Positions 1-64,000 of a stretch of DNA of 64,000 nt are shown here, one piece after another. Under the pieces are notes generated by a model. The model did not search any database. It was not told the origin of the DNA and saw only the letters and a program-made list of their open reading frames with translations. The position numbers and the translations under genes were made by a program. Positions within the stretch are counted from its first letter, which is position 1. The number at the start of each line of letters is the position of its first letter. The DNA is taken from contig CANNAM010000014.1 of assembly GCA_947502595.1 (NCBI GenBank), forward strand, positions 1-64,000, given 5' to 3'. Origin of the DNA: an uncultured Marinicella sp. (lineage in GTDB: Bacteria; Pseudomonadota; Gammaproteobacteria; Xanthomonadales; Marinicellaceae).

Positions 1-24
1 AGAGTAGGACATCGCCAGAATTTA
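1..24 (+). rRNA. rrf: 5S ribosomal RNA, 3' end only
   Basis: The first bases read AGAGTAGGACATCGCCAG, which matches the conserved 3' strand of bacterial 5S rRNA (in E. coli, GAGAGTAGGGAACTGCCAG). The gene is cut by the window edge and lies on the plus strand. A rho-independent terminator follows 12 bases later, as expected at the end of an rRNA operon. The exact mature 3' end cannot be fixed from this fragment. It implies that an rRNA operon lies to the left. Confidence 0.75.
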
Positions 25-35
25 ACAAGTAGGAA

Positions 36-65
36 AAGCCTCAACGTAAGTTGGGGCTTTTTTTT
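36..65 (+). terminator. Rho-independent terminator of the rRNA operon
   Basis: A 10-bp stem (AAGCCTCAAC at 36-45 with GTTGGGGCTT at 50-59, one G-T pair) encloses a GTAA tetraloop. It runs into a tract of eight T at 58-65. Its position just after the 5S fragment makes it the terminator of the rRNA transcript. Confidence 0.85.
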
Positions 66-67
66 GT

Positions 68-435
68 CTGAAATTTGTGTACCCAAAGAATATTGGTAGC
101 TATCAACTACATTAAAACCAATAACTTTAATCAATCCCTCATGATAGCTGATACCATTAGCTCTTATGCAATGCGTAATATATACCAGTGTTTTAACTAC
201 CTGTGGTTAAAAAGTTTCCAGTATATTCCTAATTAGCAGGTTTAATTGGTTCAGCTCAAGCACAGAAATATATATACCGAGGGTTCATTTCTTAAAAGAT
301 TTGATATGTATTGCTAACACATCAGTTTATTTTTATAGCAGAGAGATGTTCAAATGATTGCGAAGTTATGCTTTTTGTTTATCGGCTGCAGGGTGGTGTT
401 TTGTAACCATGCTCTAAGGCCGGTAGGCTGTAGAC
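68..435. other. Non-coding gap, nothing recognised
   Basis: About 370 bases of AT-rich sequence between the rRNA terminator and the terminator of the minus-strand gene at 562. I see no convincing ORF, tRNA, repeat or promoter in it. Confidence 0.6.
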
Positions 436-437
436 AT

Positions 438-473
438 AAAAAGGCCGCATATTTATACAGTATAAATGCGGCC
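438..473 (-). terminator. Rho-independent terminator, minus strand
   Basis: An imperfect inverted repeat pairs GGCCGCAT (443-450) with ATGCGGCC (466-473) and TTTATA with TATAAA around a CAG loop, with a two-base bulge. Read on the minus strand, the hairpin is followed at once by five U (the A run at 438-442). It lies about 90 bases beyond the stop of the minus-strand CDS that ends at 562, and probably ends that transcript. Confidence 0.75.
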
Positions 474-561
474 AGTCAATGTTATGAATTAAGCCATTCA
501 ACTAAAGGTATGCTGTAAACAGTCAAAGTCATGGTTTTTGTATTGAAACCGCATTGACTTG

Positions 562-1401
562 TTAGTCCTTTCTATTGCGTGCAATCGTATTTTTCAAAGG
601 TGAAAAGAACAGTGAGAGCAGAAACAGAACACCTAATACAAGGGTGTTGGTTAAACCCATCGCAGGCACTGATCGAGGTCCTTGACCTGCATTGCCCATT
701 GCCCCATTGATTACAAAGGGCAGTCCTTGATTGGTTAACGTGCCGTTGTCTTGTAAATTACCATAAGTAAGGCCGTTATCAGTCGATAGCAAAGCATTAC
801 CGGTGGTGGTTTGCCCTGGTATAGTTATATGGGGCACAAAAGGCCCTTCATTTCCACTGCCATCTGATTGCCAGTCCAGCCAGTATGTACCTGGTGGCAA
901 CTCAATTCCAACCGCAACATTACTGATGGCAATTTGTCTGGTATCATCCAACCCTGTGGTGTTTTCATCGACCCTAACTATGCCCGAGTAAGCAGTGCTG
1001 CTTAGTCGATTGGTACTGGTATCACCAAACACTACGCTGCTATTTACATCATTTGGATTGCCGTCCCAAATACGTATGTTGTATGCAATGATGGTAGAAG
1101 CACTTTCACCTGTTTGGTAAGCATAAAAGTCAATTGAATTTATTTGCCAAGATGTACCTGTGATGCTGAAATCATCAGCTACTCTTAAGTTCAAACCTGG
1201 ACTGTGAGCAGTTCCTAATGACGTCATTGATAATGTATTGTTTTCTAAAATACTTTCATCAGCACCATTTAAACCTGTAGCAGTACTGGTAATTATTGGA
1301 CCGTTGTCATACAGATAACCACCTAATTTGTAATGACTGACACTGGCTTGCAAAGCAGGCATCGACAGCAGTGAAACTACGCACACAATACTTTTATTCA
1401 T
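562..1401 (-). CDS. Secreted protein with IPTL-CTERM-like C-terminal anchor
   Basis: A 279-residue protein with an N-terminal signal peptide (hydrophobic core IVCVVSLLSMPALQA, cleavage probably near residue 20). The body is rich in Gly, Asn, Thr and Ser and has no catalytic motif I recognise. It looks like a beta-sandwich surface protein. The last 35 residues have the three-part layout of IPTL/PEP-type sorting tails: a VPAMG motif, a hydrophobic helix (LVLGVLFLLSLFF) and a basic end (KNTIARNRKD). In that class the tail is recognised in the inner membrane and probably removed during export; that step is inferred here. The start is supported by a very strong Shine-Dalgarno run (AAGGGGGGAA) five to six bases before the ATG. 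It is monocistronic, with its own terminator at 438-473. Function unknown. Confidence 0.8.
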   Translation of the reverse strand: MNKSIVCVVSLLSMPALQASVSHYKLGGYLYDNGPIITSTATGLNGADESILENNTLSMTSLGTAHSPGLNLRVADDFSITGTSWQINSIDFYAYQTGESASTIIAYNIRIWDGNPNDVNSSVVFGDTSTNRLSSTAYSGIVRVDENTTGLDDTRQIAISNVAVGIELPPGTYWLDWQSDGSGNEGPFVPHITIPGQTTTGNALLSTDNGLTYGNLQDNGTLTNQGLPFVINGAMGNAGQGPRSVPAMGLTNTLVLGVLFLLSLFFSPLKNTIARNRKD

Positions 1402-1886
1402 GGTTCCCCCCTTGTTATATTTAAGTTCATATTGTACGTTGATTATTTTACTGAATTCAAATCATCTATAACAAAAGTTTTAAATCAGTTAGCTTCATAC
1501 CCTAAGTGCTTCAATTTAAAGTTTAAATTTAATGGCCTGTTTGGCCATATTTAATAAATATAACATGTGGAAATAGGTATATTTACACTAATTCACATGG
1601 ATAAGTTGCTTTATTTATAAGTTTTTAGCGTTTTTTTTGTCTGTAATCATAGGTTTTGAATCTAAATATGTGATGCATTTCAAAAAAATCTTGTTAATCT
1701 GTTTTTCATCAGATACACTTGATGTGTAAAAGAGGCTTTGAATAAGAATGATTTCTGGTTCAATTACCTTGTTCTTATAAGTTGTTTTAAAAAATTTTGT
1801 TCATTTTTAAGGACTTAATTGCATATAAATCACACTTAATTATGAAGCCTTTATATACGTTCAAGACTTGTTGGGGGGAATAAGAA
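1402..1886. other. AT-rich intergenic region between divergent genes
   Basis: This stretch must carry the promoter of the minus-strand gene at 562-1401 and possibly a plus-strand promoter for the small ORF at 1887 and the giant operon. I see only a short hairpin (ATGGCC/GGCCAT, 1532-1548) and no promoter that stands out from the AT-rich background. The start of the small ORF is preceded by six G. Confidence 0.5.
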
Positions 1887-1955
1887 ATGAAATTATTTAC
1901 TGTTGTTGCTGCTGTAACCGCTGTTGTTGCTGTGTTCCAATATATTATTAAATAA
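1887..1955 (+). CDS. Candidate 22-residue hydrophobic small protein
   Basis: ATG at 1887 opens a 22-codon frame ending at TAA 1953-1955. The product starts MKLFTVVAAVTAVVAVF and ends QYIIK: one lysine, a stretch of about 18 apolar residues able to span a membrane, and a C-terminal lysine. A strong ribosome-binding site (GGGGGGAA, 1873-1880) lies six bases upstream. The same run of six G precedes the start of the gene at 1401. It sits 89 bases before the giant operon and could be its first gene or a leader peptide. It is too short for ordinary gene calling. The call rests on the ribosome-binding site and composition alone. Confidence 0.45.
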   Translation: MKLFTVVAAVTAVVAVFQYIIK

Positions 1956-2044
1956 ATAATTAAGTCCTAGATTCTTTCCTGTGATAAAAACTGACGGTTG
2001 ACTGCATGTGAAGTTGATCTGTCAATTAATAACGTGGACAGATT

Positions 2045-5000
2045 GTGAAAAAGTTTAATTTTATATTGAAGAGTCGTGGGTTGGCTTGGGTATTGCTGTT
2101 TTTAAGTAATCCATTATGGGCCATTGATTTAGGGGTTACTTTGGGCACCAGTCCAAGTACATTTGAACCAGGTTCTTCACAGTCCAATGCATATTCAGTG
2201 GTTATTTCAAAGCCAGATGGGACAGGTGATGTCACTGGAATAGAAGTGACTACAGCTTTCACAGGCAGTACTGACGCCATATCATCTTTAACTTGGTCCT
2301 GTACCGCATCAGGCGCATCAAGTTGTGACTCATCAGGTGCTACCACCAGTTTAGATTCATTTACCATAGATTTTGATTTGTCAGGAGACGGCAATGATGT
2401 GACCATTGCTGTCACCAGCGTCACCTACAGTTCAGATATATTCAACGACTTAGACTTTAATGCAGAGATAAGCAACGATGGTGACACCAATGACACCAAT
2501 AACAGTAATGACAGTGTAACCGCAACCATTGGTCGTGCTTCGGTTACCGACATCAGTATTTCTGTCACAGATTCCCAATCAAGCTACACACCAGGCACAG
2601 CTGCTGCTTATAGCATAACCGTAGCCAATGCAGGACCCAGTGACGCACAGGGGGTTGGTGTAATTGATGGCACACCGCTCCCTAACGGGTTGAATATCAC
2701 AGGATGGTCTTGTACCCCAGATGCCAATAGTTCGTGCTCATCAGCTGTAGGTGGCCCTAATGTGAGTTTGTCAGTGGACTTGGCCAGTGGTGAAGAGGCT
2801 GATATTGTGGTTTCCGGTAATTATGATTCTGGTGCCACGACAGATCCTTTGGTTTATACAATTCAATCCAGCATCACAGATGCAGATGCAACTGATCCTG
2901 ATGGTGCGACTTCCACTGATACAGATTCAAACAAAATTAACCCAGTGTCTGATTTATCAATTTCGGTCGATACAGCTGTTTCAGCCACCACAAATTACAC
3001 GCCAGGTACTACAGAAACTTACACAGTTGTGGTTACCAACTCAGGACCCTCTGACGTTTCAGGGGTAACTGTAACTGATAATAGCTTGACAGAATTTGAC
3101 AGCATCTCTTGGACTTGTATGGCGGATGCCGGCAGCAGTTGTGTCAACGGTACAGGTGATTTGACTACCTCAGCAGACCTAGAAAGTGGCGATTCTGTAA
3201 CCTACACGGTATCGGTTGGTTATGCTTCTAGTGTGATTACTAACCCACTGGAGTATTCAGTAACTGCCACCAACCCCAATGACAACAGTGGAAATTCACC
3301 CGTTTCAGGTAATAAATCATTGGGTTTGAATTTGGTTTCAAATCTGGCGGTGACTTTAGATGATGGTACTGATAAATACGTGCCAGGACTGGGCGGAACT
3401 TTCACTGCTACGGTGACCAATAATGGTCCATCTGATGCCATAGGAGTGACCGTAATGGACAGTGCTTTGAGTGAAATATCGGACATATCTTGGACCTGTA
3501 GCGTGACCGAAAATGACAGTAGTTGTACGGCGGGACCACTCACCTCGGACATCAACACCATTGTTGATTTGGTGGCAGGAGACTCGGCCGTTTTTACTAT
3601 TGATGTCAATTACTTATCCAGTGCCACAAGCAATCCTTTGGTGTATCAAGTAACCGCCACCAATCCAGACGAGGTGAACGGAACATCTCCTGCCACTGGA
3701 ACTGATAACGACGATGAGTTGAAACGTGAAGTGGATATCACTGTCACTAAAACAAGTAAAGTAGATGGCTTAGGGCAACCTGGTTCTTATGTACCTAATG
3801 AACCATTTGAATACACCATAGTGGTTAGTAATGCTGGGCCCAGTGACCTCGGTGCTCCAGGGAATGGTCCTGATTCTGCAGAAAATGTACTGACCTTAAG
3901 CGATGTGATAGACAATAGTTTGGCTGAGCACCCTTCGCAATGCGGTCAAGGTGGCAGTGTTCCATGTTGGAAGTATTGTCCAAGTGATTCGGGCGTTAAT
4001 GGCTCAAACATCAGTCCGGATAACTGTGATGGCTTTATAGACATCACCACTGGCTTTGGTTACCAAATGGTAGTGCCCATGCACTTATCAGCGGGGAGTA
4101 GCTCTGAGATTAAAGTTTACGCTCGGGTGACTGAATCCACAGGCAGTGATTGTGTGTTAAACAATGGCATAAACAGAGAGCTGTGTAATACGGTCACTGC
4201 AGAAATTACCGGAGTCAATACCGAGCATACAGGAAACATAAGTCAATTAACCAGTTCTGTTTCTAACCCTATTGTGATTGGCACTGATTTGGTGGTCACT
4301 AAATCAGATGGATTAACAGCCGCATCACCAGGCACTGAAATCAGTTACGAAATAGTGGTTCGTAATGACGGGTTTACAGATGCCAATGGTGTTACTTTCA
4401 GTGATGTTTTGCCACTTTATCCAAATGAATCTGCGGGTTTTGTTCCTGGCAGTATTTCTTGGGTATGTGAAACAGAAGATGAAAATGCATGCTGTGTTGC
4501 TTCAAGTACTTCTTGTGGTTTAAACAGCCCTGTTATGGGTTCTGGTGACGCCTTACAAACCACCATTGATTTAGGTGGACAGTCCCAAGTCACTTATACA
4601 GTATCTGCTACCATCAGCAATGCAGCCACCGGTACCCTCAGCAATACAGCCACCGCGACCTTACCAGCTGGAATCGATGAAACAGATGAGAATAATAATT
4701 CTGCCACAGATGATGACACAGAATTAGGCGCAGAAGCCGATGTTGCAGTAAGCAAAACTTTGGTTGATGCAAGTAGCAACACTGTCACTGGAGTGACTAC
4801 TTTGCAATACCAGATTGTAGTTAGCAACAATGGTCCGTCCTTTGCCAGCAACATAGAAGTAGATGATTTACTGGATGACAATGAAATAGATTTGGCAACA
4901 GCATCTTGGTCGTGCACCATCCAAGGGGTGGGTAACTGCGATCAGCCTGGCCCAGTTACAGCCAGCGCCATTGACACATCCGTAAATTTAGCAGTCGGTT

Positions 5001-8000
5001 CAAGTGCTACTTTTGCATTAACAGTCAGCACCAATCCATTCTCTCAGGGTACAGTGGTCAATATTGTCAACGTCACTCCCGGACCCAATGCTTACTTTGA
5101 CCCAATTTCAATCAATAACTCAGCAGCAGTTGAATACGCTTTATCTGGCACTTCTCGATTACGGATTGATAATGATGATGCTTTAAATACTGCCACTCCT
5201 GGGTTACCAACCAATTACACCATCAGGGTGCAAAACGAAGGTCCTGACAATGTTTTCGGAGCCACAGTAGAAAATTTATTTCCGCCACAATTGACCAATG
5301 TAGAGTGGACTTGTAGTGCCATCTCTCCAATTCCTGGAGACCTAACGTTTTTCCAATCATCAGACCAAACCAGTGCTGGCACTAACATGCTTCTGAGCCC
5401 AGATGGCAGCCATATTTATGTGTCATCACCAGACCCAGATGGCACAGCTCCATTTGAAGGTCGTTTGTATGTGTTTGAACGCAACACCATTCCTGGTGCC
5501 AACTACGGTCAAATTTCATTTGTTGAATTTTTACGCCAAGACGAAAATGGCATAGATGGCATCGCTTCGATTCAAGAGTTACAGATGAGCCATGATGGGG
5601 CTTATTTGTATGCGTTGTCTGCAGAACCAGATGATGCCAATGCTGCTGTAGCAGCGTTTTCCAGGAACAACAACCGCCTTTCACCTGATTATGGTCGTTT
5701 GACATTTTTGAATGCAGTTGACAATGAAATGCCAGTAGCTGCTGTAGACATGCTGTTAACCACCGACCAAAAACAACTGTACATTACTGGTGATGATGAA
5801 ATCATTCGTTATGCAAGGGATGTGGGCACAGGTTTATTGAGCCATCAATCAACGGTTGCTGCCACTGTAGCAGGTCATATGGCCATCAGTGCAGATGGTA
5901 CCAACCTCTATGTGGTAGATGAAATCACTGATCAAATCGATGCCTATAACCGTGAAACAGATGATTCAGGCGCTACTTTCGGTGACTTGAGCAGCTTTGA
6001 CAGTGTGGTCAATGTAGACATTGATGCGGTCAGCGACATGATCATCAGTGCCGATGGCAAAAGTCTTTATTTGGCGGCAAAAGGCAGCAGTAATCTGGTG
6101 GTAATCAGTCGCGATCTTGCTTCTGGTGAAATCAGTCATGCAGCCAGCTATGATGACGCATCGCTGGCTTTTAACCCAACTGAAACGTTGGTGGGTTTGA
6201 GTCAATTATCGCTCAGTCCAGATGGGGAACATTTGTTTGTCAGTAATCCGATAAATGCCGACCCTACAGATGGCAGCTTGTTGGTTCTCAGTCGCAACAG
6301 CCAAGGGTTACTGAGTAAAGATCAAAAACTTTCACTACAAGGTATGCAAGGCTTAAGTGATGTGGTGGTAACCCAAGATGGCAAACAAGTGTTGACCACA
6401 GCCACAGACGGCAAAACCTTGATGGCATTTGATCGTCGGCAACCGGACCCAACTTTTTCATTTGTTGAGGCGGAAATCAACCTACAAAATGATCCAGCAG
6501 ACGATGCGGGTGTAGTAGATGGCTTGTTAGGAGCTGCTGCTGTGGTGGTCAGTCATGATGGCGCCAATGTGTATGCAGCCGCCATTGGCGACAATGCCAT
6601 AACTGCCTTTGTCAGAGACCGCAGCAAAGGTTCAACTGCATTGACTCGAGGCCAACACCTGTCATTCATTGAAAGTTATCAAAACGGTCAATCAGGTATT
6701 ACTGGAATCGACGACATCAATTCATTAGCGATATCACCCAATGGCGACTTTGTTTTTGCCGGTAGCAGAGACCAAAGTACATTGGCCGTATTCGAGCGGG
6801 CCGTGGATGGAACCCTGAACTTTGTTAGCAGTTATTCACACACTGCCAATATGACCGATGGATTGTTGGGTATTTCAGACATTACAGTGAATAAAAACTC
6901 ACAAGACTTGTATGTGGTGGGGCAGTTTGAGGCTTCAGTGGCACATTATACGATCAGTTCGACAGGTCATTTAACTTTAGTGAACGCCATTGCCAATGGT
7001 GACCTTGGAGTCAGTGGTTTGGCTGGTGCCCGAACTGTAGCTCTTACCCCAGGTGAAGATCATTTGTTGGTTGGTAGTGGTATTGATGACAGCCTAGTGG
7101 TGTTTAAGCGTTCATTGGTCAATGGGCAAATAAATTTCCAACAGCACCTACCAGGCGTGGGTGATCAACCCATGGATGTGGCTGTTGCGCCAGATGGAGA
7201 ACATGTTTATGTGGCATCGGCCAATGACAGTCGATTGACGGTCATCAATCGTAACAATAACGTGGCATCTGCCGAGTATGGACAGCTGTCTATCAATACT
7301 TCATATGTAGACGGGGTTAATGGATTCGATCGATTATTGGGCTTACGGGCAGTGGTGGTCAGTCCTGATGGAGAAAAAGTTTATGTGGGGGCTGAGTTTG
7401 ATGCGGCTGTTTCTGTTTTAGACCGAGACAGTAATCCCAACAGTGCCAGCTTTGGACAGTTGGCTGTTGTTGAAGTCCAGGTAGATGATGTCGATGGCGT
7501 CAATGGACTGAACCAATTATATGATTTGGCTGTAAGTCGTGACTCACGGCATGTTTATGCAGTGGGTTTTGGTGACAACGCCTTGGCTGCTTTTGTACTT
7601 GGAGAAGGTTCCTCTTGTAGTGCACAGGGCAGTGGTAATATCTCAGATGGTGTTGATATTGGAAGCAATGGCACTTTGACTTATTCAGTCACTGGAAAAA
7701 TCAGATCCAATGCAGTAGGTGACATCATCACTGAAGCCAGAATTATTCCGCCTGCAAATTTTACCGTTGACAGTCCATTGGACAACTGTGCCAATCCTTC
7801 AAGCTATGCAAATGATAATTGTGATCAAGACATCACCGCATTGGTTCCTATTACTGATTTGTCGATCAGCAAAACCAACGGACAACTTTCTGCCATAGCT
7901 GGTGAACCCATTCAATATGAAATTCGGGTCAGTAATGCAGGTCCTAGTGACGCCAACACCAGCAGTGCTGAAATGGTGATGGTGAAAGATGTATTGAACG

Positions 8001-11000
8001 CAGGCTTCGAACCTGGATCAGTGTCTTGGACTTGTGAAGCCGTGGGTTCAGGAGCGCTGTCCTTTGTTGACGCTGTGATCAATGAACAGAATGGTGTAGA
8101 TGGGTTGCTTGGGGTTTCCTCGGTTACTTATGCTGAAGATTTGGCGGGTTTAGGACCACATGTTTTAGCCACCAGTGTGATAGACAATGGGTTGTTGGCA
8201 TTTTCTGTTGATGTGATGAATGGCCATCTGACCCAAGTATTGCCTGTAGTCACTGCTGCCTCTGGCATCAGTTTAAATGGGGCACGTGATGTCTTGGTAA
8301 TTGATAACGACGTCTATGTAGTCAGTCAAGTTGATGATGCCTTGGTTGCTTTCAAAGCACAAAACAATGGCGGTTTGGAACTTCAGTGGGTTGAAAATCA
8401 TCAATTTCCTGCCGTTAGTTTTGGCTTGAATCAAGCCGTATCGGTTACTGCATCCGCTGCTGGTAATCATCTTTATGTGACCGGTGCCAATGATGATGCT
8501 GTGGTGATTTTTAGCCGCAATTTAGGCACTGGCGTGCTGACTTACAGCAACACTGTGACAGGAGTTAACCAAGGTTTAAATGGCGTCAACGCCATGGCCG
8601 TGTCTGCCGATGGCTATTCAGTTTATACCAGTGGTTATAATGACAATGAAGTGGGTGTCTACCGCCGCGACTTGGTCAGTGGCGACCTGACATTCATGGA
8701 AACGCTGAATATGTCAGGTGTTGACTTTAATGCAGTCAGTGCAATCAATATTTCACCAGATGATCAACATGTGTATGTAACCAGTGCAGGCAATCACCGG
8801 GTTTATGCTTTTGCGCGTGAAACCAGTGTGCCCACATCATCTTCAGATTATGGTTCGTTAACTGCGCTGCAAACTATACAACAAGGCGTGGCTGGTGTGG
8901 GTGGCTTGTTGATGCCTTCGGATGTCATTATTTCAGCAGATGGCAGACATGTGTATGTCAGCTCTGAACAATCAGATGCTGTGGTGTGGTTTTCGCGCAA
9001 CATGGCCACAGGTGAGTTGGTCTATGGTGGAATAATCAGTGACTTGGTGTCCTCTGTCAACGGTTTAAATGGCGCCATCGCTTTGGCTGCAGATCCAAGC
9101 GGTCAGTACATCTATGTGGCTGGCAGTCAAGACCATGGTATCGCTGTTTTAACCCGCTCTGCAGATTCATATTGTCCTTCATCAGGAACTGGTAATGTGG
9201 CTTCAAATTTTGGTTTAATCGAAGCCGGTGTGGCTGTAGATTTAGCAGTTAACGGGCAATTAATTTTTACCGTTAATGCCACTGTGGCTGCTGATGCCAC
9301 TGGTACATTAGTTAATGAAGCACGGGTGCTCAGTTGTGAATTACCTTTGGCTGATCCAGTTGAAAGTTGTTTGGGGTCTGATCCTGTGACAAACAATAAC
9401 TTGGCTATCGACTCTGATGCCCTGAATCCAACTGCTGATTTGATGATCAGCAAGACCGATGGTATAGCTGTGTATGAAGGACTGACCAGTGCCAAACAAG
9501 TGACTGGTGATGAACATTACTTGTATGTTGCAGCAGCCCAAGACAATGCCATCAGTATGTTTAAACGTGAAGTAAATTCTGGTGGTGCTGACTATGGTTT
9601 GTTGACCTACATGGGGGCCAAAACAAATGGTGTAGCGGGCGTTTCTGGGTTGTTGGCAACCTCAGATGTCTTGCTCAGCGATGATGGACAAACCTTATAT
9701 GCAGCGGGCAGTGGTGATAACTCAGTTGTGGTTTTCAGTAAAGCCAGTGATGGTCAATTGACTTTTGTTGAAAAACACACCAGTGGTGTTTTTGGGGTGA
9801 CTGGCATTGAGGGCATTTCATCGTTGTTCCTGTCGGCTGATGGCGCGCATTTGTATGCCACCGGACCATTGACCAATTCACTGGTTGTATTTGCAGTCAA
9901 TCAAACCAGTGGAGCGGAACATGGTCAACTCACTTTCATCCAGCATTTGCAAAATGCAGTGGATGGCGTCAGTGGTTTGGCCAGCGCAAGCTCAGTACTG
10001 GTTTCACAAGACAATATGCACGTTTATGTGACATCTGAATCTGGACATTCAGTCAGTTTATTTTTGCGTAACCCCAATGACGTCAGCGTGTCATTTGGGC
10101 AGTTGAGTTACCAAACCACCTATGTCAATGGTGCAAATGGTGTGGCGGGCCTTATGGGGGCTAAAAAAATGACCATGGACAGCAACAACGACTACTTGTA
10201 TGTACTGGGTGCAGTAGATCAGTCATTGGCAGTATTCAGTAGGGACAGCAGTACTGGAGAATTGGATTTTGTAGAATTTAAGCAAAATGGCACCAGTGGT
10301 GTGGTTGGCCTGAATCTGGCTCGTGATTTAGTCATCAGTGCAGACCAACAATCACTTTACGTGGCCGGTCGTGGTGAAAATGCTTTGGTCAGGTTCAACC
10401 GGAATAACGCTGATGGCACTTTAACTTTCGCAGCAGTAATCAATGATGGTGACCCATTGGCACAACCAGGCACGTTTGTGGATGGCCTATCCGGCGCGGC
10501 TGGCTTGTTGTTGTCCAATGATGATAATCACCTTTATGTGGTGGCTGATCAAGACCATTCGATTGCTGTGTTTGATCGGGACAGCAGCAGTGCATTGCCC
10601 GATTTAGGTGCTTTAAGTATCAGTGATGTGCTGATTAATGGACGTGGTGGCGTGGCCCCAGGCTCTGAAGTAACCTATTTTATTGTGGCCAGTAATGCCG
10701 GTCCCAGTGATGTCGAAAAGGCACGGATAGTGGATGTCTTTCCGCCTGAATTTGAAAATATTTCATACCAGTGTTTCCCCGTCAATGGCGCTGGTTGTAA
10801 CACCTCTGTACAGCACAGTAATGTTGATGAGTTGGTAGACTTACCTGTGGGTTCATCGGTAGAAATCAGAGCCACAGGGGTGTTGAGACCTGATGCGCAA
10901 GGGGTGGTAAGTAACACGGCCACAGTGATGTCATCAACCAATCCTATTTTTGCAATCAGTGACCCAGATTTGTCTAATAACAGCGCTACTGATGATGACA

Positions 11001-14000
11001 CCGTTTTATTTGTGGCCTCGGATTTGAAGGTTGTTAAGGACAATTTTGTAACCGAATCTGTTCCAGGTGATGTTGTCAGTTACACCATCACAGTGTCTAA
11101 CGATGCGGTGTTACCAGGTAACAGCATTCCGGCCGATGTATCAGGTGTAGTGGTAACCGATTCAGTGCCTGAGGCCATCAGTGATGTGTCGTGGACGTGT
11201 CGAGCAGTACCTCTGCCAGGTTTATTGGATGATGGTGACGGTGATCCGTTAACCGATGCTTATATCAGTTTTACACACTTGGATCAATTCAATGACATGG
11301 TCGTACACGTCAGTGGTCAATTGGCCTATGTAGTGGGTGTGGATGCGAGTGAGTCCACTTTATTGGTTTACCAAAGAAACAGCCGTTCTGGTGAACTGGT
11401 TGAAATACAACGTGTGGGTGCATTTGACAGTGGCGTTGATGGTCTTGATGGCGCCAGTGCTTTGGCCATTTCACCTGATAACCAACAATTGTATGTGGTT
11501 GCTGAAGTTGAAGATTCCATCACCACTTGGTCGATTGACGGCAATACCGGTGAGCTTACCTTTGTAGATGTATTGACCGATGGTTTATCAGGTGTCAACG
11601 GTTTAGGTGGCGCCAAGGACGTGCTGGTTACAGCCGATGGCCTACACGTTTATGTGGCCGGTAAGGACGACAATGCCATCGCTATTTTCAATCGCAATTT
11701 AGGCACTGGTATCTTGACATTCAACAGCTTCCTGGCTGGGGTTGAAGGGCTGTCAGGTATCCACGCGATGGTTGAAGCAGGTGATTATCTGGTGGTGGTA
11801 TCTGAAAGCAATCAGTCAGTAGCAACTTTTACCCGGTCTGTACAGAACGGGCTGTTGGTGGCTGCTGATGTGATTCAAGATTTTGAGTTGCCAGGGTCTG
11901 TGTTGCTCATGCCACGGGATGTGATTGTGGTTAATGACTTGGTGGTTGTAGCCAGTTATGGCAGTGATGCATTGGCTTTGTTCAGTCTTAATGATGAAAA
12001 CGGTTTAATGGGTTTGGTAGAAGTTATCAGACAAGGTGATGCTGGAATCAGTCATTTAGAGGGGCCAGAAGGTCTGATTGGCAGCCCTTCAGGTGATCAG
12101 TTTTATGTTGCTTCATCTGTCAGTGAAGCCATCACATTGATGGTTTATAACGGCGAAACATATACCCCGGCCAGTACGGTGTACGACACCAATTTGATAG
12201 CTGATTTGGATGGCGTTAACCAGGTGGTCATGAACGCTGCGGGTACCCATATTTACGGTTTAAGTGATGAGTTGGTGTTGGCCAATGTACAAAATGGATC
12301 TGCTTGTACCGAAAGTGGTCAGGGCTCGCTACATGATGTTGCTGACATCGTGTCAATGGGCTATGTTGAATACACTTTAACTGGCACTGTATTGCCAACT
12401 GCAACGGGCACCTTAACCAATACTGCAACTGCTCTGATGGGTGGTGAGGGGGTTGAATTGAACCCTGAGGACAATACCAGTTCAGACACAGATATATTGG
12501 TACCAACATCAGATTTAAGCATCACCAAGGATGACGGCTTACTCGAGGTCGTCGCTGGTACCAGCCTAGAATATGATATTTCAGTTTTCAGTGCTGGTCC
12601 CAGTGCCATGAATGTGATGATTGAAGACTTACTGCCAATATTCCCTGCTGTGCAAGCCGGCTTCGAAAGTCAAAGTGCAACGTGGTCCTGTCAAACAGGG
12701 CGTACATTGCAAGAAAATGGCGTATATGATGACAACGGCGTGAATGGCTTAATGGCAGGCAGTGATGTTTTTGCAAGCCCAGATGGTCAGTATGTATATG
12801 TTTTATCAGGTTTGGGAACCTTATCGGTGTTTGAAAAAGACACTTCAGGCATGTTGAGTATGGTGCAATTGGTGCAAGAGTCTGATGAGTTGGCCGGAGG
12901 CACAGTGGTGGGCTTGACAGGTGCTAAAGCCGCCAGTATGGATTCCCAAGGTAAAAATATATACGTAGCCAGTCAAACGGGTAACCAGATATTGGTATTA
13001 ACTCGTAATGTATCAACCGGCATGGTTGATTACCAACGAACCATCAGCAATGGCCAAGATGGGGTGTTTGGGTTAATTGGGCCAGTTGCGATTGCGGTTT
13101 CTCCAGATGGTACTGGTGTTTATGTGGCTGCCAACGATGCAGATGCAGTCATCGTATTCAGTCGTGATGAGTCGGATGGGGATCTGACTTTTGTAGAACG
13201 AGTGAAAGATGGATTTGGAACCATTGTACCGGAAAGCAATGTAATCATTGAAATCACTGATTTGGTACTTTCACCTGATGGACAGTTTTTGTATACCGGT
13301 GCTGATTTTTCTGAAAGTGTATCGGTATTCAGCCGTGACCCACTGACGCAGTTGCTTACTTTTGAAAGTGTTATCAGGGCAGGGGATGTGCAAGGTGCTT
13401 TGACTGTACCCGGCATGTCTGGCGCACAATCAATGGCAATCAGCAACAATGGTAATTACCTCTACACGGTAGTTCAAGAAAGCAATGCTTTGATGCGCTT
13501 TAAGCGCGACCAAGCTGATGGCACACTGCGCTTTGAGTCAAGCTTGGTCAGTGGTGGTGTCGGTGCGGGCTCATTGCTGTCCCCTAATGACGTGGAGTTG
13601 ACCCCCAATGGTGGTCGTTTATTGATTACTGATCCGCAAAATAACATGATCAGTGTGTATGACAGAAATACTGTGAATGGTGAAGTCACCCTGGTTGATG
13701 AGTTTAACCTTAATGTCGGAGAAGACGAAGAAGTGGCTAATCCGGTAGCTATGATCACTGATGGCATCAATGTATATGTACTATTGAACCAACAGAATCG
13801 GTTACTTGCCATCAGAATCACTGCAGATGCAGAATGTCAAATGGACAGTGAACTCACTGATACGCCTTTGGTGCCACTGTATATGTCACCAGGTTCGGGC
13901 GCTGACATTCAAATAGCTGCCCACGTTCATCCATCAGCCAGGGGTACCATCCATAATGTAGCCAGTGTGGTGCTGGCACCCGACAGTGAAGACCCTAATG

Positions 14001-15619
14001 TGGTGAATAACAGTGCTTTTGATGACACCGATATTTTGGTGCAAACCGATGTCAGTATCAGCAAAATTGGCCCAGCAAATGCCATAGCAGGCGAGGTCAT
14101 TGAATACCAATTGGTACTGTCGAATGCTGGACCCAGCGATGCATTGGGTGTGGTGGTTAATGACATCATTCCAACAGCGTTATTGAACCCAACATGGAGC
14201 TGCACCACCAGTGGGCGCTCCAGCTGTGATAACAGCAGTGGTTCAGGAAACATCAATGAAAGTGTGGATGTCAGCATAGATGGCGAAGTGATCATTGTGG
14301 TGAATGCCATGATTGATCCTGCCTTCTACGGTGACATCACCAATCAAGTGTCAACAGTGGTATTTGAGTTTGGCTTCAACACCGATACCGATTTAAGTAA
14401 CAACAGCGATGATGTCACTACACAGGTAACACAGGTGGCTGACTTGGGTGTAGTTAAATCCAATGCCAGCAACGAAGTGGTTGCCGGCGAAATGACCAGC
14501 TACCTGATTACAGTCAGCAACGCAGGTCCGAGTGATGGTAACTCTGTGGTGGTGGATATGATGCCTGCTGGTTTAGAGCAAGTAAGCTGGCAATGTACAT
14601 CGGATCCTGGTTCAAGTTGTTCTGCCATGGGTCAAGGTGACATCAATGACGCGGTTTATGTGGGGGTTAACTCGCAATTGGTTTATCAAGTCGATGGACT
14701 GGTTTCCTCAGCAGCAACAGGCCAATTAAGTAACGAAGCAATGGTGGATCCAGTGGCACCTGTGATTGATCCCGACTTAATGAATAACTTGTCGACCGAT
14801 ACCGATGATGTGGTTCAAATTGCTGATCTGGCTGTGACTTTGGAAGACCTTATTGATCCTTATGATCCAGCCAGTCCACTTGACTTACCTTTTAAATTAG
14901 AGGTGGTCAATATGGGCCCATCAGACGCTGCCAACGTACAAGTTAATTTACCTCTGCAACTTGATGTGACTGCTGATGTTGTCAACGTCTGTGAAGTTTC
15001 GGCATCTGGTGTCAATTGTGACATAGGTTATTCAGCAGCTGGTGCAGTGCATGAATTCATGGTTAATTACCGTTTGAATCCTGCTTTGACGGGTCAAATC
15101 GATAATTTAGCAGAAGCCACTTCAGATACTTTTGATCCTGATTTGAATAACAATATTGACACCACAGTAACAGATTTAATCAGTGGTATTGATGTGCGGG
15201 TGTCACAAAGTAATGGGGTTGAATACGCAGAGCCTGGACAATCACTGACCTATGAGATTGTGGTTGAAAACATTGGATCAGTTGATGCAGGTGAAGTGCG
15301 CATCGATGAGCAGTTGCCAGCCGGTCTAATCGATGCGAGTTGGTCATGTGAGGCCTTTACTGGTGCCAGTTGTGTTGCCATCAACAATTCAGCCGTAACA
15401 GGCAGTGCTGATTTGCCATCTGGTGGATTGGTGGTATTGACCCTGACGGCCACTGTAGATCCGGCATTGACTGACATGAGTCAGACACACATCAACAACA
15501 CGGTTGAAGCCGTACTGGTAACAGAAACTGATTATAATTTGTTGAATAACAGCAACACGCTTTCTACGCCGCTGGTGTTCTTTATCTTTAAAGATGGATT
15601 TGATGGAGTGGTGCCATGA
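2045..15619 (+). CDS. Giant secreted DUF11-repeat protein with inserted beta-propellers
   Basis: A 4524-residue protein starting at GTG 2045, with a Sec signal peptide (KSRGLAWVLLFLSNPLWA, cleavage near residue 26). I count about 16 DUF11-type Ig-like domains, recognised by the repeated N-x-GPSD strand and a W-[ST]-C...C pair. In plain copies the two cysteines are 7 or 8 residues apart. In four copies (cysteines 1090/1858, 1997/2377, 3052/3421, 3549/3931) that loop holds 767, 379, 368 and 381 residues of lactonase/YVTN-like beta-propeller blades (motif SPDG-x-x-x-YV). A fifth propeller (about residues 2475-2855) sits between the first strand SKTDG and the rest of another DUF11 domain. The protein ends FIFKDGFDGVVP, which resembles the C-terminus of the 752-residue protein in the same operon. 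It has no enzyme motif. A surface adhesin or scaffold is likely, by inference. Its stop overlaps the next ATG. Confidence 0.9.
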   Translation: MKKFNFILKSRGLAWVLLFLSNPLWAIDLGVTLGTSPSTFEPGSSQSNAYSVVISKPDGTGDVTGIEVTTAFTGSTDAISSLTWSCTASGASSCDSSGATTSLDSFTIDFDLSGDGNDVTIAVTSVTYSSDIFNDLDFNAEISNDGDTNDTNNSNDSVTATIGRASVTDISISVTDSQSSYTPGTAAAYSITVANAGPSDAQGVGVIDGTPLPNGLNITGWSCTPDANSSCSSAVGGPNVSLSVDLASGEEADIVVSGNYDSGATTDPLVYTIQSSITDADATDPDGATSTDTDSNKINPVSDLSISVDTAVSATTNYTPGTTETYTVVVTNSGPSDVSGVTVTDNSLTEFDSISWTCMADAGSSCVNGTGDLTTSADLESGDSVTYTVSVGYASSVITNPLEYSVTATNPNDNSGNSPVSGNKSLGLNLVSNLAVTLDDGTDKYVPGLGGTFTATVTNNGPSDAIGVTVMDSALSEISDISWTCSVTENDSSCTAGPLTSDINTIVDLVAGDSAVFTIDVNYLSSATSNPLVYQVTATNPDEVNGTSPATGTDNDDELKREVDITVTKTSKVDGLGQPGSYVPNEPFEYTIVVSNAGPSDLGAPGNGPDSAENVLTLSDVIDNSLAEHPSQCGQGGSVPCWKYCPSDSGVNGSNISPDNCDGFIDITTGFGYQMVVPMHLSAGSSSEIKVYARVTESTGSDCVLNNGINRELCNTVTAEITGVNTEHTGNISQLTSSVSNPIVIGTDLVVTKSDGLTAASPGTEISYEIVVRNDGFTDANGVTFSDVLPLYPNESAGFVPGSISWVCETEDENACCVASSTSCGLNSPVMGSGDALQTTIDLGGQSQVTYTVSATISNAATGTLSNTATATLPAGIDETDENNNSATDDDTELGAEADVAVSKTLVDASSNTVTGVTTLQYQIVVSNNGPSFASNIEVDDLLDDNEIDLATASWSCTIQGVGNCDQPGPVTASAIDTSVNLAVGSSATFALTVSTNPFSQGTVVNIVNVTPGPNAYFDPISINNSAAVEYALSGTSRLRIDNDDALNTATPGLPTNYTIRVQNEGPDNVFGATVENLFPPQLTNVEWTCSAISPIPGDLTFFQSSDQTSAGTNMLLSPDGSHIYVSSPDPDGTAPFEGRLYVFERNTIPGANYGQISFVEFLRQDENGIDGIASIQELQMSHDGAYLYALSAEPDDANAAVAAFSRNNNRLSPDYGRLTFLNAVDNEMPVAAVDMLLTTDQKQLYITGDDEIIRYARDVGTGLLSHQSTVAATVAGHMAISADGTNLYVVDEITDQIDAYNRETDDSGATFGDLSSFDSVVNVDIDAVSDMIISADGKSLYLAAKGSSNLVVISRDLASGEISHAASYDDASLAFNPTETLVGLSQLSLSPDGEHLFVSNPINADPTDGSLLVLSRNSQGLLSKDQKLSLQGMQGLSDVVVTQDGKQVLTTATDGKTLMAFDRRQPDPTFSFVEAEINLQNDPADDAGVVDGLLGAAAVVVSHDGANVYAAAIGDNAITAFVRDRSKGSTALTRGQHLSFIESYQNGQSGITGIDDINSLAISPNGDFVFAGSRDQSTLAVFERAVDGTLNFVSSYSHTANMTDGLLGISDITVNKNSQDLYVVGQFEASVAHYTISSTGHLTLVNAIANGDLGVSGLAGARTVALTPGEDHLLVGSGIDDSLVVFKRSLVNGQINFQQHLPGVGDQPMDVAVAPDGEHVYVASANDSRLTVINRNNNVASAEYGQLSINTSYVDGVNGFDRLLGLRAVVVSPDGEKVYVGAEFDAAVSVLDRDSNPNSASFGQLAVVEVQVDDVDGVNGLNQLYDLAVSRDSRHVYAVGFGDNALAAFVLGEGSSCSAQGSGNISDGVDIGSNGTLTYSVTGKIRSNAVGDIITEARIIPPANFTVDSPLDNCANPSSYANDNCDQDITALVPITDLSISKTNGQLSAIAGEPIQYEIRVSNAGPSDANTSSAEMVMVKDVLNAGFEPGSVSWTCEAVGSGALSFVDAVINEQNGVDGLLGVSSVTYAEDLAGLGPHVLATSVIDNGLLAFSVDVMNGHLTQVLPVVTAASGISLNGARDVLVIDNDVYVVSQVDDALVAFKAQNNGGLELQWVENHQFPAVSFGLNQAVSVTASAAGNHLYVTGANDDAVVIFSRNLGTGVLTYSNTVTGVNQGLNGVNAMAVSADGYSVYTSGYNDNEVGVYRRDLVSGDLTFMETLNMSGVDFNAVSAINISPDDQHVYVTSAGNHRVYAFARETSVPTSSSDYGSLTALQTIQQGVAGVGGLLMPSDVIISADGRHVYVSSEQSDAVVWFSRNMATGELVYGGIISDLVSSVNGLNGAIALAADPSGQYIYVAGSQDHGIAVLTRSADSYCPSSGTGNVASNFGLIEAGVAVDLAVNGQLIFTVNATVAADATGTLVNEARVLSCELPLADPVESCLGSDPVTNNNLAIDSDALNPTADLMISKTDGIAVYEGLTSAKQVTGDEHYLYVAAAQDNAISMFKREVNSGGADYGLLTYMGAKTNGVAGVSGLLATSDVLLSDDGQTLYAAGSGDNSVVVFSKASDGQLTFVEKHTSGVFGVTGIEGISSLFLSADGAHLYATGPLTNSLVVFAVNQTSGAEHGQLTFIQHLQNAVDGVSGLASASSVLVSQDNMHVYVTSESGHSVSLFLRNPNDVSVSFGQLSYQTTYVNGANGVAGLMGAKKMTMDSNNDYLYVLGAVDQSLAVFSRDSSTGELDFVEFKQNGTSGVVGLNLARDLVISADQQSLYVAGRGENALVRFNRNNADGTLTFAAVINDGDPLAQPGTFVDGLSGAAGLLLSNDDNHLYVVADQDHSIAVFDRDSSSALPDLGALSISDVLINGRGGVAPGSEVTYFIVASNAGPSDVEKARIVDVFPPEFENISYQCFPVNGAGCNTSVQHSNVDELVDLPVGSSVEIRATGVLRPDAQGVVSNTATVMSSTNPIFAISDPDLSNNSATDDDTVLFVASDLKVVKDNFVTESVPGDVVSYTITVSNDAVLPGNSIPADVSGVVVTDSVPEAISDVSWTCRAVPLPGLLDDGDGDPLTDAYISFTHLDQFNDMVVHVSGQLAYVVGVDASESTLLVYQRNSRSGELVEIQRVGAFDSGVDGLDGASALAISPDNQQLYVVAEVEDSITTWSIDGNTGELTFVDVLTDGLSGVNGLGGAKDVLVTADGLHVYVAGKDDNAIAIFNRNLGTGILTFNSFLAGVEGLSGIHAMVEAGDYLVVVSESNQSVATFTRSVQNGLLVAADVIQDFELPGSVLLMPRDVIVVNDLVVVASYGSDALALFSLNDENGLMGLVEVIRQGDAGISHLEGPEGLIGSPSGDQFYVASSVSEAITLMVYNGETYTPASTVYDTNLIADLDGVNQVVMNAAGTHIYGLSDELVLANVQNGSACTESGQGSLHDVADIVSMGYVEYTLTGTVLPTATGTLTNTATALMGGEGVELNPEDNTSSDTDILVPTSDLSITKDDGLLEVVAGTSLEYDISVFSAGPSAMNVMIEDLLPIFPAVQAGFESQSATWSCQTGRTLQENGVYDDNGVNGLMAGSDVFASPDGQYVYVLSGLGTLSVFEKDTSGMLSMVQLVQESDELAGGTVVGLTGAKAASMDSQGKNIYVASQTGNQILVLTRNVSTGMVDYQRTISNGQDGVFGLIGPVAIAVSPDGTGVYVAANDADAVIVFSRDESDGDLTFVERVKDGFGTIVPESNVIIEITDLVLSPDGQFLYTGADFSESVSVFSRDPLTQLLTFESVIRAGDVQGALTVPGMSGAQSMAISNNGNYLYTVVQESNALMRFKRDQADGTLRFESSLVSGGVGAGSLLSPNDVELTPNGGRLLITDPQNNMISVYDRNTVNGEVTLVDEFNLNVGEDEEVANPVAMITDGINVYVLLNQQNRLLAIRITADAECQMDSELTDTPLVPLYMSPGSGADIQIAAHVHPSARGTIHNVASVVLAPDSEDPNVVNNSAFDDTDILVQTDVSISKIGPANAIAGEVIEYQLVLSNAGPSDALGVVVNDIIPTALLNPTWSCTTSGRSSCDNSSGSGNINESVDVSIDGEVIIVVNAMIDPAFYGDITNQVSTVVFEFGFNTDTDLSNNSDDVTTQVTQVADLGVVKSNASNEVVAGEMTSYLITVSNAGPSDGNSVVVDMMPAGLEQVSWQCTSDPGSSCSAMGQGDINDAVYVGVNSQLVYQVDGLVSSAATGQLSNEAMVDPVAPVIDPDLMNNLSTDTDDVVQIADLAVTLEDLIDPYDPASPLDLPFKLEVVNMGPSDAANVQVNLPLQLDVTADVVNVCEVSASGVNCDIGYSAAGAVHEFMVNYRLNPALTGQIDNLAEATSDTFDPDLNNNIDTTVTDLISGIDVRVSQSNGVEYAEPGQSLTYEIVVENIGSVDAGEVRIDEQLPAGLIDASWSCEAFTGASCVAINNSAVTGSADLPSGGLVVLTLTATVDPALTDMSQTHINNTVEAVLVTETDYNLLNNSNTLSTPLVFFIFKDGFDGVVP
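5315..7615 (+). repeat. Double beta-propeller insert in the DUF11 loop, residues 1091-1857
   Basis: 767 residues between Cys1090 (in W-T-C) and Cys1858. The segment is made of roughly 50-residue blades with DG-x-x-x-YV and D-x-x-x-V-F-x-R motifs. Its length is almost exactly twice that of the other inserts, which suggests two tandem propellers. The flanking sequence on both sides is the two halves of one DUF11 domain. Confidence 0.75.
8036..9172 (+). repeat. Single beta-propeller insert, residues 1998-2376
   Basis: 379 residues of lactonase-like blades between Cys1997 (W-T-C) and Cys2377 (S-Y-C-P-S-S-G-T-G). The second half of the host DUF11 domain resumes directly after it. Confidence 0.75.
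9470..10610 (+). repeat. Beta-propeller insert at a different DUF11 loop, about residues 2475-2855
   Basis: About 380 residues of blades lie between a DUF11 opening strand (DLMISKTDG) and the continuation VAPGSEVTYFIVASNAGPSD. Here the insertion point is the loop after the first strand, not the cysteine loop, which in this domain keeps its normal 7-residue spacing (C-FPVNGAG-C). Boundaries are approximate. Confidence 0.65.
11201..12304 (+). repeat. Single beta-propeller insert, residues 3053-3420
   Basis: 368 residues of lactonase-like blades between Cys3052 (W-T-C) and Cys3421 (G-S-A-C-T-E-S-G). It is again threaded between the two cysteines of a DUF11 domain. Confidence 0.75.
12692..13834 (+). 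repeat. Single beta-propeller insert, residues 3550-3930
   Basis: 381 residues of lactonase-like blades between Cys3549 (W-S-C) and Cys3931 (A-E-C-Q-M-D). The DUF11 domain resumes with the usual A-x-G-x-I-x-N-x-A strand (ARGTIHNVASVV). Confidence 0.75.
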
Positions 15620-16623
15620 GTAGGGCGTTGAAAACGGGTGGTTATGTGGTGGGTTTGTTGCTGGCTGGTGTAGTCGGTTGGTATGCCTCAGGGTGGCAGT
15701 CTAAACCTGTCACAGAGTCTGACAAAGTCTATTTGGCGATGGTCAATGGTCAGGGCATAGAAAAAGAATGGTTTATTGAACAAATGAAATTACGTGGTGG
15801 CTTTAAGCCAGGGCAGTTTCAAACCACCGAGCAAAAACAAACATTGTTGGATTTCCTCATCAATGAAGAAGTTATTTATCAACAGGCACTGGCACAAGGT
15901 GTGGGTGATGATCCGGCAGTCAGTAAGGTCTATAAAAAGGCGGTCATTGACAAATTCATCACCGATACACTGAACCAAAAATTGGCCGAGGTGAAAATAG
16001 GTGATTCAGAAGTGGAGGCTTACTTCAAGCAAAATCAAGTTACTTATAACCGGCCTGCGCGCAGGCGAGCAGCCATCATTAAGGCTGAGTTTAATGAGTC
16101 AGATGATGACGGCCAAAAAGCGGAAAAATACCAACGCATTGAACAAGCATTGTCTGCAGTTGAAACAATGGGTGATACCACCAGTCATTTTGGTGAGTTG
16201 GCTAAAATCTATTCGGATGACCGAGCATCCATGTACCAAGGTGGTGTGATTGGTTGGTTCATCAATCACCCTTCAAGAAAGTACAAATGGGACGAAGCAT
16301 TAATTGATGCACTGTTTGCACTAGAGAGCCCAGGTGATGTTTCGACCATCATCACCACCGATGATGGTTATTATATTGTCCGATTGGTGTCAGCAGAAAA
16401 TGTTCAAGAGAAGTCTTTTGAGCAAGTTAAAAAGGGCATTAAAAACCAATTGGTTCAAGCCAAACGCAGGCAAGTAAAAGCCGACTTTATGGACGCTTTA
16501 ATCAATGGTGCGGAGGTGGAAATAAACAACAGCATGTTGGCCGAAATACCTGCGCTGTCACCCAAGGCCGAAGATAAAAGTAACCCACCACCGGCAATGC
16601 CTTCTATTGGAGGTGTGCAATGA
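15616..16623 (+). CDS. Membrane-anchored parvulin-type (PpiC) peptidyl-prolyl isomerase
   Basis: 335 residues. One N-terminal transmembrane anchor (residues 8-26, GGYVVGLLLAGVVGWYASG) would place the rest in the periplasm. Residues about 40-135 form a helical SurA/PpiD-like chaperone region (LLDFLINEEVIYQQAL). Residues about 145-265 look like a PpiC rotamase domain (FGELAKIYSDD, GGVIGWF, ALFALESPGDVS, DGYYIVRL). The tail is Pro/Ser-rich. Such proteins catalyse prolyl cis-trans isomerisation and help exported proteins fold. The ATG overlaps the stop of the giant DUF11 gene (ATGA at 15616-15619), and its own stop overlaps the next gene. It is therefore probably a dedicated folding factor for the giant proteins of this operon. 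The rotamase assignment is good; the client assignment is inference. Confidence 0.85.
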   Translation: MSRALKTGGYVVGLLLAGVVGWYASGWQSKPVTESDKVYLAMVNGQGIEKEWFIEQMKLRGGFKPGQFQTTEQKQTLLDFLINEEVIYQQALAQGVGDDPAVSKVYKKAVIDKFITDTLNQKLAEVKIGDSEVEAYFKQNQVTYNRPARRRAAIIKAEFNESDDDGQKAEKYQRIEQALSAVETMGDTTSHFGELAKIYSDDRASMYQGGVIGWFINHPSRKYKWDEALIDALFALESPGDVSTIITTDDGYYIVRLVSAENVQEKSFEQVKKGIKNQLVQAKRRQVKADFMDALINGAEVEINNSMLAEIPALSPKAEDKSNPPPAMPSIGGVQ

Positions 16624-18428
16624 ATACTCAAACAATGACCGCTCAACTAAACAAGAACACTGGAGTTCAGAACATGAAGAATAAGCTTAATTTCATTATG
16701 CTGATGGCGCTGAGCCTGGGTTGGATGTCTACAGCCTTTGCTGCAGTAGCCACCATGCAACAAACATTTGATTTAAAGCCTGGCTGGAATGCCATATATG
16801 TGGAGTTAGAGCCGACAGAAAATCGCATAGAAAATATATTTTCAGGTATTCCAGTGCGCAGTGTATGGCGCTGGATACCTGGCAAGTTGGGTAAGGACTT
16901 TATTCAAGATCCAGCTGAAGGTTTGTTGTCATTGGACGGTTGGTTTGGTTACTTTCCTGAGCCTAGACCCGAGGCCTTTTTAACCAATTTATACACCTTG
17001 TCTGCCAATACTGCATATTTGGTGTACTTGGATGACAATCAAAATCGAAGTTTCAACTTAACTGGGCAACCAGTTTATTCAGCCATCAATTGGAGAACCA
17101 ATGGATTTACGCTGACAGGATTGCCTGTTAACCCAGGTTCAGAGCCCAGTTTTGCTGATTATTTTTCATTGTCGACCCAGCATGCCAATCAACCCATATA
17201 TAAACTCAACGCAGCAGGGGTATGGGAGCAAATCACAAATTTAAGCAGTACAGTTATCAAGTCTGGAGAAGCTTATTGGGTTTATACCGATGGCATTTCA
17301 AACTACCCTGGCTTAATTGATGTCAAACTACAACAAGGTGAAAGTTTAGAGTATCGAACTATATTTACTGAGATGAATTTTATGCTCAGTAACACCAGTG
17401 ATGTGACCAATTTTGTTCGTTTGGATCGGGTGGGAGGCAACAACATGCCGATGAAATTCCTCAATGTTGATCCTGAGTCTGGAGAAGAAGCTTGGCCAGA
17501 TTTACCCAATAGTCGGGTCATTGAATTGCGCCCTGGTGAAGATGTGGTCGTCAGCTTGGCTGTGGATCGAGGTAATTTCAGTGAAGAGCGCATGGAGCAA
17601 ATTTTCAGCATCAGCAATGAACAAGGTGTCAGGCACTTGATTCATGCTGGCGCTTCAACCATTCAACCATTGTCTTTACCCACTCGAGGCATGTTAAAGC
17701 GTGGTATCACTCAAGCACCAGCATCTAATGCAGGTTTGTGGGCCGGTAGTGTTCAGGTCAAAGGAGTCAGTGAAGCACAAAACAGCGGGGTTGAACCTTT
17801 GCCAGTAGGCAAACCTTTTGCTTTTAGGGTGCTGATTCATATTGACGCCACCGGCACCGCACGGTTGTTAAAAAATGTGGTGCAGATGTGGCAAGAAGGC
17901 AGTTATACACCCAGTGCCACCAATCCTGATTACCTTGAAGTGGATGTGCCAGGCAATTATGTATTATTGACGGATGATTCTTTGATTCCAAACTATTCAG
18001 GGGTTACCGTCAGGAGTGGTCAGTCTGCCGGCATACGCTTCAGTACCATTGGATATGACTTCAATGGCAATGACGTAGAAATGTCGGGTGAGTTTGCTGT
18101 TGGCAATTCATTGAGTGTCAGTTTATTGGTGGATTCTGATTTGCCGACCAACCCTTTTTATCATAAATACCATCCCGATCATGACAATTTGGATGCGCAG
18201 TTTTTAAATTATAAGCAGGAGGCTTTCCAAGTCACCAGAGAAATGCAGTTCTTATTCAGTCAACACAACCCCAACTACCCGGATGTTCAAGACCCGCCTG
18301 GTTGGGGTTATCAGGATATGGGCGGGGTGTTTCGTGAATCCATTTCTGGGTTACATAAAAACACCATTTTCATCGAAGGTGAATTTCGACTTCAACGAGT
18401 TGCAGCAACTGCTGTGCTGAACCAATAA
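16620..18428 (+). CDS. Secreted protein of the giant operon, unknown function
   Basis: 602 residues from ATG 16620, which overlaps the preceding stop (ATGA) and has a strong GGAGG site six bases upstream. An internal ATG at 16674, with GGAG eight bases before it, would give a 584-residue form starting directly with the signal peptide (LNFIMLMALSLGWMSTAFA). From 16620 the signal peptide has an unusually long n-region of 18 residues. The mature part has many aromatic and Gly residues (LKPGWNAIYVELEP; PTENRIENIFSGIPV; RSVWRWIPGK) and looks all-beta. The sequence TRGMLKRGITQAPASNAGLW around the middle may open a second domain. I recognise no family. Its place between a foldase and the 2.8-kiloresidue protein suggests a subunit of the same secreted assembly. 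Confidence 0.75.
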   Translation: MNTQTMTAQLNKNTGVQNMKNKLNFIMLMALSLGWMSTAFAAVATMQQTFDLKPGWNAIYVELEPTENRIENIFSGIPVRSVWRWIPGKLGKDFIQDPAEGLLSLDGWFGYFPEPRPEAFLTNLYTLSANTAYLVYLDDNQNRSFNLTGQPVYSAINWRTNGFTLTGLPVNPGSEPSFADYFSLSTQHANQPIYKLNAAGVWEQITNLSSTVIKSGEAYWVYTDGISNYPGLIDVKLQQGESLEYRTIFTEMNFMLSNTSDVTNFVRLDRVGGNNMPMKFLNVDPESGEEAWPDLPNSRVIELRPGEDVVVSLAVDRGNFSEERMEQIFSISNEQGVRHLIHAGASTIQPLSLPTRGMLKRGITQAPASNAGLWAGSVQVKGVSEAQNSGVEPLPVGKPFAFRVLIHIDATGTARLLKNVVQMWQEGSYTPSATNPDYLEVDVPGNYVLLTDDSLIPNYSGVTVRSGQSAGIRFSTIGYDFNGNDVEMSGEFAVGNSLSVSLLVDSDLPTNPFYHKYHPDHDNLDAQFLNYKQEAFQVTREMQFLFSQHNPNYPDVQDPPGWGYQDMGGVFRESISGLHKNTIFIEGEFRLQRVAATAVLNQ

Positions 18429-18438
18429 GGAGTTGGCT

Positions 18439-21400
18439 GTGATTAATACAATAAATAAACTTAACGGTAGAATTAACATGAAAGCATTTTTCTTAACCGG
18501 CATTCTGATGTACTCCACACTGGGTTGGGCGGCTTGGCCAACAGGTGTTGGTGGACCCAGTGATGAAACCGTCGTTGATTCAGTGACCTCTATGACTGGG
18601 CACACTTTTGTTCTCGGTCAATTCCAAGGGACAGCTGTATTTGATGGTATAGAACTTAACAGCCAAGGCTTGAATGATATTTACATTCTTAAGTTAAACA
18701 GTGGCGGAACTGTTGAGTGGGCACTGCGAGCAGGCGGACCGTCAGATGACTTGCCCAAAAGTATCACAACAGATGCTGCAGGTAATGTATACATTGTAGG
18801 CGCTCATTATGGTGTTAGTCGATTTGGTAGTGATGATTTGGTTGCCAGCGATGGAGTAAAAAATGGTTTTTTGGCAAAAATAAACTCAGCAGGCAGCTGG
18901 CTTTGGACCAAAGAAATTGGTAAAGCAGGTTATGAGAGTGACGTCATTGATGTTAAGTCGGTTGAAGGTGACAGTGGGGTTATACCCCCAGTAGAAGGAT
19001 CAGTTTTTATAACTGGTTATTTCAGACAGCAGATTGATATAGCGAATCACCAGTCTTTTAATTCTGGCTTGGGCAGTGAAAGTTCCGAGCTGCTGGTTGT
19101 TCGGTTTCAACAAGACGGCGATTTCGTTTGGGCCCAGCACAGAAACCAAAGCCGCGCTGAATTCCCAACGGCTATGGATGTAAGTGATGAAGGAGTGTTG
19201 TATATCACAGGTAATACCACCGGGGTTGTGGATCTCTACAATGAAGATTTTGAGGGTATCAGTGGTGACATAAGAGGGTATGGTTGGAGAAGTAACTGGA
19301 ACCCCACTGCTTGTCCGAACCCTGGGGTCAGTGGTTGGGCAGGGCAAAGACATTATGGTGTGCGCGCACATAACAAGCCGGGTAATAGCAGCAAGGACAT
19401 GTACATGGGGGGAACGCCCTCCAATGAAGGAACTTCTAGCTATTTGAATGGTTTGGCCTTGGTCAGTCCAAAATTCAACTTGGGTCAGGGTGGTAATGTA
19501 ACCATTTCTTTCGATGTCATTGAAGGCCGATCTCCCTTTTCAGAGCCGCCAGATCAAGGTGAAAATTTGTCTGTTTACTTGGTCCCAGGTAATTACAACC
19601 CACCTGGTGGCACTACATTATATGACGGTCACCCTTATCCATTATTGGGGGATGTGGATGGCAATACGGCCAGTGTTTGGAAGGGTGGTGACAGCAGAAC
19701 CAATGGCACTTATACTTACACAATCCCCGGTAACTATTACGGCTCAGGGGCTAAACTGATGTTTGTTAAAAACGTCAGTTCAGGTTCTTGTTATGATGCT
19801 TGGCATGTGGATAACCTGATTGTTTCTGGTTCAGCACCTGCTGAAAACTTTGTGTTTGAGGTGGTCAACACCAATGCAAGCACGCCAACATTTAATGCAG
19901 CAAAATCAATCTCCAGCGCCATCAGCATCAGCGACATGGTGTTCGACAATGTCAGGGACAGTGTCATCATCTCAGGAACCAATAACTCCGATGGCACAGC
20001 ATTTTGTGACTCAAACAGCATGCCATCTGGCAGCATCTTAGCCAGTTATGGTTCAGATTTAGCCTGTGATTGGGTTAAACACCCGAACACAGCATCTGCA
20101 TCTGTTGGTACAGGTGTGACTGTGGATAACGATGGCAATATATACCAAACAGGCTACTTTAAGGACGCGATGACTTTCCCTGTTGATAAGCAGTGTATTC
20201 CAAATACTGGCCTTGATCCGGTCGATGAAACAATCTATTCAGCCAGTGAGTTTGATGATGTATTTATGGTGTCATTCAATCAAAATGGCGTGGCATGTTG
20301 GTTGACAGGTGGTGATTATTACGATGAAACAGATGGTTATCCAGCCATTATGGGTGACATCGAAACAGAAAAAGGTGTTTCCATCACCACCGATGGCATC
20401 GGCAGCTTAATTATTGCCGGTCAAATGGAATCCAGCATAGTTTTAGGTTTGGATAACCGCGTTGATGGTCAAGGTGGAACAGATGTATTTATCACCAATT
20501 GGGGTTTAGATGGTCGACCTTTTCAGGTTGAGTCTTGGCCCGTAGGTGTGGCTTTGGTGCCACCTCCTAATGCCGTGGTGAGTGAACTGACTGCAGTGCC
20601 GGAATTTTTCAGAGACGGTGAAGTGGTTAATGCTTTACAAGATAAACTGTTCTATTGGCAAGGTCCAATTGGGCAAGAAGGCAGTGCCAACTACCGAGAA
20701 GCACAGCTAATTCCATTGCGTCCTTTTGGTGAAATAGAAGTCCACTGGCGAATTTCTGCAGATGCCACCAATCCCAATCGAGTCATCACCTCAGGGGTGG
20801 CGAACTGGCCTGGTCAACAATGTGATAACTTGACGTTGACTTCAGAATGTTATCAATTGCACGCAGCAGGTGCGCCTGTTGAAATTGAACCTGCTTCAGG
20901 CGAGTACCTGTTTTTTGATTTGGCTTATGGCAGCGGTGATGCCATCGTTAATAACAAAGTGTTCAATAACAACTTGTCTGGTTTCTCAACCTTGGTTTAC
21001 CTTAAAGGGCCATCGCCAGATGTAACCTTATACCCAATTGTGATTGAGGTGGTGAGGTCAGTTCCTTTTAATACATTGAGTAATTTTGATGACAATGTGG
21101 CGTGGGAAATTGGTAAAAAAGTAACCGACGATTACCACAATGAAGTGGGTCGCACAGGTTATGTATTAAATGAATTGGCTTATTATGACGGCACGGGCAT
21201 CAGTTCAGCTTACAATCGCTCGGCAAGAACAGGGCAAATTTTACCGGTCAATAGAATTGTTTCTTCGCGACCACAGGATGTAGGCAGAGAGTTATCAGTG
21301 GCTTGGTACCATAACAACAGTCGAGGCGTGTATTGGCCAGACCGTGCTGTTCGGTACGACCCACAATGGCCTTTCGATCCTGATAAGATCATCATTGCCA

Positions 21401-24400
21401 GTCAGTTTGGTGGTGAAGTTTTGGGTCAAGATCCACTGGATCCTCTGGCTTACCCATCGGCATTGATTTACATCCAATCGGATCCGAGTTTGCCAGGCTT
21501 TAACCCCAATGATGAACATGCTTTATTCGCACCATCCAATACCGGTACAGGCCATGAAGCCATATTTGCTTTGCGTGCTGATTTTGGTTCGGAATTGGTG
21601 GGTGACAGCAGTGCTTCATCTGATCCTTATGTGTTGGTGAAATACTATGATGAATCGGTACTTGAATGGAAAATGCGGGTTTATGAAGTGTTGGCCACAG
21701 GTGCTGGTTTTAACAGTTTTCAATTCACAGGCTTAGCCGCCACCACAGTTTCACCACCTTACCCTGTTAGGTTGTTGCCATCTTGTGCCGAAAGCCGAGC
21801 AGTGGGTCAAGCCCAAGGTGAACAGCCACCACCGCCATTTTTCCAAGACTACAAAGCACAGATATGGGCTAAATCAGCTGGCAGTGGCGAATTGTTATAC
21901 CATTACCCGCTACAGCCTGGCTTCTTTTATGATCTGGATAACAATGATGTGCAAGATGACATCAATGCAGACGGCAGTCCTGATTTAGACAGCACCTGTG
22001 TGCCTTGGTTGGCACGCTTATCGGAAAGCAAAGGTGGTACCGCTAACCCCACTGATCCGATTAAGATCAGGTACGACATCACATGGCCAGCAGATGTACC
22101 TCAGTTGGTGATTGGTGAAACATTATTAACCCCTAAGCGTGGCTTGCCAGACATTGTTAACCAAGCGGCTGCACAAGTGGTGTTTGATGGTCTTTACAAT
22201 TCACTGTCAGAGCCATTACCCAGTGATACACTGGCACAAATGATTGATCCATTGACGCCTCGTTTTGTGCGGCTGGATGAAATACCTGAGGCAGTAGCTA
22301 CAGAATTACAAACCACTGGTTTTGAATTGATTCTGGGATCAGCTGATGGCTCAATTAACTTACCAGCAGCGATTAAAAAGCGCATGTCATATGATCCGTT
22401 GAACAAAAAGCTCATACTGCAAGGCTTGTTCGATGAAACTGGCGCGGGTGAACCGCTGTTGGTGCTCAATGTGTTATCAAAAACAGATCGGGTGGCTTTG
22501 AAAAAACTCAATGGTGGCAACGGTTCTGAAGAGTCTTCGTTTACCGGGGATTGTAGTGACAATGGTTGTAACTGGGATCAAGCCATCGAGGCCTTGTTCC
22601 GTCTCAGCCGGAACCCCAATGGCATCCAACGAATTTGTACCAACTCTACTGTTAATGACAACAATGTACGTGAATGTCAGGCTTCAAACCCTGTCACTGC
22701 AGATGATGTCTTGATTGGTTTTCAAGACAGTAACAATGATTACGTGCTTGAACCATTCACTGCTGTGGGTGCAAGGGCTGCATTGACTGCGGGTAATGCC
22801 CAAGGCAGTGGATTCATGACATTGGCATTCAACAACGACCCTTCGCTGACACCTTTGCCGGTCAGTTTAAATATCATCCGTGTTGATTGTTTGCAATCAC
22901 CGCCACCACCTGTGCTGCCTGGTGATGCTGATATTTACTCCAGTTACCAAGGACAACTACAGGTAATCGCCCCAGAAAATATCTTTGATGAACAGGTGGT
23001 GTTGCGTCATTCGGGTGATTTTGGTGGTAATCCAGATGCCTTAGAATTTGAATGGTTTTTCCATCCAGATGAAGATGGCACCCCACCTCAGCCATTACCT
23101 GACCCCAGCAGCGGGCAGCTCAATGGATGGATTAAATACCCAGTCAGTGAACCTTTGGGGGCCAATGAAATCACCATTGCTGGAGCCAACATCCAAACTT
23201 TATCAGATAACTGGTATGTGGCCAGATACCGTGGCTTACCAGCCTGTAACAACGGATCCGAATGGAGCTTATGGGCTGGACAACCTGGTGCCACACCATT
23301 AGACCAGCGGGCTCAGCTGGCAGAAGGTTGGGTTAAGCGGGTATTGAAACGATTGAATCCTTTTGAAGCCAGGGTACAAAATTTTGCCCAAGCTGAAACC
23401 AATAACTATGCCAGCATGTTGATTCAGCTGGGTGAACGTTATGAGGGTGACATTGCGATGAACAATGACCCTGATAACCTGAACAGCATTGGTTTAATTG
23501 AAGCCTATACCACGGTGATGCGACGGGCGATGTCACTCAGTGTCGATTCAACGCCTCCGGTCAACTACGATCCTGCCAACAATGCCATATTATTAGTGGC
23601 CTCTAGGTTGGTTGATTTTTACACCTTGTTAGGCAATGAAGCATATGCCGACGCCCAAGATCCGATGATTGGGATCACCACAGAAAATGGTGTGGTTTCA
23701 CTGGCGCCGACCATCTTCAATTTTCAGAACCAGTTGGACTCTTTGCTGACTGAGGAGTTGGTCCTGTTGCGCGGACGTGACGACAGCCAAGGGCCAGTTG
23801 CGGCCAATCCTGTGTACAACCGTTTGTTTTGGAATTTCACCACCGGTGATGGCGAAGTGGCTTATGCTTTGTCTTATAACATCTCGGACCAAAATGCTTC
23901 GGGTGTGATTGATGAGTTTGATGCCAGAATCCAGTTTCCACAAGGACATGGCGATGCATGGGGGCATTATTTAACCGCCACCGATATTTATTATGAATTG
24001 CTGCGCCATCCTTTTTACAGTTGGAACCCCAGAACAGAGGCCATCACCATTGCTGGTGCACCCAATCAAGTGGATTTCTTGGATGAAAGACAATTTGCTG
24101 AAACAGCTGCGGCCAAAGCCAGAACGGGCGCAGAAATTGTTGATTTAACCTACCGTTCAGCTTATGTTGAGGACCCAGCAGGTCAGTACCAAGGTTATGT
24201 GGACAGCAACCCTGATCGTGCTTGGGGTGTATCAGGATGGGGCCGCCGTGCAGGCATGGGGGCTTATTTTGATTGGGTAACGGCCAATGCCATCATACCT
24301 GCTGAAGACCCAGACCCCAGTCATGTGGGTATTCAACGAATTGAACGTAAAAACATCTTGGAGTTGGATAAAATTGCTTCACAATACCTGGAAATCCAAG

Positions 24401-26913
24401 GGCAGATTGATGAAACAGATCGGGGCTTAAATCCCCTGGGTTTAGCCAGTGGTGTGGTGCCATTTGACATTGACCCAGCTTTGTTGAATTCAGGTACGAA
24501 CAGTAAATCGCACTTTGAGCAAGTTTATGCCAGGGCCGAACAGGCTTTAGATAATGTCATCAGTGTTTGGGATTTTGCCAACCAAATTAATAACATGATG
24601 CGGCAGAATCAAGACAGTGTAGATAACCTAAATGACAATGCTGTTTATGAGGAAAATGATTTCAATAATCAATTGATTGAGATATTTGGCATGCCTTACG
24701 ATGACGACATTGGTCCTGGTGGCACTTACCCATCTGGTTATGATGGGCCTGACCTGTATCATTATATGTATATAGACAGCCCCGCATTGGCAGGTACGCC
24801 ATTTGATTTTTCTTGTACTGAAACAAGCAATGGCAATTGTACAGGTTACGATCCAAGCAGTGGCACAGTGGCGGTGGTTAATGAATACGTTGGATCATAT
24901 GCGCCGATTGCAGGTGGCGTCAATTTTTTCAATATGGGAGCGGCCGAAGTCAATGCGCCTAACGAAGAGTCAGGTTGTGGTGACAATGCACTTGGAGCAG
25001 GTTGTGCATTGGGCACTTTGAGTAACAACAATCTAGAGGTCACTTACCATACTGTTGAATCAGCCGACCTGGGATTTGCTTTTGCTAAGCCTGCAAGTTG
25101 GACAGGCTCCAGACGAGCTGTGGGGCGTTTGCAGGAAGTTCAGAATGAAATGGTTCAGGCCAGAGTGGCTATCAAACAAGCGATGATTGATTATGACATC
25201 TTACGCAAAGACATCAATTCGCAAGTTGATACCTTACGTGCAACATTTGATATATTAGAGTCTAATATTGATATTGGTAACGATGCCACCAATACCATTT
25301 TAGGTATCGAAGCAGGTGTCTTTGCCATTCAAACCGCAGCAGCGATTGCACACCGAACGGCCAAAGGCCTGTCCACCTCATTCAAAGCTGCCAAAGAGTG
25401 TATACCTAGTAATATGATTGCTGGTTTGGCAGGTGGTGGTGATTTGTTCTCCACTGTGAAGTGTGCCACCCAATCAGTTGGTAATGTGGCTGCTTTTGTG
25501 GTCGACACAGTGGGTGATGGACTGGATGTTGCTGCCAATGGTGTGAACCTGTCTATCAACCATGTGGCCACGGCAGCTGAAACTGAAGTGCAAATCAATG
25601 ACGCCAACCTTGAGCTGTATAATGTTTCTGGTGGCATTGATGAATTGTTACGGCGAGAACCGGCCTTGCGTGCAGAAATTTATGCCCGCGCTGAGTCTGC
25701 CAGACAATTGATCGGTAAATACAACACCACATTGACTCAAGGTTTGCAATTGGGTGAAAAATTAGTGGCCTTCAGGCGTGGTGGCGCAGCTGCTATTCAA
25801 GAGTACCGCTATGAAGACATGGCTTTCAGAATTTTCCGCAACGATGCTTTACAAAAATACCGGGCCGCTTTTGATTTGGCTGCCAGGTATGTCTATATGG
25901 CAGCCGCAGCGTATGATTATGAAACCAATTTACTCGGCACAGACTCGCAAGCAGGACAGTCGTTTCTGACTGATATAGTAAAAGAGCGTTCCATTGGTCA
26001 AATCTTAAATGGTGAACCGGTGGTTGGTTCACGTGGTCTGGCAGATGCCATGGCCAGGATGAAGTTAAATTTTGACGTGCTCAAAGGGCAGATGGGTTTC
26101 AACAATCCACAAGTCGAAACCAATCGTTTCTCCTTGCGCTATGAATTGTTCAGAATTGAAGATGATGAAGCTGCTGATGACACTTGGCGCGAACAGCTTG
26201 AGGCCACACGGGTTAACAACCTTTGGGACATTCCCGAATTCAGACGTTATGCCCGACCCTTTGCACCAGAAGAAGCTGGGCCTCAACCAGGCTTGGTGAT
26301 TACTTTTGACACCAATGTGCTGTTTGGCTTGAACTTCTTTGGTAATGAGTTAGGACCCAATGACAGTGCGTATGATTCGAGTCAATTTTCAACCCGCATC
26401 CGTGGCGTAGGGACTTGGTTTGAAGCGTATGCCAATTTGCCTTTGGCCAATACGCCTAGAATGTATTTGATTCCAATAGGTGCTGATGTGATGCGTTCAC
26501 CCAATGCCGATGATTTCAGCGTGCGGCAGTGGCAAATACTCGACCAAGTCGTACCTGTGCCACTGCCACTGGGAGCAACGGATTTAGATGCCCATGATTG
26601 GTTGCCTTCGATTGACAACCAAATCGGTGATCCTACACAAATTCGTCGTTACTCTCAGTACCTGGCGCATCATTTCTCAGAACCTTTTGATATCGATCAA
26701 GTGGCAACCAGTTCTCGCTTGATTGGGCGTTCTGTATGGAACCGCAAATGGATGATGATCATCCCTGGAGCCAGTTTCCTCAATGATCCGAATCAAGGTT
26801 TAGACACCTTTATTCATGGGCAGCTCATACCCGGTGGGGATGGGGAGCGAGATGGCAATGGTGTGAATGACATACACCTGTTCTTTACCACTTATTCTTA
26901 CTCAGGAAATTGA
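18439..26913 (+). CDS. Very large secreted protein: SBBP-like N-terminus, helical C-terminal third
   Basis: About 2824 residues. GTG 18439 is preferred because AAGGAG (18427-18432) ends six bases before it; TTG 18433 has no room for that site. ATG 18478 would start right at the signal peptide (FFLTGILMYSTLGWA). Residues about 20-720 carry SBBP-like beta-propeller repeats (VWALRAGGPSDD-type blades, D-x-x-GN-x-Y-x-x-G) interrupted by a lectin-like segment around residues 265-450. A Ca-binding-like run (DLDNNDVQDDINADGSPDLD) lies near residue 1160. Residues about 1500-2200 are Asp/Asn-rich with long helices. Residues about 2230-2560 are strongly helical (coiled-coil-like QEVQNEMVQARVAIKQAM, then Ala-rich membrane-like segments). 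The last 200 residues look beta-rich (GRSVWNRKWMMIIPGASF; end TYSYSGN). No enzyme motif found. The stop overlaps ATG 26910. Confidence 0.75.
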   Translation: MINTINKLNGRINMKAFFLTGILMYSTLGWAAWPTGVGGPSDETVVDSVTSMTGHTFVLGQFQGTAVFDGIELNSQGLNDIYILKLNSGGTVEWALRAGGPSDDLPKSITTDAAGNVYIVGAHYGVSRFGSDDLVASDGVKNGFLAKINSAGSWLWTKEIGKAGYESDVIDVKSVEGDSGVIPPVEGSVFITGYFRQQIDIANHQSFNSGLGSESSELLVVRFQQDGDFVWAQHRNQSRAEFPTAMDVSDEGVLYITGNTTGVVDLYNEDFEGISGDIRGYGWRSNWNPTACPNPGVSGWAGQRHYGVRAHNKPGNSSKDMYMGGTPSNEGTSSYLNGLALVSPKFNLGQGGNVTISFDVIEGRSPFSEPPDQGENLSVYLVPGNYNPPGGTTLYDGHPYPLLGDVDGNTASVWKGGDSRTNGTYTYTIPGNYYGSGAKLMFVKNVSSGSCYDAWHVDNLIVSGSAPAENFVFEVVNTNASTPTFNAAKSISSAISISDMVFDNVRDSVIISGTNNSDGTAFCDSNSMPSGSILASYGSDLACDWVKHPNTASASVGTGVTVDNDGNIYQTGYFKDAMTFPVDKQCIPNTGLDPVDETIYSASEFDDVFMVSFNQNGVACWLTGGDYYDETDGYPAIMGDIETEKGVSITTDGIGSLIIAGQMESSIVLGLDNRVDGQGGTDVFITNWGLDGRPFQVESWPVGVALVPPPNAVVSELTAVPEFFRDGEVVNALQDKLFYWQGPIGQEGSANYREAQLIPLRPFGEIEVHWRISADATNPNRVITSGVANWPGQQCDNLTLTSECYQLHAAGAPVEIEPASGEYLFFDLAYGSGDAIVNNKVFNNNLSGFSTLVYLKGPSPDVTLYPIVIEVVRSVPFNTLSNFDDNVAWEIGKKVTDDYHNEVGRTGYVLNELAYYDGTGISSAYNRSARTGQILPVNRIVSSRPQDVGRELSVAWYHNNSRGVYWPDRAVRYDPQWPFDPDKIIIASQFGGEVLGQDPLDPLAYPSALIYIQSDPSLPGFNPNDEHALFAPSNTGTGHEAIFALRADFGSELVGDSSASSDPYVLVKYYDESVLEWKMRVYEVLATGAGFNSFQFTGLAATTVSPPYPVRLLPSCAESRAVGQAQGEQPPPPFFQDYKAQIWAKSAGSGELLYHYPLQPGFFYDLDNNDVQDDINADGSPDLDSTCVPWLARLSESKGGTANPTDPIKIRYDITWPADVPQLVIGETLLTPKRGLPDIVNQAAAQVVFDGLYNSLSEPLPSDTLAQMIDPLTPRFVRLDEIPEAVATELQTTGFELILGSADGSINLPAAIKKRMSYDPLNKKLILQGLFDETGAGEPLLVLNVLSKTDRVALKKLNGGNGSEESSFTGDCSDNGCNWDQAIEALFRLSRNPNGIQRICTNSTVNDNNVRECQASNPVTADDVLIGFQDSNNDYVLEPFTAVGARAALTAGNAQGSGFMTLAFNNDPSLTPLPVSLNIIRVDCLQSPPPPVLPGDADIYSSYQGQLQVIAPENIFDEQVVLRHSGDFGGNPDALEFEWFFHPDEDGTPPQPLPDPSSGQLNGWIKYPVSEPLGANEITIAGANIQTLSDNWYVARYRGLPACNNGSEWSLWAGQPGATPLDQRAQLAEGWVKRVLKRLNPFEARVQNFAQAETNNYASMLIQLGERYEGDIAMNNDPDNLNSIGLIEAYTTVMRRAMSLSVDSTPPVNYDPANNAILLVASRLVDFYTLLGNEAYADAQDPMIGITTENGVVSLAPTIFNFQNQLDSLLTEELVLLRGRDDSQGPVAANPVYNRLFWNFTTGDGEVAYALSYNISDQNASGVIDEFDARIQFPQGHGDAWGHYLTATDIYYELLRHPFYSWNPRTEAITIAGAPNQVDFLDERQFAETAAAKARTGAEIVDLTYRSAYVEDPAGQYQGYVDSNPDRAWGVSGWGRRAGMGAYFDWVTANAIIPAEDPDPSHVGIQRIERKNILELDKIASQYLEIQGQIDETDRGLNPLGLASGVVPFDIDPALLNSGTNSKSHFEQVYARAEQALDNVISVWDFANQINNMMRQNQDSVDNLNDNAVYEENDFNNQLIEIFGMPYDDDIGPGGTYPSGYDGPDLYHYMYIDSPALAGTPFDFSCTETSNGNCTGYDPSSGTVAVVNEYVGSYAPIAGGVNFFNMGAAEVNAPNEESGCGDNALGAGCALGTLSNNNLEVTYHTVESADLGFAFAKPASWTGSRRAVGRLQEVQNEMVQARVAIKQAMIDYDILRKDINSQVDTLRATFDILESNIDIGNDATNTILGIEAGVFAIQTAAAIAHRTAKGLSTSFKAAKECIPSNMIAGLAGGGDLFSTVKCATQSVGNVAAFVVDTVGDGLDVAANGVNLSINHVATAAETEVQINDANLELYNVSGGIDELLRREPALRAEIYARAESARQLIGKYNTTLTQGLQLGEKLVAFRRGGAAAIQEYRYEDMAFRIFRNDALQKYRAAFDLAARYVYMAAAAYDYETNLLGTDSQAGQSFLTDIVKERSIGQILNGEPVVGSRGLADAMARMKLNFDVLKGQMGFNNPQVETNRFSLRYELFRIEDDEAADDTWREQLEATRVNNLWDIPEFRRYARPFAPEEAGPQPGLVITFDTNVLFGLNFFGNELGPNDSAYDSSQFSTRIRGVGTWFEAYANLPLANTPRMYLIPIGADVMRSPNADDFSVRQWQILDQVVPVPLPLGATDLDAHDWLPSIDNQIGDPTQIRRYSQYLAHHFSEPFDIDQVATSSRLIGRSVWNRKWMMIIPGASFLNDPNQGLDTFIHGQLIPGGDGERDGNGVNDIHLFFTTYSYSGN

Positions 26914-26915
26914 TC

Positions 26916-29171
26916 ATGAAACATTACAGATCACTGCTTGTATTGATTGTCACTTTAATGCTTTCCAGCACTCAAGTATCGGCAAAATTGTCACAACCTG
27001 ATTATGTGTTGTATGGCACTGCCACATGGTTTGGTGGCCCGTTGCCCACAGAGTCTGAAGTCAGTATATATTTAAACAACCAGCTGTTAACCGCGGCGTC
27101 CTATAAAATGGGTACCAACGATAACCTCAACGGCCTGTATGCCCTAAGGATACCGATGGACAGCAACGACCCCAGAACGTTTGGCAGCGCCAGGCCGGGT
27201 GATCCTGCCTCTGTATTTATCAATGGCAGCCTGGTAGCTGATGTTTTGGTGGGTGATTATGGTGTGGCAGAGCGCCTGGATATTGACCCCATCAATTTAT
27301 CTGCTAACACCTCGGTTATCACCTTGATGGCTGGTGAAGTGGTTGAAGGTAATGTGGGGCAAACCACTTTAACCATGCAAGTGCAATTGTCTAATCAAGC
27401 CGAAGCAGAAGTCAGTGTTGATTGGCAAAATGTCGATGGCACTGCCATCGGTGGCGACAGTTGTACCTTTGATGTGGATTATTTGAATACCAATGGTACG
27501 GCAGTCATCGGCATAGGTGAATCGCAAACAGACATCAACATTCAGGTTTGTGGTGACACTTTAATCGAAGCCAGTGAAACCTTTGATATTGTATTGAGCC
27601 AGGCAGAAAATGGTGTGATTCAGTTTGATCGTGCACAAGGGACTATTTTGGACGATGATGGTTTGCCACAATTGCATGGTTATGATGCGGTGATATACGA
27701 ACCCAGCTCTGGTGACTTGGTACATGAATTTGAGTTGCGTTTGTCGAGGGCTTATGAGCAAGCTGTCAGTGTGAATTACAACACTGTGGGCAACAGTGCC
27801 ACAGCAAATGTTGACTTTGTTGCCGCCTCTGGTACGTTGGTGATACCCGCAGGCGTTGTAACGGCCAGTATTCCAGTCACATTTTTAGCTGATGCAGAAG
27901 ATGAAGGCATTGAAATCATGACTGTTCAATTAAGTGCGGTGAATAACGCCACATTAGTCAGTAATGAATTAACCGCATTTATTCTAGATGCCAACCAAGA
28001 ACAACAAACCGAAGAATCTAATGTTGTCACCAACGAAGATGTACCTGATTTAATCAGTCCCTCGGACGTGCAATTCAGTGCCGATGGTCAATACTTATAT
28101 GTCTCTACTTTGCATGAGGGTGGCAGTGTGTTGCGCTTTGCTTTCAATAATGGCCAATTGAACCACCTTGAAACCATTAACAACATGACAGTCGGCTTTG
28201 AAAGCGGCTTGTTTGGTTTGATTCGTGATTTAAGCTTGTCTCCCAATGGGCAGTATTTATTTGCAGCAGCCAGTGGTGATCAAGCCATCATGTCTTTCAC
28301 TCGCAATGCCATTGATGGGACTTTAGTGCTTAACCAAACGGTGGAAAACAACCTGACTCAAGATTTTGGTATTGAAGGTGTTTATGGCCTGGCCATGAGT
28401 CCAGATGGGCAATTTATATATGCTGTGGGCAGCGAGTCAGATGCTTTGACCGTATTTGCTGTCAATGATACGGATGGCAGCCTAAGCTTTGTTGAAAAAG
28501 AGGTGTTAGGCATCGATGACCCAAGCGATGCAGGAGGACCGGTGGTTTTCATGGATCGCCCAATTGATGTCCAAGTTTCAGCAGACGGTATGCAGGTTTA
28601 TGTGGCTGCAGACTTTTCATCTTCGCTGGCGGTTTTCAACCGAGACCCACTGACCGGTGAACTGAGTTTTCAGGAAGCTTTCAAAAAAGGCGTCAATGGT
28701 GTGACCGGGCTTGGTGGGGCTGCAGCGGTGTGGTCCTCTAATGACAGCCGTCATTTGTATGTGATGGGACGAGGGGATGACAGCGTAGCAGTGTTCGACC
28801 GCAGTCCTACAGGAACCATTTCATTCAACCGTACATTGACGCAACAACAAGCTGACTTTATTGGCTTGAATGCGCCTTTGGCAGTGATTGGCTCACATGA
28901 TGACAGTCGTTTATATGGCTTGGGCTTTGATGATTCTTCACTGGTGTCATTCGAGCGAGTGGTGGACAACAATGACCCAAATTATGGTCAATTAACTTTT
29001 GCTGATATCGAGCAAGACAATGTCAATGACGTGAACTCCTTGGCAGGTCCTATCGCACTGGATTTGAACCCAGATGGTAAGTGGATTGTGGTAGCTGCTG
29101 GGATTGACAATGCTTTGAGTTTATTTAAAACACATTTAAATGATTTGATTTTCGCCAGTGGCTTTGATTGA
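26916..29171 (+). CDS. Secreted Calx-beta / lactonase-type propeller protein
   Basis: 752 residues from ATG 26916, which has AGGA eight bases upstream. ATG 26910 overlaps the previous stop but leaves almost no spacing to that site. A signal peptide (LLVLIVTLMLSSTQVSA) is followed by about 110 residues of unassigned sequence. Two Calx-beta domains follow (residues about 145-245 and 255-355; motifs TLTMQVQLSNQAEAEVSVDW, GTILDDD, EGIEIMTVQLS). Then comes one beta-propeller of about 370 residues with lactonase-like blades (SPNGQYLFAA, SPDGQFIYAV). It closely resembles the propellers inside the 4524-residue protein. The C-terminus is LIFASGFD, echoing FIFKDGFD in that protein. Calx-beta domains usually bind calcium. 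Last gene of the operon; an extracellular partner of the giant protein is likely but inferred. Confidence 0.85.
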   Translation: MKHYRSLLVLIVTLMLSSTQVSAKLSQPDYVLYGTATWFGGPLPTESEVSIYLNNQLLTAASYKMGTNDNLNGLYALRIPMDSNDPRTFGSARPGDPASVFINGSLVADVLVGDYGVAERLDIDPINLSANTSVITLMAGEVVEGNVGQTTLTMQVQLSNQAEAEVSVDWQNVDGTAIGGDSCTFDVDYLNTNGTAVIGIGESQTDINIQVCGDTLIEASETFDIVLSQAENGVIQFDRAQGTILDDDGLPQLHGYDAVIYEPSSGDLVHEFELRLSRAYEQAVSVNYNTVGNSATANVDFVAASGTLVIPAGVVTASIPVTFLADAEDEGIEIMTVQLSAVNNATLVSNELTAFILDANQEQQTEESNVVTNEDVPDLISPSDVQFSADGQYLYVSTLHEGGSVLRFAFNNGQLNHLETINNMTVGFESGLFGLIRDLSLSPNGQYLFAAASGDQAIMSFTRNAIDGTLVLNQTVENNLTQDFGIEGVYGLAMSPDGQFIYAVGSESDALTVFAVNDTDGSLSFVEKEVLGIDDPSDAGGPVVFMDRPIDVQVSADGMQVYVAADFSSSLAVFNRDPLTGELSFQEAFKKGVNGVTGLGGAAAVWSSNDSRHLYVMGRGDDSVAVFDRSPTGTISFNRTLTQQQADFIGLNAPLAVIGSHDDSRLYGLGFDDSSLVSFERVVDNNDPNYGQLTFADIEQDNVNDVNSLAGPIALDLNPDGKWIVVAAGIDNALSLFKTHLNDLIFASGFD

Positions 29172-29251
29172 CATGGTCTCAGCAATGTATTTGTAGCAGG
29201 CCAATGAATGATTATCAGTTTATCAAGATAGCTGCTTAATAAATGTAAGGT

Positions 29252-29280
29252 ATCAGGTTAAAATGCAGTTTTAACCTGAT
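29252..29280 (+). promoter_or_regulatory. Perfect 12-bp hairpin just before pheA
   Basis: ATCAGGTTAAAA (29252-29263) and TTTTAACCTGAT (29269-29280) form a perfect 12-bp stem with a TGCAG loop, ending nine bases before the pheA ATG. No T tract follows on the plus strand, so it is not a standard terminator. It could be an operator, a translational control hairpin, or the end of the giant operon's mRNA. Confidence 0.5.
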
Positions 29281-29289
29281 TGATGACTT

Positions 29290-30378
29290 ATGACTGTAGA
29301 CAACGAAAAGTGGCTGCTTAGTTTGCGCACGCAAATAGATCAAATCGATGCAAACATTCAACAGCTCATCACTGAACGAGCGACGATAGCCAACCAAGTA
29401 GCACAAAGCAAAAGTAAAGCCGATGCAGGTGGGGTTTACTATCGACCTGAAAGGGAAGCGCAAGTACTCAGAGCGGTTAAAGCACGTAATCAAGGCCCTT
29501 TGACTGATGAAGCCCTGTTGCGCTTGTTCAAAGAAATCATGTCTGCCTGTTTGGCCCAACAAAAACCCCTAAACATTGCTTTTTTAGGTCCTGAAGGTAC
29601 ATTTTCTGAAATGGCCACCTATAAATACTTTGGCCATTCAATCAAAGCCATTCCAGAGCTAAGCATAGATCATGTTTTTGCTGAAGTGGAAGCCGGTGTG
29701 GTTGACTATGGCGTGGTGCCTATTGAGAATTCGACCGAAGGTGCGGTGAATAATACATTGGATATGTTCGTCAATTCACCCTTGAAAATCTGTGGTGAGA
29801 TTGATTTACCAATTCACCATAACTTGATGTCCAAACAAAAAAGCCTGAGTAACATCAATATCATTTATTCTCACAGTCAGTCTTTGGCGCAATGCCGCAC
29901 TTGGTTGCGATCACATGCGCCGGATATAGAAACCATCCCAGTGGCCTCCAATGCTGAAGCAGCCAGAAAGGCCTCTTTTAATGAACATGCTGCCGCCATT
30001 GCAGGTGAATCAGCTGCGGGCATGTATGGTTTAGAGATCCTTCACAGTGACATTGAAGACCAAGCTGATAACACCACCCGTTTTTTAGTGATAGGCAAGC
30101 AGTTGTTAACCAGAAGCGGCGATGATAAATCGTCTTTGATGGTGGCTGGTAAAGATGAGCCTGGTGTGCTGTTTCATATCCTTAAGCCATTGAATGATCA
30201 TGGCATCAGTATGAAACGCATAGAGTCACGGCCTTCCAAATTAGGCAAATGGGATTATGTGTTTTTTATTGATGTAGAAGGACATGTTGAAGACGAGGGT
30301 TTGTCACAAGCCATAGCCACCATGCAAAGGTTTACTTCAAATTTAAAAGTACTGGGTTCATACCCGAAGTCTATTTAG
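29290..30378 (+). CDS. pheA: Chorismate mutase / prephenate dehydratase (P-protein)
   Basis: 362 residues, the usual length for the bifunctional P-protein. It converts chorismate to prephenate and then to phenylpyruvate in cytoplasmic phenylalanine synthesis. Residues about 8-90 are the AroQ chorismate mutase (LRTQIDQIDANIQQLITERA). Residues about 95-275 are the prephenate dehydratase (GPEGTFSEMA; ENSTEGAVNNTLDMF; catalytic TTRF). Residues about 285-360 are the ACT regulatory domain (DEPGVLFHILKPL; ESRP), which in this family binds phenylalanine for feedback inhibition. No Shine-Dalgarno sequence is visible before ATG 29290, where a 12-bp hairpin sits instead. It lies 118 bases after the giant operon and is probably transcribed separately. 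Confidence 0.95.
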   Translation: MTVDNEKWLLSLRTQIDQIDANIQQLITERATIANQVAQSKSKADAGGVYYRPEREAQVLRAVKARNQGPLTDEALLRLFKEIMSACLAQQKPLNIAFLGPEGTFSEMATYKYFGHSIKAIPELSIDHVFAEVEAGVVDYGVVPIENSTEGAVNNTLDMFVNSPLKICGEIDLPIHHNLMSKQKSLSNINIIYSHSQSLAQCRTWLRSHAPDIETIPVASNAEAARKASFNEHAAAIAGESAAGMYGLEILHSDIEDQADNTTRFLVIGKQLLTRSGDDKSSLMVAGKDEPGVLFHILKPLNDHGISMKRIESRPSKLGKWDYVFFIDVEGHVEDEGLSQAIATMQRFTSNLKVLGSYPKSI

Positions 30379-30659
30379 TCTCAATGACTTAGCTATGTTG
30401 CGGCAGCTTTAAAAGTATATCTACACTCTGTCAACGGGGTAAATAATGCAAAAACGCAACTGTTGTTGTATAATTGCGCGCGCCCTCAGGGGCGTGAATT
30501 TTTCAATGAATTCACTCTAATTCCTTCAAATGTAGAAGTCATAGGATTGATGTTAGGTTTTAAATTTGAGGGGGACACTTTTGATCTTGGTTGCCAGGAT
30601 CTTTCAAATTTAACCAGAAAATGGTTGCATGAGACAACTGTTTTTAATGAGGACAGAAC
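30379..30659 (+). promoter_or_regulatory. Promoter and long leader of the leucine-degradation operon
   Basis: A perfect TATAAT (30469-30474) is followed by a G+C-rich stretch (GCGCGCGCC), like the discriminators of stringently controlled promoters. No good -35 is visible. Transcription from it would give a leader of about 180 bases. The leader starts with a CGCCC/GGGCG hairpin (30481-30494) followed by AATTTTT, and a second one (GTGAATT 30494-30500 with AATTCAC 30509-30515). The first could instead be the pheA terminator, or an attenuator. A frame at 30463-30663 opens inside the -10 and is probably not translated. Confidence 0.5.
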
Positions 30660-31772
30660 ATGAATATTTTTGAGACCATTGATAAGACAGAACACGAAGA
30701 GGTGGTATTTTGTCATAATAAAGATGTGGGATTAAAAGCCATTATTGCTATTCACAACACTGTTTTAGGGCCGGCTTTAGGCGGTCTTCGCATGTGGCCA
30801 TACAAAACAGAACAAGAAGCCTTGAACGATGTACTGAGACTGTCTCGCGGTATGACCTATAAAGCCGCAGTGTCTGGTTTGAATTTAGGCGGTGGTAAAT
30901 CCATCATCATTGGCGACCCTAAAACGGATAAATCAGAAGAGTTGTTCAGAGCCTTTGGCCGCTTTATGGACTCGCTCGGTGGCAGGTACATCACTGCTGA
31001 GGACGTGGGTATTGATGTCAATGACATGGAATATGTTTTTCAAGAAACCGACAATGTAGTTGGTGTGCACCAAGTACATGGTGGTTCAGGTGATCCTTCA
31101 CCATTCACGGCTTATGGTACGTATCAAGGCATCAAAGCCAGTTTGGAAAGAAAATTTGGTAATCAAAATGTAGGTGATTACAGCTATGCAGTTCAAGGTG
31201 TTGGTCATGTTGGCATGGAGCTGGTTAAACTGTTACACAAAGATGGTGCCAAGATATTCGTTACTGACATCAATGATGATGCGATTCAGCAATGTGTTGA
31301 TGAGTATAACTGTGAAGCGGTTGGTTTGGATGACATATATGATGTGGATGCCAATGTTTATTCACCGTGTGCCCTTGGAGCGACAGTCAATGATGACACC
31401 ATAGAGCGCTTTAAATTTGATATTGTTTGTGGCAGTGCCAACAACCAGTTGGCGGAAAACCACCACGGTGATGAGTTAGAAAAAAGAGGCATGATTTATG
31501 CCCCAGACTATGCGGTTAATGCTGGAGGTTTGATGAATGTCTCGATTGAACTTGAAGGATATAACCGTGAACGTGCAATGCGCATGACCAGAAATATTTA
31601 TTACAACATCATTAAAATATTTGAAATTGCTGAACGTGATGGCATTGCCTCTTGGAAAGCCGCAGATCGCATGGGCGAGGAACGCATTGAGAAAATGGGT
31701 AAAGTAAAACTACCATTCATGTGCCAAAAAAATGTTAAGTTTTCAGGCCGCACTAAAAACGGTATTGCCTAA
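30660..31772 (+). CDS. ldh: Leucine (branched-chain amino acid) dehydrogenase
   Basis: 370 residues, Glu/Leu/Phe/Val dehydrogenase family. It oxidatively deaminates leucine, valine or isoleucine to the 2-oxo acid with NAD. The N-terminal domain shows the substrate region GPALGGLRMWPY and the catalytic lysine segment GLNLGGGKS. The C-terminal Rossmann domain starts near residue 180 (YAVQGVGHVGMELVKLL, a GxGxxG dinucleotide motif). The region YAPDYAVNAGGLMNV is typical of leucine dehydrogenases rather than glutamate dehydrogenases. GAGG precedes ATG 30660. The stop overlaps the next ATG by one base (TAATG), and the gene leads an isovalerate-degradation cluster, which fits leucine as the physiological substrate. 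Confidence 0.9.
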   Translation: MNIFETIDKTEHEEVVFCHNKDVGLKAIIAIHNTVLGPALGGLRMWPYKTEQEALNDVLRLSRGMTYKAAVSGLNLGGGKSIIIGDPKTDKSEELFRAFGRFMDSLGGRYITAEDVGIDVNDMEYVFQETDNVVGVHQVHGGSGDPSPFTAYGTYQGIKASLERKFGNQNVGDYSYAVQGVGHVGMELVKLLHKDGAKIFVTDINDDAIQQCVDEYNCEAVGLDDIYDVDANVYSPCALGATVNDDTIERFKFDIVCGSANNQLAENHHGDELEKRGMIYAPDYAVNAGGLMNVSIELEGYNRERAMRMTRNIYYNIIKIFEIAERDGIASWKAADRMGEERIEKMGKVKLPFMCQKNVKFSGRTKNGIA

Positions 31773-32935
31773 TGGATTTTGATGTTGCATTGAGTGAAGA
31801 TCTGGAGTTGTTGCGAGACACCGTTAGAAAATTCACCGCAGATGAGATTGCACCTCGGGCTGAGCAAATTGACACCGAAAATTTGTTCCCCGCGGACTTA
31901 TGGCAGAAGATGGGCGAGCTGGGTTTGCTGGGGATTGCTATCCCCGCGCAATACGGTGGTTCTGAAATGGGCAATTTGGCTCATTTAGTCGCGATGGAAG
32001 AAATTTCTCGTGGTTCAGCATCAGTGGGTTTATCCTATGGCGCCCACTCCAACCTTTGTGTTACTAATCTATACAAGCATGCCACCGAGGAGCAGCGACA
32101 TAAATACCTGCCTAAACTATGTTCAGGTGAATATGTAGGCGCGTTGGCCATGAGTGAGCCAGGTGCAGGTTCTGACGTGGTGGGTTCAATGTCTTGTAGC
32201 GCTGTGAAAGACGGTGACGATTGGATTGCTAATGGCAATAAAATGTGGATCACCAATGGTCCAGATGCCGATGTGTTGATTGTTTACATGCGCACTGCAG
32301 ATAAATCTGCAGGCTCAAAATGCATGACAGCCTTTATAGTTGAAAAAGGCATGCCAGGCTTTGCCACTGCACAAAAGTTGGATAAGTTGGGTATGCGTGG
32401 TTCCAATACCTGTGAATTGGTGTTTGATAATTGTCGCATTCCGGCGGCCAATGTATTGGGCCAAGTTAATAATGGTGTCAGTATTTTAATGGCTGGACTC
32501 AACACCGAAAGGCTGGTGCTTTCTGGTGGTCCACTAGGTATCATGCAAGCTGCAATGGATGCGGCTGTGCCTTACACTGCGCAGCGCAAACAATTTGGTA
32601 AAGACCTGGGTCAATTTGGTTTAATGCAAGCAAAAATTGGTAAGATGTATGCTGATTTGCAAGCTGCCAGATACTTTGCTTATGGTATAGCCAGAGATTA
32701 TGACCAAGGCATCGAGTCTAGATTGGACCCAGCGGCTTGTTTATATTTTGCCTCAACTGCTGCTGTTCAAGTTGCTTTAGAAGCGATTCAAACCTTAGGT
32801 GGTAACGGTTACATCAATGAATACCCAACTGGCAGATTACTCAGGGATGCCAAGTTGTATGACATTGGCGCTGGAACCAACGAAATCCGTTTGATGTTGA
32901 TTGGTCGCGAATTGTACCGCAATGCCAAAGCTTAA
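31772..32935 (+). CDS. liuA: Isovaleryl-CoA dehydrogenase
   Basis: 387 residues, FAD-dependent acyl-CoA dehydrogenase that converts isovaleryl-CoA to 3-methylcrotonyl-CoA, passing electrons to ETF. Family signatures: AMSEPGAGSDVVG (residues about 127-139), MWITNGPDADVLIVY, and the C-terminal GGNGYINEYPTGRLLRDAK with GAGTNEIRLMLIGREL. The segment GLNTERLVLSGGPLGIMQA matches the isovaleryl-CoA dehydrogenase region that carries the catalytic glutamate in that subfamily. This separates it from short-chain acyl-CoA dehydrogenases. Its ATG overlaps the leucine dehydrogenase stop by one base, so the two are translationally linked. Confidence 0.93.
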   Translation: MDFDVALSEDLELLRDTVRKFTADEIAPRAEQIDTENLFPADLWQKMGELGLLGIAIPAQYGGSEMGNLAHLVAMEEISRGSASVGLSYGAHSNLCVTNLYKHATEEQRHKYLPKLCSGEYVGALAMSEPGAGSDVVGSMSCSAVKDGDDWIANGNKMWITNGPDADVLIVYMRTADKSAGSKCMTAFIVEKGMPGFATAQKLDKLGMRGSNTCELVFDNCRIPAANVLGQVNNGVSILMAGLNTERLVLSGGPLGIMQAAMDAAVPYTAQRKQFGKDLGQFGLMQAKIGKMYADLQAARYFAYGIARDYDQGIESRLDPAACLYFASTAAVQVALEAIQTLGGNGYINEYPTGRLLRDAKLYDIGAGTNEIRLMLIGRELYRNAKA

Positions 32936-32984
32936 AAATGCCAAATTAACCCGGCAATCTTAATAATCACAACCGAGAATACAG

Positions 32985-34187
32985 ATGACCTCCAGAACAG
33001 AAGCTACTGATAACAACGTTTACATTGTTGCAGCCAAAAGAACTGCTATTGGTTCATTCCAAGGGCAATTTGCCCATACACCAGCACCACTTTTAGGGGC
33101 TGAAGCCATCAAAGCCACTATTGATGAAGTCAGTATCAATCAAAATGATATTGATGAGGCTTTGATTGGTTGCGTCTTGCCAGCTGGCGTAGGTCAGGCA
33201 CCGGCAAGACAAGCTGTGCTGAATGCTGGGTTACCGCTTTCAGTGCGTTGCACCACCATCAATAAAGTGTGTGGTTCTGGCATGAAAACCGTGATGATGG
33301 CCCACGATGCCATCAAGGCAGGTTCGGCGAATCTAGTTATTGCAGGAGGTATGGAGTCTATGACCATGGCACCATATTTGCTGCCTAAAGCACGTGGTGG
33401 TTATCGCATGGGGCACGCCCAGATGTTAGACCATATGTTTTTTGATGGCTTACAAAACCCCTATGATGGCAACATGATGGGTACTTTTGCAGAAGCTTGT
33501 GCCGATAAATACAGCTACAGTCGTGAAGCGCAAGATGCGTTTTCAGCAGAGTCAGTTAAGCGCGCCATGGCAGCCATTGAGTCTGGTGCTTTTGATGCGG
33601 AGATTGCAGCCGTAGAAGTGCAAAGCAGACGTGCCACAACGGTCATTAAACAAGATGAAGAACCGGCCAAATGTGATCTGGCCAAAATACCGACCTTGCG
33701 TCCAGCATTCCGTAAAGAGAATGGCACGGTTACAGCAGCCAATTCATCAAAAATTTCAGATGGCGCATCAATGACTTTGTTGGCCTCGGCTGATTACGTT
33801 GAACAAAACAACTTGAACCCACTGGCTAAAATTGTCGGTCACCATCAATATGCACATGAACCTGAATGGTTCACAACTGCGCCAGTAACAGCCATCAATC
33901 AATTGCTGAATAAAATCAATTGGACAGTTGCCGATGTTGATTTATTTGAAATCAATGAAGCATTTGCAGTAGTAACCATGGCCGCGATGGATGAATTGGA
34001 CATCCCACATGAAAAGGTCAATGTCAACGGTGGGGCAACGGCACTAGGTCACCCCATTGGCGCATCAGGCAATCGAATTTTAGTGACCCTGATTCATGCT
34101 TTGAAAAACCGTGGATTAAAAAGAGGTGTTGCCTCGTTGTGTATAGGTGGTGGTGAAGCAACAGCCATTGCAATTGAATTGTTATAG
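32985..34187 (+). CDS. Acetyl-CoA C-acetyltransferase (thiolase)
   Basis: 400 residues, thiolase II length. The catalytic residues are visible: Cys96 in NKVCGSGMK (acyl-enzyme), His356 in GHPIGASG and Cys386 in CIGGGEA. It cleaves acetoacetyl-CoA to two acetyl-CoA, or the reverse. Within a leucine cluster the likely role is to finish degradation after HMG-CoA lyase yields acetoacetate, once that has been activated to acetoacetyl-CoA. It starts 50 bases after liuA and ends 15 bases before liuB. The exact substrate range cannot be read from the sequence. Confidence 0.9.
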   Translation: MTSRTEATDNNVYIVAAKRTAIGSFQGQFAHTPAPLLGAEAIKATIDEVSINQNDIDEALIGCVLPAGVGQAPARQAVLNAGLPLSVRCTTINKVCGSGMKTVMMAHDAIKAGSANLVIAGGMESMTMAPYLLPKARGGYRMGHAQMLDHMFFDGLQNPYDGNMMGTFAEACADKYSYSREAQDAFSAESVKRAMAAIESGAFDAEIAAVEVQSRRATTVIKQDEEPAKCDLAKIPTLRPAFRKENGTVTAANSSKISDGASMTLLASADYVEQNNLNPLAKIVGHHQYAHEPEWFTTAPVTAINQLLNKINWTVADVDLFEINEAFAVVTMAAMDELDIPHEKVNVNGGATALGHPIGASGNRILVTLIHALKNRGLKRGVASLCIGGGEATAIAIELL

Positions 34188-34201
34188 GATCGTAGTAAAC
34201 C

Positions 34202-35809
34202 ATGAAAATCATCAAAACTCAAATAGATTCATCGTCTCAACAATTTGATGAAAATCGTGTTTTTATGAGTCAACTGGTTGATGACCTGCAAAATAAATTA
34301 ACCACCACTGCACTGGGTGGCTCTGAGCGCTCAAGAAAAAAACACACTGATCGTGACAAGCTATTGGTCAGGGATCGGATTAATTTATTATTGGATCCAG
34401 GCAGCCCTTTTTTAGAAATCGCACCAATGGCCGCTCATGGTATGTATCAAAATGCAGCGCCAGCAGCTGGAATGGTTGCTGGAATAGGCATGGTACATGG
34501 TCAACAGGTTATGGTGGTGGCCAATGATGCCACAGTCAAAGGTGGTACCTACTTCCCAATGACGGTGAAGAAGCACCTGCGGGCACAAGAGATTGCATTA
34601 GAAAATCAATTGCCTTGTGTCTATTTGGTTGATTCTGGTGGGGCTTTTTTACCTTTGCAGGATGAGGTGTTTCCAGACAAAGATCATTTTGGGCGTATTT
34701 TTTATAACCAAGCGCAACTTTCTGCCAGGAATATACCGCAAATTGCTGTGGTTATGGGCTCGTGTACAGCTGGTGGCGCTTATGTGCCAGCCATGTGTGA
34801 TGAGGCCATCATTGTAAAAGAGCAGGGCACCATATTTTTGGGTGGTCCGCCTTTGGTTAAAGCCGCTACTGGTGAGGTTGTTGATGCCGAATCATTGGGT
34901 GGTGCCGAAGTGCATTCATCACAGTCTGGAGTGACTGATCATTTTGCAGAAAATGACCCGCACGCATTACAAATGGCGCGCAACTGTTTGAATTTTTTGA
35001 ATCGTCCAAGTTATGCTTGGCTGGTCAGAAAAGAGCCAAGAGAACCGTTGTACCCAAGTCATGAACTGTACGGAATTATTCCACAAAGCACCCGAATTCC
35101 ATATGACGTCAAAGAAATCATAGCACGCTTAGTTGATGGTTCAGAATTTCAAGAATTTAAAGCAAAATATGGCAGTACACTGATTTGTGGTTTTGCACAC
35201 ATCAATGGTTACCCAGTTGGCATTGTTGCCAATAATGGCATATTGTTTGCAGAATCTGCTTTGAAAGGCGCGCACTTTGTCGAGTTGTGTAACCAAAGAA
35301 AAATTCCACTGGTTTTTTTACAGAACATCACCGGCTTCATGGTGGGACAAAAATACGAGAATGCCGGCATTGCCAAAGACGGGGCTAAGATGGTCACGGC
35401 AGTGGCTTGTGCACAAGTGCCTAAGTTTACTGTGGTTATTGGTGGTTCATTTGGCGCTGGGAATTACGCCATGAATGGTCGTGCCTACCAAGGGCGTTTT
35501 CTGTGGATGTGGCCCAATGCCCGAATTTCTGTAATGGGTGGTGACCAGGCCGCATCGGTGTTGACTACGGTGAAACAAGACGGCTATGACCACAAAGGTG
35601 AAACCTGGGACAGCAAAGAAAAAGAGCAGTTCTATGAACACATCAAAAATCAATACGATGACCAGGGTCATCCTTACTATTCAACTGCTCGATTGTGGGA
35701 CGATGGGGTTATAAACCCTGCAGATACCCGACAAATATTGTCACTTGCCATCGAAACCAGTACCTGTGCAGATGTGGGTGAAGTAAATTATGGTGTATTC
35801 AGAATGTAA
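34202..35809 (+). CDS. liuB: 3-Methylcrotonyl-CoA carboxylase, beta (carboxyltransferase) subunit
   Basis: 535 residues, the normal length. It transfers CO2 from carboxybiotin to 3-methylcrotonyl-CoA, giving 3-methylglutaconyl-CoA. Two crotonase-like carboxyltransferase halves are visible: the N-terminal half with [16 protein letters not shown] and [13 protein letters not shown], and the C-terminal half with [23 protein letters not shown] and [16 protein letters not shown]. The N-terminus ([20 protein letters not shown]) is typical of the MCC beta subunit rather than the propionyl-CoA carboxylase one. The biotin-carrying alpha subunit (liuD) that it needs is not in this window. Confidence 0.93.
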
Positions 35810-35837
35810 CTGATAGTTACTTAACTTGAGAGAAATA

Positions 35838-36632
35838 ATGTTTAATGCTTACCAAACCATCCAATTAAAACAGCTTAAAACTGGCGTAGCCACGGTCACC
35901 ATGAATCGACCTGAAGTACACAATGCATTCAATGCACAAATGATTGAAGAATTGACTGGAGTTTTTAAAAAACTCAATGATGACGCATCGGTACAGGTTA
36001 TTATTTTACAAGCCAATGGTAAATCTTTTTCAGCTGGAGCTGATATCAATTGGATGAAAAGTATGGCGCAAGCCACTGAATCTGAAAATAAAGTTGATTC
36101 AGAAAAATTGGCTGCTTTGATGCGCACCATTAATTTCAATGCCAAAGCCACCATCGCTAAAATTCAAGGTCTGGCGCTGGGCGGTGGTGTTGGCCTTGCT
36201 TGTTGTTGTGATATGGTGGTGGCTGAACTAACGGCTAAATTTGGTTTAACCGAAGCAAAATTAGGCTTGGTACCAGCTGTAATCTCGCCCTATGTGATTG
36301 ATGCCATAGGTACAAGGCAGGCGCGCCGTTATTTCCAAACTGCAGATATATTTGACGCCAATCAAGCCAAGAGCTTAGGCATTGTTTCAGCAGTGCTTGC
36401 TGCAGAAGAGATGGATTTATGGGTTGAGAAGCAGTTAGAGCTGCTGGCATCTACAGGGCCTAATGCCAAAGAAATCAGCAAGAAGTTGGTGATGTCGGTG
36501 GTTGGTAGAACGTTACCCCAGCAGAAGAAAATTGATGAATACACCACCCAAGTCATTGCAGCTGTGCGTGTATCTGCAGAGGGTCAAAAAGGCCTGAATG
36601 CTTTCTTAAACAAAGAAAAAATTAATTGGTAA
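35838..36632 (+). CDS. liuC: 3-Methylglutaconyl-CoA hydratase (enoyl-CoA hydratase family)
   Basis: 264 residues from ATG 35838, preceded by GAGAG. A TTG four codons upstream has no ribosome-binding site. Crotonase fold: the oxyanion-hole segments are SFSAGADINWMK (residues about 61-72) and ALGGGVGLACCCDMV (about 115-129), followed by FGLTEAKLGLVPAVISPYV. In the leucine pathway it hydrates 3-methylglutaconyl-CoA to HMG-CoA. That specificity is inferred from the position directly after liuB, since the motifs alone only show an enoyl-CoA hydratase. The last gene of the pathway, liuE (HMG-CoA lyase), does not follow. Confidence 0.88.
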   Translation: MFNAYQTIQLKQLKTGVATVTMNRPEVHNAFNAQMIEELTGVFKKLNDDASVQVIILQANGKSFSAGADINWMKSMAQATESENKVDSEKLAALMRTINFNAKATIAKIQGLALGGGVGLACCCDMVVAELTAKFGLTEAKLGLVPAVISPYVIDAIGTRQARRYFQTADIFDANQAKSLGIVSAVLAAEEMDLWVEKQLELLASTGPNAKEISKKLVMSVVGRTLPQQKKIDEYTTQVIAAVRVSAEGQKGLNAFLNKEKINW

Positions 36633-36715
36633 AATCAACTATTAAATTTAAACATATTGCAAAGTGTGACACAGTCGTTAAAATAAAGTAAATAAACGTT
36701 AAACCCGAGAATAAA

Positions 36716-37684
36716 ATGTTTAAATATTTAATGACTGTTTTATGTCTGATAAGTTATTTGGGCATTGCAAATGCGCAAGAAGAAGAAAAGACAGAAGAGA
36801 CTGACAACAGCAAAAGACCCAGTTGGTCTGCTGGATTGCCAGAAAGACCCAAAGCAGCTGATCTGAATAAGCCAGAGTTCAAGCCGGAAAGAGGTGGTGG
36901 GATTGAGTTAGATATGTCTGAATTTGGCTTGCAGGAAAAGCCTCAAGTAGCCATTGAACTACCCATCAAAAGTGACATAGCCAAATCAGCTGATGATCAA
37001 GACCAATCACCTGAAGAAACACCTGTTGCTGCTCAAGAAGTGACCACAGATGTGATTAAAGAAGAGCCTGTTGCGGCACCACCAGAGACAGAAATCCCCA
37101 CAGTTGAGCCCGTAGCAGAAGAAGTGGTTCAAGAACTAACGCCAGCTGAAGAGCAACAAACTGATGCGACTTTGTTAAGTGAAGAAGGATTGGATGACGC
37201 TGCCGAAGCCTTGGAGTCTAATAATGAGGTACCATTTGATGCTGAAGTTATTGAACCTGAACAACCAGCGGTGGCAGAATCACAACCAGCTCTGATTGAT
37301 CAACCTGCAGTGGAAACTGAATCGGCAGTACAGCTTGAAACGCAATCTGACTCCTCAGAGTCTGCAGTTGTTGATACAGCTTCAGCAGCTACTGATTCAG
37401 CCAATGTAAACACTGAATATTCATGGAAAATATTACAGCGTGTACCGGTAGAGTATCCTGCTAAAGCAGCAATTGATAAATTAAATGGTTGGGTCGAAGT
37501 TGAAATTACTATTGACCCTGCTGGTGAAGTTGTATCAGCCGCTCCGATTAATTATTCCAGAAGGGGCAGGGTGTTTAGTAAACCCGCAATTGATTCTGTT
37601 AATCAATGGAAATTTGAACCTCCCAGCAACGCGGGTATAACAAGCAACTTAACCCGTGTCTACAAAGTAGAGTTTCAACTTTAA
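36716..37684 (+). CDS. Periplasmic protein with TonB C-terminal domain
   Basis: 322 residues. The N-terminus (MFKYLMTVLCLISYLGIANA) looks like a cleavable signal peptide, not the membrane anchor of a classical TonB. Residues about 60-230 are a low-complexity linker rich in Glu, Pro, Ala and Val. It is acidic, where TonB linkers are usually Lys/Pro-rich. Residues about 235-322 are a TonB C-terminal domain (VPVEYPAKAAIDKLNGWVEV, ITIDPAGEVVSA, SVNQWKFEPP). Without an anchor and ExbB/ExbD neighbours it is probably not an energy transducer. Use of the domain as a periplasmic binding module is an inference. It lies 83 bases after liuC and has a terminator 12 bases after its stop. Confidence 0.8.
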   Translation: MFKYLMTVLCLISYLGIANAQEEEKTEETDNSKRPSWSAGLPERPKAADLNKPEFKPERGGGIELDMSEFGLQEKPQVAIELPIKSDIAKSADDQDQSPEETPVAAQEVTTDVIKEEPVAAPPETEIPTVEPVAEEVVQELTPAEEQQTDATLLSEEGLDDAAEALESNNEVPFDAEVIEPEQPAVAESQPALIDQPAVETESAVQLETQSDSSESAVVDTASAATDSANVNTEYSWKILQRVPVEYPAKAAIDKLNGWVEVEITIDPAGEVVSAAPINYSRRGRVFSKPAIDSVNQWKFEPPSNAGITSNLTRVYKVEFQL

Positions 37685-37696
37685 TATAAAACTTAG

Positions 37697-37730
37697 CACA
37701 AGCGACTGGTATCAGTTGCTTGTGTTGTTG
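37697..37730 (+). terminator. Probable rho-independent terminator after the TonB-domain gene
   Basis: CACAAGCGACTG (37697-37708) pairs with CAGTTGCTTGTG (37713-37724) around a GTAT loop, a 12-bp stem with one G-T pair. It starts 12 bases after the stop codon. The T tract is weak (TTGTTG). The rest of the roughly 300-base gap to 37980 shows nothing I can identify. Confidence 0.6.
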
Positions 37731-37980
37731 CTGCTCATGTTTATGTTGTCAGTTTGACATGATTAACATGTCAATACCGCCGCGCTTAGTTACTCAAATG
37801 CAGAACAGCATGATTGGATAATCATACTGAGAATTATTGTGTGCTGCAGTAAACTGATTGCAATTCAGTGGCTGTATGTTTCGCAGTTGTTGATTTGTGA
37901 ACTATTTTACCATTGGTGCTGGTAACTGTTCAGCAACTACCAATATAATAATAGGTTTAACTGCTGAGCAATTTATTAAC

Positions 37981-38961
37981 ATGAAGCTATATTATGCGGC
38001 TGCTATCCAAACAAATTTCGTGTCCTCAAGTGATCCACAGCAAGCCATAAAAAACTGTGACAGGATGTGTGAACTGATTGAGCAAACCTTGATTGGTTAC
38101 CAACCATTTTTCAATGTCAGGTTATTCGTGTTACCTGAATTTGCCCATCAAGTGCCAGTGTTTAATGATGCCGAGTCACTGCATAAAATTGCCCTTACCT
38201 TGCCCAATGACATCACTCAAAAATACATCGATTTGGCAAAAAAATTCGATATTTTTATCCAAACTGGAAGCTTTTTAGAGAAAGATGCCGACTATCCTGG
38301 GCATGTATTTAACACCACACTGTTAATTTCAAAAGAAGGGATACTGTCAAAATACCGCAAAGTGAATACTTGGATTCCTTGGGAAGTGCATACCTCGCCA
38401 GCAGATTTGCCTGACTACAATGAAGAGTTGTTTCCGGTGGTGGACACTGAAATAGGAAAAATTGGTGTGGCCATTTGCTATGACTGGTTATTTCCTGAAG
38501 TGTTGCGTGAACTGCGCTTCAAAGGTGCTGAAATTATTAACCGGGTGTCTGCTTATATGGATCCATGGGGCACGGCACAGCCAATGGACTGGTGGACCAC
38601 CATCAACCGCAGTCGGGCCGTTGAAAATATGGTTTATGTGGTGGCAGCTAACCAGGCTGCCAGTTGTGAAAATTACCCACCTTTCTCTTGGCCTGGTGGC
38701 TCCATGGTAGTCGATTATGACGGCAGGGTTTTGGCTCAAGTAGACCCTGGTCCGCACGAAAAAATAGTGGTTGCCCCCATCAACATAGATGCCTTGCGCC
38801 AAGAAAGACAACAACGCATAGGTCATGACACTGTGGCGCACAGCAGAAACCATGCGTACAGTTACTTAAATCAGCACCCTGGTTTAGGTGTAAACAGTGA
38901 AATTCCTCACATTGAATTATCAGAGCAAAGAATTAAAAATGCCAAAAATAACAATAATTAA
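37981..38961 (+). CDS. Carbon-nitrogen hydrolase (nitrilase superfamily)
   Basis: 326 residues from ATG 37981, where the nitrilase fold begins (KLYYAAAIQTN). An upstream GTG at 37897 would add 28 residues unlike the family, and neither start has a clear ribosome-binding site. The Glu-Lys-Cys triad is present: Glu53 (VLPEFAH), Lys127 (KYRKVN) and Cys166 (AICYDWLFPE). These enzymes hydrolyse amides, ureas or nitriles through a cysteine thioester in the cytoplasm. The motif SRAVENMVYVVAANQ and a Trp-rich stretch (YMDPWGTAQPMDWWTTINR) suggest an aliphatic amidase/carbamoylase-like member. The substrate is unknown. It overlaps the next gene by 23 bases, so the two may be co-expressed, which hints at a link to that redox-like cluster. 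Confidence 0.85.
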   Translation: MKLYYAAAIQTNFVSSSDPQQAIKNCDRMCELIEQTLIGYQPFFNVRLFVLPEFAHQVPVFNDAESLHKIALTLPNDITQKYIDLAKKFDIFIQTGSFLEKDADYPGHVFNTTLLISKEGILSKYRKVNTWIPWEVHTSPADLPDYNEELFPVVDTEIGKIGVAICYDWLFPEVLRELRFKGAEIINRVSAYMDPWGTAQPMDWWTTINRSRAVENMVYVVAANQAASCENYPPFSWPGGSMVVDYDGRVLAQVDPGPHEKIVVAPINIDALRQERQQRIGHDTVAHSRNHAYSYLNQHPGLGVNSEIPHIELSEQRIKNAKNNNN

Positions 38962-41900
38962 ACACATATTTACCCTTGTCATTTTACTGCTTATCACTGC
39001 ATGTAGTGATGAGCAAGCCAAAGAGGTACAGACCCCTGATGCTGCAGCTGTGCAACTGAATAATATTGGGGTTGGCCAGATGGGATATTTTGATTATGAA
39101 AGTGCTTTCGTAACTTTCACTGACTTGAACCAACAGTACCCAAAATGGCAGTCATTCAAACACAATCTAATCATTGCTATGCTCAATCGCCAGCAATCAG
39201 GTGATGAGTCAAATGCTGTGGCCTTGCTTGAGGAGATGATGTCAGAGGATGACACCGATGTGGTTACACGATATTTATTGGGGATATTGCGCTATAACAG
39301 TGGCGATTGTGATGCGGCCAGTCAACATTTTCATTACGTCAAACAGCAAGACCCTAGTGATGCCTATGCTTTGTATTTTCTGGCCCAGTGTCAGCTACAA
39401 ATGAACGCACTGTCTGAAGCACAAAAAAACTTCAATACAGCCATTGAGCAAGACCCGTACTTAAGAAGTGCATATTATGGTGCCTTCATGACGTCTCAGC
39501 GCTTGGGCTTGAATGATGTAGCACAACAAAGGCTGAAAGAGTACAGCCGTTTGGAAATGAACCCCAAAGCCAGGTTGGCTGAAATTAAATACACCCGCAT
39601 GGGAAGCAAAGCGTTGGCCCAGACCCACGCCGCCGATCAGTTGCAAAAAAGAGGTGGTATCAGTATTGAACCTGGGCCGGCTTTCTCAGCCGGAACAAAA
39701 GTGACTGTTGATCGCCCAAACACATCATTTACACCCATGCTTAACACCGAAACTTTTGTGACTGAGTTATTGGCACCTGCTGATGGGCAGATAGTTGTGT
39801 ATCAGTACCCTGAGTTCAGCGTGGTGAATGAAATAGCAGTGCCTGGTATCACGGCGAGTTCATTGATTTCAGTGGCTGATTTCAACAATGATCATTTAAT
39901 GGATTTTTATATCACCGATGCTGATTCAAAGCACAATGATGTGATTTTGATTCAACAGCAAGCGGGCGAATTCAGTCCGCTTGATGCGGCTGCAATCAAA
40001 GTAAACAATCCCATAAAATCTAAACAAGTTAAAATCTTTGACGCTGATCATGATGGAGACTTGGATGTGGTTACAATTGACGTTGAGGGGCGTTTTAATT
40101 TGTTGAATAACAATGGCAACATGACCTTCAGTGACATCACGGCAGAGGTGATTGATGCCAATGATAACCAAGCTGTATTACAAGTAATGGCTTTGGATAT
40201 AGATGGTGACCGGGATTTAGACCTGTTGTTGTTAACGGCGAATACTTTGTTGCTGTTAGAAAATGATCGCATGTGGAATTATCAGCTACACCGCAAGGAG
40301 CTTAGTGCAGATACATCCATGATGGCAGCGCAGTTTGCCGATGACGGTACAGTGATGTTGTGGGCCGCTGGAGCGAATCAACAACCACTGATTCAATACC
40401 AAATTGATCCCATTAATTTCAACTTAATCGAAGTCAATCAGTGGTCCATTACAGGTTTGCAACAATTCGGTTTGTTGGATGTCAACGCCGATGGTTCTGA
40501 TGAATTGCTGAGCATTGAAAACAATGTATTTACAGTCAGGCTGTTAGAGGATATGAGCATGAATTTCCAAGCCGATACAACATCTGATTCACCTGCTTTT
40601 ACTGTGATTCAAACCCCGTCTGGGCCAGAAATAATCACTGCTGGTTCAGCAAATGAAGTGGATTTATACCCAGCCAGCGAGTACCGAGCTCAATTCATTC
40701 ATTTCAGCTTTTCAGGTGCACAGAAAGCTGCCGACTCAATGCGTTCAAATACATTGGGTTTGGGCACTGAATTTATTGTATTTAATGGTCAGCTGACTAA
40801 AAAAGGCAGTTATTTAAATAACAGCCAATTGCCTAATCAAGGCTTGCAGGCTGTCAGTGTTGCTGCTTTTGGTGATGCAATTGATTACATCCAAATGGAG
40901 TGGTCTGATGGCGTAATGCAAACTGAATTGCAATTACCTGCTAACCAACATCACCACCTCACTGAAACACAACGACAGTTATCATCTTGTCCAGTGTTGT
41001 TCGTTAAACAAGGTGATGGTTTCGAATTTATCACGGATGTACTGGGTGTCGGCGGCATGGGCTTTGCAATTGGCAAGGACCAATTTGCCAGTCCACGTCC
41101 TTGGGAAAATTTGATCGTCACAGAATATGTAAATCCTGCCCAAACTGAGTTGGAGTTTTACCTCACTGAACCAATGGAAGAATCGGTTTATTTGGACCAA
41201 GTTGAATTGCATGTTTATGATATACCCGAAGATTACCATGTGGTATTAGACGAACGCATGGCCACCAACGAAGTTCAGGCGACCGGCGAAATGGTGTTTT
41301 ATAAGTCTCAAATTTTACCGGTTAAAGTCACAGATGGCGCAGGTAATGATGAGACCGAACTGAATAACCATGTGGACAGTCATGCCTTGCGAGTAGGGGC
41401 GCTGGACCGGGATTTTTTAGGTTACCTTGAACGGCCACAATCGCATGTCTTTGAGTTTGACCAATCGCTGTCAGGCGCTTATCAGTTGATCATTAATGGT
41501 TGGGTTGAATACGGCTACTCACAAACTGGCTTTGCTGCTTGGCAAGCTGGTATGAAGTTGGATTTTCCAAGCTTGGAAATCAGGGTTGATGATGAATGGC
41601 AAGTGGCTTTACAGGAGTTTGGGTACCCTGCAGGAATGCCTAAATTTGCTTCAGTGGCGTTTGATACACACGATCAAATTTTCGACGCCATCAGGCTGTC
41701 AACCAATCAAGAAGTGTATTTTGATCAAGTGAGTCTGGCTGAAATTGTCGCTGCTCCTGCCATTAAGCACCAACAATTGCCTTTGGCATCTGCTGAGCTC
41801 AGGGCATTGGGTTACCCTAAACGTACCGATGGCAAAGACCGTTATCCGCGGTATGATTTTGCTGACCGACAACCATTTTGGGACACCCGTTATATGACGG

Positions 41901-42193
41901 GAGCTTATACCCGCTTGGGTGATGTGAAAGAACTGATTCTTGAACAAGACAATGCATTGGCGTTGGTGGCTGCTGGTGAAGGCATCAATTACACATTCAC
42001 CCATAACTTAACCGCTGTTGAACCAGGCATGCAACGCATTTATGTGATGCGTTTTATTGGTTGGGCAAAAGACATGGATTTAATGACTCAAGAGGGTGAA
42101 ACCTTGGCGCCCATTCCCGCCGATGGTGAGGTAAGTGAATTGGCTGAGCAATTAAATGCAAGGTATAATGTCAGGTTTTTATCCGGTCAGTAA
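38939..42193 (+). CDS. Lipoprotein with TPR, VCBS/FG-GAP and UnbV-like domains
   Basis: 1084 residues from ATG 38939. That start puts a lipoprotein signal (FTLVILLLITAC, lipid Cys22) at the N-terminus; a GTG 14 codons upstream would bury it. Residues about 30-210 contain TPR-like helical repeats (YDYESAFVTFTDLNQQYP; AYALYFLAQCQLQMNALSEA). Residues about 270-500 contain VCBS/FG-GAP Ca-binding repeats (DADHDGDLDVVTID, DIDGDRDLDLLLL). Residues about 590-680 resemble the ASPIC/UnbV domain. The rest (SSCPVLFVKQGDGFEFITDV onward) is a beta-rich domain seen after UnbV in related proteins. It is probably anchored on the outer or inner membrane facing the periplasm or outside. It overlaps both neighbours and shares domain types with the genes at 42168 and 44993, so the three probably work together. 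Confidence 0.82.
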   Translation: MPKITIIKHIFTLVILLLITACSDEQAKEVQTPDAAAVQLNNIGVGQMGYFDYESAFVTFTDLNQQYPKWQSFKHNLIIAMLNRQQSGDESNAVALLEEMMSEDDTDVVTRYLLGILRYNSGDCDAASQHFHYVKQQDPSDAYALYFLAQCQLQMNALSEAQKNFNTAIEQDPYLRSAYYGAFMTSQRLGLNDVAQQRLKEYSRLEMNPKARLAEIKYTRMGSKALAQTHAADQLQKRGGISIEPGPAFSAGTKVTVDRPNTSFTPMLNTETFVTELLAPADGQIVVYQYPEFSVVNEIAVPGITASSLISVADFNNDHLMDFYITDADSKHNDVILIQQQAGEFSPLDAAAIKVNNPIKSKQVKIFDADHDGDLDVVTIDVEGRFNLLNNNGNMTFSDITAEVIDANDNQAVLQVMALDIDGDRDLDLLLLTANTLLLLENDRMWNYQLHRKELSADTSMMAAQFADDGTVMLWAAGANQQPLIQYQIDPINFNLIEVNQWSITGLQQFGLLDVNADGSDELLSIENNVFTVRLLEDMSMNFQADTTSDSPAFTVIQTPSGPEIITAGSANEVDLYPASEYRAQFIHFSFSGAQKAADSMRSNTLGLGTEFIVFNGQLTKKGSYLNNSQLPNQGLQAVSVAAFGDAIDYIQMEWSDGVMQTELQLPANQHHHLTETQRQLSSCPVLFVKQGDGFEFITDVLGVGGMGFAIGKDQFASPRPWENLIVTEYVNPAQTELEFYLTEPMEESVYLDQVELHVYDIPEDYHVVLDERMATNEVQATGEMVFYKSQILPVKVTDGAGNDETELNNHVDSHALRVGALDRDFLGYLERPQSHVFEFDQSLSGAYQLIINGWVEYGYSQTGFAAWQAGMKLDFPSLEIRVDDEWQVALQEFGYPAGMPKFASVAFDTHDQIFDAIRLSTNQEVYFDQVSLAEIVAAPAIKHQQLPLASAELRALGYPKRTDGKDRYPRYDFADRQPFWDTRYMTGAYTRLGDVKELILEQDNALALVAAGEGINYTFTHNLTAVEPGMQRIYVMRFIGWAKDMDLMTQEGETLAPIPADGEVSELAEQLNARYNVRFLSGQ

Positions 42194-44930
42194 ATTGAAT
42201 TCACCACGTAAATACAGCAAGGCCGTTGGCCCTAAACTCTATAAGCTGCTGCTGCTGGTGTTTGCATTGGCGGCATTATTGGCGGTCAATTCACTGTATT
42301 TGGCAGGTATCACCCTGCTGGAGTGGGCCACTGAATTGGTGTTGCAGAATCAGTTCTATTTGTGGATGTTCTTTGTGCATTTATTGCTCGGCTTACTGCT
42401 GGTCACACCACTGATTATCTATGGTCTGGTGCACATCAGAAACACCAAAAATTACCGCAACAAAACAGCTGTCAGGGCAGGGTACTTGATGTTCATTTGT
42501 GCCTTGGCCTTATTGATTACTGGGGTTTTTCTGACGGAAGGCATCGAGTCTATAGCACTTAAAAATCAACAGCTTAGGTTGGTTTTTTATTGTATTCACG
42601 TGGTATTGCCGGTGGTGGTGATTTGGCTGTTTGTCTTGCATCGCTTGGCTGGCAGGCCCTTGGATTTTAATATGGGCAAATGGGTGCTGCTCAGTGCCGG
42701 TTTTTTTGTCTTGGTATTTGTCTTGGTTCACTTCATTAAGGCCACACCCAAGCAGGTTAAAACCGATCAGTTCCAACCTTCTTTATCACAAACACACAAC
42801 GGTGAGTTCATTGATCCTGCATTATTGAATGACAGTCAGTTTTGTCAAACTTGCCATGCCGACTCTCATGAGTCATGGTTGTCTTCTGCACACCGCTGGG
42901 CCAGTTTTAATAATGCCGCTTATGCATTTTCAGTCAAGCAAACCAAAGCCAGCTTAAAACAGCGGGTGGGTCACAGTGATGGTGCACGTTTTTGCGCAGC
43001 TTGCCATGATCCTGTGTTGTTTTTCAGTGATCAATTTGATGACCTAACAGCTGCACAAGAACTGTCAGCTGATGCGCAAGCTGGTATCACATGTACGGCC
43101 TGTCATGCCATCACCGAGATTAATTCAGTCAAAGGCAATGGTGCATACACCATTGCTCAACCCATGGCTTACCCTTTTGGGCCAACCAGTCAGTTGCCCA
43201 CGCCTTGGCTGAATGAATTGTTGATTAAAAGCAAACCCAATCAACACAAGAAAACCTATTTAAAACCATTGCACAAAACTTCCGAGTTTTGCTCCACCTG
43301 TCACAAAGTATTCTTGCCCGAATCCTTGAATCAATACCGTTGGTTGCGCGGGCAAAATCACTATGACAGCTTCATGCTCAGTGGTGTATCAGGCCATGGT
43401 GTAAAAAGTTTTTACTACCCACCGGAGGCCAAAGAGAACTGTGCAGCCTGTCACATGCCTTTGAAGGCGTCAAATGATTTTGGCGCAAAGCAGCTAGCAG
43501 GAAACGATTCAGTCATCCATGACCATGCCTTTGCGGTAGCTAACACAGCCATCAGGTACATGAACGGCATTGCCAATAGTCCGGACACTTTACAAATGCT
43601 TAAAGGCGCTGTTGACGTTGAGCTGTTCGCCATCAAAGATCAGGCATCGATCAATGCCGACATCATTGATGTGTTCTCTGATGACGCGATAGATGTTAAG
43701 CCCGGTGGTAGCTACTTGATTGAAACTTTATTAAAAACCATTAAATTGGGTCATGCTTTTACCCAAGGTACGGCAGATTCAAATCAGGTATGGATTGAGT
43801 TCAATGTCTATATGAATGATGAATTGGTGGCCCAAAGTGGTGGGGTCAATGCAGCTGGTGAAGTTGATGATTTTGCCTATTTTGCCAATGCCTATGTGAT
43901 TGACAAAGACGGCAATCAAATCAAAGAAAGGAACCCTGAAGATATTTTTACGGCACTGTACAACCACCAAATCCCACCAGGATCATCATCCATCACACAT
44001 TATCAGCTGGACATACCACAAGCGTTTCAAGGCAGCATCAGGTTGGAAGCAAAATTACACTACCGTAAATTCAACACCCATTACTACCGAGCATTCTCCG
44101 GTGATCCCAATAAAGTCAACGACTTGCCTACAGTATTGATTGCTGCGGATGAAGTCACTCTTAACGTAACTGACACCGCAGCACCACAACAAGTTGGTAC
44201 CAGTGACTGGAAACGTTGGAATGATTATGGTATTGCCTTACTCCGGTCAGGTGCATTGAAACAAGCGGAATTGGCCTTTCAGCAAGTCACTGCTTTTAAC
44301 CGTGCAGAAGGTTGGGTGAATTTAGCCCGCCTGTACATCCGTCAAGGTCAGCTAGAGGCGGCACGACAGGCGTTAGATGAAGCTGCAGTACTTGATTTTA
44401 TATACCCTTGGCAACTGAACTACTATTCTGGAAGAATTAATTTTCTGAATGGTGATATGCATGCTGCCTTGGCTGATTATTTAAAAGTGTTGAGTAACCA
44501 ATACCAGCCAGCTGTTGATGCAGGTTTTGATTTCAGCAAGGACTATACCTTTTTAACTGAGTTGGCTGAGACCTATTACCATCTGGGACGAATTGATTCA
44601 AGCCCAGAAAATAGATGGTTGACTCAAGCTGCGCAAACCTATGCTGAAGTTTTGCGTTTGAATCCAGATTGGTCAGATGCTTATTATGGCTTGGCTCAGA
44701 TTGCCAGTATGCAAAATAATACCGCTGATTTTGATAAGAATTTAGCCCTTTATCAGAAATATAAAACCGATGACCAAGCCAGAAATAAAGCCATCAGCGA
44801 AGCCAGGCGCAAGGACCCTGCAGCTGATAAGGCAGCCAATCAATTGGTGATATACCCGTTGAGCAGCGAATCTGTAAGGATGCCATTTGCAACCTTCAGT
44901 GAGCAACACCAGCGCATAGAGTATTTATGA
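42168..44930 (+). CDS. Membrane multihaem cytochrome c with TPR tail
   Basis: 920 residues from ATG 42168, which has AAGG five bases before it (the ATG at 42156 has none). It overlaps the preceding gene by 26 bases. The N-terminal 200 residues hold four or five membrane helices with histidines inside or near them (FFVHLLLGLLL, CIHVVLPVVV, LHRLAG), like a small cytochrome-b561-type module. Five CXXCH haem-c motifs follow, at residues about 226, 276, 309, 375 and 425 (CQTCH, CAACH, CTACH, CSTCH, CAACH). They are spaced like the cytochrome c-554/NrfB-type multihaem domain. A beta-rich region (about 450-670) and TPR repeats (about 690-890) complete it. It probably passes electrons between the quinone pool and a periplasmic or surface partner. 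The partner is unknown. Confidence 0.85.
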   Translation: MSGFYPVSKLNSPRKYSKAVGPKLYKLLLLVFALAALLAVNSLYLAGITLLEWATELVLQNQFYLWMFFVHLLLGLLLVTPLIIYGLVHIRNTKNYRNKTAVRAGYLMFICALALLITGVFLTEGIESIALKNQQLRLVFYCIHVVLPVVVIWLFVLHRLAGRPLDFNMGKWVLLSAGFFVLVFVLVHFIKATPKQVKTDQFQPSLSQTHNGEFIDPALLNDSQFCQTCHADSHESWLSSAHRWASFNNAAYAFSVKQTKASLKQRVGHSDGARFCAACHDPVLFFSDQFDDLTAAQELSADAQAGITCTACHAITEINSVKGNGAYTIAQPMAYPFGPTSQLPTPWLNELLIKSKPNQHKKTYLKPLHKTSEFCSTCHKVFLPESLNQYRWLRGQNHYDSFMLSGVSGHGVKSFYYPPEAKENCAACHMPLKASNDFGAKQLAGNDSVIHDHAFAVANTAIRYMNGIANSPDTLQMLKGAVDVELFAIKDQASINADIIDVFSDDAIDVKPGGSYLIETLLKTIKLGHAFTQGTADSNQVWIEFNVYMNDELVAQSGGVNAAGEVDDFAYFANAYVIDKDGNQIKERNPEDIFTALYNHQIPPGSSSITHYQLDIPQAFQGSIRLEAKLHYRKFNTHYYRAFSGDPNKVNDLPTVLIAADEVTLNVTDTAAPQQVGTSDWKRWNDYGIALLRSGALKQAELAFQQVTAFNRAEGWVNLARLYIRQGQLEAARQALDEAAVLDFIYPWQLNYYSGRINFLNGDMHAALADYLKVLSNQYQPAVDAGFDFSKDYTFLTELAETYYHLGRIDSSPENRWLTQAAQTYAEVLRLNPDWSDAYYGLAQIASMQNNTADFDKNLALYQKYKTDDQARNKAISEARRKDPAADKAANQLVIYPLSSESVRMPFATFSEQHQRIEYL

Positions 44931-44992
44931 TACCTGACATCCAGACGACTATGAACACCGTGGATGAAGTTAACTAACGAACCTTAATAACC

Positions 44993-46774
44993 ATGAAAAG
45001 ACAGCAGCAACTGTACCAAAAATTTTACACAAAAACGGCCTGGGTGGTGTTTATACTGCTGTTGATGGTACTGCTGATTTGGGGCACCAAACGCTGGCTG
45101 TCTAATGATGCCAAGGCAGTGGTTGAATCACCACAAAGCTATGTTTCACCAGTGCAAAAGTCTATTGACCCTGTTGCTCCCAACGTCACTTTTACCGAGC
45201 TCAGTTCATCGAGGGGGCTTGATTTTATGCATGTTAATGGTGCATCAGGCAGTAAGCTGTTGCCTGAAACCATGGGCTCAGGCATAGCCGTGATTGATTT
45301 TGATAATGACGGTGATTTAGACTTGTTGTTTACCAATGCTCAAAACTCGGCTCAATCTAATGCGCCTGCTGCAACGCAAAAATTGTATATGAATGATGGC
45401 AGTGGTCAGTTCACTGATGTGACAGTAGCGGCAGGACTGGATGTCAGTCTGTATGCCACTGGGGTGGCAGTTGGGGATGTCAACCAGGATGGTTGGGATG
45501 ACTTGTTCATTACTGCTGTGGGAGACAATGTGTTGTTCATCAATCAAGGCGATGGTACTTTTGTTGCTGATTCCAAGCCACTTAATTGTGCGGACCATGC
45601 ATGGAGCACTTCGGCAGGTTTCTTTGATTATGACAAAGACGGTGATGAGGACTTGTTTATCTTAAATTATGTTCAGTGGAGCGAAGCTTTAGACCATGCT
45701 GTAAATTATCAAATGGATGGCATTGGCAAAGCCTTTGGACCACCGGCTAATTTTCCCAGTACCTACCCCTGTTTAATGAATAACGACGGTGGTGTATTCA
45801 CCGACCACACTGAGCTGGCCGGTTTGTTGCCCCAGGGTTCAGAACCACAGAGTAAAGCGCTGGGCCTGTTGTTCATTGATTTAAATGAGGACAGTTGGTT
45901 GGATGTGGTGGTGGCCAATGACACCACTGCCAATCAAGTGTATGTGAATAACCAACAAGGTGGTTTTATTGAGTCTGGTGCCAGTTTAGGCTTGGCATTT
46001 GACTTGGCCGGAAAATCCACTGGAGCCATGGGCATCGATGCGCTGTATTACGACCAATCCACCAAGCTGGCAATAGCCATTGGTAACTTTGCCAATGAAG
46101 CGTCCTCATTTTATGTCAATCGTGGTGGACAGTTGTTCAGTGATGAATCGATGCTCAGTGGAGTTGGTGCCGCCAGTCGACTGAGGCTTACTTTTGGGGT
46201 GTTCTTTTTTGATTATGATTTGGATGGCCGTTTGGATTACTTTCAAACCAATGGTCACGTAGAAAATTTAATCAATGAAGTGCAAAACAGTCAGACTTAC
46301 CCGCAATACAATCAATTGTTTTGGAACTGTGGTGGTGCTTGTACGCAGCGCTTTAAAGTGGTTGATCATACCGGTGACTTGAATCAAGATTGGGTGGTGG
46401 GTCGAGCAGCTGTCTATGCCGACCTAGATGCCGACGGTGACTTGGATGTGGTGGTGTCACAAGTGGCTGGCCCTGCCAGGTTGTATATCAACCAGAGTGA
46501 TTTAAACCACAACTGGGTGCAATTGCAATTAAAAGACCGGCAAAACCGTTCGATGGTTGGCGCCAAAATCATGGTTGAAGCCGATGGACATAAACAAACC
46601 TTGTTGTATGGCAGAACCAAGAGTTACCAATCTCAAACTCAATTGTGGCAAACCATTGGTCTGGCACAGGCCACAACAGCTAAAATCACGGTACAAAACA
46701 TCTATGGAGATCAACAGGTGTTGCTGCTGGATGCCGGCCAAATGAACCAAAGTATTGAAGTGTGGTTCAATTAA
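44993..46774 (+). CDS. CRTAC1-type FG-GAP / ASPIC-UnbV protein
   Basis: 593 residues. One N-terminal membrane anchor (WVVFILLLMVLLIWG). FG-GAP/VCBS repeats with Ca-binding DxDxDG loops run from about residue 95 to 510 (DFDNDGDLDLLF, DVNQDGWDDLFI, DYDKDGDEDLFIL, DLNEDSWLDVVV, DYDLDGRLDYF, DLDADGDLDVVV), forming an integrin-like beta-propeller. The C-terminal 80 residues are the ASPIC/UnbV domain (NHNWVQLQLKDRQNRSMVGA). It lies 62 bases after the multihaem cytochrome and has the same domain types as the lipoprotein at 38939. I infer a periplasmic or surface partner of the cytochrome. No catalytic motif is seen. Confidence 0.85.
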   Translation: MKRQQQLYQKFYTKTAWVVFILLLMVLLIWGTKRWLSNDAKAVVESPQSYVSPVQKSIDPVAPNVTFTELSSSRGLDFMHVNGASGSKLLPETMGSGIAVIDFDNDGDLDLLFTNAQNSAQSNAPAATQKLYMNDGSGQFTDVTVAAGLDVSLYATGVAVGDVNQDGWDDLFITAVGDNVLFINQGDGTFVADSKPLNCADHAWSTSAGFFDYDKDGDEDLFILNYVQWSEALDHAVNYQMDGIGKAFGPPANFPSTYPCLMNNDGGVFTDHTELAGLLPQGSEPQSKALGLLFIDLNEDSWLDVVVANDTTANQVYVNNQQGGFIESGASLGLAFDLAGKSTGAMGIDALYYDQSTKLAIAIGNFANEASSFYVNRGGQLFSDESMLSGVGAASRLRLTFGVFFFDYDLDGRLDYFQTNGHVENLINEVQNSQTYPQYNQLFWNCGGACTQRFKVVDHTGDLNQDWVVGRAAVYADLDADGDLDVVVSQVAGPARLYINQSDLNHNWVQLQLKDRQNRSMVGAKIMVEADGHKQTLLYGRTKSYQSQTQLWQTIGLAQATTAKITVQNIYGDQQVLLLDAGQMNQSIEVWFN

Positions 46775-46856
46775 ACGGTCATTTAAGCATTGCCTGAACC
46801 ATTCACATTAGACTGCTTAAAGACAGCAGAGGTGTGATCCTCGCTTTAGCGGCGCC

Positions 46857-49436
46857 TTAATTTTGCAGCATTTTTTTCAGTTGATACAACAAGTCCAGCG
46901 CCTGTTTGGCAGTTAACTCATCTGGTTCTATGCCATGTAGTTTTTGTTCAACTTTAGATGTTTTGACTGTGGCTTCTTGAAACAATGAATATTGCATGGG
47001 TTGGGACTGGCTGTTGGCACTTGACGCTTCTAGCTGTTGTAGGTATGAGCGGGCATTTTTTAAAGCCTGGCTAGGCAGTCCTGCCAGTGCGGCAACCTGT
47101 AGACCATAACTCTTATTGGCAGCCCCAGGTTTTACTGTGTGTAAGAAGACGATGCGATCCTCATGCTCAACAGCATTGAGGTGCACATTGCTGATGCTGG
47201 GTATTTGTTGTTCCAAAGCAGTGATTTCAAAATAGTGGGTGGCAAACAGACAAAATGATTGGTTGATTTGAGCCAAGTGTATGGCGCAAGCATGGGCCAA
47301 TGACAGGCCATCGTAGGTACTGGTGCCACGGCCAATTTCATCCATTAACACCAATGAATTTGGGGTGGCGTGGTGCAAAATGCTGGCAGTTTCAGACATC
47401 TCCACCATAAAAGTTGATCGTCCTCGGGTTAAATCATCACCCGCGCCGATGCGCGTAAAGATGCGGTCAATGTCACCAATGCTGGCAGCAGCTGCTGGCA
47501 CATAACTGCCAATAGATGCCATCAATACAATGATGGCAGATTGGCGCATATAGGTCGATTTACCGCCCATGTTTGGACCGGTGATGATGCGCATTTTATC
47601 TGCTTCGTTTAAGCACAAATCATTCGGTTCAAAGGGCGTGTCTTGAATGGTTTCAACCACTGGGTGTCGACCTTGTTTGATGTCTATGACATGGTCTTGG
47701 GTTAATTCAGGTTTACAAAACTGGTGGCTGATGGCGCGTTCACCCAAGTTGCTCAGGGCGTCCAACTCGCTGACTGTTTCTGCCAGCAGCTGTAGGCTGG
47801 CGATGTGGGAGGCAAAGCTTTGCAACAAATGCGTATACAGTTCTTTTTCATGTGCCAATGCACGCTCTTTGCTGGAAAGCACTTTTTCTTCGAACTGTTT
47901 TAATTCTGGCGTGGTGTAGCGCTCAACTGCTTTGAGGGTTTGGCGACGGATGTAATGTTCGGGTACTTTATCAGCGTGTAATTTAGACACTTCAATGAAG
48001 TAACCATGGACTCGGTTGTAGCCCACTTTGAGTGAGTTGATTCCAGATGTGGTTTGTTGCTCAGCTTCAAAGTCGAGCATGTACTGTCCAGCGTCGGTGC
48101 TGATGTTACGCAATTCATCCAAGTCTGCATCATAACCATCGGCAATCACTCCGCCGTCTCTGATCACCACCGGAGGATTTTCTTTGATTGCTTTTTGTAA
48201 TAGGTCATGGATGTCCTGATGTGGGTTCAGGGTTTGTTTGAGGTGTAATAGTTCTTTGGCATCAATGGCTTGCATGCTGATTTGTAAGTCCTTAATGACT
48301 GCCAGCGACTCTCTTAAAGCCACCAAATCCCTTGGTCTGGCTGTTAATAAACTGATGCGGGTGACGATGCGTTCAATGTCCGCAATGCCTTTTAAATGGT
48401 CTTGAATGACGGGTATTTGTGCCGCTTCAATCAAGGCTTCAATGCCATCCAAACGTTGTTGTAACACCGGCCGCTCACGCAAAGGTTGTTTAACCCAGCG
48501 TCGAATTTTTCTGGAACCCATTGCAGTGGCACATTGGTCAATAAAGCCACACAGCGTCAATTCATCTTTGCCATCAGGGTGGTAATCAATTTCAAGGTTT
48601 TTTCTGGATTGGGCATCAATGTGCAAGTATTGATCCAAGTATTCAATTTGGATGTGTTGTAGGTGGTTCAGTTCAGTTTTTTGGGTGTGTTTAACGTATT
48701 GAATCAGTGCCCCAGCAGCCGGTAAAAACACGTCAGATTCATTGATGCCAAAACCAATTAAATCATGCACTTGGTAAATTTTTTGCAGGCTGTGTTGAGC
48801 TGATTCGGGATCAAAATCCCAAGCCGGTCTGGATAAGCATGGCCAGTGTTTCAATCGTTCATGTAAGTCACTGTTTTCAGCCAACAAAATTTCATTGGGA
48901 GCCAAACGGGTCAATTGAGCTTCTAAAGTGGCAAAATCCTCCATTTGTTGTACTTTGAAGCTGCCATTGGCCAATGCCAAATAGGCCACCCCATAGCCGC
49001 GTGAGTTACTGTGTACGGCCAACAACAGGTTTTCTTTGTGGGCATCCATCAAAGCTTCCTCAGTGACTGTACCTGGGGTTATGATGCGTTGTACCGCTCT
49101 GGTCACAGGGCCTTTACTGGTGGCTGGGTCACCGGTTTGTTCACAAATAGCCACCGATAAACCTTGTTTAACCAGTTTGGCCAAGTAGTTATCTGCAGCA
49201 TGGTATGGAACGCCACACATGGGTATAGGGTTACCGTTGGATTTACCACGGTGGGTTAAGGTGATGTCCAGTAATTTGGCAGCTTGCACCGCATCTTCGA
49301 AAAACAATTCGTAAAAATCACCCATGCGATAGAACAACAACATGTCAGCATAATCTGCTTTAATTTTCAAAAACTGCTGCATCATAGGGGTGTGTGCTGC
49401 GGTATTTGTTTGACTTGTTTTGGTTTTGTTGGACAT
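46857..49436 (-). CDS. mutS: DNA mismatch repair protein MutS
   Basis: 859 residues from ATG 49436 (MSNKTKTSQ). A TTG seven codons upstream also lacks a ribosome-binding site, so the ATG is preferred. It recognises mismatches and starts repair with MutL. Mismatch-binding domain I carries RMGDFYELF with the Phe-x-Glu wedge. The connector, lever and clamp follow, and the C-terminal ATPase has Walker [10 protein letters not shown], the signature STFMVEMSE and Walker [14 protein letters not shown]. The end ([11 protein letters not shown]) matches the C-terminal tetramerisation tail. All key residues are present. It converges with the CRTAC1 gene over an 82-base gap where I see no clear terminator. 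Confidence 0.97.
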
Positions 49437-49532
49437 ATCTATGCAGGATAATTTCAAAACAGAAATTTTAACAAATATAGCCGCGCAAGTTTCTAAATAA
49501 AGGCAGTATCTTAAATATATTGGTGCGCTGTC

Positions 49533-50456
49533 TTAAGCTTTGATAACCAGGTTGGCCTGCTGTTTTGAAATGCCAATGGTGGCAATGGTGCCACTGTTGA
49601 ACTTTAAAAAATCTTTTTCTATGCCATCACTGAAAATCACTCCATTGTTGGGCATGTGAGACTCGATGATTAATTGGGTGTTTTGTTTTACTTTACCAGC
49701 AGCCAGGCCAATTTGGGAGCGTACACTTTTGAACGGTTCTCTGACCGCAAACAGCAAATCTTGGGCTTTTAAGGAGGGTTGTTTGGGTTGTAACTGTTGT
49801 TCGAATAAACCAGTTACTCCGTATGCCATGTTGAAAATCGAACTTAACCATCCAGTTGAGCCGGCTTGGGTTGAGACTATCACACCACTGGATGAATGGT
49901 TTTCTTGTTGGCCATTAAATTTGATTTGATAACGGGCTGAGACATGACTGGCAGCACCAATGAACAAATCGTTGAAGGCCAATAGCTGCTGTCCATTGTT
50001 TAAAGTTGCTTCAGCAAAGTACATGCGTTTGGTTTGGTGTTGCTGTTGTAAAACAGCCTCGATGCCATAGATGAAGTCATTGACATCAAAAGGCAATAAC
50101 ACGCCGTCATAGCGGCTTTTATCAGGGTTTACTGCCACTATTGGTGCACCTTTAGCATATTTTGCAGTGTTGGCCACCAAGCCATCTTGACCTATGACCA
50201 GGATGATGTGTTGCGGTGAAAAAAGGAAAGATGAAATAAAGTCACGATCTATGAGTTTGTATTTGATAACGCCTGTCAGTTGCGATTGTAATTTTTCTAA
50301 GGCTCGGTAGAACACCTCATGCTCTTGTACATAGCTTTCAAAATCGCCCCCTTGTCGTTCAATGTAAAACTTGGCTTGCGCTTTGGTGTTGAAACGAGCG
50401 ATAAGAGATTCAAGTCTGGTCCTGCTCTTAACAATGATGGCATAATCAATGCTCAC
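49533..50456 (-). CDS. NAD-kinase-like protein paired with SPFH protein
   Basis: 307 residues from GTG 50456, whose first bases overlap the stop of the SPFH gene (GTGA). The fold is that of ATP-NAD kinases: IILVIGQDGLVANTA (residues 84-98) stands where the family has GGDGT, keeping the Asp but replacing the second Gly with Gln and the Thr with Leu. FNDLFIG matches the substrate-binding NE/ND motif, and VSTQAGSTGWLSS matches the conserved C-terminal loop. An N-terminal 80-residue region is not typical of the housekeeping enzyme. The altered GGDGT makes canonical NAD phosphorylation uncertain. It could use another substrate or act as a sensor. The tight link to an SPFH gene suggests a two-gene module of unknown role. 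Confidence 0.8.
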   Translation of the reverse strand: MSIDYAIIVKSRTRLESLIARFNTKAQAKFYIERQGGDFESYVQEHEVFYRALEKLQSQLTGVIKYKLIDRDFISSFLFSPQHIILVIGQDGLVANTAKYAKGAPIVAVNPDKSRYDGVLLPFDVNDFIYGIEAVLQQQHQTKRMYFAEATLNNGQQLLAFNDLFIGAASHVSARYQIKFNGQQENHSSSGVIVSTQAGSTGWLSSIFNMAYGVTGLFEQQLQPKQPSLKAQDLLFAVREPFKSVRSQIGLAAGKVKQNTQLIIESHMPNNGVIFSDGIEKDFLKFNSGTIATIGISKQQANLVIKA

Positions 50457-51484
50457 GATTTATTGCGGTTGGCTGATCCAGGTTTGCTGATTATGGTGTC
50501 TAGTAAATCAGGTGTGACATTTAAGTTACCAATTTTATTGGCATTTTCGGCCATCTCCCTGAAAGCCAGAGATATTTGGAAGCCAGCATCGGTGTTGTTG
50601 TTCAGTGCGGTCAAGATTTTCCAGTCCATGTCTCGGTAGGGTTTTAAAGTGGTTTCTGTTACAAACCCTTGGGTTAGTGCTTCTAATTTATCATTTTCTG
50701 CTTTTTGTTCTACCAAGTTTTTCCTTTGGTTTTCAATGGCAATGTCAGCGGCGATGTCCATTTCGCGCAGTTGCCGTTTGTTTTCCGCTTTCAGGACATC
50801 TGATTCCATCTTTTTTTCAGTGATTTGCTTGTATTTTTCTGCCACCGCGATTTCTGTGTTCAGTTCTGATTCTTTGATTTTACGTTCTTGTTCAACGGCA
50901 AAGTTTCTGCGGGTATAGATGGCCTGATCTGCTTCTTGTTCTATTTTTTCACGGGTGTCAGTTTCCAATGCTCGGGTCATTTCGGGTGTGGCATTGACCG
51001 CTAACACATTGGTGCCTAGGATTTCTATGCCCAGCAAAGCAATTGATTGGGATGCCTGTAAGCCTTCAAGGATTTTTTCTTCAATCGCTTTGGCAGAGCG
51101 AATGGATTCTTTGAGTGTGATGTTGTGAATATAAGATGAGGTCGAAGTGTGGGCTTGATTGATGATGCTTTGACCTAGCTTTTCAATGTCATTTTTCTTG
51201 TATTGACCTTTTTCGTCAACCGTGAAATCCAATACATTGGCCAGCGTTTTAGGTTGGGAAATTTTATAACTGATTTGGCCTTGAATGGTGATGGTTTGGT
51301 AGTCACTGGTGGATTCATTGAACACAAACGGTAGGTTGTTGCTGCTTACCGGAACAGCAACAATGCTGCTGTTGGGGGCAAAATAGAAAAAAGACAAACC
51401 CCTACCATCTTTTTTAATTTTTCCATTCTTGTGATGAATAACGTGTGTCATTGAGTCAAATTTTATGTGTTTTATTCCCAGCAT
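50453..51484 (-). CDS. SPFH/band-7 domain protein, apparently soluble
   Basis: 343 residues from ATG 51484, preceded by AAGAGG. Residues about 10-190 are an SPFH domain (ITIQGQISYKI; ALLGIEILGTNVLAVNATPE). Residues about 195-275 form a long charged coiled coil (REKIEQEADQAIYTRRNFAV; KMESDVLKAENKRQLREMDI), as in flotillin-type assemblies. Unlike most SPFH proteins it has no N-terminal membrane helix or signal. It would form oligomers in the cytoplasm or associate peripherally. It overlaps the NAD-kinase-like gene by four bases, so the two are probably made in a fixed ratio. Biological role unknown. Confidence 0.85.
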   Translation of the reverse strand: MLGIKHIKFDSMTHVIHHKNGKIKKDGRGLSFFYFAPNSSIVAVPVSSNNLPFVFNESTSDYQTITIQGQISYKISQPKTLANVLDFTVDEKGQYKKNDIEKLGQSIINQAHTSTSSYIHNITLKESIRSAKAIEEKILEGLQASQSIALLGIEILGTNVLAVNATPEMTRALETDTREKIEQEADQAIYTRRNFAVEQERKIKESELNTEIAVAEKYKQITEKKMESDVLKAENKRQLREMDIAADIAIENQRKNLVEQKAENDKLEALTQGFVTETTLKPYRDMDWKILTALNNNTDAGFQISLAFREMAENANKIGNLNVTPDLLDTIISKPGSANRNKS

Positions 51485-51762
51485 CAGACCAAACCTCTTT
51501 TGTTGTTGTGATTAATTTTGAATTGTTGTACCCACACCAAAATATTATCACAAATTAAAAGCATAATGCAGCTTTGAAATTTGCGGTACAGCAATAACTG
51601 CTTATAATGACAGCCTGTATTTCATGTTTTATTTCGCTTTTCGCATGTTTTGAGAATACACCCAGGTAATATTCGCATGGTGTAATAAATGATTGACTTG
51701 GTTTTAATAATATTTGAATTTTGTCATACATCATAACGTGAGATAATGCGGAGATTAAAACA

Positions 51763-52839
51763 ATGAACAACCTTAAATTAGTGGAGCAAAACAAAGTGGA
51801 TGACAACAAGAAAAAAGCATTGGCAGCAGCCTTAGGACAAATTGATAAGCAATTTGGAAAAGGTTCGGTGATGCGAATGGGCGATAACAAAGCCTTAACT
51901 ACGGATGTGTATTCAACGGGTTCGTTGGGCCTGGATGTGGCCTTGGGAATTGGTGGTTTACCACGTGGTAGGGTGGTTGAAATTTATGGCCCTGAGTCCA
52001 GTGGTAAGACCACATTGACTTTGCATGCTGTGGCTGAGTGTCAAAAGAAAGGGGGGACGGCTGCTTTCATCGATGCTGAGCATGCGCTGGATCCTGCTTA
52101 TGCAGCAAAATTAGGTGTCAATATTGATGATTTATTGGTTTCCCAGCCAGATACTGGTGAAGAAGCGTTGGAAATTTGTGACATGCTGGTGCGCTCAAAT
52201 GCCATTGATATGATTGTAATTGACTCCGTAGCGGCTTTAACCCCGAAAGCTGAAATTGAAGGCGATATGGGTGATTCACACATGGGCTTGCAAGCCCGTT
52301 TGATGTCACAAGCCTTGCGAAAATTAACTGCCAACATCAAACGCACCAATTGCATGGTGATATTTATTAACCAAATCAGGATGAAGATTGGGGTGATGTT
52401 TGGCTCACCAGAAACCACTACTGGTGGTAATGCGCTTAAATTTTATGCGTCAGTCCGTTTAGACATTCGTCGCATAGGAGCGATCAAAAAAGGCGATGAA
52501 GTGATTGGTAATGACACTCGGGTTAAAGTGGTTAAGAACAAGATGGCACCACCATTCAAACAAGTGCAATTTGAGATTCTCTACGGCAAGGGTATCTCTT
52601 TATTGGGCGAATTGATTGATTTGGGTGTGGCGCATGACTTGGTCAGTAAAGCCGGTGCCTGGTACAGTTATGGTGACATTCGAATTGGCCAAGGCAAGGA
52701 AAACTCTAAAAATTATTTTATTGAGCACCCTGAGCATGCGGCTGAACTTGAACAAAAACTCAGGGACATCCTGTTACCTAAACCAGAAGAAGTTCAGGCT
52801 GCATTAGAAGCTGAAGAAAGCAATCCATCAGAGGATTGA
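51763..52839 (+). CDS. recA: Recombinase RecA
   Basis: 358 residues, a full-length RecA. It coats single-stranded DNA, exchanges strands and stimulates LexA self-cleavage. Walker A is [11 protein letters not shown] (about residue 73), the MAW region is [10 protein letters not shown], Walker B is [12 protein letters not shown], loop L1 is [20 protein letters not shown] and L2 is [20 protein letters not shown]. The C-terminus is acidic ([13 protein letters not shown]), as usual. GGAG precedes the ATG. I find no CTGT-N8-ACAG LexA box in the 278 bases upstream. recX overlaps its stop codon. Confidence 0.98.
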
Positions 52840-53327
52840 TGTCCTCAACTGATGGCAAAAAAAAATACACCCCTGAGGCACGGGTTCGTGCCTCAGCATT
52901 GGGTAGTTTGGCGATGCGGGAACATGGTTGTGAAGAGCTGCGTACCAAGTTAATCAACAAACAGCACGATGCTGAATTGGTTGATGAGTTAATCATTGAA
53001 TTACTTAAAGCCAATTTAATTTCAGATGCACGTTATGCCGAATCTTATTGGCGCAGCCGTGCCAATAAGGGTTATGGGCCTTCAAGAATCAGTAGGGAAT
53101 TGGAAATGAAAGGTGTCGCATCAGCCACCATAGCAGCTGCTCAATTAGAAGCTGATATAGATTTTTATCAAATTGTGCAGTCTGTCTACCTGAAAAAATA
53201 CCGTGGCCAGGCTTGGCAGGAATACAAAGAAAAAGCCAAACGACAAGCCTTTTTGTACCGTCGAGGCTTTGATACTGATTTGATTAAACATGCCTTTAAT
53301 CATGCAGCAAGTATTGATAACAAATAA
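52839..53327 (+). CDS. recX: Regulatory protein RecX
   Basis: 162 residues from ATG 52839, which shares one base with the recA stop (TGATG) and has GAGG four bases upstream; TTG 52836 is less likely. It is all-helical, made of RecX three-helix repeats (RVRASALGSLAMREHGCEEL; LIEL-type helices; SDARYAESYWRSRANKGYGP, where the S-R-x-x-x-x-G-P-x-R-I motif is typical). RecX binds RecA filaments and limits their activity. The direct overlap with recA is the usual arrangement. No feature is missing. Confidence 0.92.
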   Translation: MSSTDGKKKYTPEARVRASALGSLAMREHGCEELRTKLINKQHDAELVDELIIELLKANLISDARYAESYWRSRANKGYGPSRISRELEMKGVASATIAAAQLEADIDFYQIVQSVYLKKYRGQAWQEYKEKAKRQAFLYRRGFDTDLIKHAFNHAASIDNK

Positions 53328-53329
53328 GT

Positions 53330-54589
53330 ATGGACACCCAATTCGATCAAGCCCACCTGTGGCACCCTTATACCAGCCTAACTAAGCCCACAAAAACCTA
53401 TCCGGTTGACAGTGCTGAAGGGATTTATTTGAATTTATCTGATGGCCGTCAGTTGATTGATGCCATGTCATCATGGTGGTGCTGTATTCATGGTTATAAC
53501 CACCCGGTTTTGAATGCCGCAGTGGTTAAACAACTGAATCAGATGTCACATGTGATGTTTGGTGGGCTTACCCATCAGCCAGCCATTGAGCTGGGAAAGC
53601 AACTGTTGGCGATCACTGATGAGTCCTTGGATGCTGTGTTTTTTGCCGATTCAGGCTCAGTGGCGGTGGAAGTGGCGATGAAAATGGCGGCACAGTATTG
53701 TTTTGAGCAGGGGCTAAGCAAAAAGCATCGGTTTTTGACTTTCTCTAAAGGTTACCATGGTGATACTTTTGGGGCGATGTCTGTCTGTGACCCGCACACT
53801 GGTATGCACCATAAATTCAGCAAGTTATTGCACCAGCATATATTTGTGCAAGCACCTGAGTGTGGTTTCGAACAAGCCTGGGAACAGCGGTATTTGGCTG
53901 AGTTTGAACAGCAAATAGTTGAGCACCATGAAAGCATCATTGCGGTGATATTTGAACCTATAGTGCAAGGAGCAGGTGGGATGAATTTTTATTCGCCGGC
54001 TTATCTGCAGCAAGTCAGGTCTTTGTGTGACCGCTATGACGTGCTGTTGATTTTTGATGAAATAGCCACCGGTTTTGGCCGCACTGGTAAGCTGTTTGCT
54101 TACCAGCACGCGGCAGTGGTTCCAGACATTTTATGTTTGGGTAAATCACTGACAGGAGGGTACATGACTTTGTCAGCGGTGTTGACGCAACGCAAAGTTG
54201 CTGATGGCATTGGTACAGCGTTCATGCATGGTCCAACTTTTATGGCCAACCCTTTGGCTTGTGCGGTAGCCGCTGCCAGTATACGTTTGTTGCTGGAATC
54301 TGATTGGCAAAATAAAGTCATGCGCATAGAACGTCAGCTGCTGAAAGAGCTTGAAGTTAATCGGCATCATCCATTGGTTAAAGACGTCAGGGTGTTGGGA
54401 GCGATTGCGGTAATTGAATTGCATGAACCCATGGATTGGTCGGCATTTCAAGAGGCCATGGTTGATCGAGGAGTGTGGGTCCGGCCATTTATGCAATTGC
54501 TTTATGTTATGCCACCTTTTATCATTGAACCTGCTGAATTAACCCATATAACACAATCACTGACCATTACATTAAATGAATTAAAATAA
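53330..54589 (+). CDS. bioA: Adenosylmethionine-8-amino-7-oxononanoate aminotransferase
   Basis: 419 residues, class III PLP-dependent aminotransferase. It makes 7,8-diaminopelargonate from KAPA with S-adenosylmethionine as amino donor, in biotin synthesis. BioA hallmarks are HLWHPYTS at the N-terminus, DAMSSWWCCIHGYNHP, FADSGSVAVEVAMKMA, the cofactor-binding IFDEIATGFGRTG and the lysine segment LCLGKSLTGGYM. It starts two bases after the recX stop and ends one base before yaaA, so it may be transcribed with recA-recX. No other biotin gene is in the window. Confidence 0.94.
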   Translation: MDTQFDQAHLWHPYTSLTKPTKTYPVDSAEGIYLNLSDGRQLIDAMSSWWCCIHGYNHPVLNAAVVKQLNQMSHVMFGGLTHQPAIELGKQLLAITDESLDAVFFADSGSVAVEVAMKMAAQYCFEQGLSKKHRFLTFSKGYHGDTFGAMSVCDPHTGMHHKFSKLLHQHIFVQAPECGFEQAWEQRYLAEFEQQIVEHHESIIAVIFEPIVQGAGGMNFYSPAYLQQVRSLCDRYDVLLIFDEIATGFGRTGKLFAYQHAAVVPDILCLGKSLTGGYMTLSAVLTQRKVADGIGTAFMHGPTFMANPLACAVAAASIRLLLESDWQNKVMRIERQLLKELEVNRHHPLVKDVRVLGAIAVIELHEPMDWSAFQEAMVDRGVWVRPFMQLLYVMPPFIIEPAELTHITQSLTITLNELK

Positions 54590-54590
54590 T

Positions 54591-55382
54591 ATGTTGATAT
54601 TGCTGTCACCTTCAAAAGGCCAAGATTTCTCTCCTAACCCACTGCAAACACATACCCAGCCAGTACTGTTAAAACAAGCCAAGGTATTGGCCAGTGAATT
54701 AAAACAATACAAACCACAACAAATCGCTCAACTGATGTCGGTCAGTGAAAATATTGCTGACTTAAATCACCAGCGTTTCCAAAACTTTAAAACACCCTTT
54801 AAGCTAGGCGTTGCCAAACAAGCTGCCTTGGCTTTTAAGGGGGATGTGTACACTGGCTTGGATGCTGAAACCATGAACGACAAGGACTGGGATTATGCTC
54901 AGCAACACCTGCGAATTTTGTCGGGTCTGTATGGTTATTTAAAGCCGCTAGATTTAATATTGCCGTACCGCTTAGAAATGAAAACCAAACTGACTAACCC
55001 TGTTGGTGAGAACTTATATCAGTTTTGGGGCAATGAAGTCACCGATTTGATTAATAATGATTTGAGTTCTGATGGCAAAATAGCAGAAAACGTTGTGATA
55101 AATTTGGCTTCCAATGAATACTACAAAGCTGTCAAGCCTAAGTTGCTCAATGCGCCGGTGTTAAACATTGATTTTAAGGACACCAAAGAGGGCAAAACAC
55201 GCATCATTTCATTTTACGCCAAAACCGCCAGAGGCATGATGGCTCGAACAATGATTGATCAAAAAATCAGTGATGTGGAGCAAATCAAGGACTTAAGTTT
55301 TGCCGGTTATCGTTATCGAGAAGATTTGTCCAAGGCCTCAAATTGGGTTTTTGAGCGACCACAGCCTGCACCTAAAAAATAA
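54591..55382 (+). CDS. yaaA: Peroxide stress protein YaaA (UPF0246)
   Basis: 263 residues, the normal length for the family. Conserved segments are MLILLSPSKGQDF at the start, FKGDVYTGLDAETM, LRILSGLYGYLKPLDLILPYRLEM, and VINLASNEYYKAV. In E. coli YaaA lowers free iron under peroxide stress and thereby protects DNA; the fold binds DNA. It begins one base after bioA, forming a compact recA-recX-bioA-yaaA run. Only ten bases separate its stop from the convergent GGDEF-EAL gene, with no terminator visible. Confidence 0.93.
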   Translation: MLILLSPSKGQDFSPNPLQTHTQPVLLKQAKVLASELKQYKPQQIAQLMSVSENIADLNHQRFQNFKTPFKLGVAKQAALAFKGDVYTGLDAETMNDKDWDYAQQHLRILSGLYGYLKPLDLILPYRLEMKTKLTNPVGENLYQFWGNEVTDLINNDLSSDGKIAENVVINLASNEYYKAVKPKLLNAPVLNIDFKDTKEGKTRIISFYAKTARGMMARTMIDQKISDVEQIKDLSFAGYRYREDLSKASNWVFERPQPAPKK

Positions 55383-55392
55383 TACTTATTAG

Positions 55393-57951
55393 CTAAAATT
55401 TGTGGTTGGCAGATAATTGTATTTCAGTTTGTGGGCGTGCAAAATAGTAGCCTTGAAAGTATTGGCAGTGGTGTTGTTTGAGAAACTCAACTTGGGCTGC
55501 GGTTTCAACCCCTTCAGCAACCACCTCTAGCTGCATTTCCTTGGCCATCGACAAAATAGATTTTACAATGCTGGTGCTGTTGTTGTCCCTGGGTATGTCT
55601 TTTATAAAGGATTTGTCAATTTTGATTTTATCCAGTGGTAATCGACGCAAGTAGCTAAAAGAAGAATAACCTGTGCCAAAATCATCAATCGACAACTTAA
55701 TACCCAGCTGTTTAAGTTGGTTAATTATTTCAATCGATCTTTTGCTTTCATTCAAAAGTATAGATTCAGTTATTTCAAACTCCAAGTGGTGCTTGGGGAT
55801 TTGGTGGTTTTGCATCATTGCTGTGACTTTAGGTAAAAAATTATCATCACGAATTTGAATCACAGAAAGATTGACTGACAAGAAAAAGGGTTTATTGGTG
55901 GTTGCTTGCCAGAGGACTATTTGTTCACATGCTTGTTCAATGGTCCAGTAGCCAATTTCAAGAATTAACTGAGCGTTTTCTGCGATTGGTATGAATACCG
56001 TTGGCATGATGACACCTTGGTCAGGGTGCTGCCAACGCAATAATGCTTCAGAACCAACCATGACTCCAGTTTGTGCATCAAAAATAGGTTGGTAAAGAAG
56101 ACTAATCTGTTCATTTACCAGAGCCAGTCGAAGGTCGTTTTCCAGTTGTAAGTTTTGTTTAACTCGGGATTCAATATAAGTATTAAAAACCTGAATGCGG
56201 TTCCGCCCTTTGTGTTTTGCCTCAAACATAGCGGTGTCAGCTCGCTTCAAAAGTGTGGCATAGTCAGTACCATCTCGTGGGTAAATGGCCAGCCCAATAC
56301 TGGCAGTGATGTGGCACAATTTATCGTTGATGGCAATTGGGGTCTTGATATTGTTCAGCACCAGTTTTGCGGTTTCAATGGCTTGTTGTTCAGCCAGTGC
56401 TGAGTCTTTATTAAGGTTAGTTAAAACAATGATGAATTCATCAGCACCTAAGTGCGCAATGTAATTTCCCGACTTGATACAGGACTTTATAATCAGTGCC
56501 ACTTTTTTGATTACATTATCGCCTGCGCTGTGGCCTTTGGAGTCATTGACATTTTTAAAGTTATCGATATCAAGGTGTAATATTGCGCCCACATGATTTT
56601 GTTGTTTGGCTCTGTTTAAAGTTGATTTTAGGCAGTCTTTCAGCAAATCACGATTGGGCAAACCAGTTAAGGGTTCATAATGTGCCAAATACAGAATTTC
56701 TTTTTCGTAGGCTTTGATTTGTGAAATGTCCACCCCGACAGTGACCACAGCATTTTTTGCTTCAGCACCGGCTGAATAACTAACTTTGGCCATCATCAAT
56801 ATTTTTTTCTGACCAGCAAAATCTTTAACTTCTAATTCTGTATTGAGTGAATCTGAAGATAGGGTGTAGTTGCTGAGGTTTTGGTAGTTATTATTGTCAC
56901 TCAAGACGTTGTGAATATTTTTTGTAGTGATGTTGTGCTTATCAAGCCCAAAAAAATCACAAGCTGTGTCATTGGCAAGAATAATATTGCCATGGTCGTC
57001 ATTGGCAAAAATCATATGCGGCACAATATTAATGATTTTGTTGAGCTGAACTTCCTGTTGTGAAAGTTGTAAAACACGGCGTCTGACCTGTTGTTTGAAT
57101 AGCCAAGCTGCCAAGCCAGCCAATATACCAAATAACAACAAGCATAATACAGAGTACCACAGCCAAGCTGGGATTTTGTCAGCCGGTTGAGTAATTGTCC
57201 ACTTAGCTCTGGAGCGATAGTAAAAAGAATCTGGTTGTTGTTTCCAAGCGGCTAAGGTTTCATCGTACATCGTTAATAAATGCTGGTTGGTACGTTTGGG
57301 TACGGTGATGTAGACTTTGAATGGATTGAATACGATGCTGCTGGCGTGCATTGAAAACTCACTTTGAAAGCTGTTGCCAACCAGGTTGTTAGATACAGCG
57401 CCATCTACTTGACCATTCTCAACCATTTGAAACAATTCTTGATAACTGTTGCCAAAAATATATTTACAAGCAACTTCAAACTGTTCACACTGACTCATAA
57501 AATGGATGCCATTCACATCGTTGGTCATGAGTGCGATGGTCTTATTATTTAGATCAAATAAGCTTTCAACTTTTGAATCAATTGGAACAAATACCTGCCC
57601 CCAAACATTGGAAAAATTATTGGTCGAATAATCCATGAATTCAGCCCGTTGTTCAGAATGCCCTGCATTGATTAAAGCATCCAATTATTGGTTTTTCATC
57701 ATTTGTAAAATATCCGGGAAGTTGCCGTAATACCAATCAATTTGAAAATGGTTCAAGCTAGCAACCTCGTTCAATAGGTCAATGGCAAATCCTTTCGGAG
57801 GATGTTGTGGCTGGCGTTTGAATGAAAGTGGTGGGGAGTCAAAATAGCCGATGCGGTATGTTTGAACTTTACTATCCTCCTCAAGCGCTTGGGCAGTTTC
57901 TACGTGAAGCAGAAAAATCACATAAGCTGCTAAGTACAGGATTGATTTCAT
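55393..57951 (-). pseudogene. Periplasmic-sensor GGDEF-EAL gene interrupted by an in-frame stop
   Basis: Read as one minus-strand frame this is 853 codons, with a TAA at 57687-57685 after codon 88 and no frame change. The N-terminal part has a signal peptide and the start of an SBP_bac_3 solute-binding domain (YRIGYFDSPPLSF). The domain resumes right after the stop (LDALINAGHSEQRAEFMDYS) and ends near codon 250. Then come a membrane helix (WYSVLCLLLFGILAGLAAWL), a PAS domain, a GGDEF domain with the variant GADEF, and an EAL domain with its catalytic set (EALLRW, LSVNLS, FEITES, DDFGTGYSS, KIDKSF, EGVET). The intact protein would sense a periplasmic ligand and turn over c-di-GMP. The CAA-TAA-TTG context fits one CAA or GAA to TAA change. 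A TTG follows the stop, but restart there would lose the signal peptide. A sequencing error is possible. Confidence 0.8.
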
Positions 57952-58044
57952 TGTTCAATTTTTTATAATTGTATTTATAATACAACTTTTATTCGGATTC
58001 CGCCATGTCTAATTTGAGCTATTAATAAGTGCAATTGGACAAAC

Positions 58045-58812
58045 TTAAAACTGGTCTTTGGCTTGTCTTAGTTTGGCAAAGCAGCTGATTTGGTCCTCAA
58101 TATTACAGTTAAACTGTTTGGCTACCAGGTCCTGAAAGGAAGGCTGATGGGTTCTTAAAAAGGGATTTAAATCCAGTTCTTGTTGTAGTTTTACAGGCAG
58201 GCTGGGAATGCCTTTTTGACGCAGTTCTTGTACACTTTTTTGTAAAGATTTGATGGCTGTGTTGTTGGGATCAATCGACAGCGCAAAGTCTATGTTGCTT
58301 AAGGTATATTCATGAGTACAGTAAACCAAGGTGTCTGGGTGCAAGGCTTTGAGTTTGTGCAAAGACGCAACAAATTGTTCCGCTGTTCCTTCAAACATGC
58401 GACCACAACCCATTGAAAACAGGGTGTCTCCACAAAACAACCATTGTTCATTGTAGTAGCAGATATGGGTGAGCGTGTGTCCAGGCGTTGCCAATACTTC
58501 CAAGTTCAAGTCAAATTGTTCAAGATGGACTTGTCGCGTTGCATCAACCACTGTTAAGTCGCCCGGGATTCGGTTATCAGCAGGCGCATACACCGGGCAT
58601 TGCCAATGGGCTTGTAATGCCTCAATGCCATTGACATGATCCCAATGGTGATGGGTAATTAATATTTGGCTCAAGGTCAAGTTGTTGACAGTTAAATACT
58701 GCTCAACTGGTTCGGCCAGCCCAGGGTCAATTACAGCGGCATTTTTGTGGTCATGCAGCAGCCAGATGTAATTGTCATTGTAGGCGGGTATGGGGATTAT
58801 TTTAATCGTCAT
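58045..58812 (-). CDS. gloB: Hydroxyacylglutathione hydrolase (glyoxalase II)
   Basis: 255 residues, metallo-beta-lactamase fold. It hydrolyses S-lactoylglutathione to lactate and glutathione in methylglyoxal detoxification. The binuclear metal motif is THHHWDHVNG (residues about 53-62); further metal ligands lie in TPGHTLTH and FCGDTLFSMGCGR, and the glutathione-binding end shows VYCTHEYTLSN and LRTHQPS. It starts at ATG 58812, divergent from rnhA across 113 bases. The order gloB divergent from rnhA-dnaQ is common in gammaproteobacteria. Confidence 0.95.
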   Translation of the reverse strand: MTIKIIPIPAYNDNYIWLLHDHKNAAVIDPGLAEPVEQYLTVNNLTLSQILITHHHWDHVNGIEALQAHWQCPVYAPADNRIPGDLTVVDATRQVHLEQFDLNLEVLATPGHTLTHICYYNEQWLFCGDTLFSMGCGRMFEGTAEQFVASLHKLKALHPDTLVYCTHEYTLSNIDFALSIDPNNTAIKSLQKSVQELRQKGIPSLPVKLQQELDLNPFLRTHQPSFQDLVAKQFNCNIEDQISCFAKLRQAKDQF

Positions 58813-58925
58813 ATTTTAAATTACAGGGTTCGGCAAGTTGGCTCTTTTTCTGCTAACATTCAGCTGCTAAATCATTTATCATGCACCATTAACCGCTGTG
58901 ATTCAAGTCAAAAAACCATATCTAT

Positions 58926-59378
58926 ATGACCGATAAAGTAACACGAAAACATTTACATATCTACACCGATGGCTCTTGTTTAGGCAATCCTGGTCCTGGT
59001 GGCTGGGCCGCCTTGTTGCATTATAAAGGCCATAAAAAAATGTTGGTCGGTAATGCCAGTGACACCACCAACAACCGCATGGAATTAACCGCCGTGATTC
59101 AAGCCTTAGAAACCTTGACTGCCAGTTGTGAGGTGGACTTATATACCGATTCTAAATATGTCATGGACGGCGCACAAAAATGGATGATCAACTGGAAAGC
59201 CAAAGGTTGGATGCGCAGTAAAAATGAAGCTGTAAAAAATGTAGATTTATGGCAAGCGTTGGATCAAGTTCTGGCGAAACACCTGGTGCACTGGCATTGG
59301 GTTAAAGGCCATTCAGGACACCCAGAGAATGAGGCGGTCGATGAAGCCGCCAGAAATCAAGCGGAGCTACTCAGATGA
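58926..59378 (+). CDS. rnhA: Ribonuclease HI
   Basis: 150 residues, the normal size. It degrades the RNA strand of RNA-DNA hybrids. The acidic active-site residues are Asp15 (IYTDGSCLGNPGPGGW), Glu53 (NRMELTAVIQAL), Asp75 (LYTDSKYVMDG) and an Asp near 139 (ENEAVDEAARNQA), with the catalytic histidine region KGHSGHPEN. Its stop overlaps the dnaQ ATG (ATGA). Confidence 0.97.
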   Translation: MTDKVTRKHLHIYTDGSCLGNPGPGGWAALLHYKGHKKMLVGNASDTTNNRMELTAVIQALETLTASCEVDLYTDSKYVMDGAQKWMINWKAKGWMRSKNEAVKNVDLWQALDQVLAKHLVHWHWVKGHSGHPENEAVDEAARNQAELLR

Positions 59379-60094
59379 ACAACAATAAAAAGACCAGCAA
59401 CAAGTTAATCATGTTGGACACAGAAACCACTGGCTTAAAGCCACAAGACGGTCATCGAATTATTGAGATTGGTGCTTTGGTGGTGGTCAACAGAGAAGTC
59501 ACTGATGAACATTATCATCAGTACATTAATCCAATGTACCAAGTAGATGCGGAGGCCTTAGCGGTGCATGGTTTAAGCAATGAATTTTTGGCTGATAAAC
59601 CGGTTTTTGAGCGCATTGTTGATGCTTTTATAGATTTCGTGTCCGGCGCAGAGTTGGTGATACACAATGCACCTTTTGATGTGGGTTTTATCAACCATGA
59701 ATTCAGCCTGTGCGGAAAAAACCTGCAATTAGAAGACATTTGCACCATCACAGACAGTCTGGAATATGCCAAGAGAAAACACCCAGGGGCAAAAAACAAC
59801 TTGGACGCTCTGTGCAAACGGTACGGCATCAGTAATGAACACCGGTCTTTACATGGTGCATTGTTGGACTCTGAGATTTTGGCACAAGTGTATTTGGCGA
59901 TGACTGGTGGTCAAACCAAACTGAATTTATCTGCTAATGAAGAACAAAATAACGCCCAACTGAATTTTGACTTATCCAATTTACCACCACTCAAAGCCGT
60001 GGTGGCTGATGCCGAAGAATTGGCAGAACATGAAAAGTGGTTGGCTGAACACAGTTCTGAACAAAATCCGTTTTTATTTGAACAAAACTCTTGA
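59375..60094 (+). CDS. dnaQ: DNA polymerase III epsilon subunit (3'-5' proofreading exonuclease)
   Basis: 239 residues, DEDDh exonuclease. Motif Exo I is MLDTETTGL, Exo II HNAPFDVGFINHEF and Exo III LHGALLDSEILAQVY with the catalytic His. The sequence GGQTKLNL following the exonuclease domain aligns with the clamp-binding GGQTSMAF of E. coli epsilon. The remaining 45 residues would tether it to the alpha subunit. It overlaps rnhA by four bases. Confidence 0.95.
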   Translation: MNNNKKTSNKLIMLDTETTGLKPQDGHRIIEIGALVVVNREVTDEHYHQYINPMYQVDAEALAVHGLSNEFLADKPVFERIVDAFIDFVSGAELVIHNAPFDVGFINHEFSLCGKNLQLEDICTITDSLEYAKRKHPGAKNNLDALCKRYGISNEHRSLHGALLDSEILAQVYLAMTGGQTKLNLSANEEQNNAQLNFDLSNLPPLKAVVADAEELAEHEKWLAEHSSEQNPFLFEQNS

Positions 60095-60110
60095 TAAGTT
60101 GAAAAGTTAA

Positions 60111-61451
<1,341 letters not shown>

Positions 61452-61484
61452 TAGTGCCAGGTATTTATTATTCGGTACATTTAT

Positions 61485-61512
61485 TTGTGTTGGCGGCTTT
61501 ATTTGCTATAAT
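61485..61512 (+). promoter_or_regulatory. Extended -10 promoter of the FHA gene
   Basis: TTGTGT (61485-61490), a 16-base spacer, then TGC-TATAAT (61504-61512): a perfect -10 hexamer with the TGn extension. Transcription would begin near 61519, about 40 bases before the FHA-gene ATG. Confidence 0.65.
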
Positions 61513-61557
61513 TAATCGGAATTTAACAGGCAGTTAATGCCTTAAAGGTCATAAATT

Positions 61558-62361
61558 ATGAAATTACACTTTCCTCAAGGCGACCATGCCGATGTAGATT
61601 TACAGTCAGGCAAATACACCATTGGCAGTGCATCTAATGCTGACATCAAGATTGAAGACAAAGGCTTGGGTGATATTCATGCCACTTTAACTGTAGTTGA
61701 TAATGACTGTGTTGTTAGTATAGATAATGAGGCACGACTGATTTCAGTGAATGGCAAATTGGTGAAGAAATCCAAAGAGCTCAGAGAGGGTGATTTAATT
61801 ATTGCAGCTCAAGTTCACATGAAGGTTATTTCTTCAGCACAAGTAGAGCAAGAAGATGACAACCGAACGCGGGTTAGGATGGCGTTACCTAAATATATTT
61901 TACGTGGTGTTTCGGGTGCATATTTTGGTAAAACCTATCCACTTCGTGGCTCAACCATAATGGGGCGCCATTCAGAGTGTCACATCTGTGTCAATGCCGA
62001 TGGTATCTCAAGAAAGCACGTTCAAATTGATGCGCAAGCTGATGGTCTGGTGGTTACTGATTTGGGCTCGTCTAATGGTACATTTGTCAACGGTAAAAAA
62101 ATAGAAAGTACTGAGCTTAAGGTCGGTGATGAATTGAAAATTGATAACATCAGATTTTTGGTACAAACCCCTGGTATGACTGACCCAGCCTTAGAAAGTG
62201 CATCAAAAGACACAGCCACAGCAAAAACTTCTCAGGCAAACAACCACACTGAAACTTCCAAAGGTGGTGGTGCGGTTAAATGGTTGGTTACTTTGTTGGT
62301 GTTAGGCGGCGCCATAGCTGCAGCTTGGAAGCTGGGTTATTTGGATGGCTTGTTGGGCTAA
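61558..62361 (+). CDS. Membrane-anchored protein with two FHA domains
   Basis: 267 residues. Residues about 1-95 are a weak, FHA-like first domain (YTIGSASNADIKIEDKGL; IHATLTV; VNGKLV), lacking the full phosphothreonine-binding Gly-Arg...Ser-x-x-His set. Residues about 115-215 are a canonical FHA domain (STIMGRHSECHICV, ISRKHVQI, DLGSSNGTFVNGKKI) with the Arg, Ser-Arg-Lys-His and Asn residues needed to bind phosphothreonine. A 40-residue Thr/Ser-rich linker and one C-terminal membrane helix (WLVTLLVLGGAIAAAW) follow, so the FHA part is probably cytoplasmic. No kinase or phosphatase lies nearby. It has its own promoter and terminator. Confidence 0.87.
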   Translation: MKLHFPQGDHADVDLQSGKYTIGSASNADIKIEDKGLGDIHATLTVVDNDCVVSIDNEARLISVNGKLVKKSKELREGDLIIAAQVHMKVISSAQVEQEDDNRTRVRMALPKYILRGVSGAYFGKTYPLRGSTIMGRHSECHICVNADGISRKHVQIDAQADGLVVTDLGSSNGTFVNGKKIESTELKVGDELKIDNIRFLVQTPGMTDPALESASKDTATAKTSQANNHTETSKGGGAVKWLVTLLVLGGAIAAAWKLGYLDGLLG

Positions 62362-62384
62362 TTGTTTAAAAACTAATCAGCCTT

Positions 62385-62412
62385 AAAGGCACCTACTGAG
62401 GTGCCTTTTTTT
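62385..62412 (+). terminator. Strong rho-independent terminator of the FHA gene
   Basis: AAAGGCACCT (62385-62394) pairs with AGGTGCCTTT (62399-62408) around ACTG, a perfect 10-bp stem running into seven T (62406-62412). It sits at the meeting point with the convergent gene whose stop is at 62411. On the minus strand only three U follow, so it works mainly for the plus strand. Confidence 0.9.
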
Positions 62413-63949
62413 ATTTTAGATTATAGGGTTTGTTGGTGATTAGTTTGTTGTTGGGTAGGCAAGAGCCAGTAGATGCGGTTAATCGGGTCAATGGTATAGT
62501 GCCACTGCTTGCTTCAACTTCCGAAGTGAAATTGAAAGTGCCATTCAAGCAACTCTCGAAAAACACAGTGCCAGTTCCCCACAGTGTCAACTCAGGCGGC
62601 TCCGAGACCACAAAACCGCCATTTGATGTACTGATGATATCAAACTCAGCTTGGTTACCATCGATTGTACCTTGTAAAGTGAACCAGCGTTGTGAGCCAT
62701 TTACAGGGCTGTAAGTGTACCAATAGCCCCAAAGTTGTGTGCCGTTGTTGAGGATCTCGATATTGATGCCTTGTCCGGAATTTTCTGGCCAGTACCATGA
62801 ACCATTGAGGTCTGTGGTGATGGGAATGCTGAGGTTGTCATCGAACTCAAAAGCCAGCAGTAAATTGCTGCTTAATACTGTGCCGATACCAGGTCCGTCA
62901 TAAAAAAAATCATCTGCAGTGGTCACAATAACAGCATTAAAGTCTGGCAATACAAAAATGTATTGACGGCCGTAGCCGTCGGCATAATACATATCGAAGC
63001 CACGACCCAGCTCATCAAAAAGCCTGACAGTCCACCATTGGTACCCATACCCGGAGAATTCATCGGGAAACACGTCTGGGTCTGTCATGCCGTTGCTGTA
63101 GGGCTGGGTTGAGAGGTCTACCCAGCTCTCATCTAATAACCTACTGCCTTGCCATACGCCACTGAGGCGATACAGTTCGCCAAATTTCGCCATATCAATT
63201 GGTTTTAGCCACAGACCGAAACCAAGTGGTTCTAAGCCAAATGGAAATTGAGTAATTCCTTGGCCTTGAGAACCGCCGCCATCAATCAGTTCCCAGTGCG
63301 TATCTGTGATACCCAAGGGTTGGAATAATTCAGTATTGGCAAATTCATACACATCGCGATTGGTTATGTGTTTTAAGACAGGACTCATCAATGATGAGTG
63401 GCCCGTACTGTAAGTGAAGTTTTGGTCAGGGGCTTGATTAATGGGCCATTGCAGGGTGAATTTATACCAATCTCCTGATCTGAGCATTTTATTCACAGGA
63501 TTGGTTAGGTTGCTGAAGCTTGTGCTCCATTCATCCCAGTTATAGCCGTGTCTTTGGGTCAATAAGTCATGTAAAGTGATGTTTTGTGCTTGTTGGTAAT
63601 TTGAAATATTGTTGTATTGTGGAAAATAACTCATGATTGAGTCGCTGGTGTTGATATTGGCGCCTTTATATTTAGCAATGCCCAGCAAAGCTGAACCTAC
63701 GCTTTTAGTAACGGAGTAAACCGGTCGTTTTTCTCCCAAATTACCAAAATATTTTTCTGTTATTAGCTGCCCATCCTTGACGATAATCAGTGAGCGGATG
63801 TTGCCTACTTCGCCAGCTTCAATTTGTTCAATCGCTGCATCAATATGTTGTTGGTTTAAATTTACATTTTCTGCAGTGTTTTCAGGCCATGTGAAAGCAA
63901 AAGCAAGTTGGGTAAAACAGATGAGTGTTGTAGTAATGGATTTAAGCAT
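62411..63949 (-). CDS. Secreted serine hydrolase (beta-lactamase class C family) with extra C-terminal domain
   Basis: 512 residues from ATG 63949, with a signal peptide (SITTTLICFTQLAFA). Residues about 30-375 are a penicillin-binding-protein/class C beta-lactamase-like hydrolase with catalytic S-V-T-K (YSVTKSVGSALLG) and Y-S-T (FTYSTGHSSLM). No clear K-T-G triad is visible; GYGRQYIFV may stand in its place, as in esterase-type members. Residues about 385-505 form a separate Trp/Gly-rich beta domain (GSWYWPENSGQGINIEI; LWGYWYTYSPVNGSQRWFTL; CLNGTFNF) of unknown role, perhaps binding. Such proteins are often esterases or D-amino-acid peptidases rather than antibiotic resistance enzymes. It is probably periplasmic or extracellular. 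No good promoter is visible in the 51 bases left in the window. Confidence 0.83.
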   Translation of the reverse strand: MLKSITTTLICFTQLAFAFTWPENTAENVNLNQQHIDAAIEQIEAGEVGNIRSLIIVKDGQLITEKYFGNLGEKRPVYSVTKSVGSALLGIAKYKGANINTSDSIMSYFPQYNNISNYQQAQNITLHDLLTQRHGYNWDEWSTSFSNLTNPVNKMLRSGDWYKFTLQWPINQAPDQNFTYSTGHSSLMSPVLKHITNRDVYEFANTELFQPLGITDTHWELIDGGGSQGQGITQFPFGLEPLGFGLWLKPIDMAKFGELYRLSGVWQGSRLLDESWVDLSTQPYSNGMTDPDVFPDEFSGYGYQWWTVRLFDELGRGFDMYYADGYGRQYIFVLPDFNAVIVTTADDFFYDGPGIGTVLSSNLLLAFEFDDNLSIPITTDLNGSWYWPENSGQGINIEILNNGTQLWGYWYTYSPVNGSQRWFTLQGTIDGNQAEFDIISTSNGGFVVSEPPELTLWGTGTVFFESCLNGTFNFTSEVEASSGTIPLTRLTASTGSCLPNNKLITNKPYNLK

Positions 63950-64000
63950 AGTTAAACTGGCTGCATGGTTTGGTATTATTTTAACACAGTGTTGTTGGGA

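Follow-up and report, generated by a model that had tools for sequence, protein, structure and literature searches.

In the accessible part of its published description, the Tc toxin A subunit (TcA) YenA2 carries its pore helices at residues 862 to 1170 and its TcB-binding domain at residues 1171 to 1343 (PMC6486591), and a second source, likewise available in part, describes docking of TcB via a β-propeller (PMC11435725). Gene D of the locus analyzed here resembles such a subunit in that it codes for a giant protein with variable outer domains, in which a predicted helical stretch precedes a C-terminal domain that forms the very end. D departs from TcA, however, in that neither TcA models nor TcA structures match it significantly and in that it is paired with a second protein, C, to which an E-type protein is often added. 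To our knowledge, C-like and E-type partners are absent from classical Tc loci.

The bacterial teneurin-like and RHS polymorphic toxins, as far as the accessible part of their description goes (PMC13018210), are also related to our subject, because RHS proteins with SpvB, TcdB, and FG-GAP parts adjoin D in seven loci; however, these proteins are neighbors, neither D nor C. Similarly, giant surface proteins with DUF11, cadherin, and LamG domains (PMC11573180, available in part) share their domain content with protein A and with the variable neighbors. In the present block, however, the giants have a foldase and the conserved core of C and D as neighbors. Reports on giant DUF11, cadherin, and LamG proteins are said to treat single genes. 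As for the foldase, B has the PpiC rotamase domain of PrsA/SurA-type parvulins but differs from them in being kept within the present operon and in often having a proline-rich tail. Pfam searches of the five genes and 20 neighbors revealed no ABC transporter, adaptor, TolC, or RTX family of the type I-secreted RTX/LapA-type giant adhesins, which have no Sec signal, whereas Sec-type signal sequences were recognized by eye at the N termini of A, C, D, and E. No TPS-domain or POTRA/barrel Pfam family of two-partner secretion (TpsA/TpsB) was found in the same set. An earlier note on this DNA had matched the block to no known secretion, adhesion, or toxin system, and our searches agree with it (Pfam for the block and its 20 neighbors, NCBIfam for A, B, C, and E, and PDB profiles for C and D).

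The window is a stretch of 64,000 nucleotides from an uncultured Marinicella sp. Five same-strand ORFs, A to E, form a 27-kb block in it (2045..29171, all +), and their successive junctions, A/B, B/C, C/D, and D/E, measure −4, −4, +4, and −4 nt, i.e., overlaps or a 4-nt gap. The tightly joined five-gene block described earlier is thus real, and the protein sizes given for it hold in general, except that about 2824 and 752 residues for D and E become 2826 and 753 through the choice of start codon. Gene A (2045..15619, +) codes for a secreted protein of 4524 residues in which DUF11 repeats alternate with lactonase-type β-propellers, matched by Pfam in 13 and 14 stretches, respectively, and which ends in FKDGFDGVVP. 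Gene B (15616..16623, +; 335 residues) codes for a membrane-anchored foldase of the PpiC/parvulin type, with one N-terminal membrane segment as judged by eye and a PpiC-type rotamase domain matched by PF13145 (E 1.7e-13), PF13616 (E 4.5e-13), and PF00639 (E 4.1e-12). It ends in a proline-rich tail (..PPAMP..), for which no function was found; by a loose pattern, 28 of the 49 B homologues that are complete carry such a tail.

Gene C (16620..18428, +; 602 residues) codes for a secreted protein of an undescribed family, with a C-terminal ..LNQ. It had no match in Pfam and none in the PDB by profile search (best E 0.67), and the matches in 37 C homologues were only scattered, a T9SS sorting tail in a single homologue being an example. 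The LN(Q) end recurs in 54 of 78 C sequences, and no function was found for it. The last gene, E (26910..29171, +; 753 residues), codes for a secreted protein that ends in FASGFD. Its conserved N-terminal domain (26982..27299, +, approximate limits) is of a P-x-P-...-YG type found across phyla and precedes Calx-beta and lactonase-type propeller domains recognized by Pfam.

The order A-B-C-D-E is intact in all 11 relatives whose contig spans the whole block. Because this order and the near-zero spacing are kept while protein identity ranges from about 30 to 79%, the block is conserved beyond chance. It is therefore not the case that the homologues are scattered and never together, which the earlier note had named as the outcome that would speak against it; the block is a conserved unit and the foldase belongs to it. 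A homologue of A comes first in each of the 11 blocks. According to the wide scan described below, the cultured strains M. sediminis F2, M. pacifica CGMCC 1.12181, M. marina X102, and M. gelatinilytica S6413 also carry the block. Of 61 relatives' genomes, 15 contain both C and D and the other 46 contain neither. When C was searched over the class as a single sequence, 2 of 274 genomes matched, one being the window's own; such a search is far less sensitive than a profile search, and the figure is no measure of rarity. A mobile element was also considered as carrier and set aside, as the D core had no match in plasmids or phages and C had none in plasmids.

A wide scan found at least 543 genome stretches encoding D relatives, and 78 loci representing many phyla were retained from the matches listed. 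Among those matches, C lies just upstream of D in 51 of the 54 loci where this could be read; it is downstream in L091 and L119 and overlaps D in L070. C and D are thus an almost obligate pair. The gene immediately after D is of E type in 41 of the 65 wide-scan loci that could be counted; two other samples gave 11 of 19 and 9 of 23. The conserved core is C plus D, usually then an E-type gene, and A and the outer domains are variable. Among the 78 loci read, A-matching ORFs precede B and C only in Gammaproteobacteria and two Acidobacteriota, and other giants occur elsewhere. The neighbors of D likewise differ: they are of lactonase/DUF11 type in Gammaproteobacteria, Cadherin_4/Big_9 in L122, RCC1/LamG in L089, Lcl_C/TSP_3 in L080, LamG/FG-GAP in L107, and Tc-B/RHS type in seven loci. 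The five-gene unit thus stands among relatives but not across phyla, where it is reduced to C and D with an E-type partner and often B. Consequently, the service of the foldase to giant A proposed earlier is not the deepest link, and B adjoins C and D also where there is no A-matching ORF (e.g., L085, L105, and L122).

C (about 600 residues) and the D core (about 2000 residues) represent two large families unnamed in the libraries searched. Their sequences match no described family, and their newness is provisional, since either could be a far-diverged relative of a known kind. No description of the operon was found in the literature covered, from which subscription papers are mostly absent.

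Gene D (18433..26913, +) codes for a secreted protein of 2826 residues composed of a variable, propeller-bearing N terminus and a conserved core, with a C-terminal ..TYSYSGN. Pfam identified SBBP β-propeller repeats near the N terminus and one sub-threshold Kelch match. The core (residues ~755 to 2826; 20695..26910, +) is the part common to phyla according to the match ranges of the wide scan, and the C-terminal 1200 residues are 41 to 86% identical in 70 homologues across phyla. Residue propensities over 71 sequences, on which all helix and strand assignments are based, predict a helical stretch at residues ~2227 to 2496 (25111..25920, +), with two helical parts flanking a hydrophobic middle at 2287 to 2376. 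Its length is kept but its sequence is not, the aligned region measuring 301 to 331 residues in 71 of 71 sequences. The C-terminal domain (residues ~2530 to 2826; 26020..26910, +) is partly beta-like by propensity. A conserved TY is followed by exactly 5 residues to the end in 96 of 114 complete D ORFs; a YSGN end recurs in 56 of the 114, and no function was found for it. A role as sorting signal was among the readings considered for the recurrent ends of B, C, and D. The residue propensities and the nearly constant length would fit a pore-forming hairpin followed by a C-terminal, partner-binding beta domain, a putative correspondence that is propensity based.

Sequence searches did not identify D as a TcA. 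The TcA_TcB_BD family (PF18276) matched 1 of 37 D members in Pfam with an E value of 4.3, eight pieces being searched again singly, and 1 of 10 further pieces with an E value of 0.071 and 12.6 bits against a cut-off of 25, where an unrelated family scored better. PDB searches with five D profiles returned no TcA, and the best match of any kind (E 0.0087) lay over the predicted helical region. A D profile run against a genome holding one TcA gene over the Pfam cut-off did not find that gene. For these reasons we do not class D as a TcA. In favor of a Tc-like role for D itself, a first set of 14 genomes with D, including six where a Tc-B-type gene adjoins it, contained no recognized TcA over the Pfam cut-off. 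A second set, which overlaps the first, comprised 31 genomes, and 1 of them has such a TcA, on a contig without a D match. Three weak TcA matches in G509 (E 0.06 to 0.38) are all on D paralogues, at the helix preceding the C-terminal domain. We take them to be at chance level, because, of the three proteins scanned singly, one showed the match again, and there it scored below an unrelated family.

A further likeness to Tc systems comes from the neighbors. Tc-B-type genes accompany D in seven loci, mostly of one other lineage; six directly follow D, and the seventh, in L091, comes after C and an E-type gene. As the gene immediately after D, this type was counted in 5 of 65, 1 of 19, and 0 of 23 loci of three samples, the last sample being drawn regardless of such neighbors and containing none. 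Among the 107 D ORFs for which 1 kb of downstream sequence was available, 7 have such a partner next to them, a count in which at least four are counted twice. Six of the seven genes, mostly from one clade, are in loci afterwards chosen for further search. SpvB, TcdB_midN, FG-GAP, and RHS domains were present in each of the four that were scanned, and the RHS protein of L109 carries a VanY domain close to its end. Unlike Tc toxin loci, however, the majority of D loci, that of the window among them, lack a Tc-B-type gene. The genome of the window has no PF12256 or PF03534 gene and no SpvB or TcdB_midN match, and its D has no TcB/TcC partner gene. SpvB genes also occur at a distance from D (3 of 11), and PF12256 shows no preference for genomes with D, being present in 4 of the 15 relatives' genomes that have D (on other contigs) and in 19 of the 46 that lack it.

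We tentatively propose, by analogy, a secreted complex built on D together with C that would work like a Tc A subunit, since the scaffold, hairpin, and docking layout outlined below would be that of Tc A subunits, which insert into membranes as pentamers. A, C, D, and E would cross the inner membrane by Sec, and B would fold the secreted proteins in the periplasm. C and D may then form an assembly in which D would supply an oligomeric scaffold and its helical hairpin a central rod or channel, and the strictly ended C-terminal domain of D would dock a partner encoded alongside. For Marinicella, the β-propeller protein E and perhaps A would be docked where a Tc complex has its toxin cocoon, and the product would be a contact machine, displayed on the surface or released, and not a proven toxin. 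If D is such a partner-docking scaffold, it connects the foldases, RHS proteins, and giant surface proteins of little-known bacteria within one system, and there is a testable route to the purpose of such giant genes. A bolder generalization, which we consider rather unlikely, is that C and D represent an undescribed secreted machine in many environmental phyla, similar to the Tc syringe but unrelated in sequence or diverged beyond recognition, whose docking place takes varied partners: one lineage would use an RHS cocoon and others, Marinicella among them, E-type proteins that bear propellers. On this view, the classical Tc toxins would make up a single branch within a wider group of partner-docking giants, mostly toxin free.

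The same genes might instead specify a large modular adhesin or matrix complex without a channel, an alternative that seems to us about as likely as the proposed complex, and likewise doubtful, in which C and D would be a wall-side stalk or lattice, the variable DUF11, propeller, RCC1, LamG, Ig, and cadherin domains would bind surfaces, glycans, or cells, and RHS would be another display module. It is consistent with the lineage-dependent change of the genes beside D while C and D persist, and with the absence of a toxin domain from A and E in Pfam. Nevertheless, the high identity that the last 1200 residues of D retain from phylum to phylum and their fixed end represent more constraint than expected of a passive stalk, and the length-conserved helical stretch with its hydrophobic middle is equally unexpected there.

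The constancy of C and D next to exchangeable giants, with a dedicated foldase, would also suit a dedicated export or surface-assembly device made of C, D, and B, with A, E, and other giants as clients. In its favor, no TolC/ABC, two-partner, or S-layer family was found in the block or in the 20 neighbors scanned, and A and E each finish with a variant of the C-terminal tag F-x-[DN]-G-F-[DE], which is missing from C and D; the exact tag is matched 18 times in the genome and its backward control 0 times. Those 18 matches are all outside A and E, however, and 46 of 61 relatives have no C and D. As signal sequences are already present by eye on all four large proteins and neither C nor D matched a membrane-protein or barrel family, we regard this device as improbable. 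Least probable, in our estimation, is a set of co-regulated secreted proteins that share an operon and form no complex. The complex is so far putative, but the pairing of C with D across phyla and the near-zero spacing of the ordered genes in 11 of 11 blocks exceed what co-regulation usually keeps.

Downstream of the block, a housekeeping gene of the pheA type (chorismate mutase/prephenate dehydratase; 29290..30378, +), outside the system, begins after a gap of 118 nt. The operon may extend into pheA. A terminator-like hairpin at 30479 to 30496, 3′ of pheA, is the richest in G-C pairs within the stretch scanned, where 16 terminator-like sites were found against 15.0 expected, i.e., no excess. 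pheA follows the block in all seven genus members with the block that were read, the window included, and in none of the five other whole blocks of relatives. In G013 and G010 the pheA site carries other genes in place of the block, which is thus present or absent within the genus.

The five ORFs of the operon lie where the earlier note had placed them, all on the plus strand, with junctions of -4, -4, +4 and -4 nt. We refer to them as A, B, C, D and E (4524, 335, 602, 2826 and 753 residues). By Pfam, A carries DUF11 and lactonase-type propellers, B a PpiC domain, D SBBP repeats close to its start, and E Calx-beta together with a propeller. C had no Pfam match, and NCBIfam, searched with A, B, C and E, gave nothing further for it (best E 0.092). 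The block is followed on its 3′ side by pheA and by genes of the kinds that degrade fatty acids or amino acids. No transporter, pilus or S-layer family was detected in 20 scanned neighbouring genes, one of which encodes a TonB-C-terminal protein. By eye, a 22-codon ORF for a hydrophobic peptide, with a G-rich stretch ahead, is found about 90 nt 5′ of gene A (window 1887-1955).

A search of 61 relatives' genomes with D yielded matches in 16, one of which (G058) matched only at the N-terminal propeller, leaving D in 15; a C profile picked out the same 15 genomes and none besides. Within the genus, D was found in 8 of 18 genomes. Gene order is conserved: A-B-C-D-E was intact in all 11 relatives with the whole block on a contig, with A-B spacings of -4 to +9 nt, and contig ends cut the block in three more (G048, G008 and G038). 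Identities to the nearest relative, G003, were 79% for D, 76% for C, 72% for E, 65% for A and 64% for B, so constraint is strongest on C and D. In the genus, pheA is located beyond the block; G013 and G010 have other genes at that site. G004 lacks C and D, yet it has a 229-residue E-like piece before pheA, close to a contig end (locus L180), which may be what is left of a decayed block or may result from a break in the assembly.

The D alignment was then scanned against 84,980 species genomes. At least 543 stretches encoding D relatives were obtained, and 78 loci were kept, from Marinicella, Wenzhouxiangella, Chiayiivirga, Lewinella, Catenovulum, many Verrucomicrobiota, Acidobacteria, Nitrospirae, Geobacter-like bacteria, Chloroflexi and one Omnitrophota MAG. 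In 70 homologues, identity to the window's D over the C-terminal 1200 residues is 41-86%. D was present in 17 of 145 Verrucomicrobiota genomes sampled regardless of neighbours, the centre of the sample, G333, included. Paralogues of D occur in G505 (nine matches at eight places; L111) and in G333 (five; L102).

C and D form a nearly obligate pair within a conserved unit. Of the 54 wide-scan loci with room for it, 51 have C upstream of D at a distance of no more than 4 kb, the exceptions being two downstream copies (L091, L119) and one overlapping D (L070). The foldase often travels with this unit, a B-type PpiC being present in 28 of 38 loci with 5 kb on either side. The slot directly after D harbors an E-type partner in many loci (41/65 wide-scan loci), and it can take another kind of gene. 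Of the 107 D ORFs from all samples that have 1 kb readable downstream, 103 are followed by a co-directional ORF no more than 400 nt away; judging by the D tree, four or more genes enter this set twice (L134 = L118, L143 = L074, L144 = L097, L146 = L105).

Lineage-specific giants also accompany D: DUF11/lactonase proteins in Gammaproteobacteria and two Acidobacteriota, cadherin/Big in L122, RCC1 and LamG in L089, Lcl_C/TSP_3/DUF11 in L080, and LamG/FG-GAP in L107. In six loci the place often held by E is filled by a gene for a Tc-B-type (SpvB/TcdB/RHS) protein, detected by profile directly after D (L084, L102, L109, L119, L121, L137); in L091 such a gene lies past C and an E-type gene. These seven among the 107 are a partly chosen sample, as the first six led to their genomes being searched and L137 was found later. 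All four such genes scanned by Pfam (L084, L091, L109, L119) combine SpvB, TcdB_midN, FG-GAP and RHS. Conversely, SpvB searches of 15 genomes identified 11 genes, eight of them in D clusters, with two in tandem in G333; the stretches around the other three contained no D. None of 23 D loci drawn regardless of neighbours, three of them already in the wide-scan set, had a Tc-B-type neighbour. PF12256 was detected in 23 of the 61 relatives, in 4 of 15 with D, never on D's contig, versus 19 of 46 without D, and shows no association with D among them. In a FastTree phylogeny of D (supports not displayed), most of the sequences with a Tc-B-type neighbour group in a single clade, whereas L119 branches elsewhere; this clade also includes D genes for which no Tc-B-type neighbour is visible. 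The Tc-B-type/RHS protein of L109 (15490-21633) has a VanY-type peptidase domain at residues 1883-2006 of 2047, a feature that would fit an antibacterial RHS protein.

Averaged residue propensities of 71 sequences suggest a region, 2227-2496 in D, in which two predicted helical parts flank a hydrophobic middle (2287-2376). The aligned region spans 301-331 residues in all 71 sequences, with residue conservation down to about 0.3, and a C-terminal domain comes after it. The end of D is fixed, with the stop exactly 5 residues past a conserved TY in 96 of 114 complete ORFs. D profiles gave only weak PDB matches (best E 0.0087, ZorA), chiefly with helical and coiled-coil proteins that align to the predicted helical region. 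PMC6486591 places the pore helices of the TcA protein YenA2 at 862-1170 and its TcB-binding domain at 1171-1343, and PMC11435725 describes TcB docking through a beta-propeller. The likeness of D to TcA is in layout only. TcA Pfam models had no significant match to D, arguing against D being a TcA by sequence, and the D profile misses the TcA gene of G505, the sole one over the Pfam cut-off encountered.

We infer a secreted complex with D as its scaffold. By analogy with TcA holding TcB, the C-terminal domain of D would hold a partner encoded beside it. Since searches of the window's own genome detected no gene of the Tc-B type, in Marinicella the role of partner would go to E with its propeller, perhaps to A too; nothing there points to a toxin. 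A modular adhesin without a channel accounts equally well for most of the data, and it differs from the D-scaffold reading in the predicted shape of D. C and the D core had no family match in Pfam or PDB in our searches, and literature searches returned no description of the operon; provisionally, the C-D system may be of a new kind. If it were a far-diverged Tc-like system, it would join the known Tc kind.

The C-terminal tag F-x-[DN]-G-F-[DE]-stop has 18 exact matches in the 3.2-Mb genome versus 0 for the backward control, counted as DNA pattern matches irrespective of reading frame. A (window 15580-15619) and E (29150-29171) end in variants of the tag, C and D do not, and it is possibly a sorting signal. 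A 279-residue protein encoded on the minus strand (562-1401), without Pfam or NCBIfam match, begins with a signal-like segment and ends in a basic tail, resembling C-terminal sorting tails. Further on, a partly overlapping cluster (37897-46774) encodes a CN_hydrolase, a TPR and FG-GAP protein, a multihaem-cytochrome-like protein with TPR, and an FG-GAP protein.
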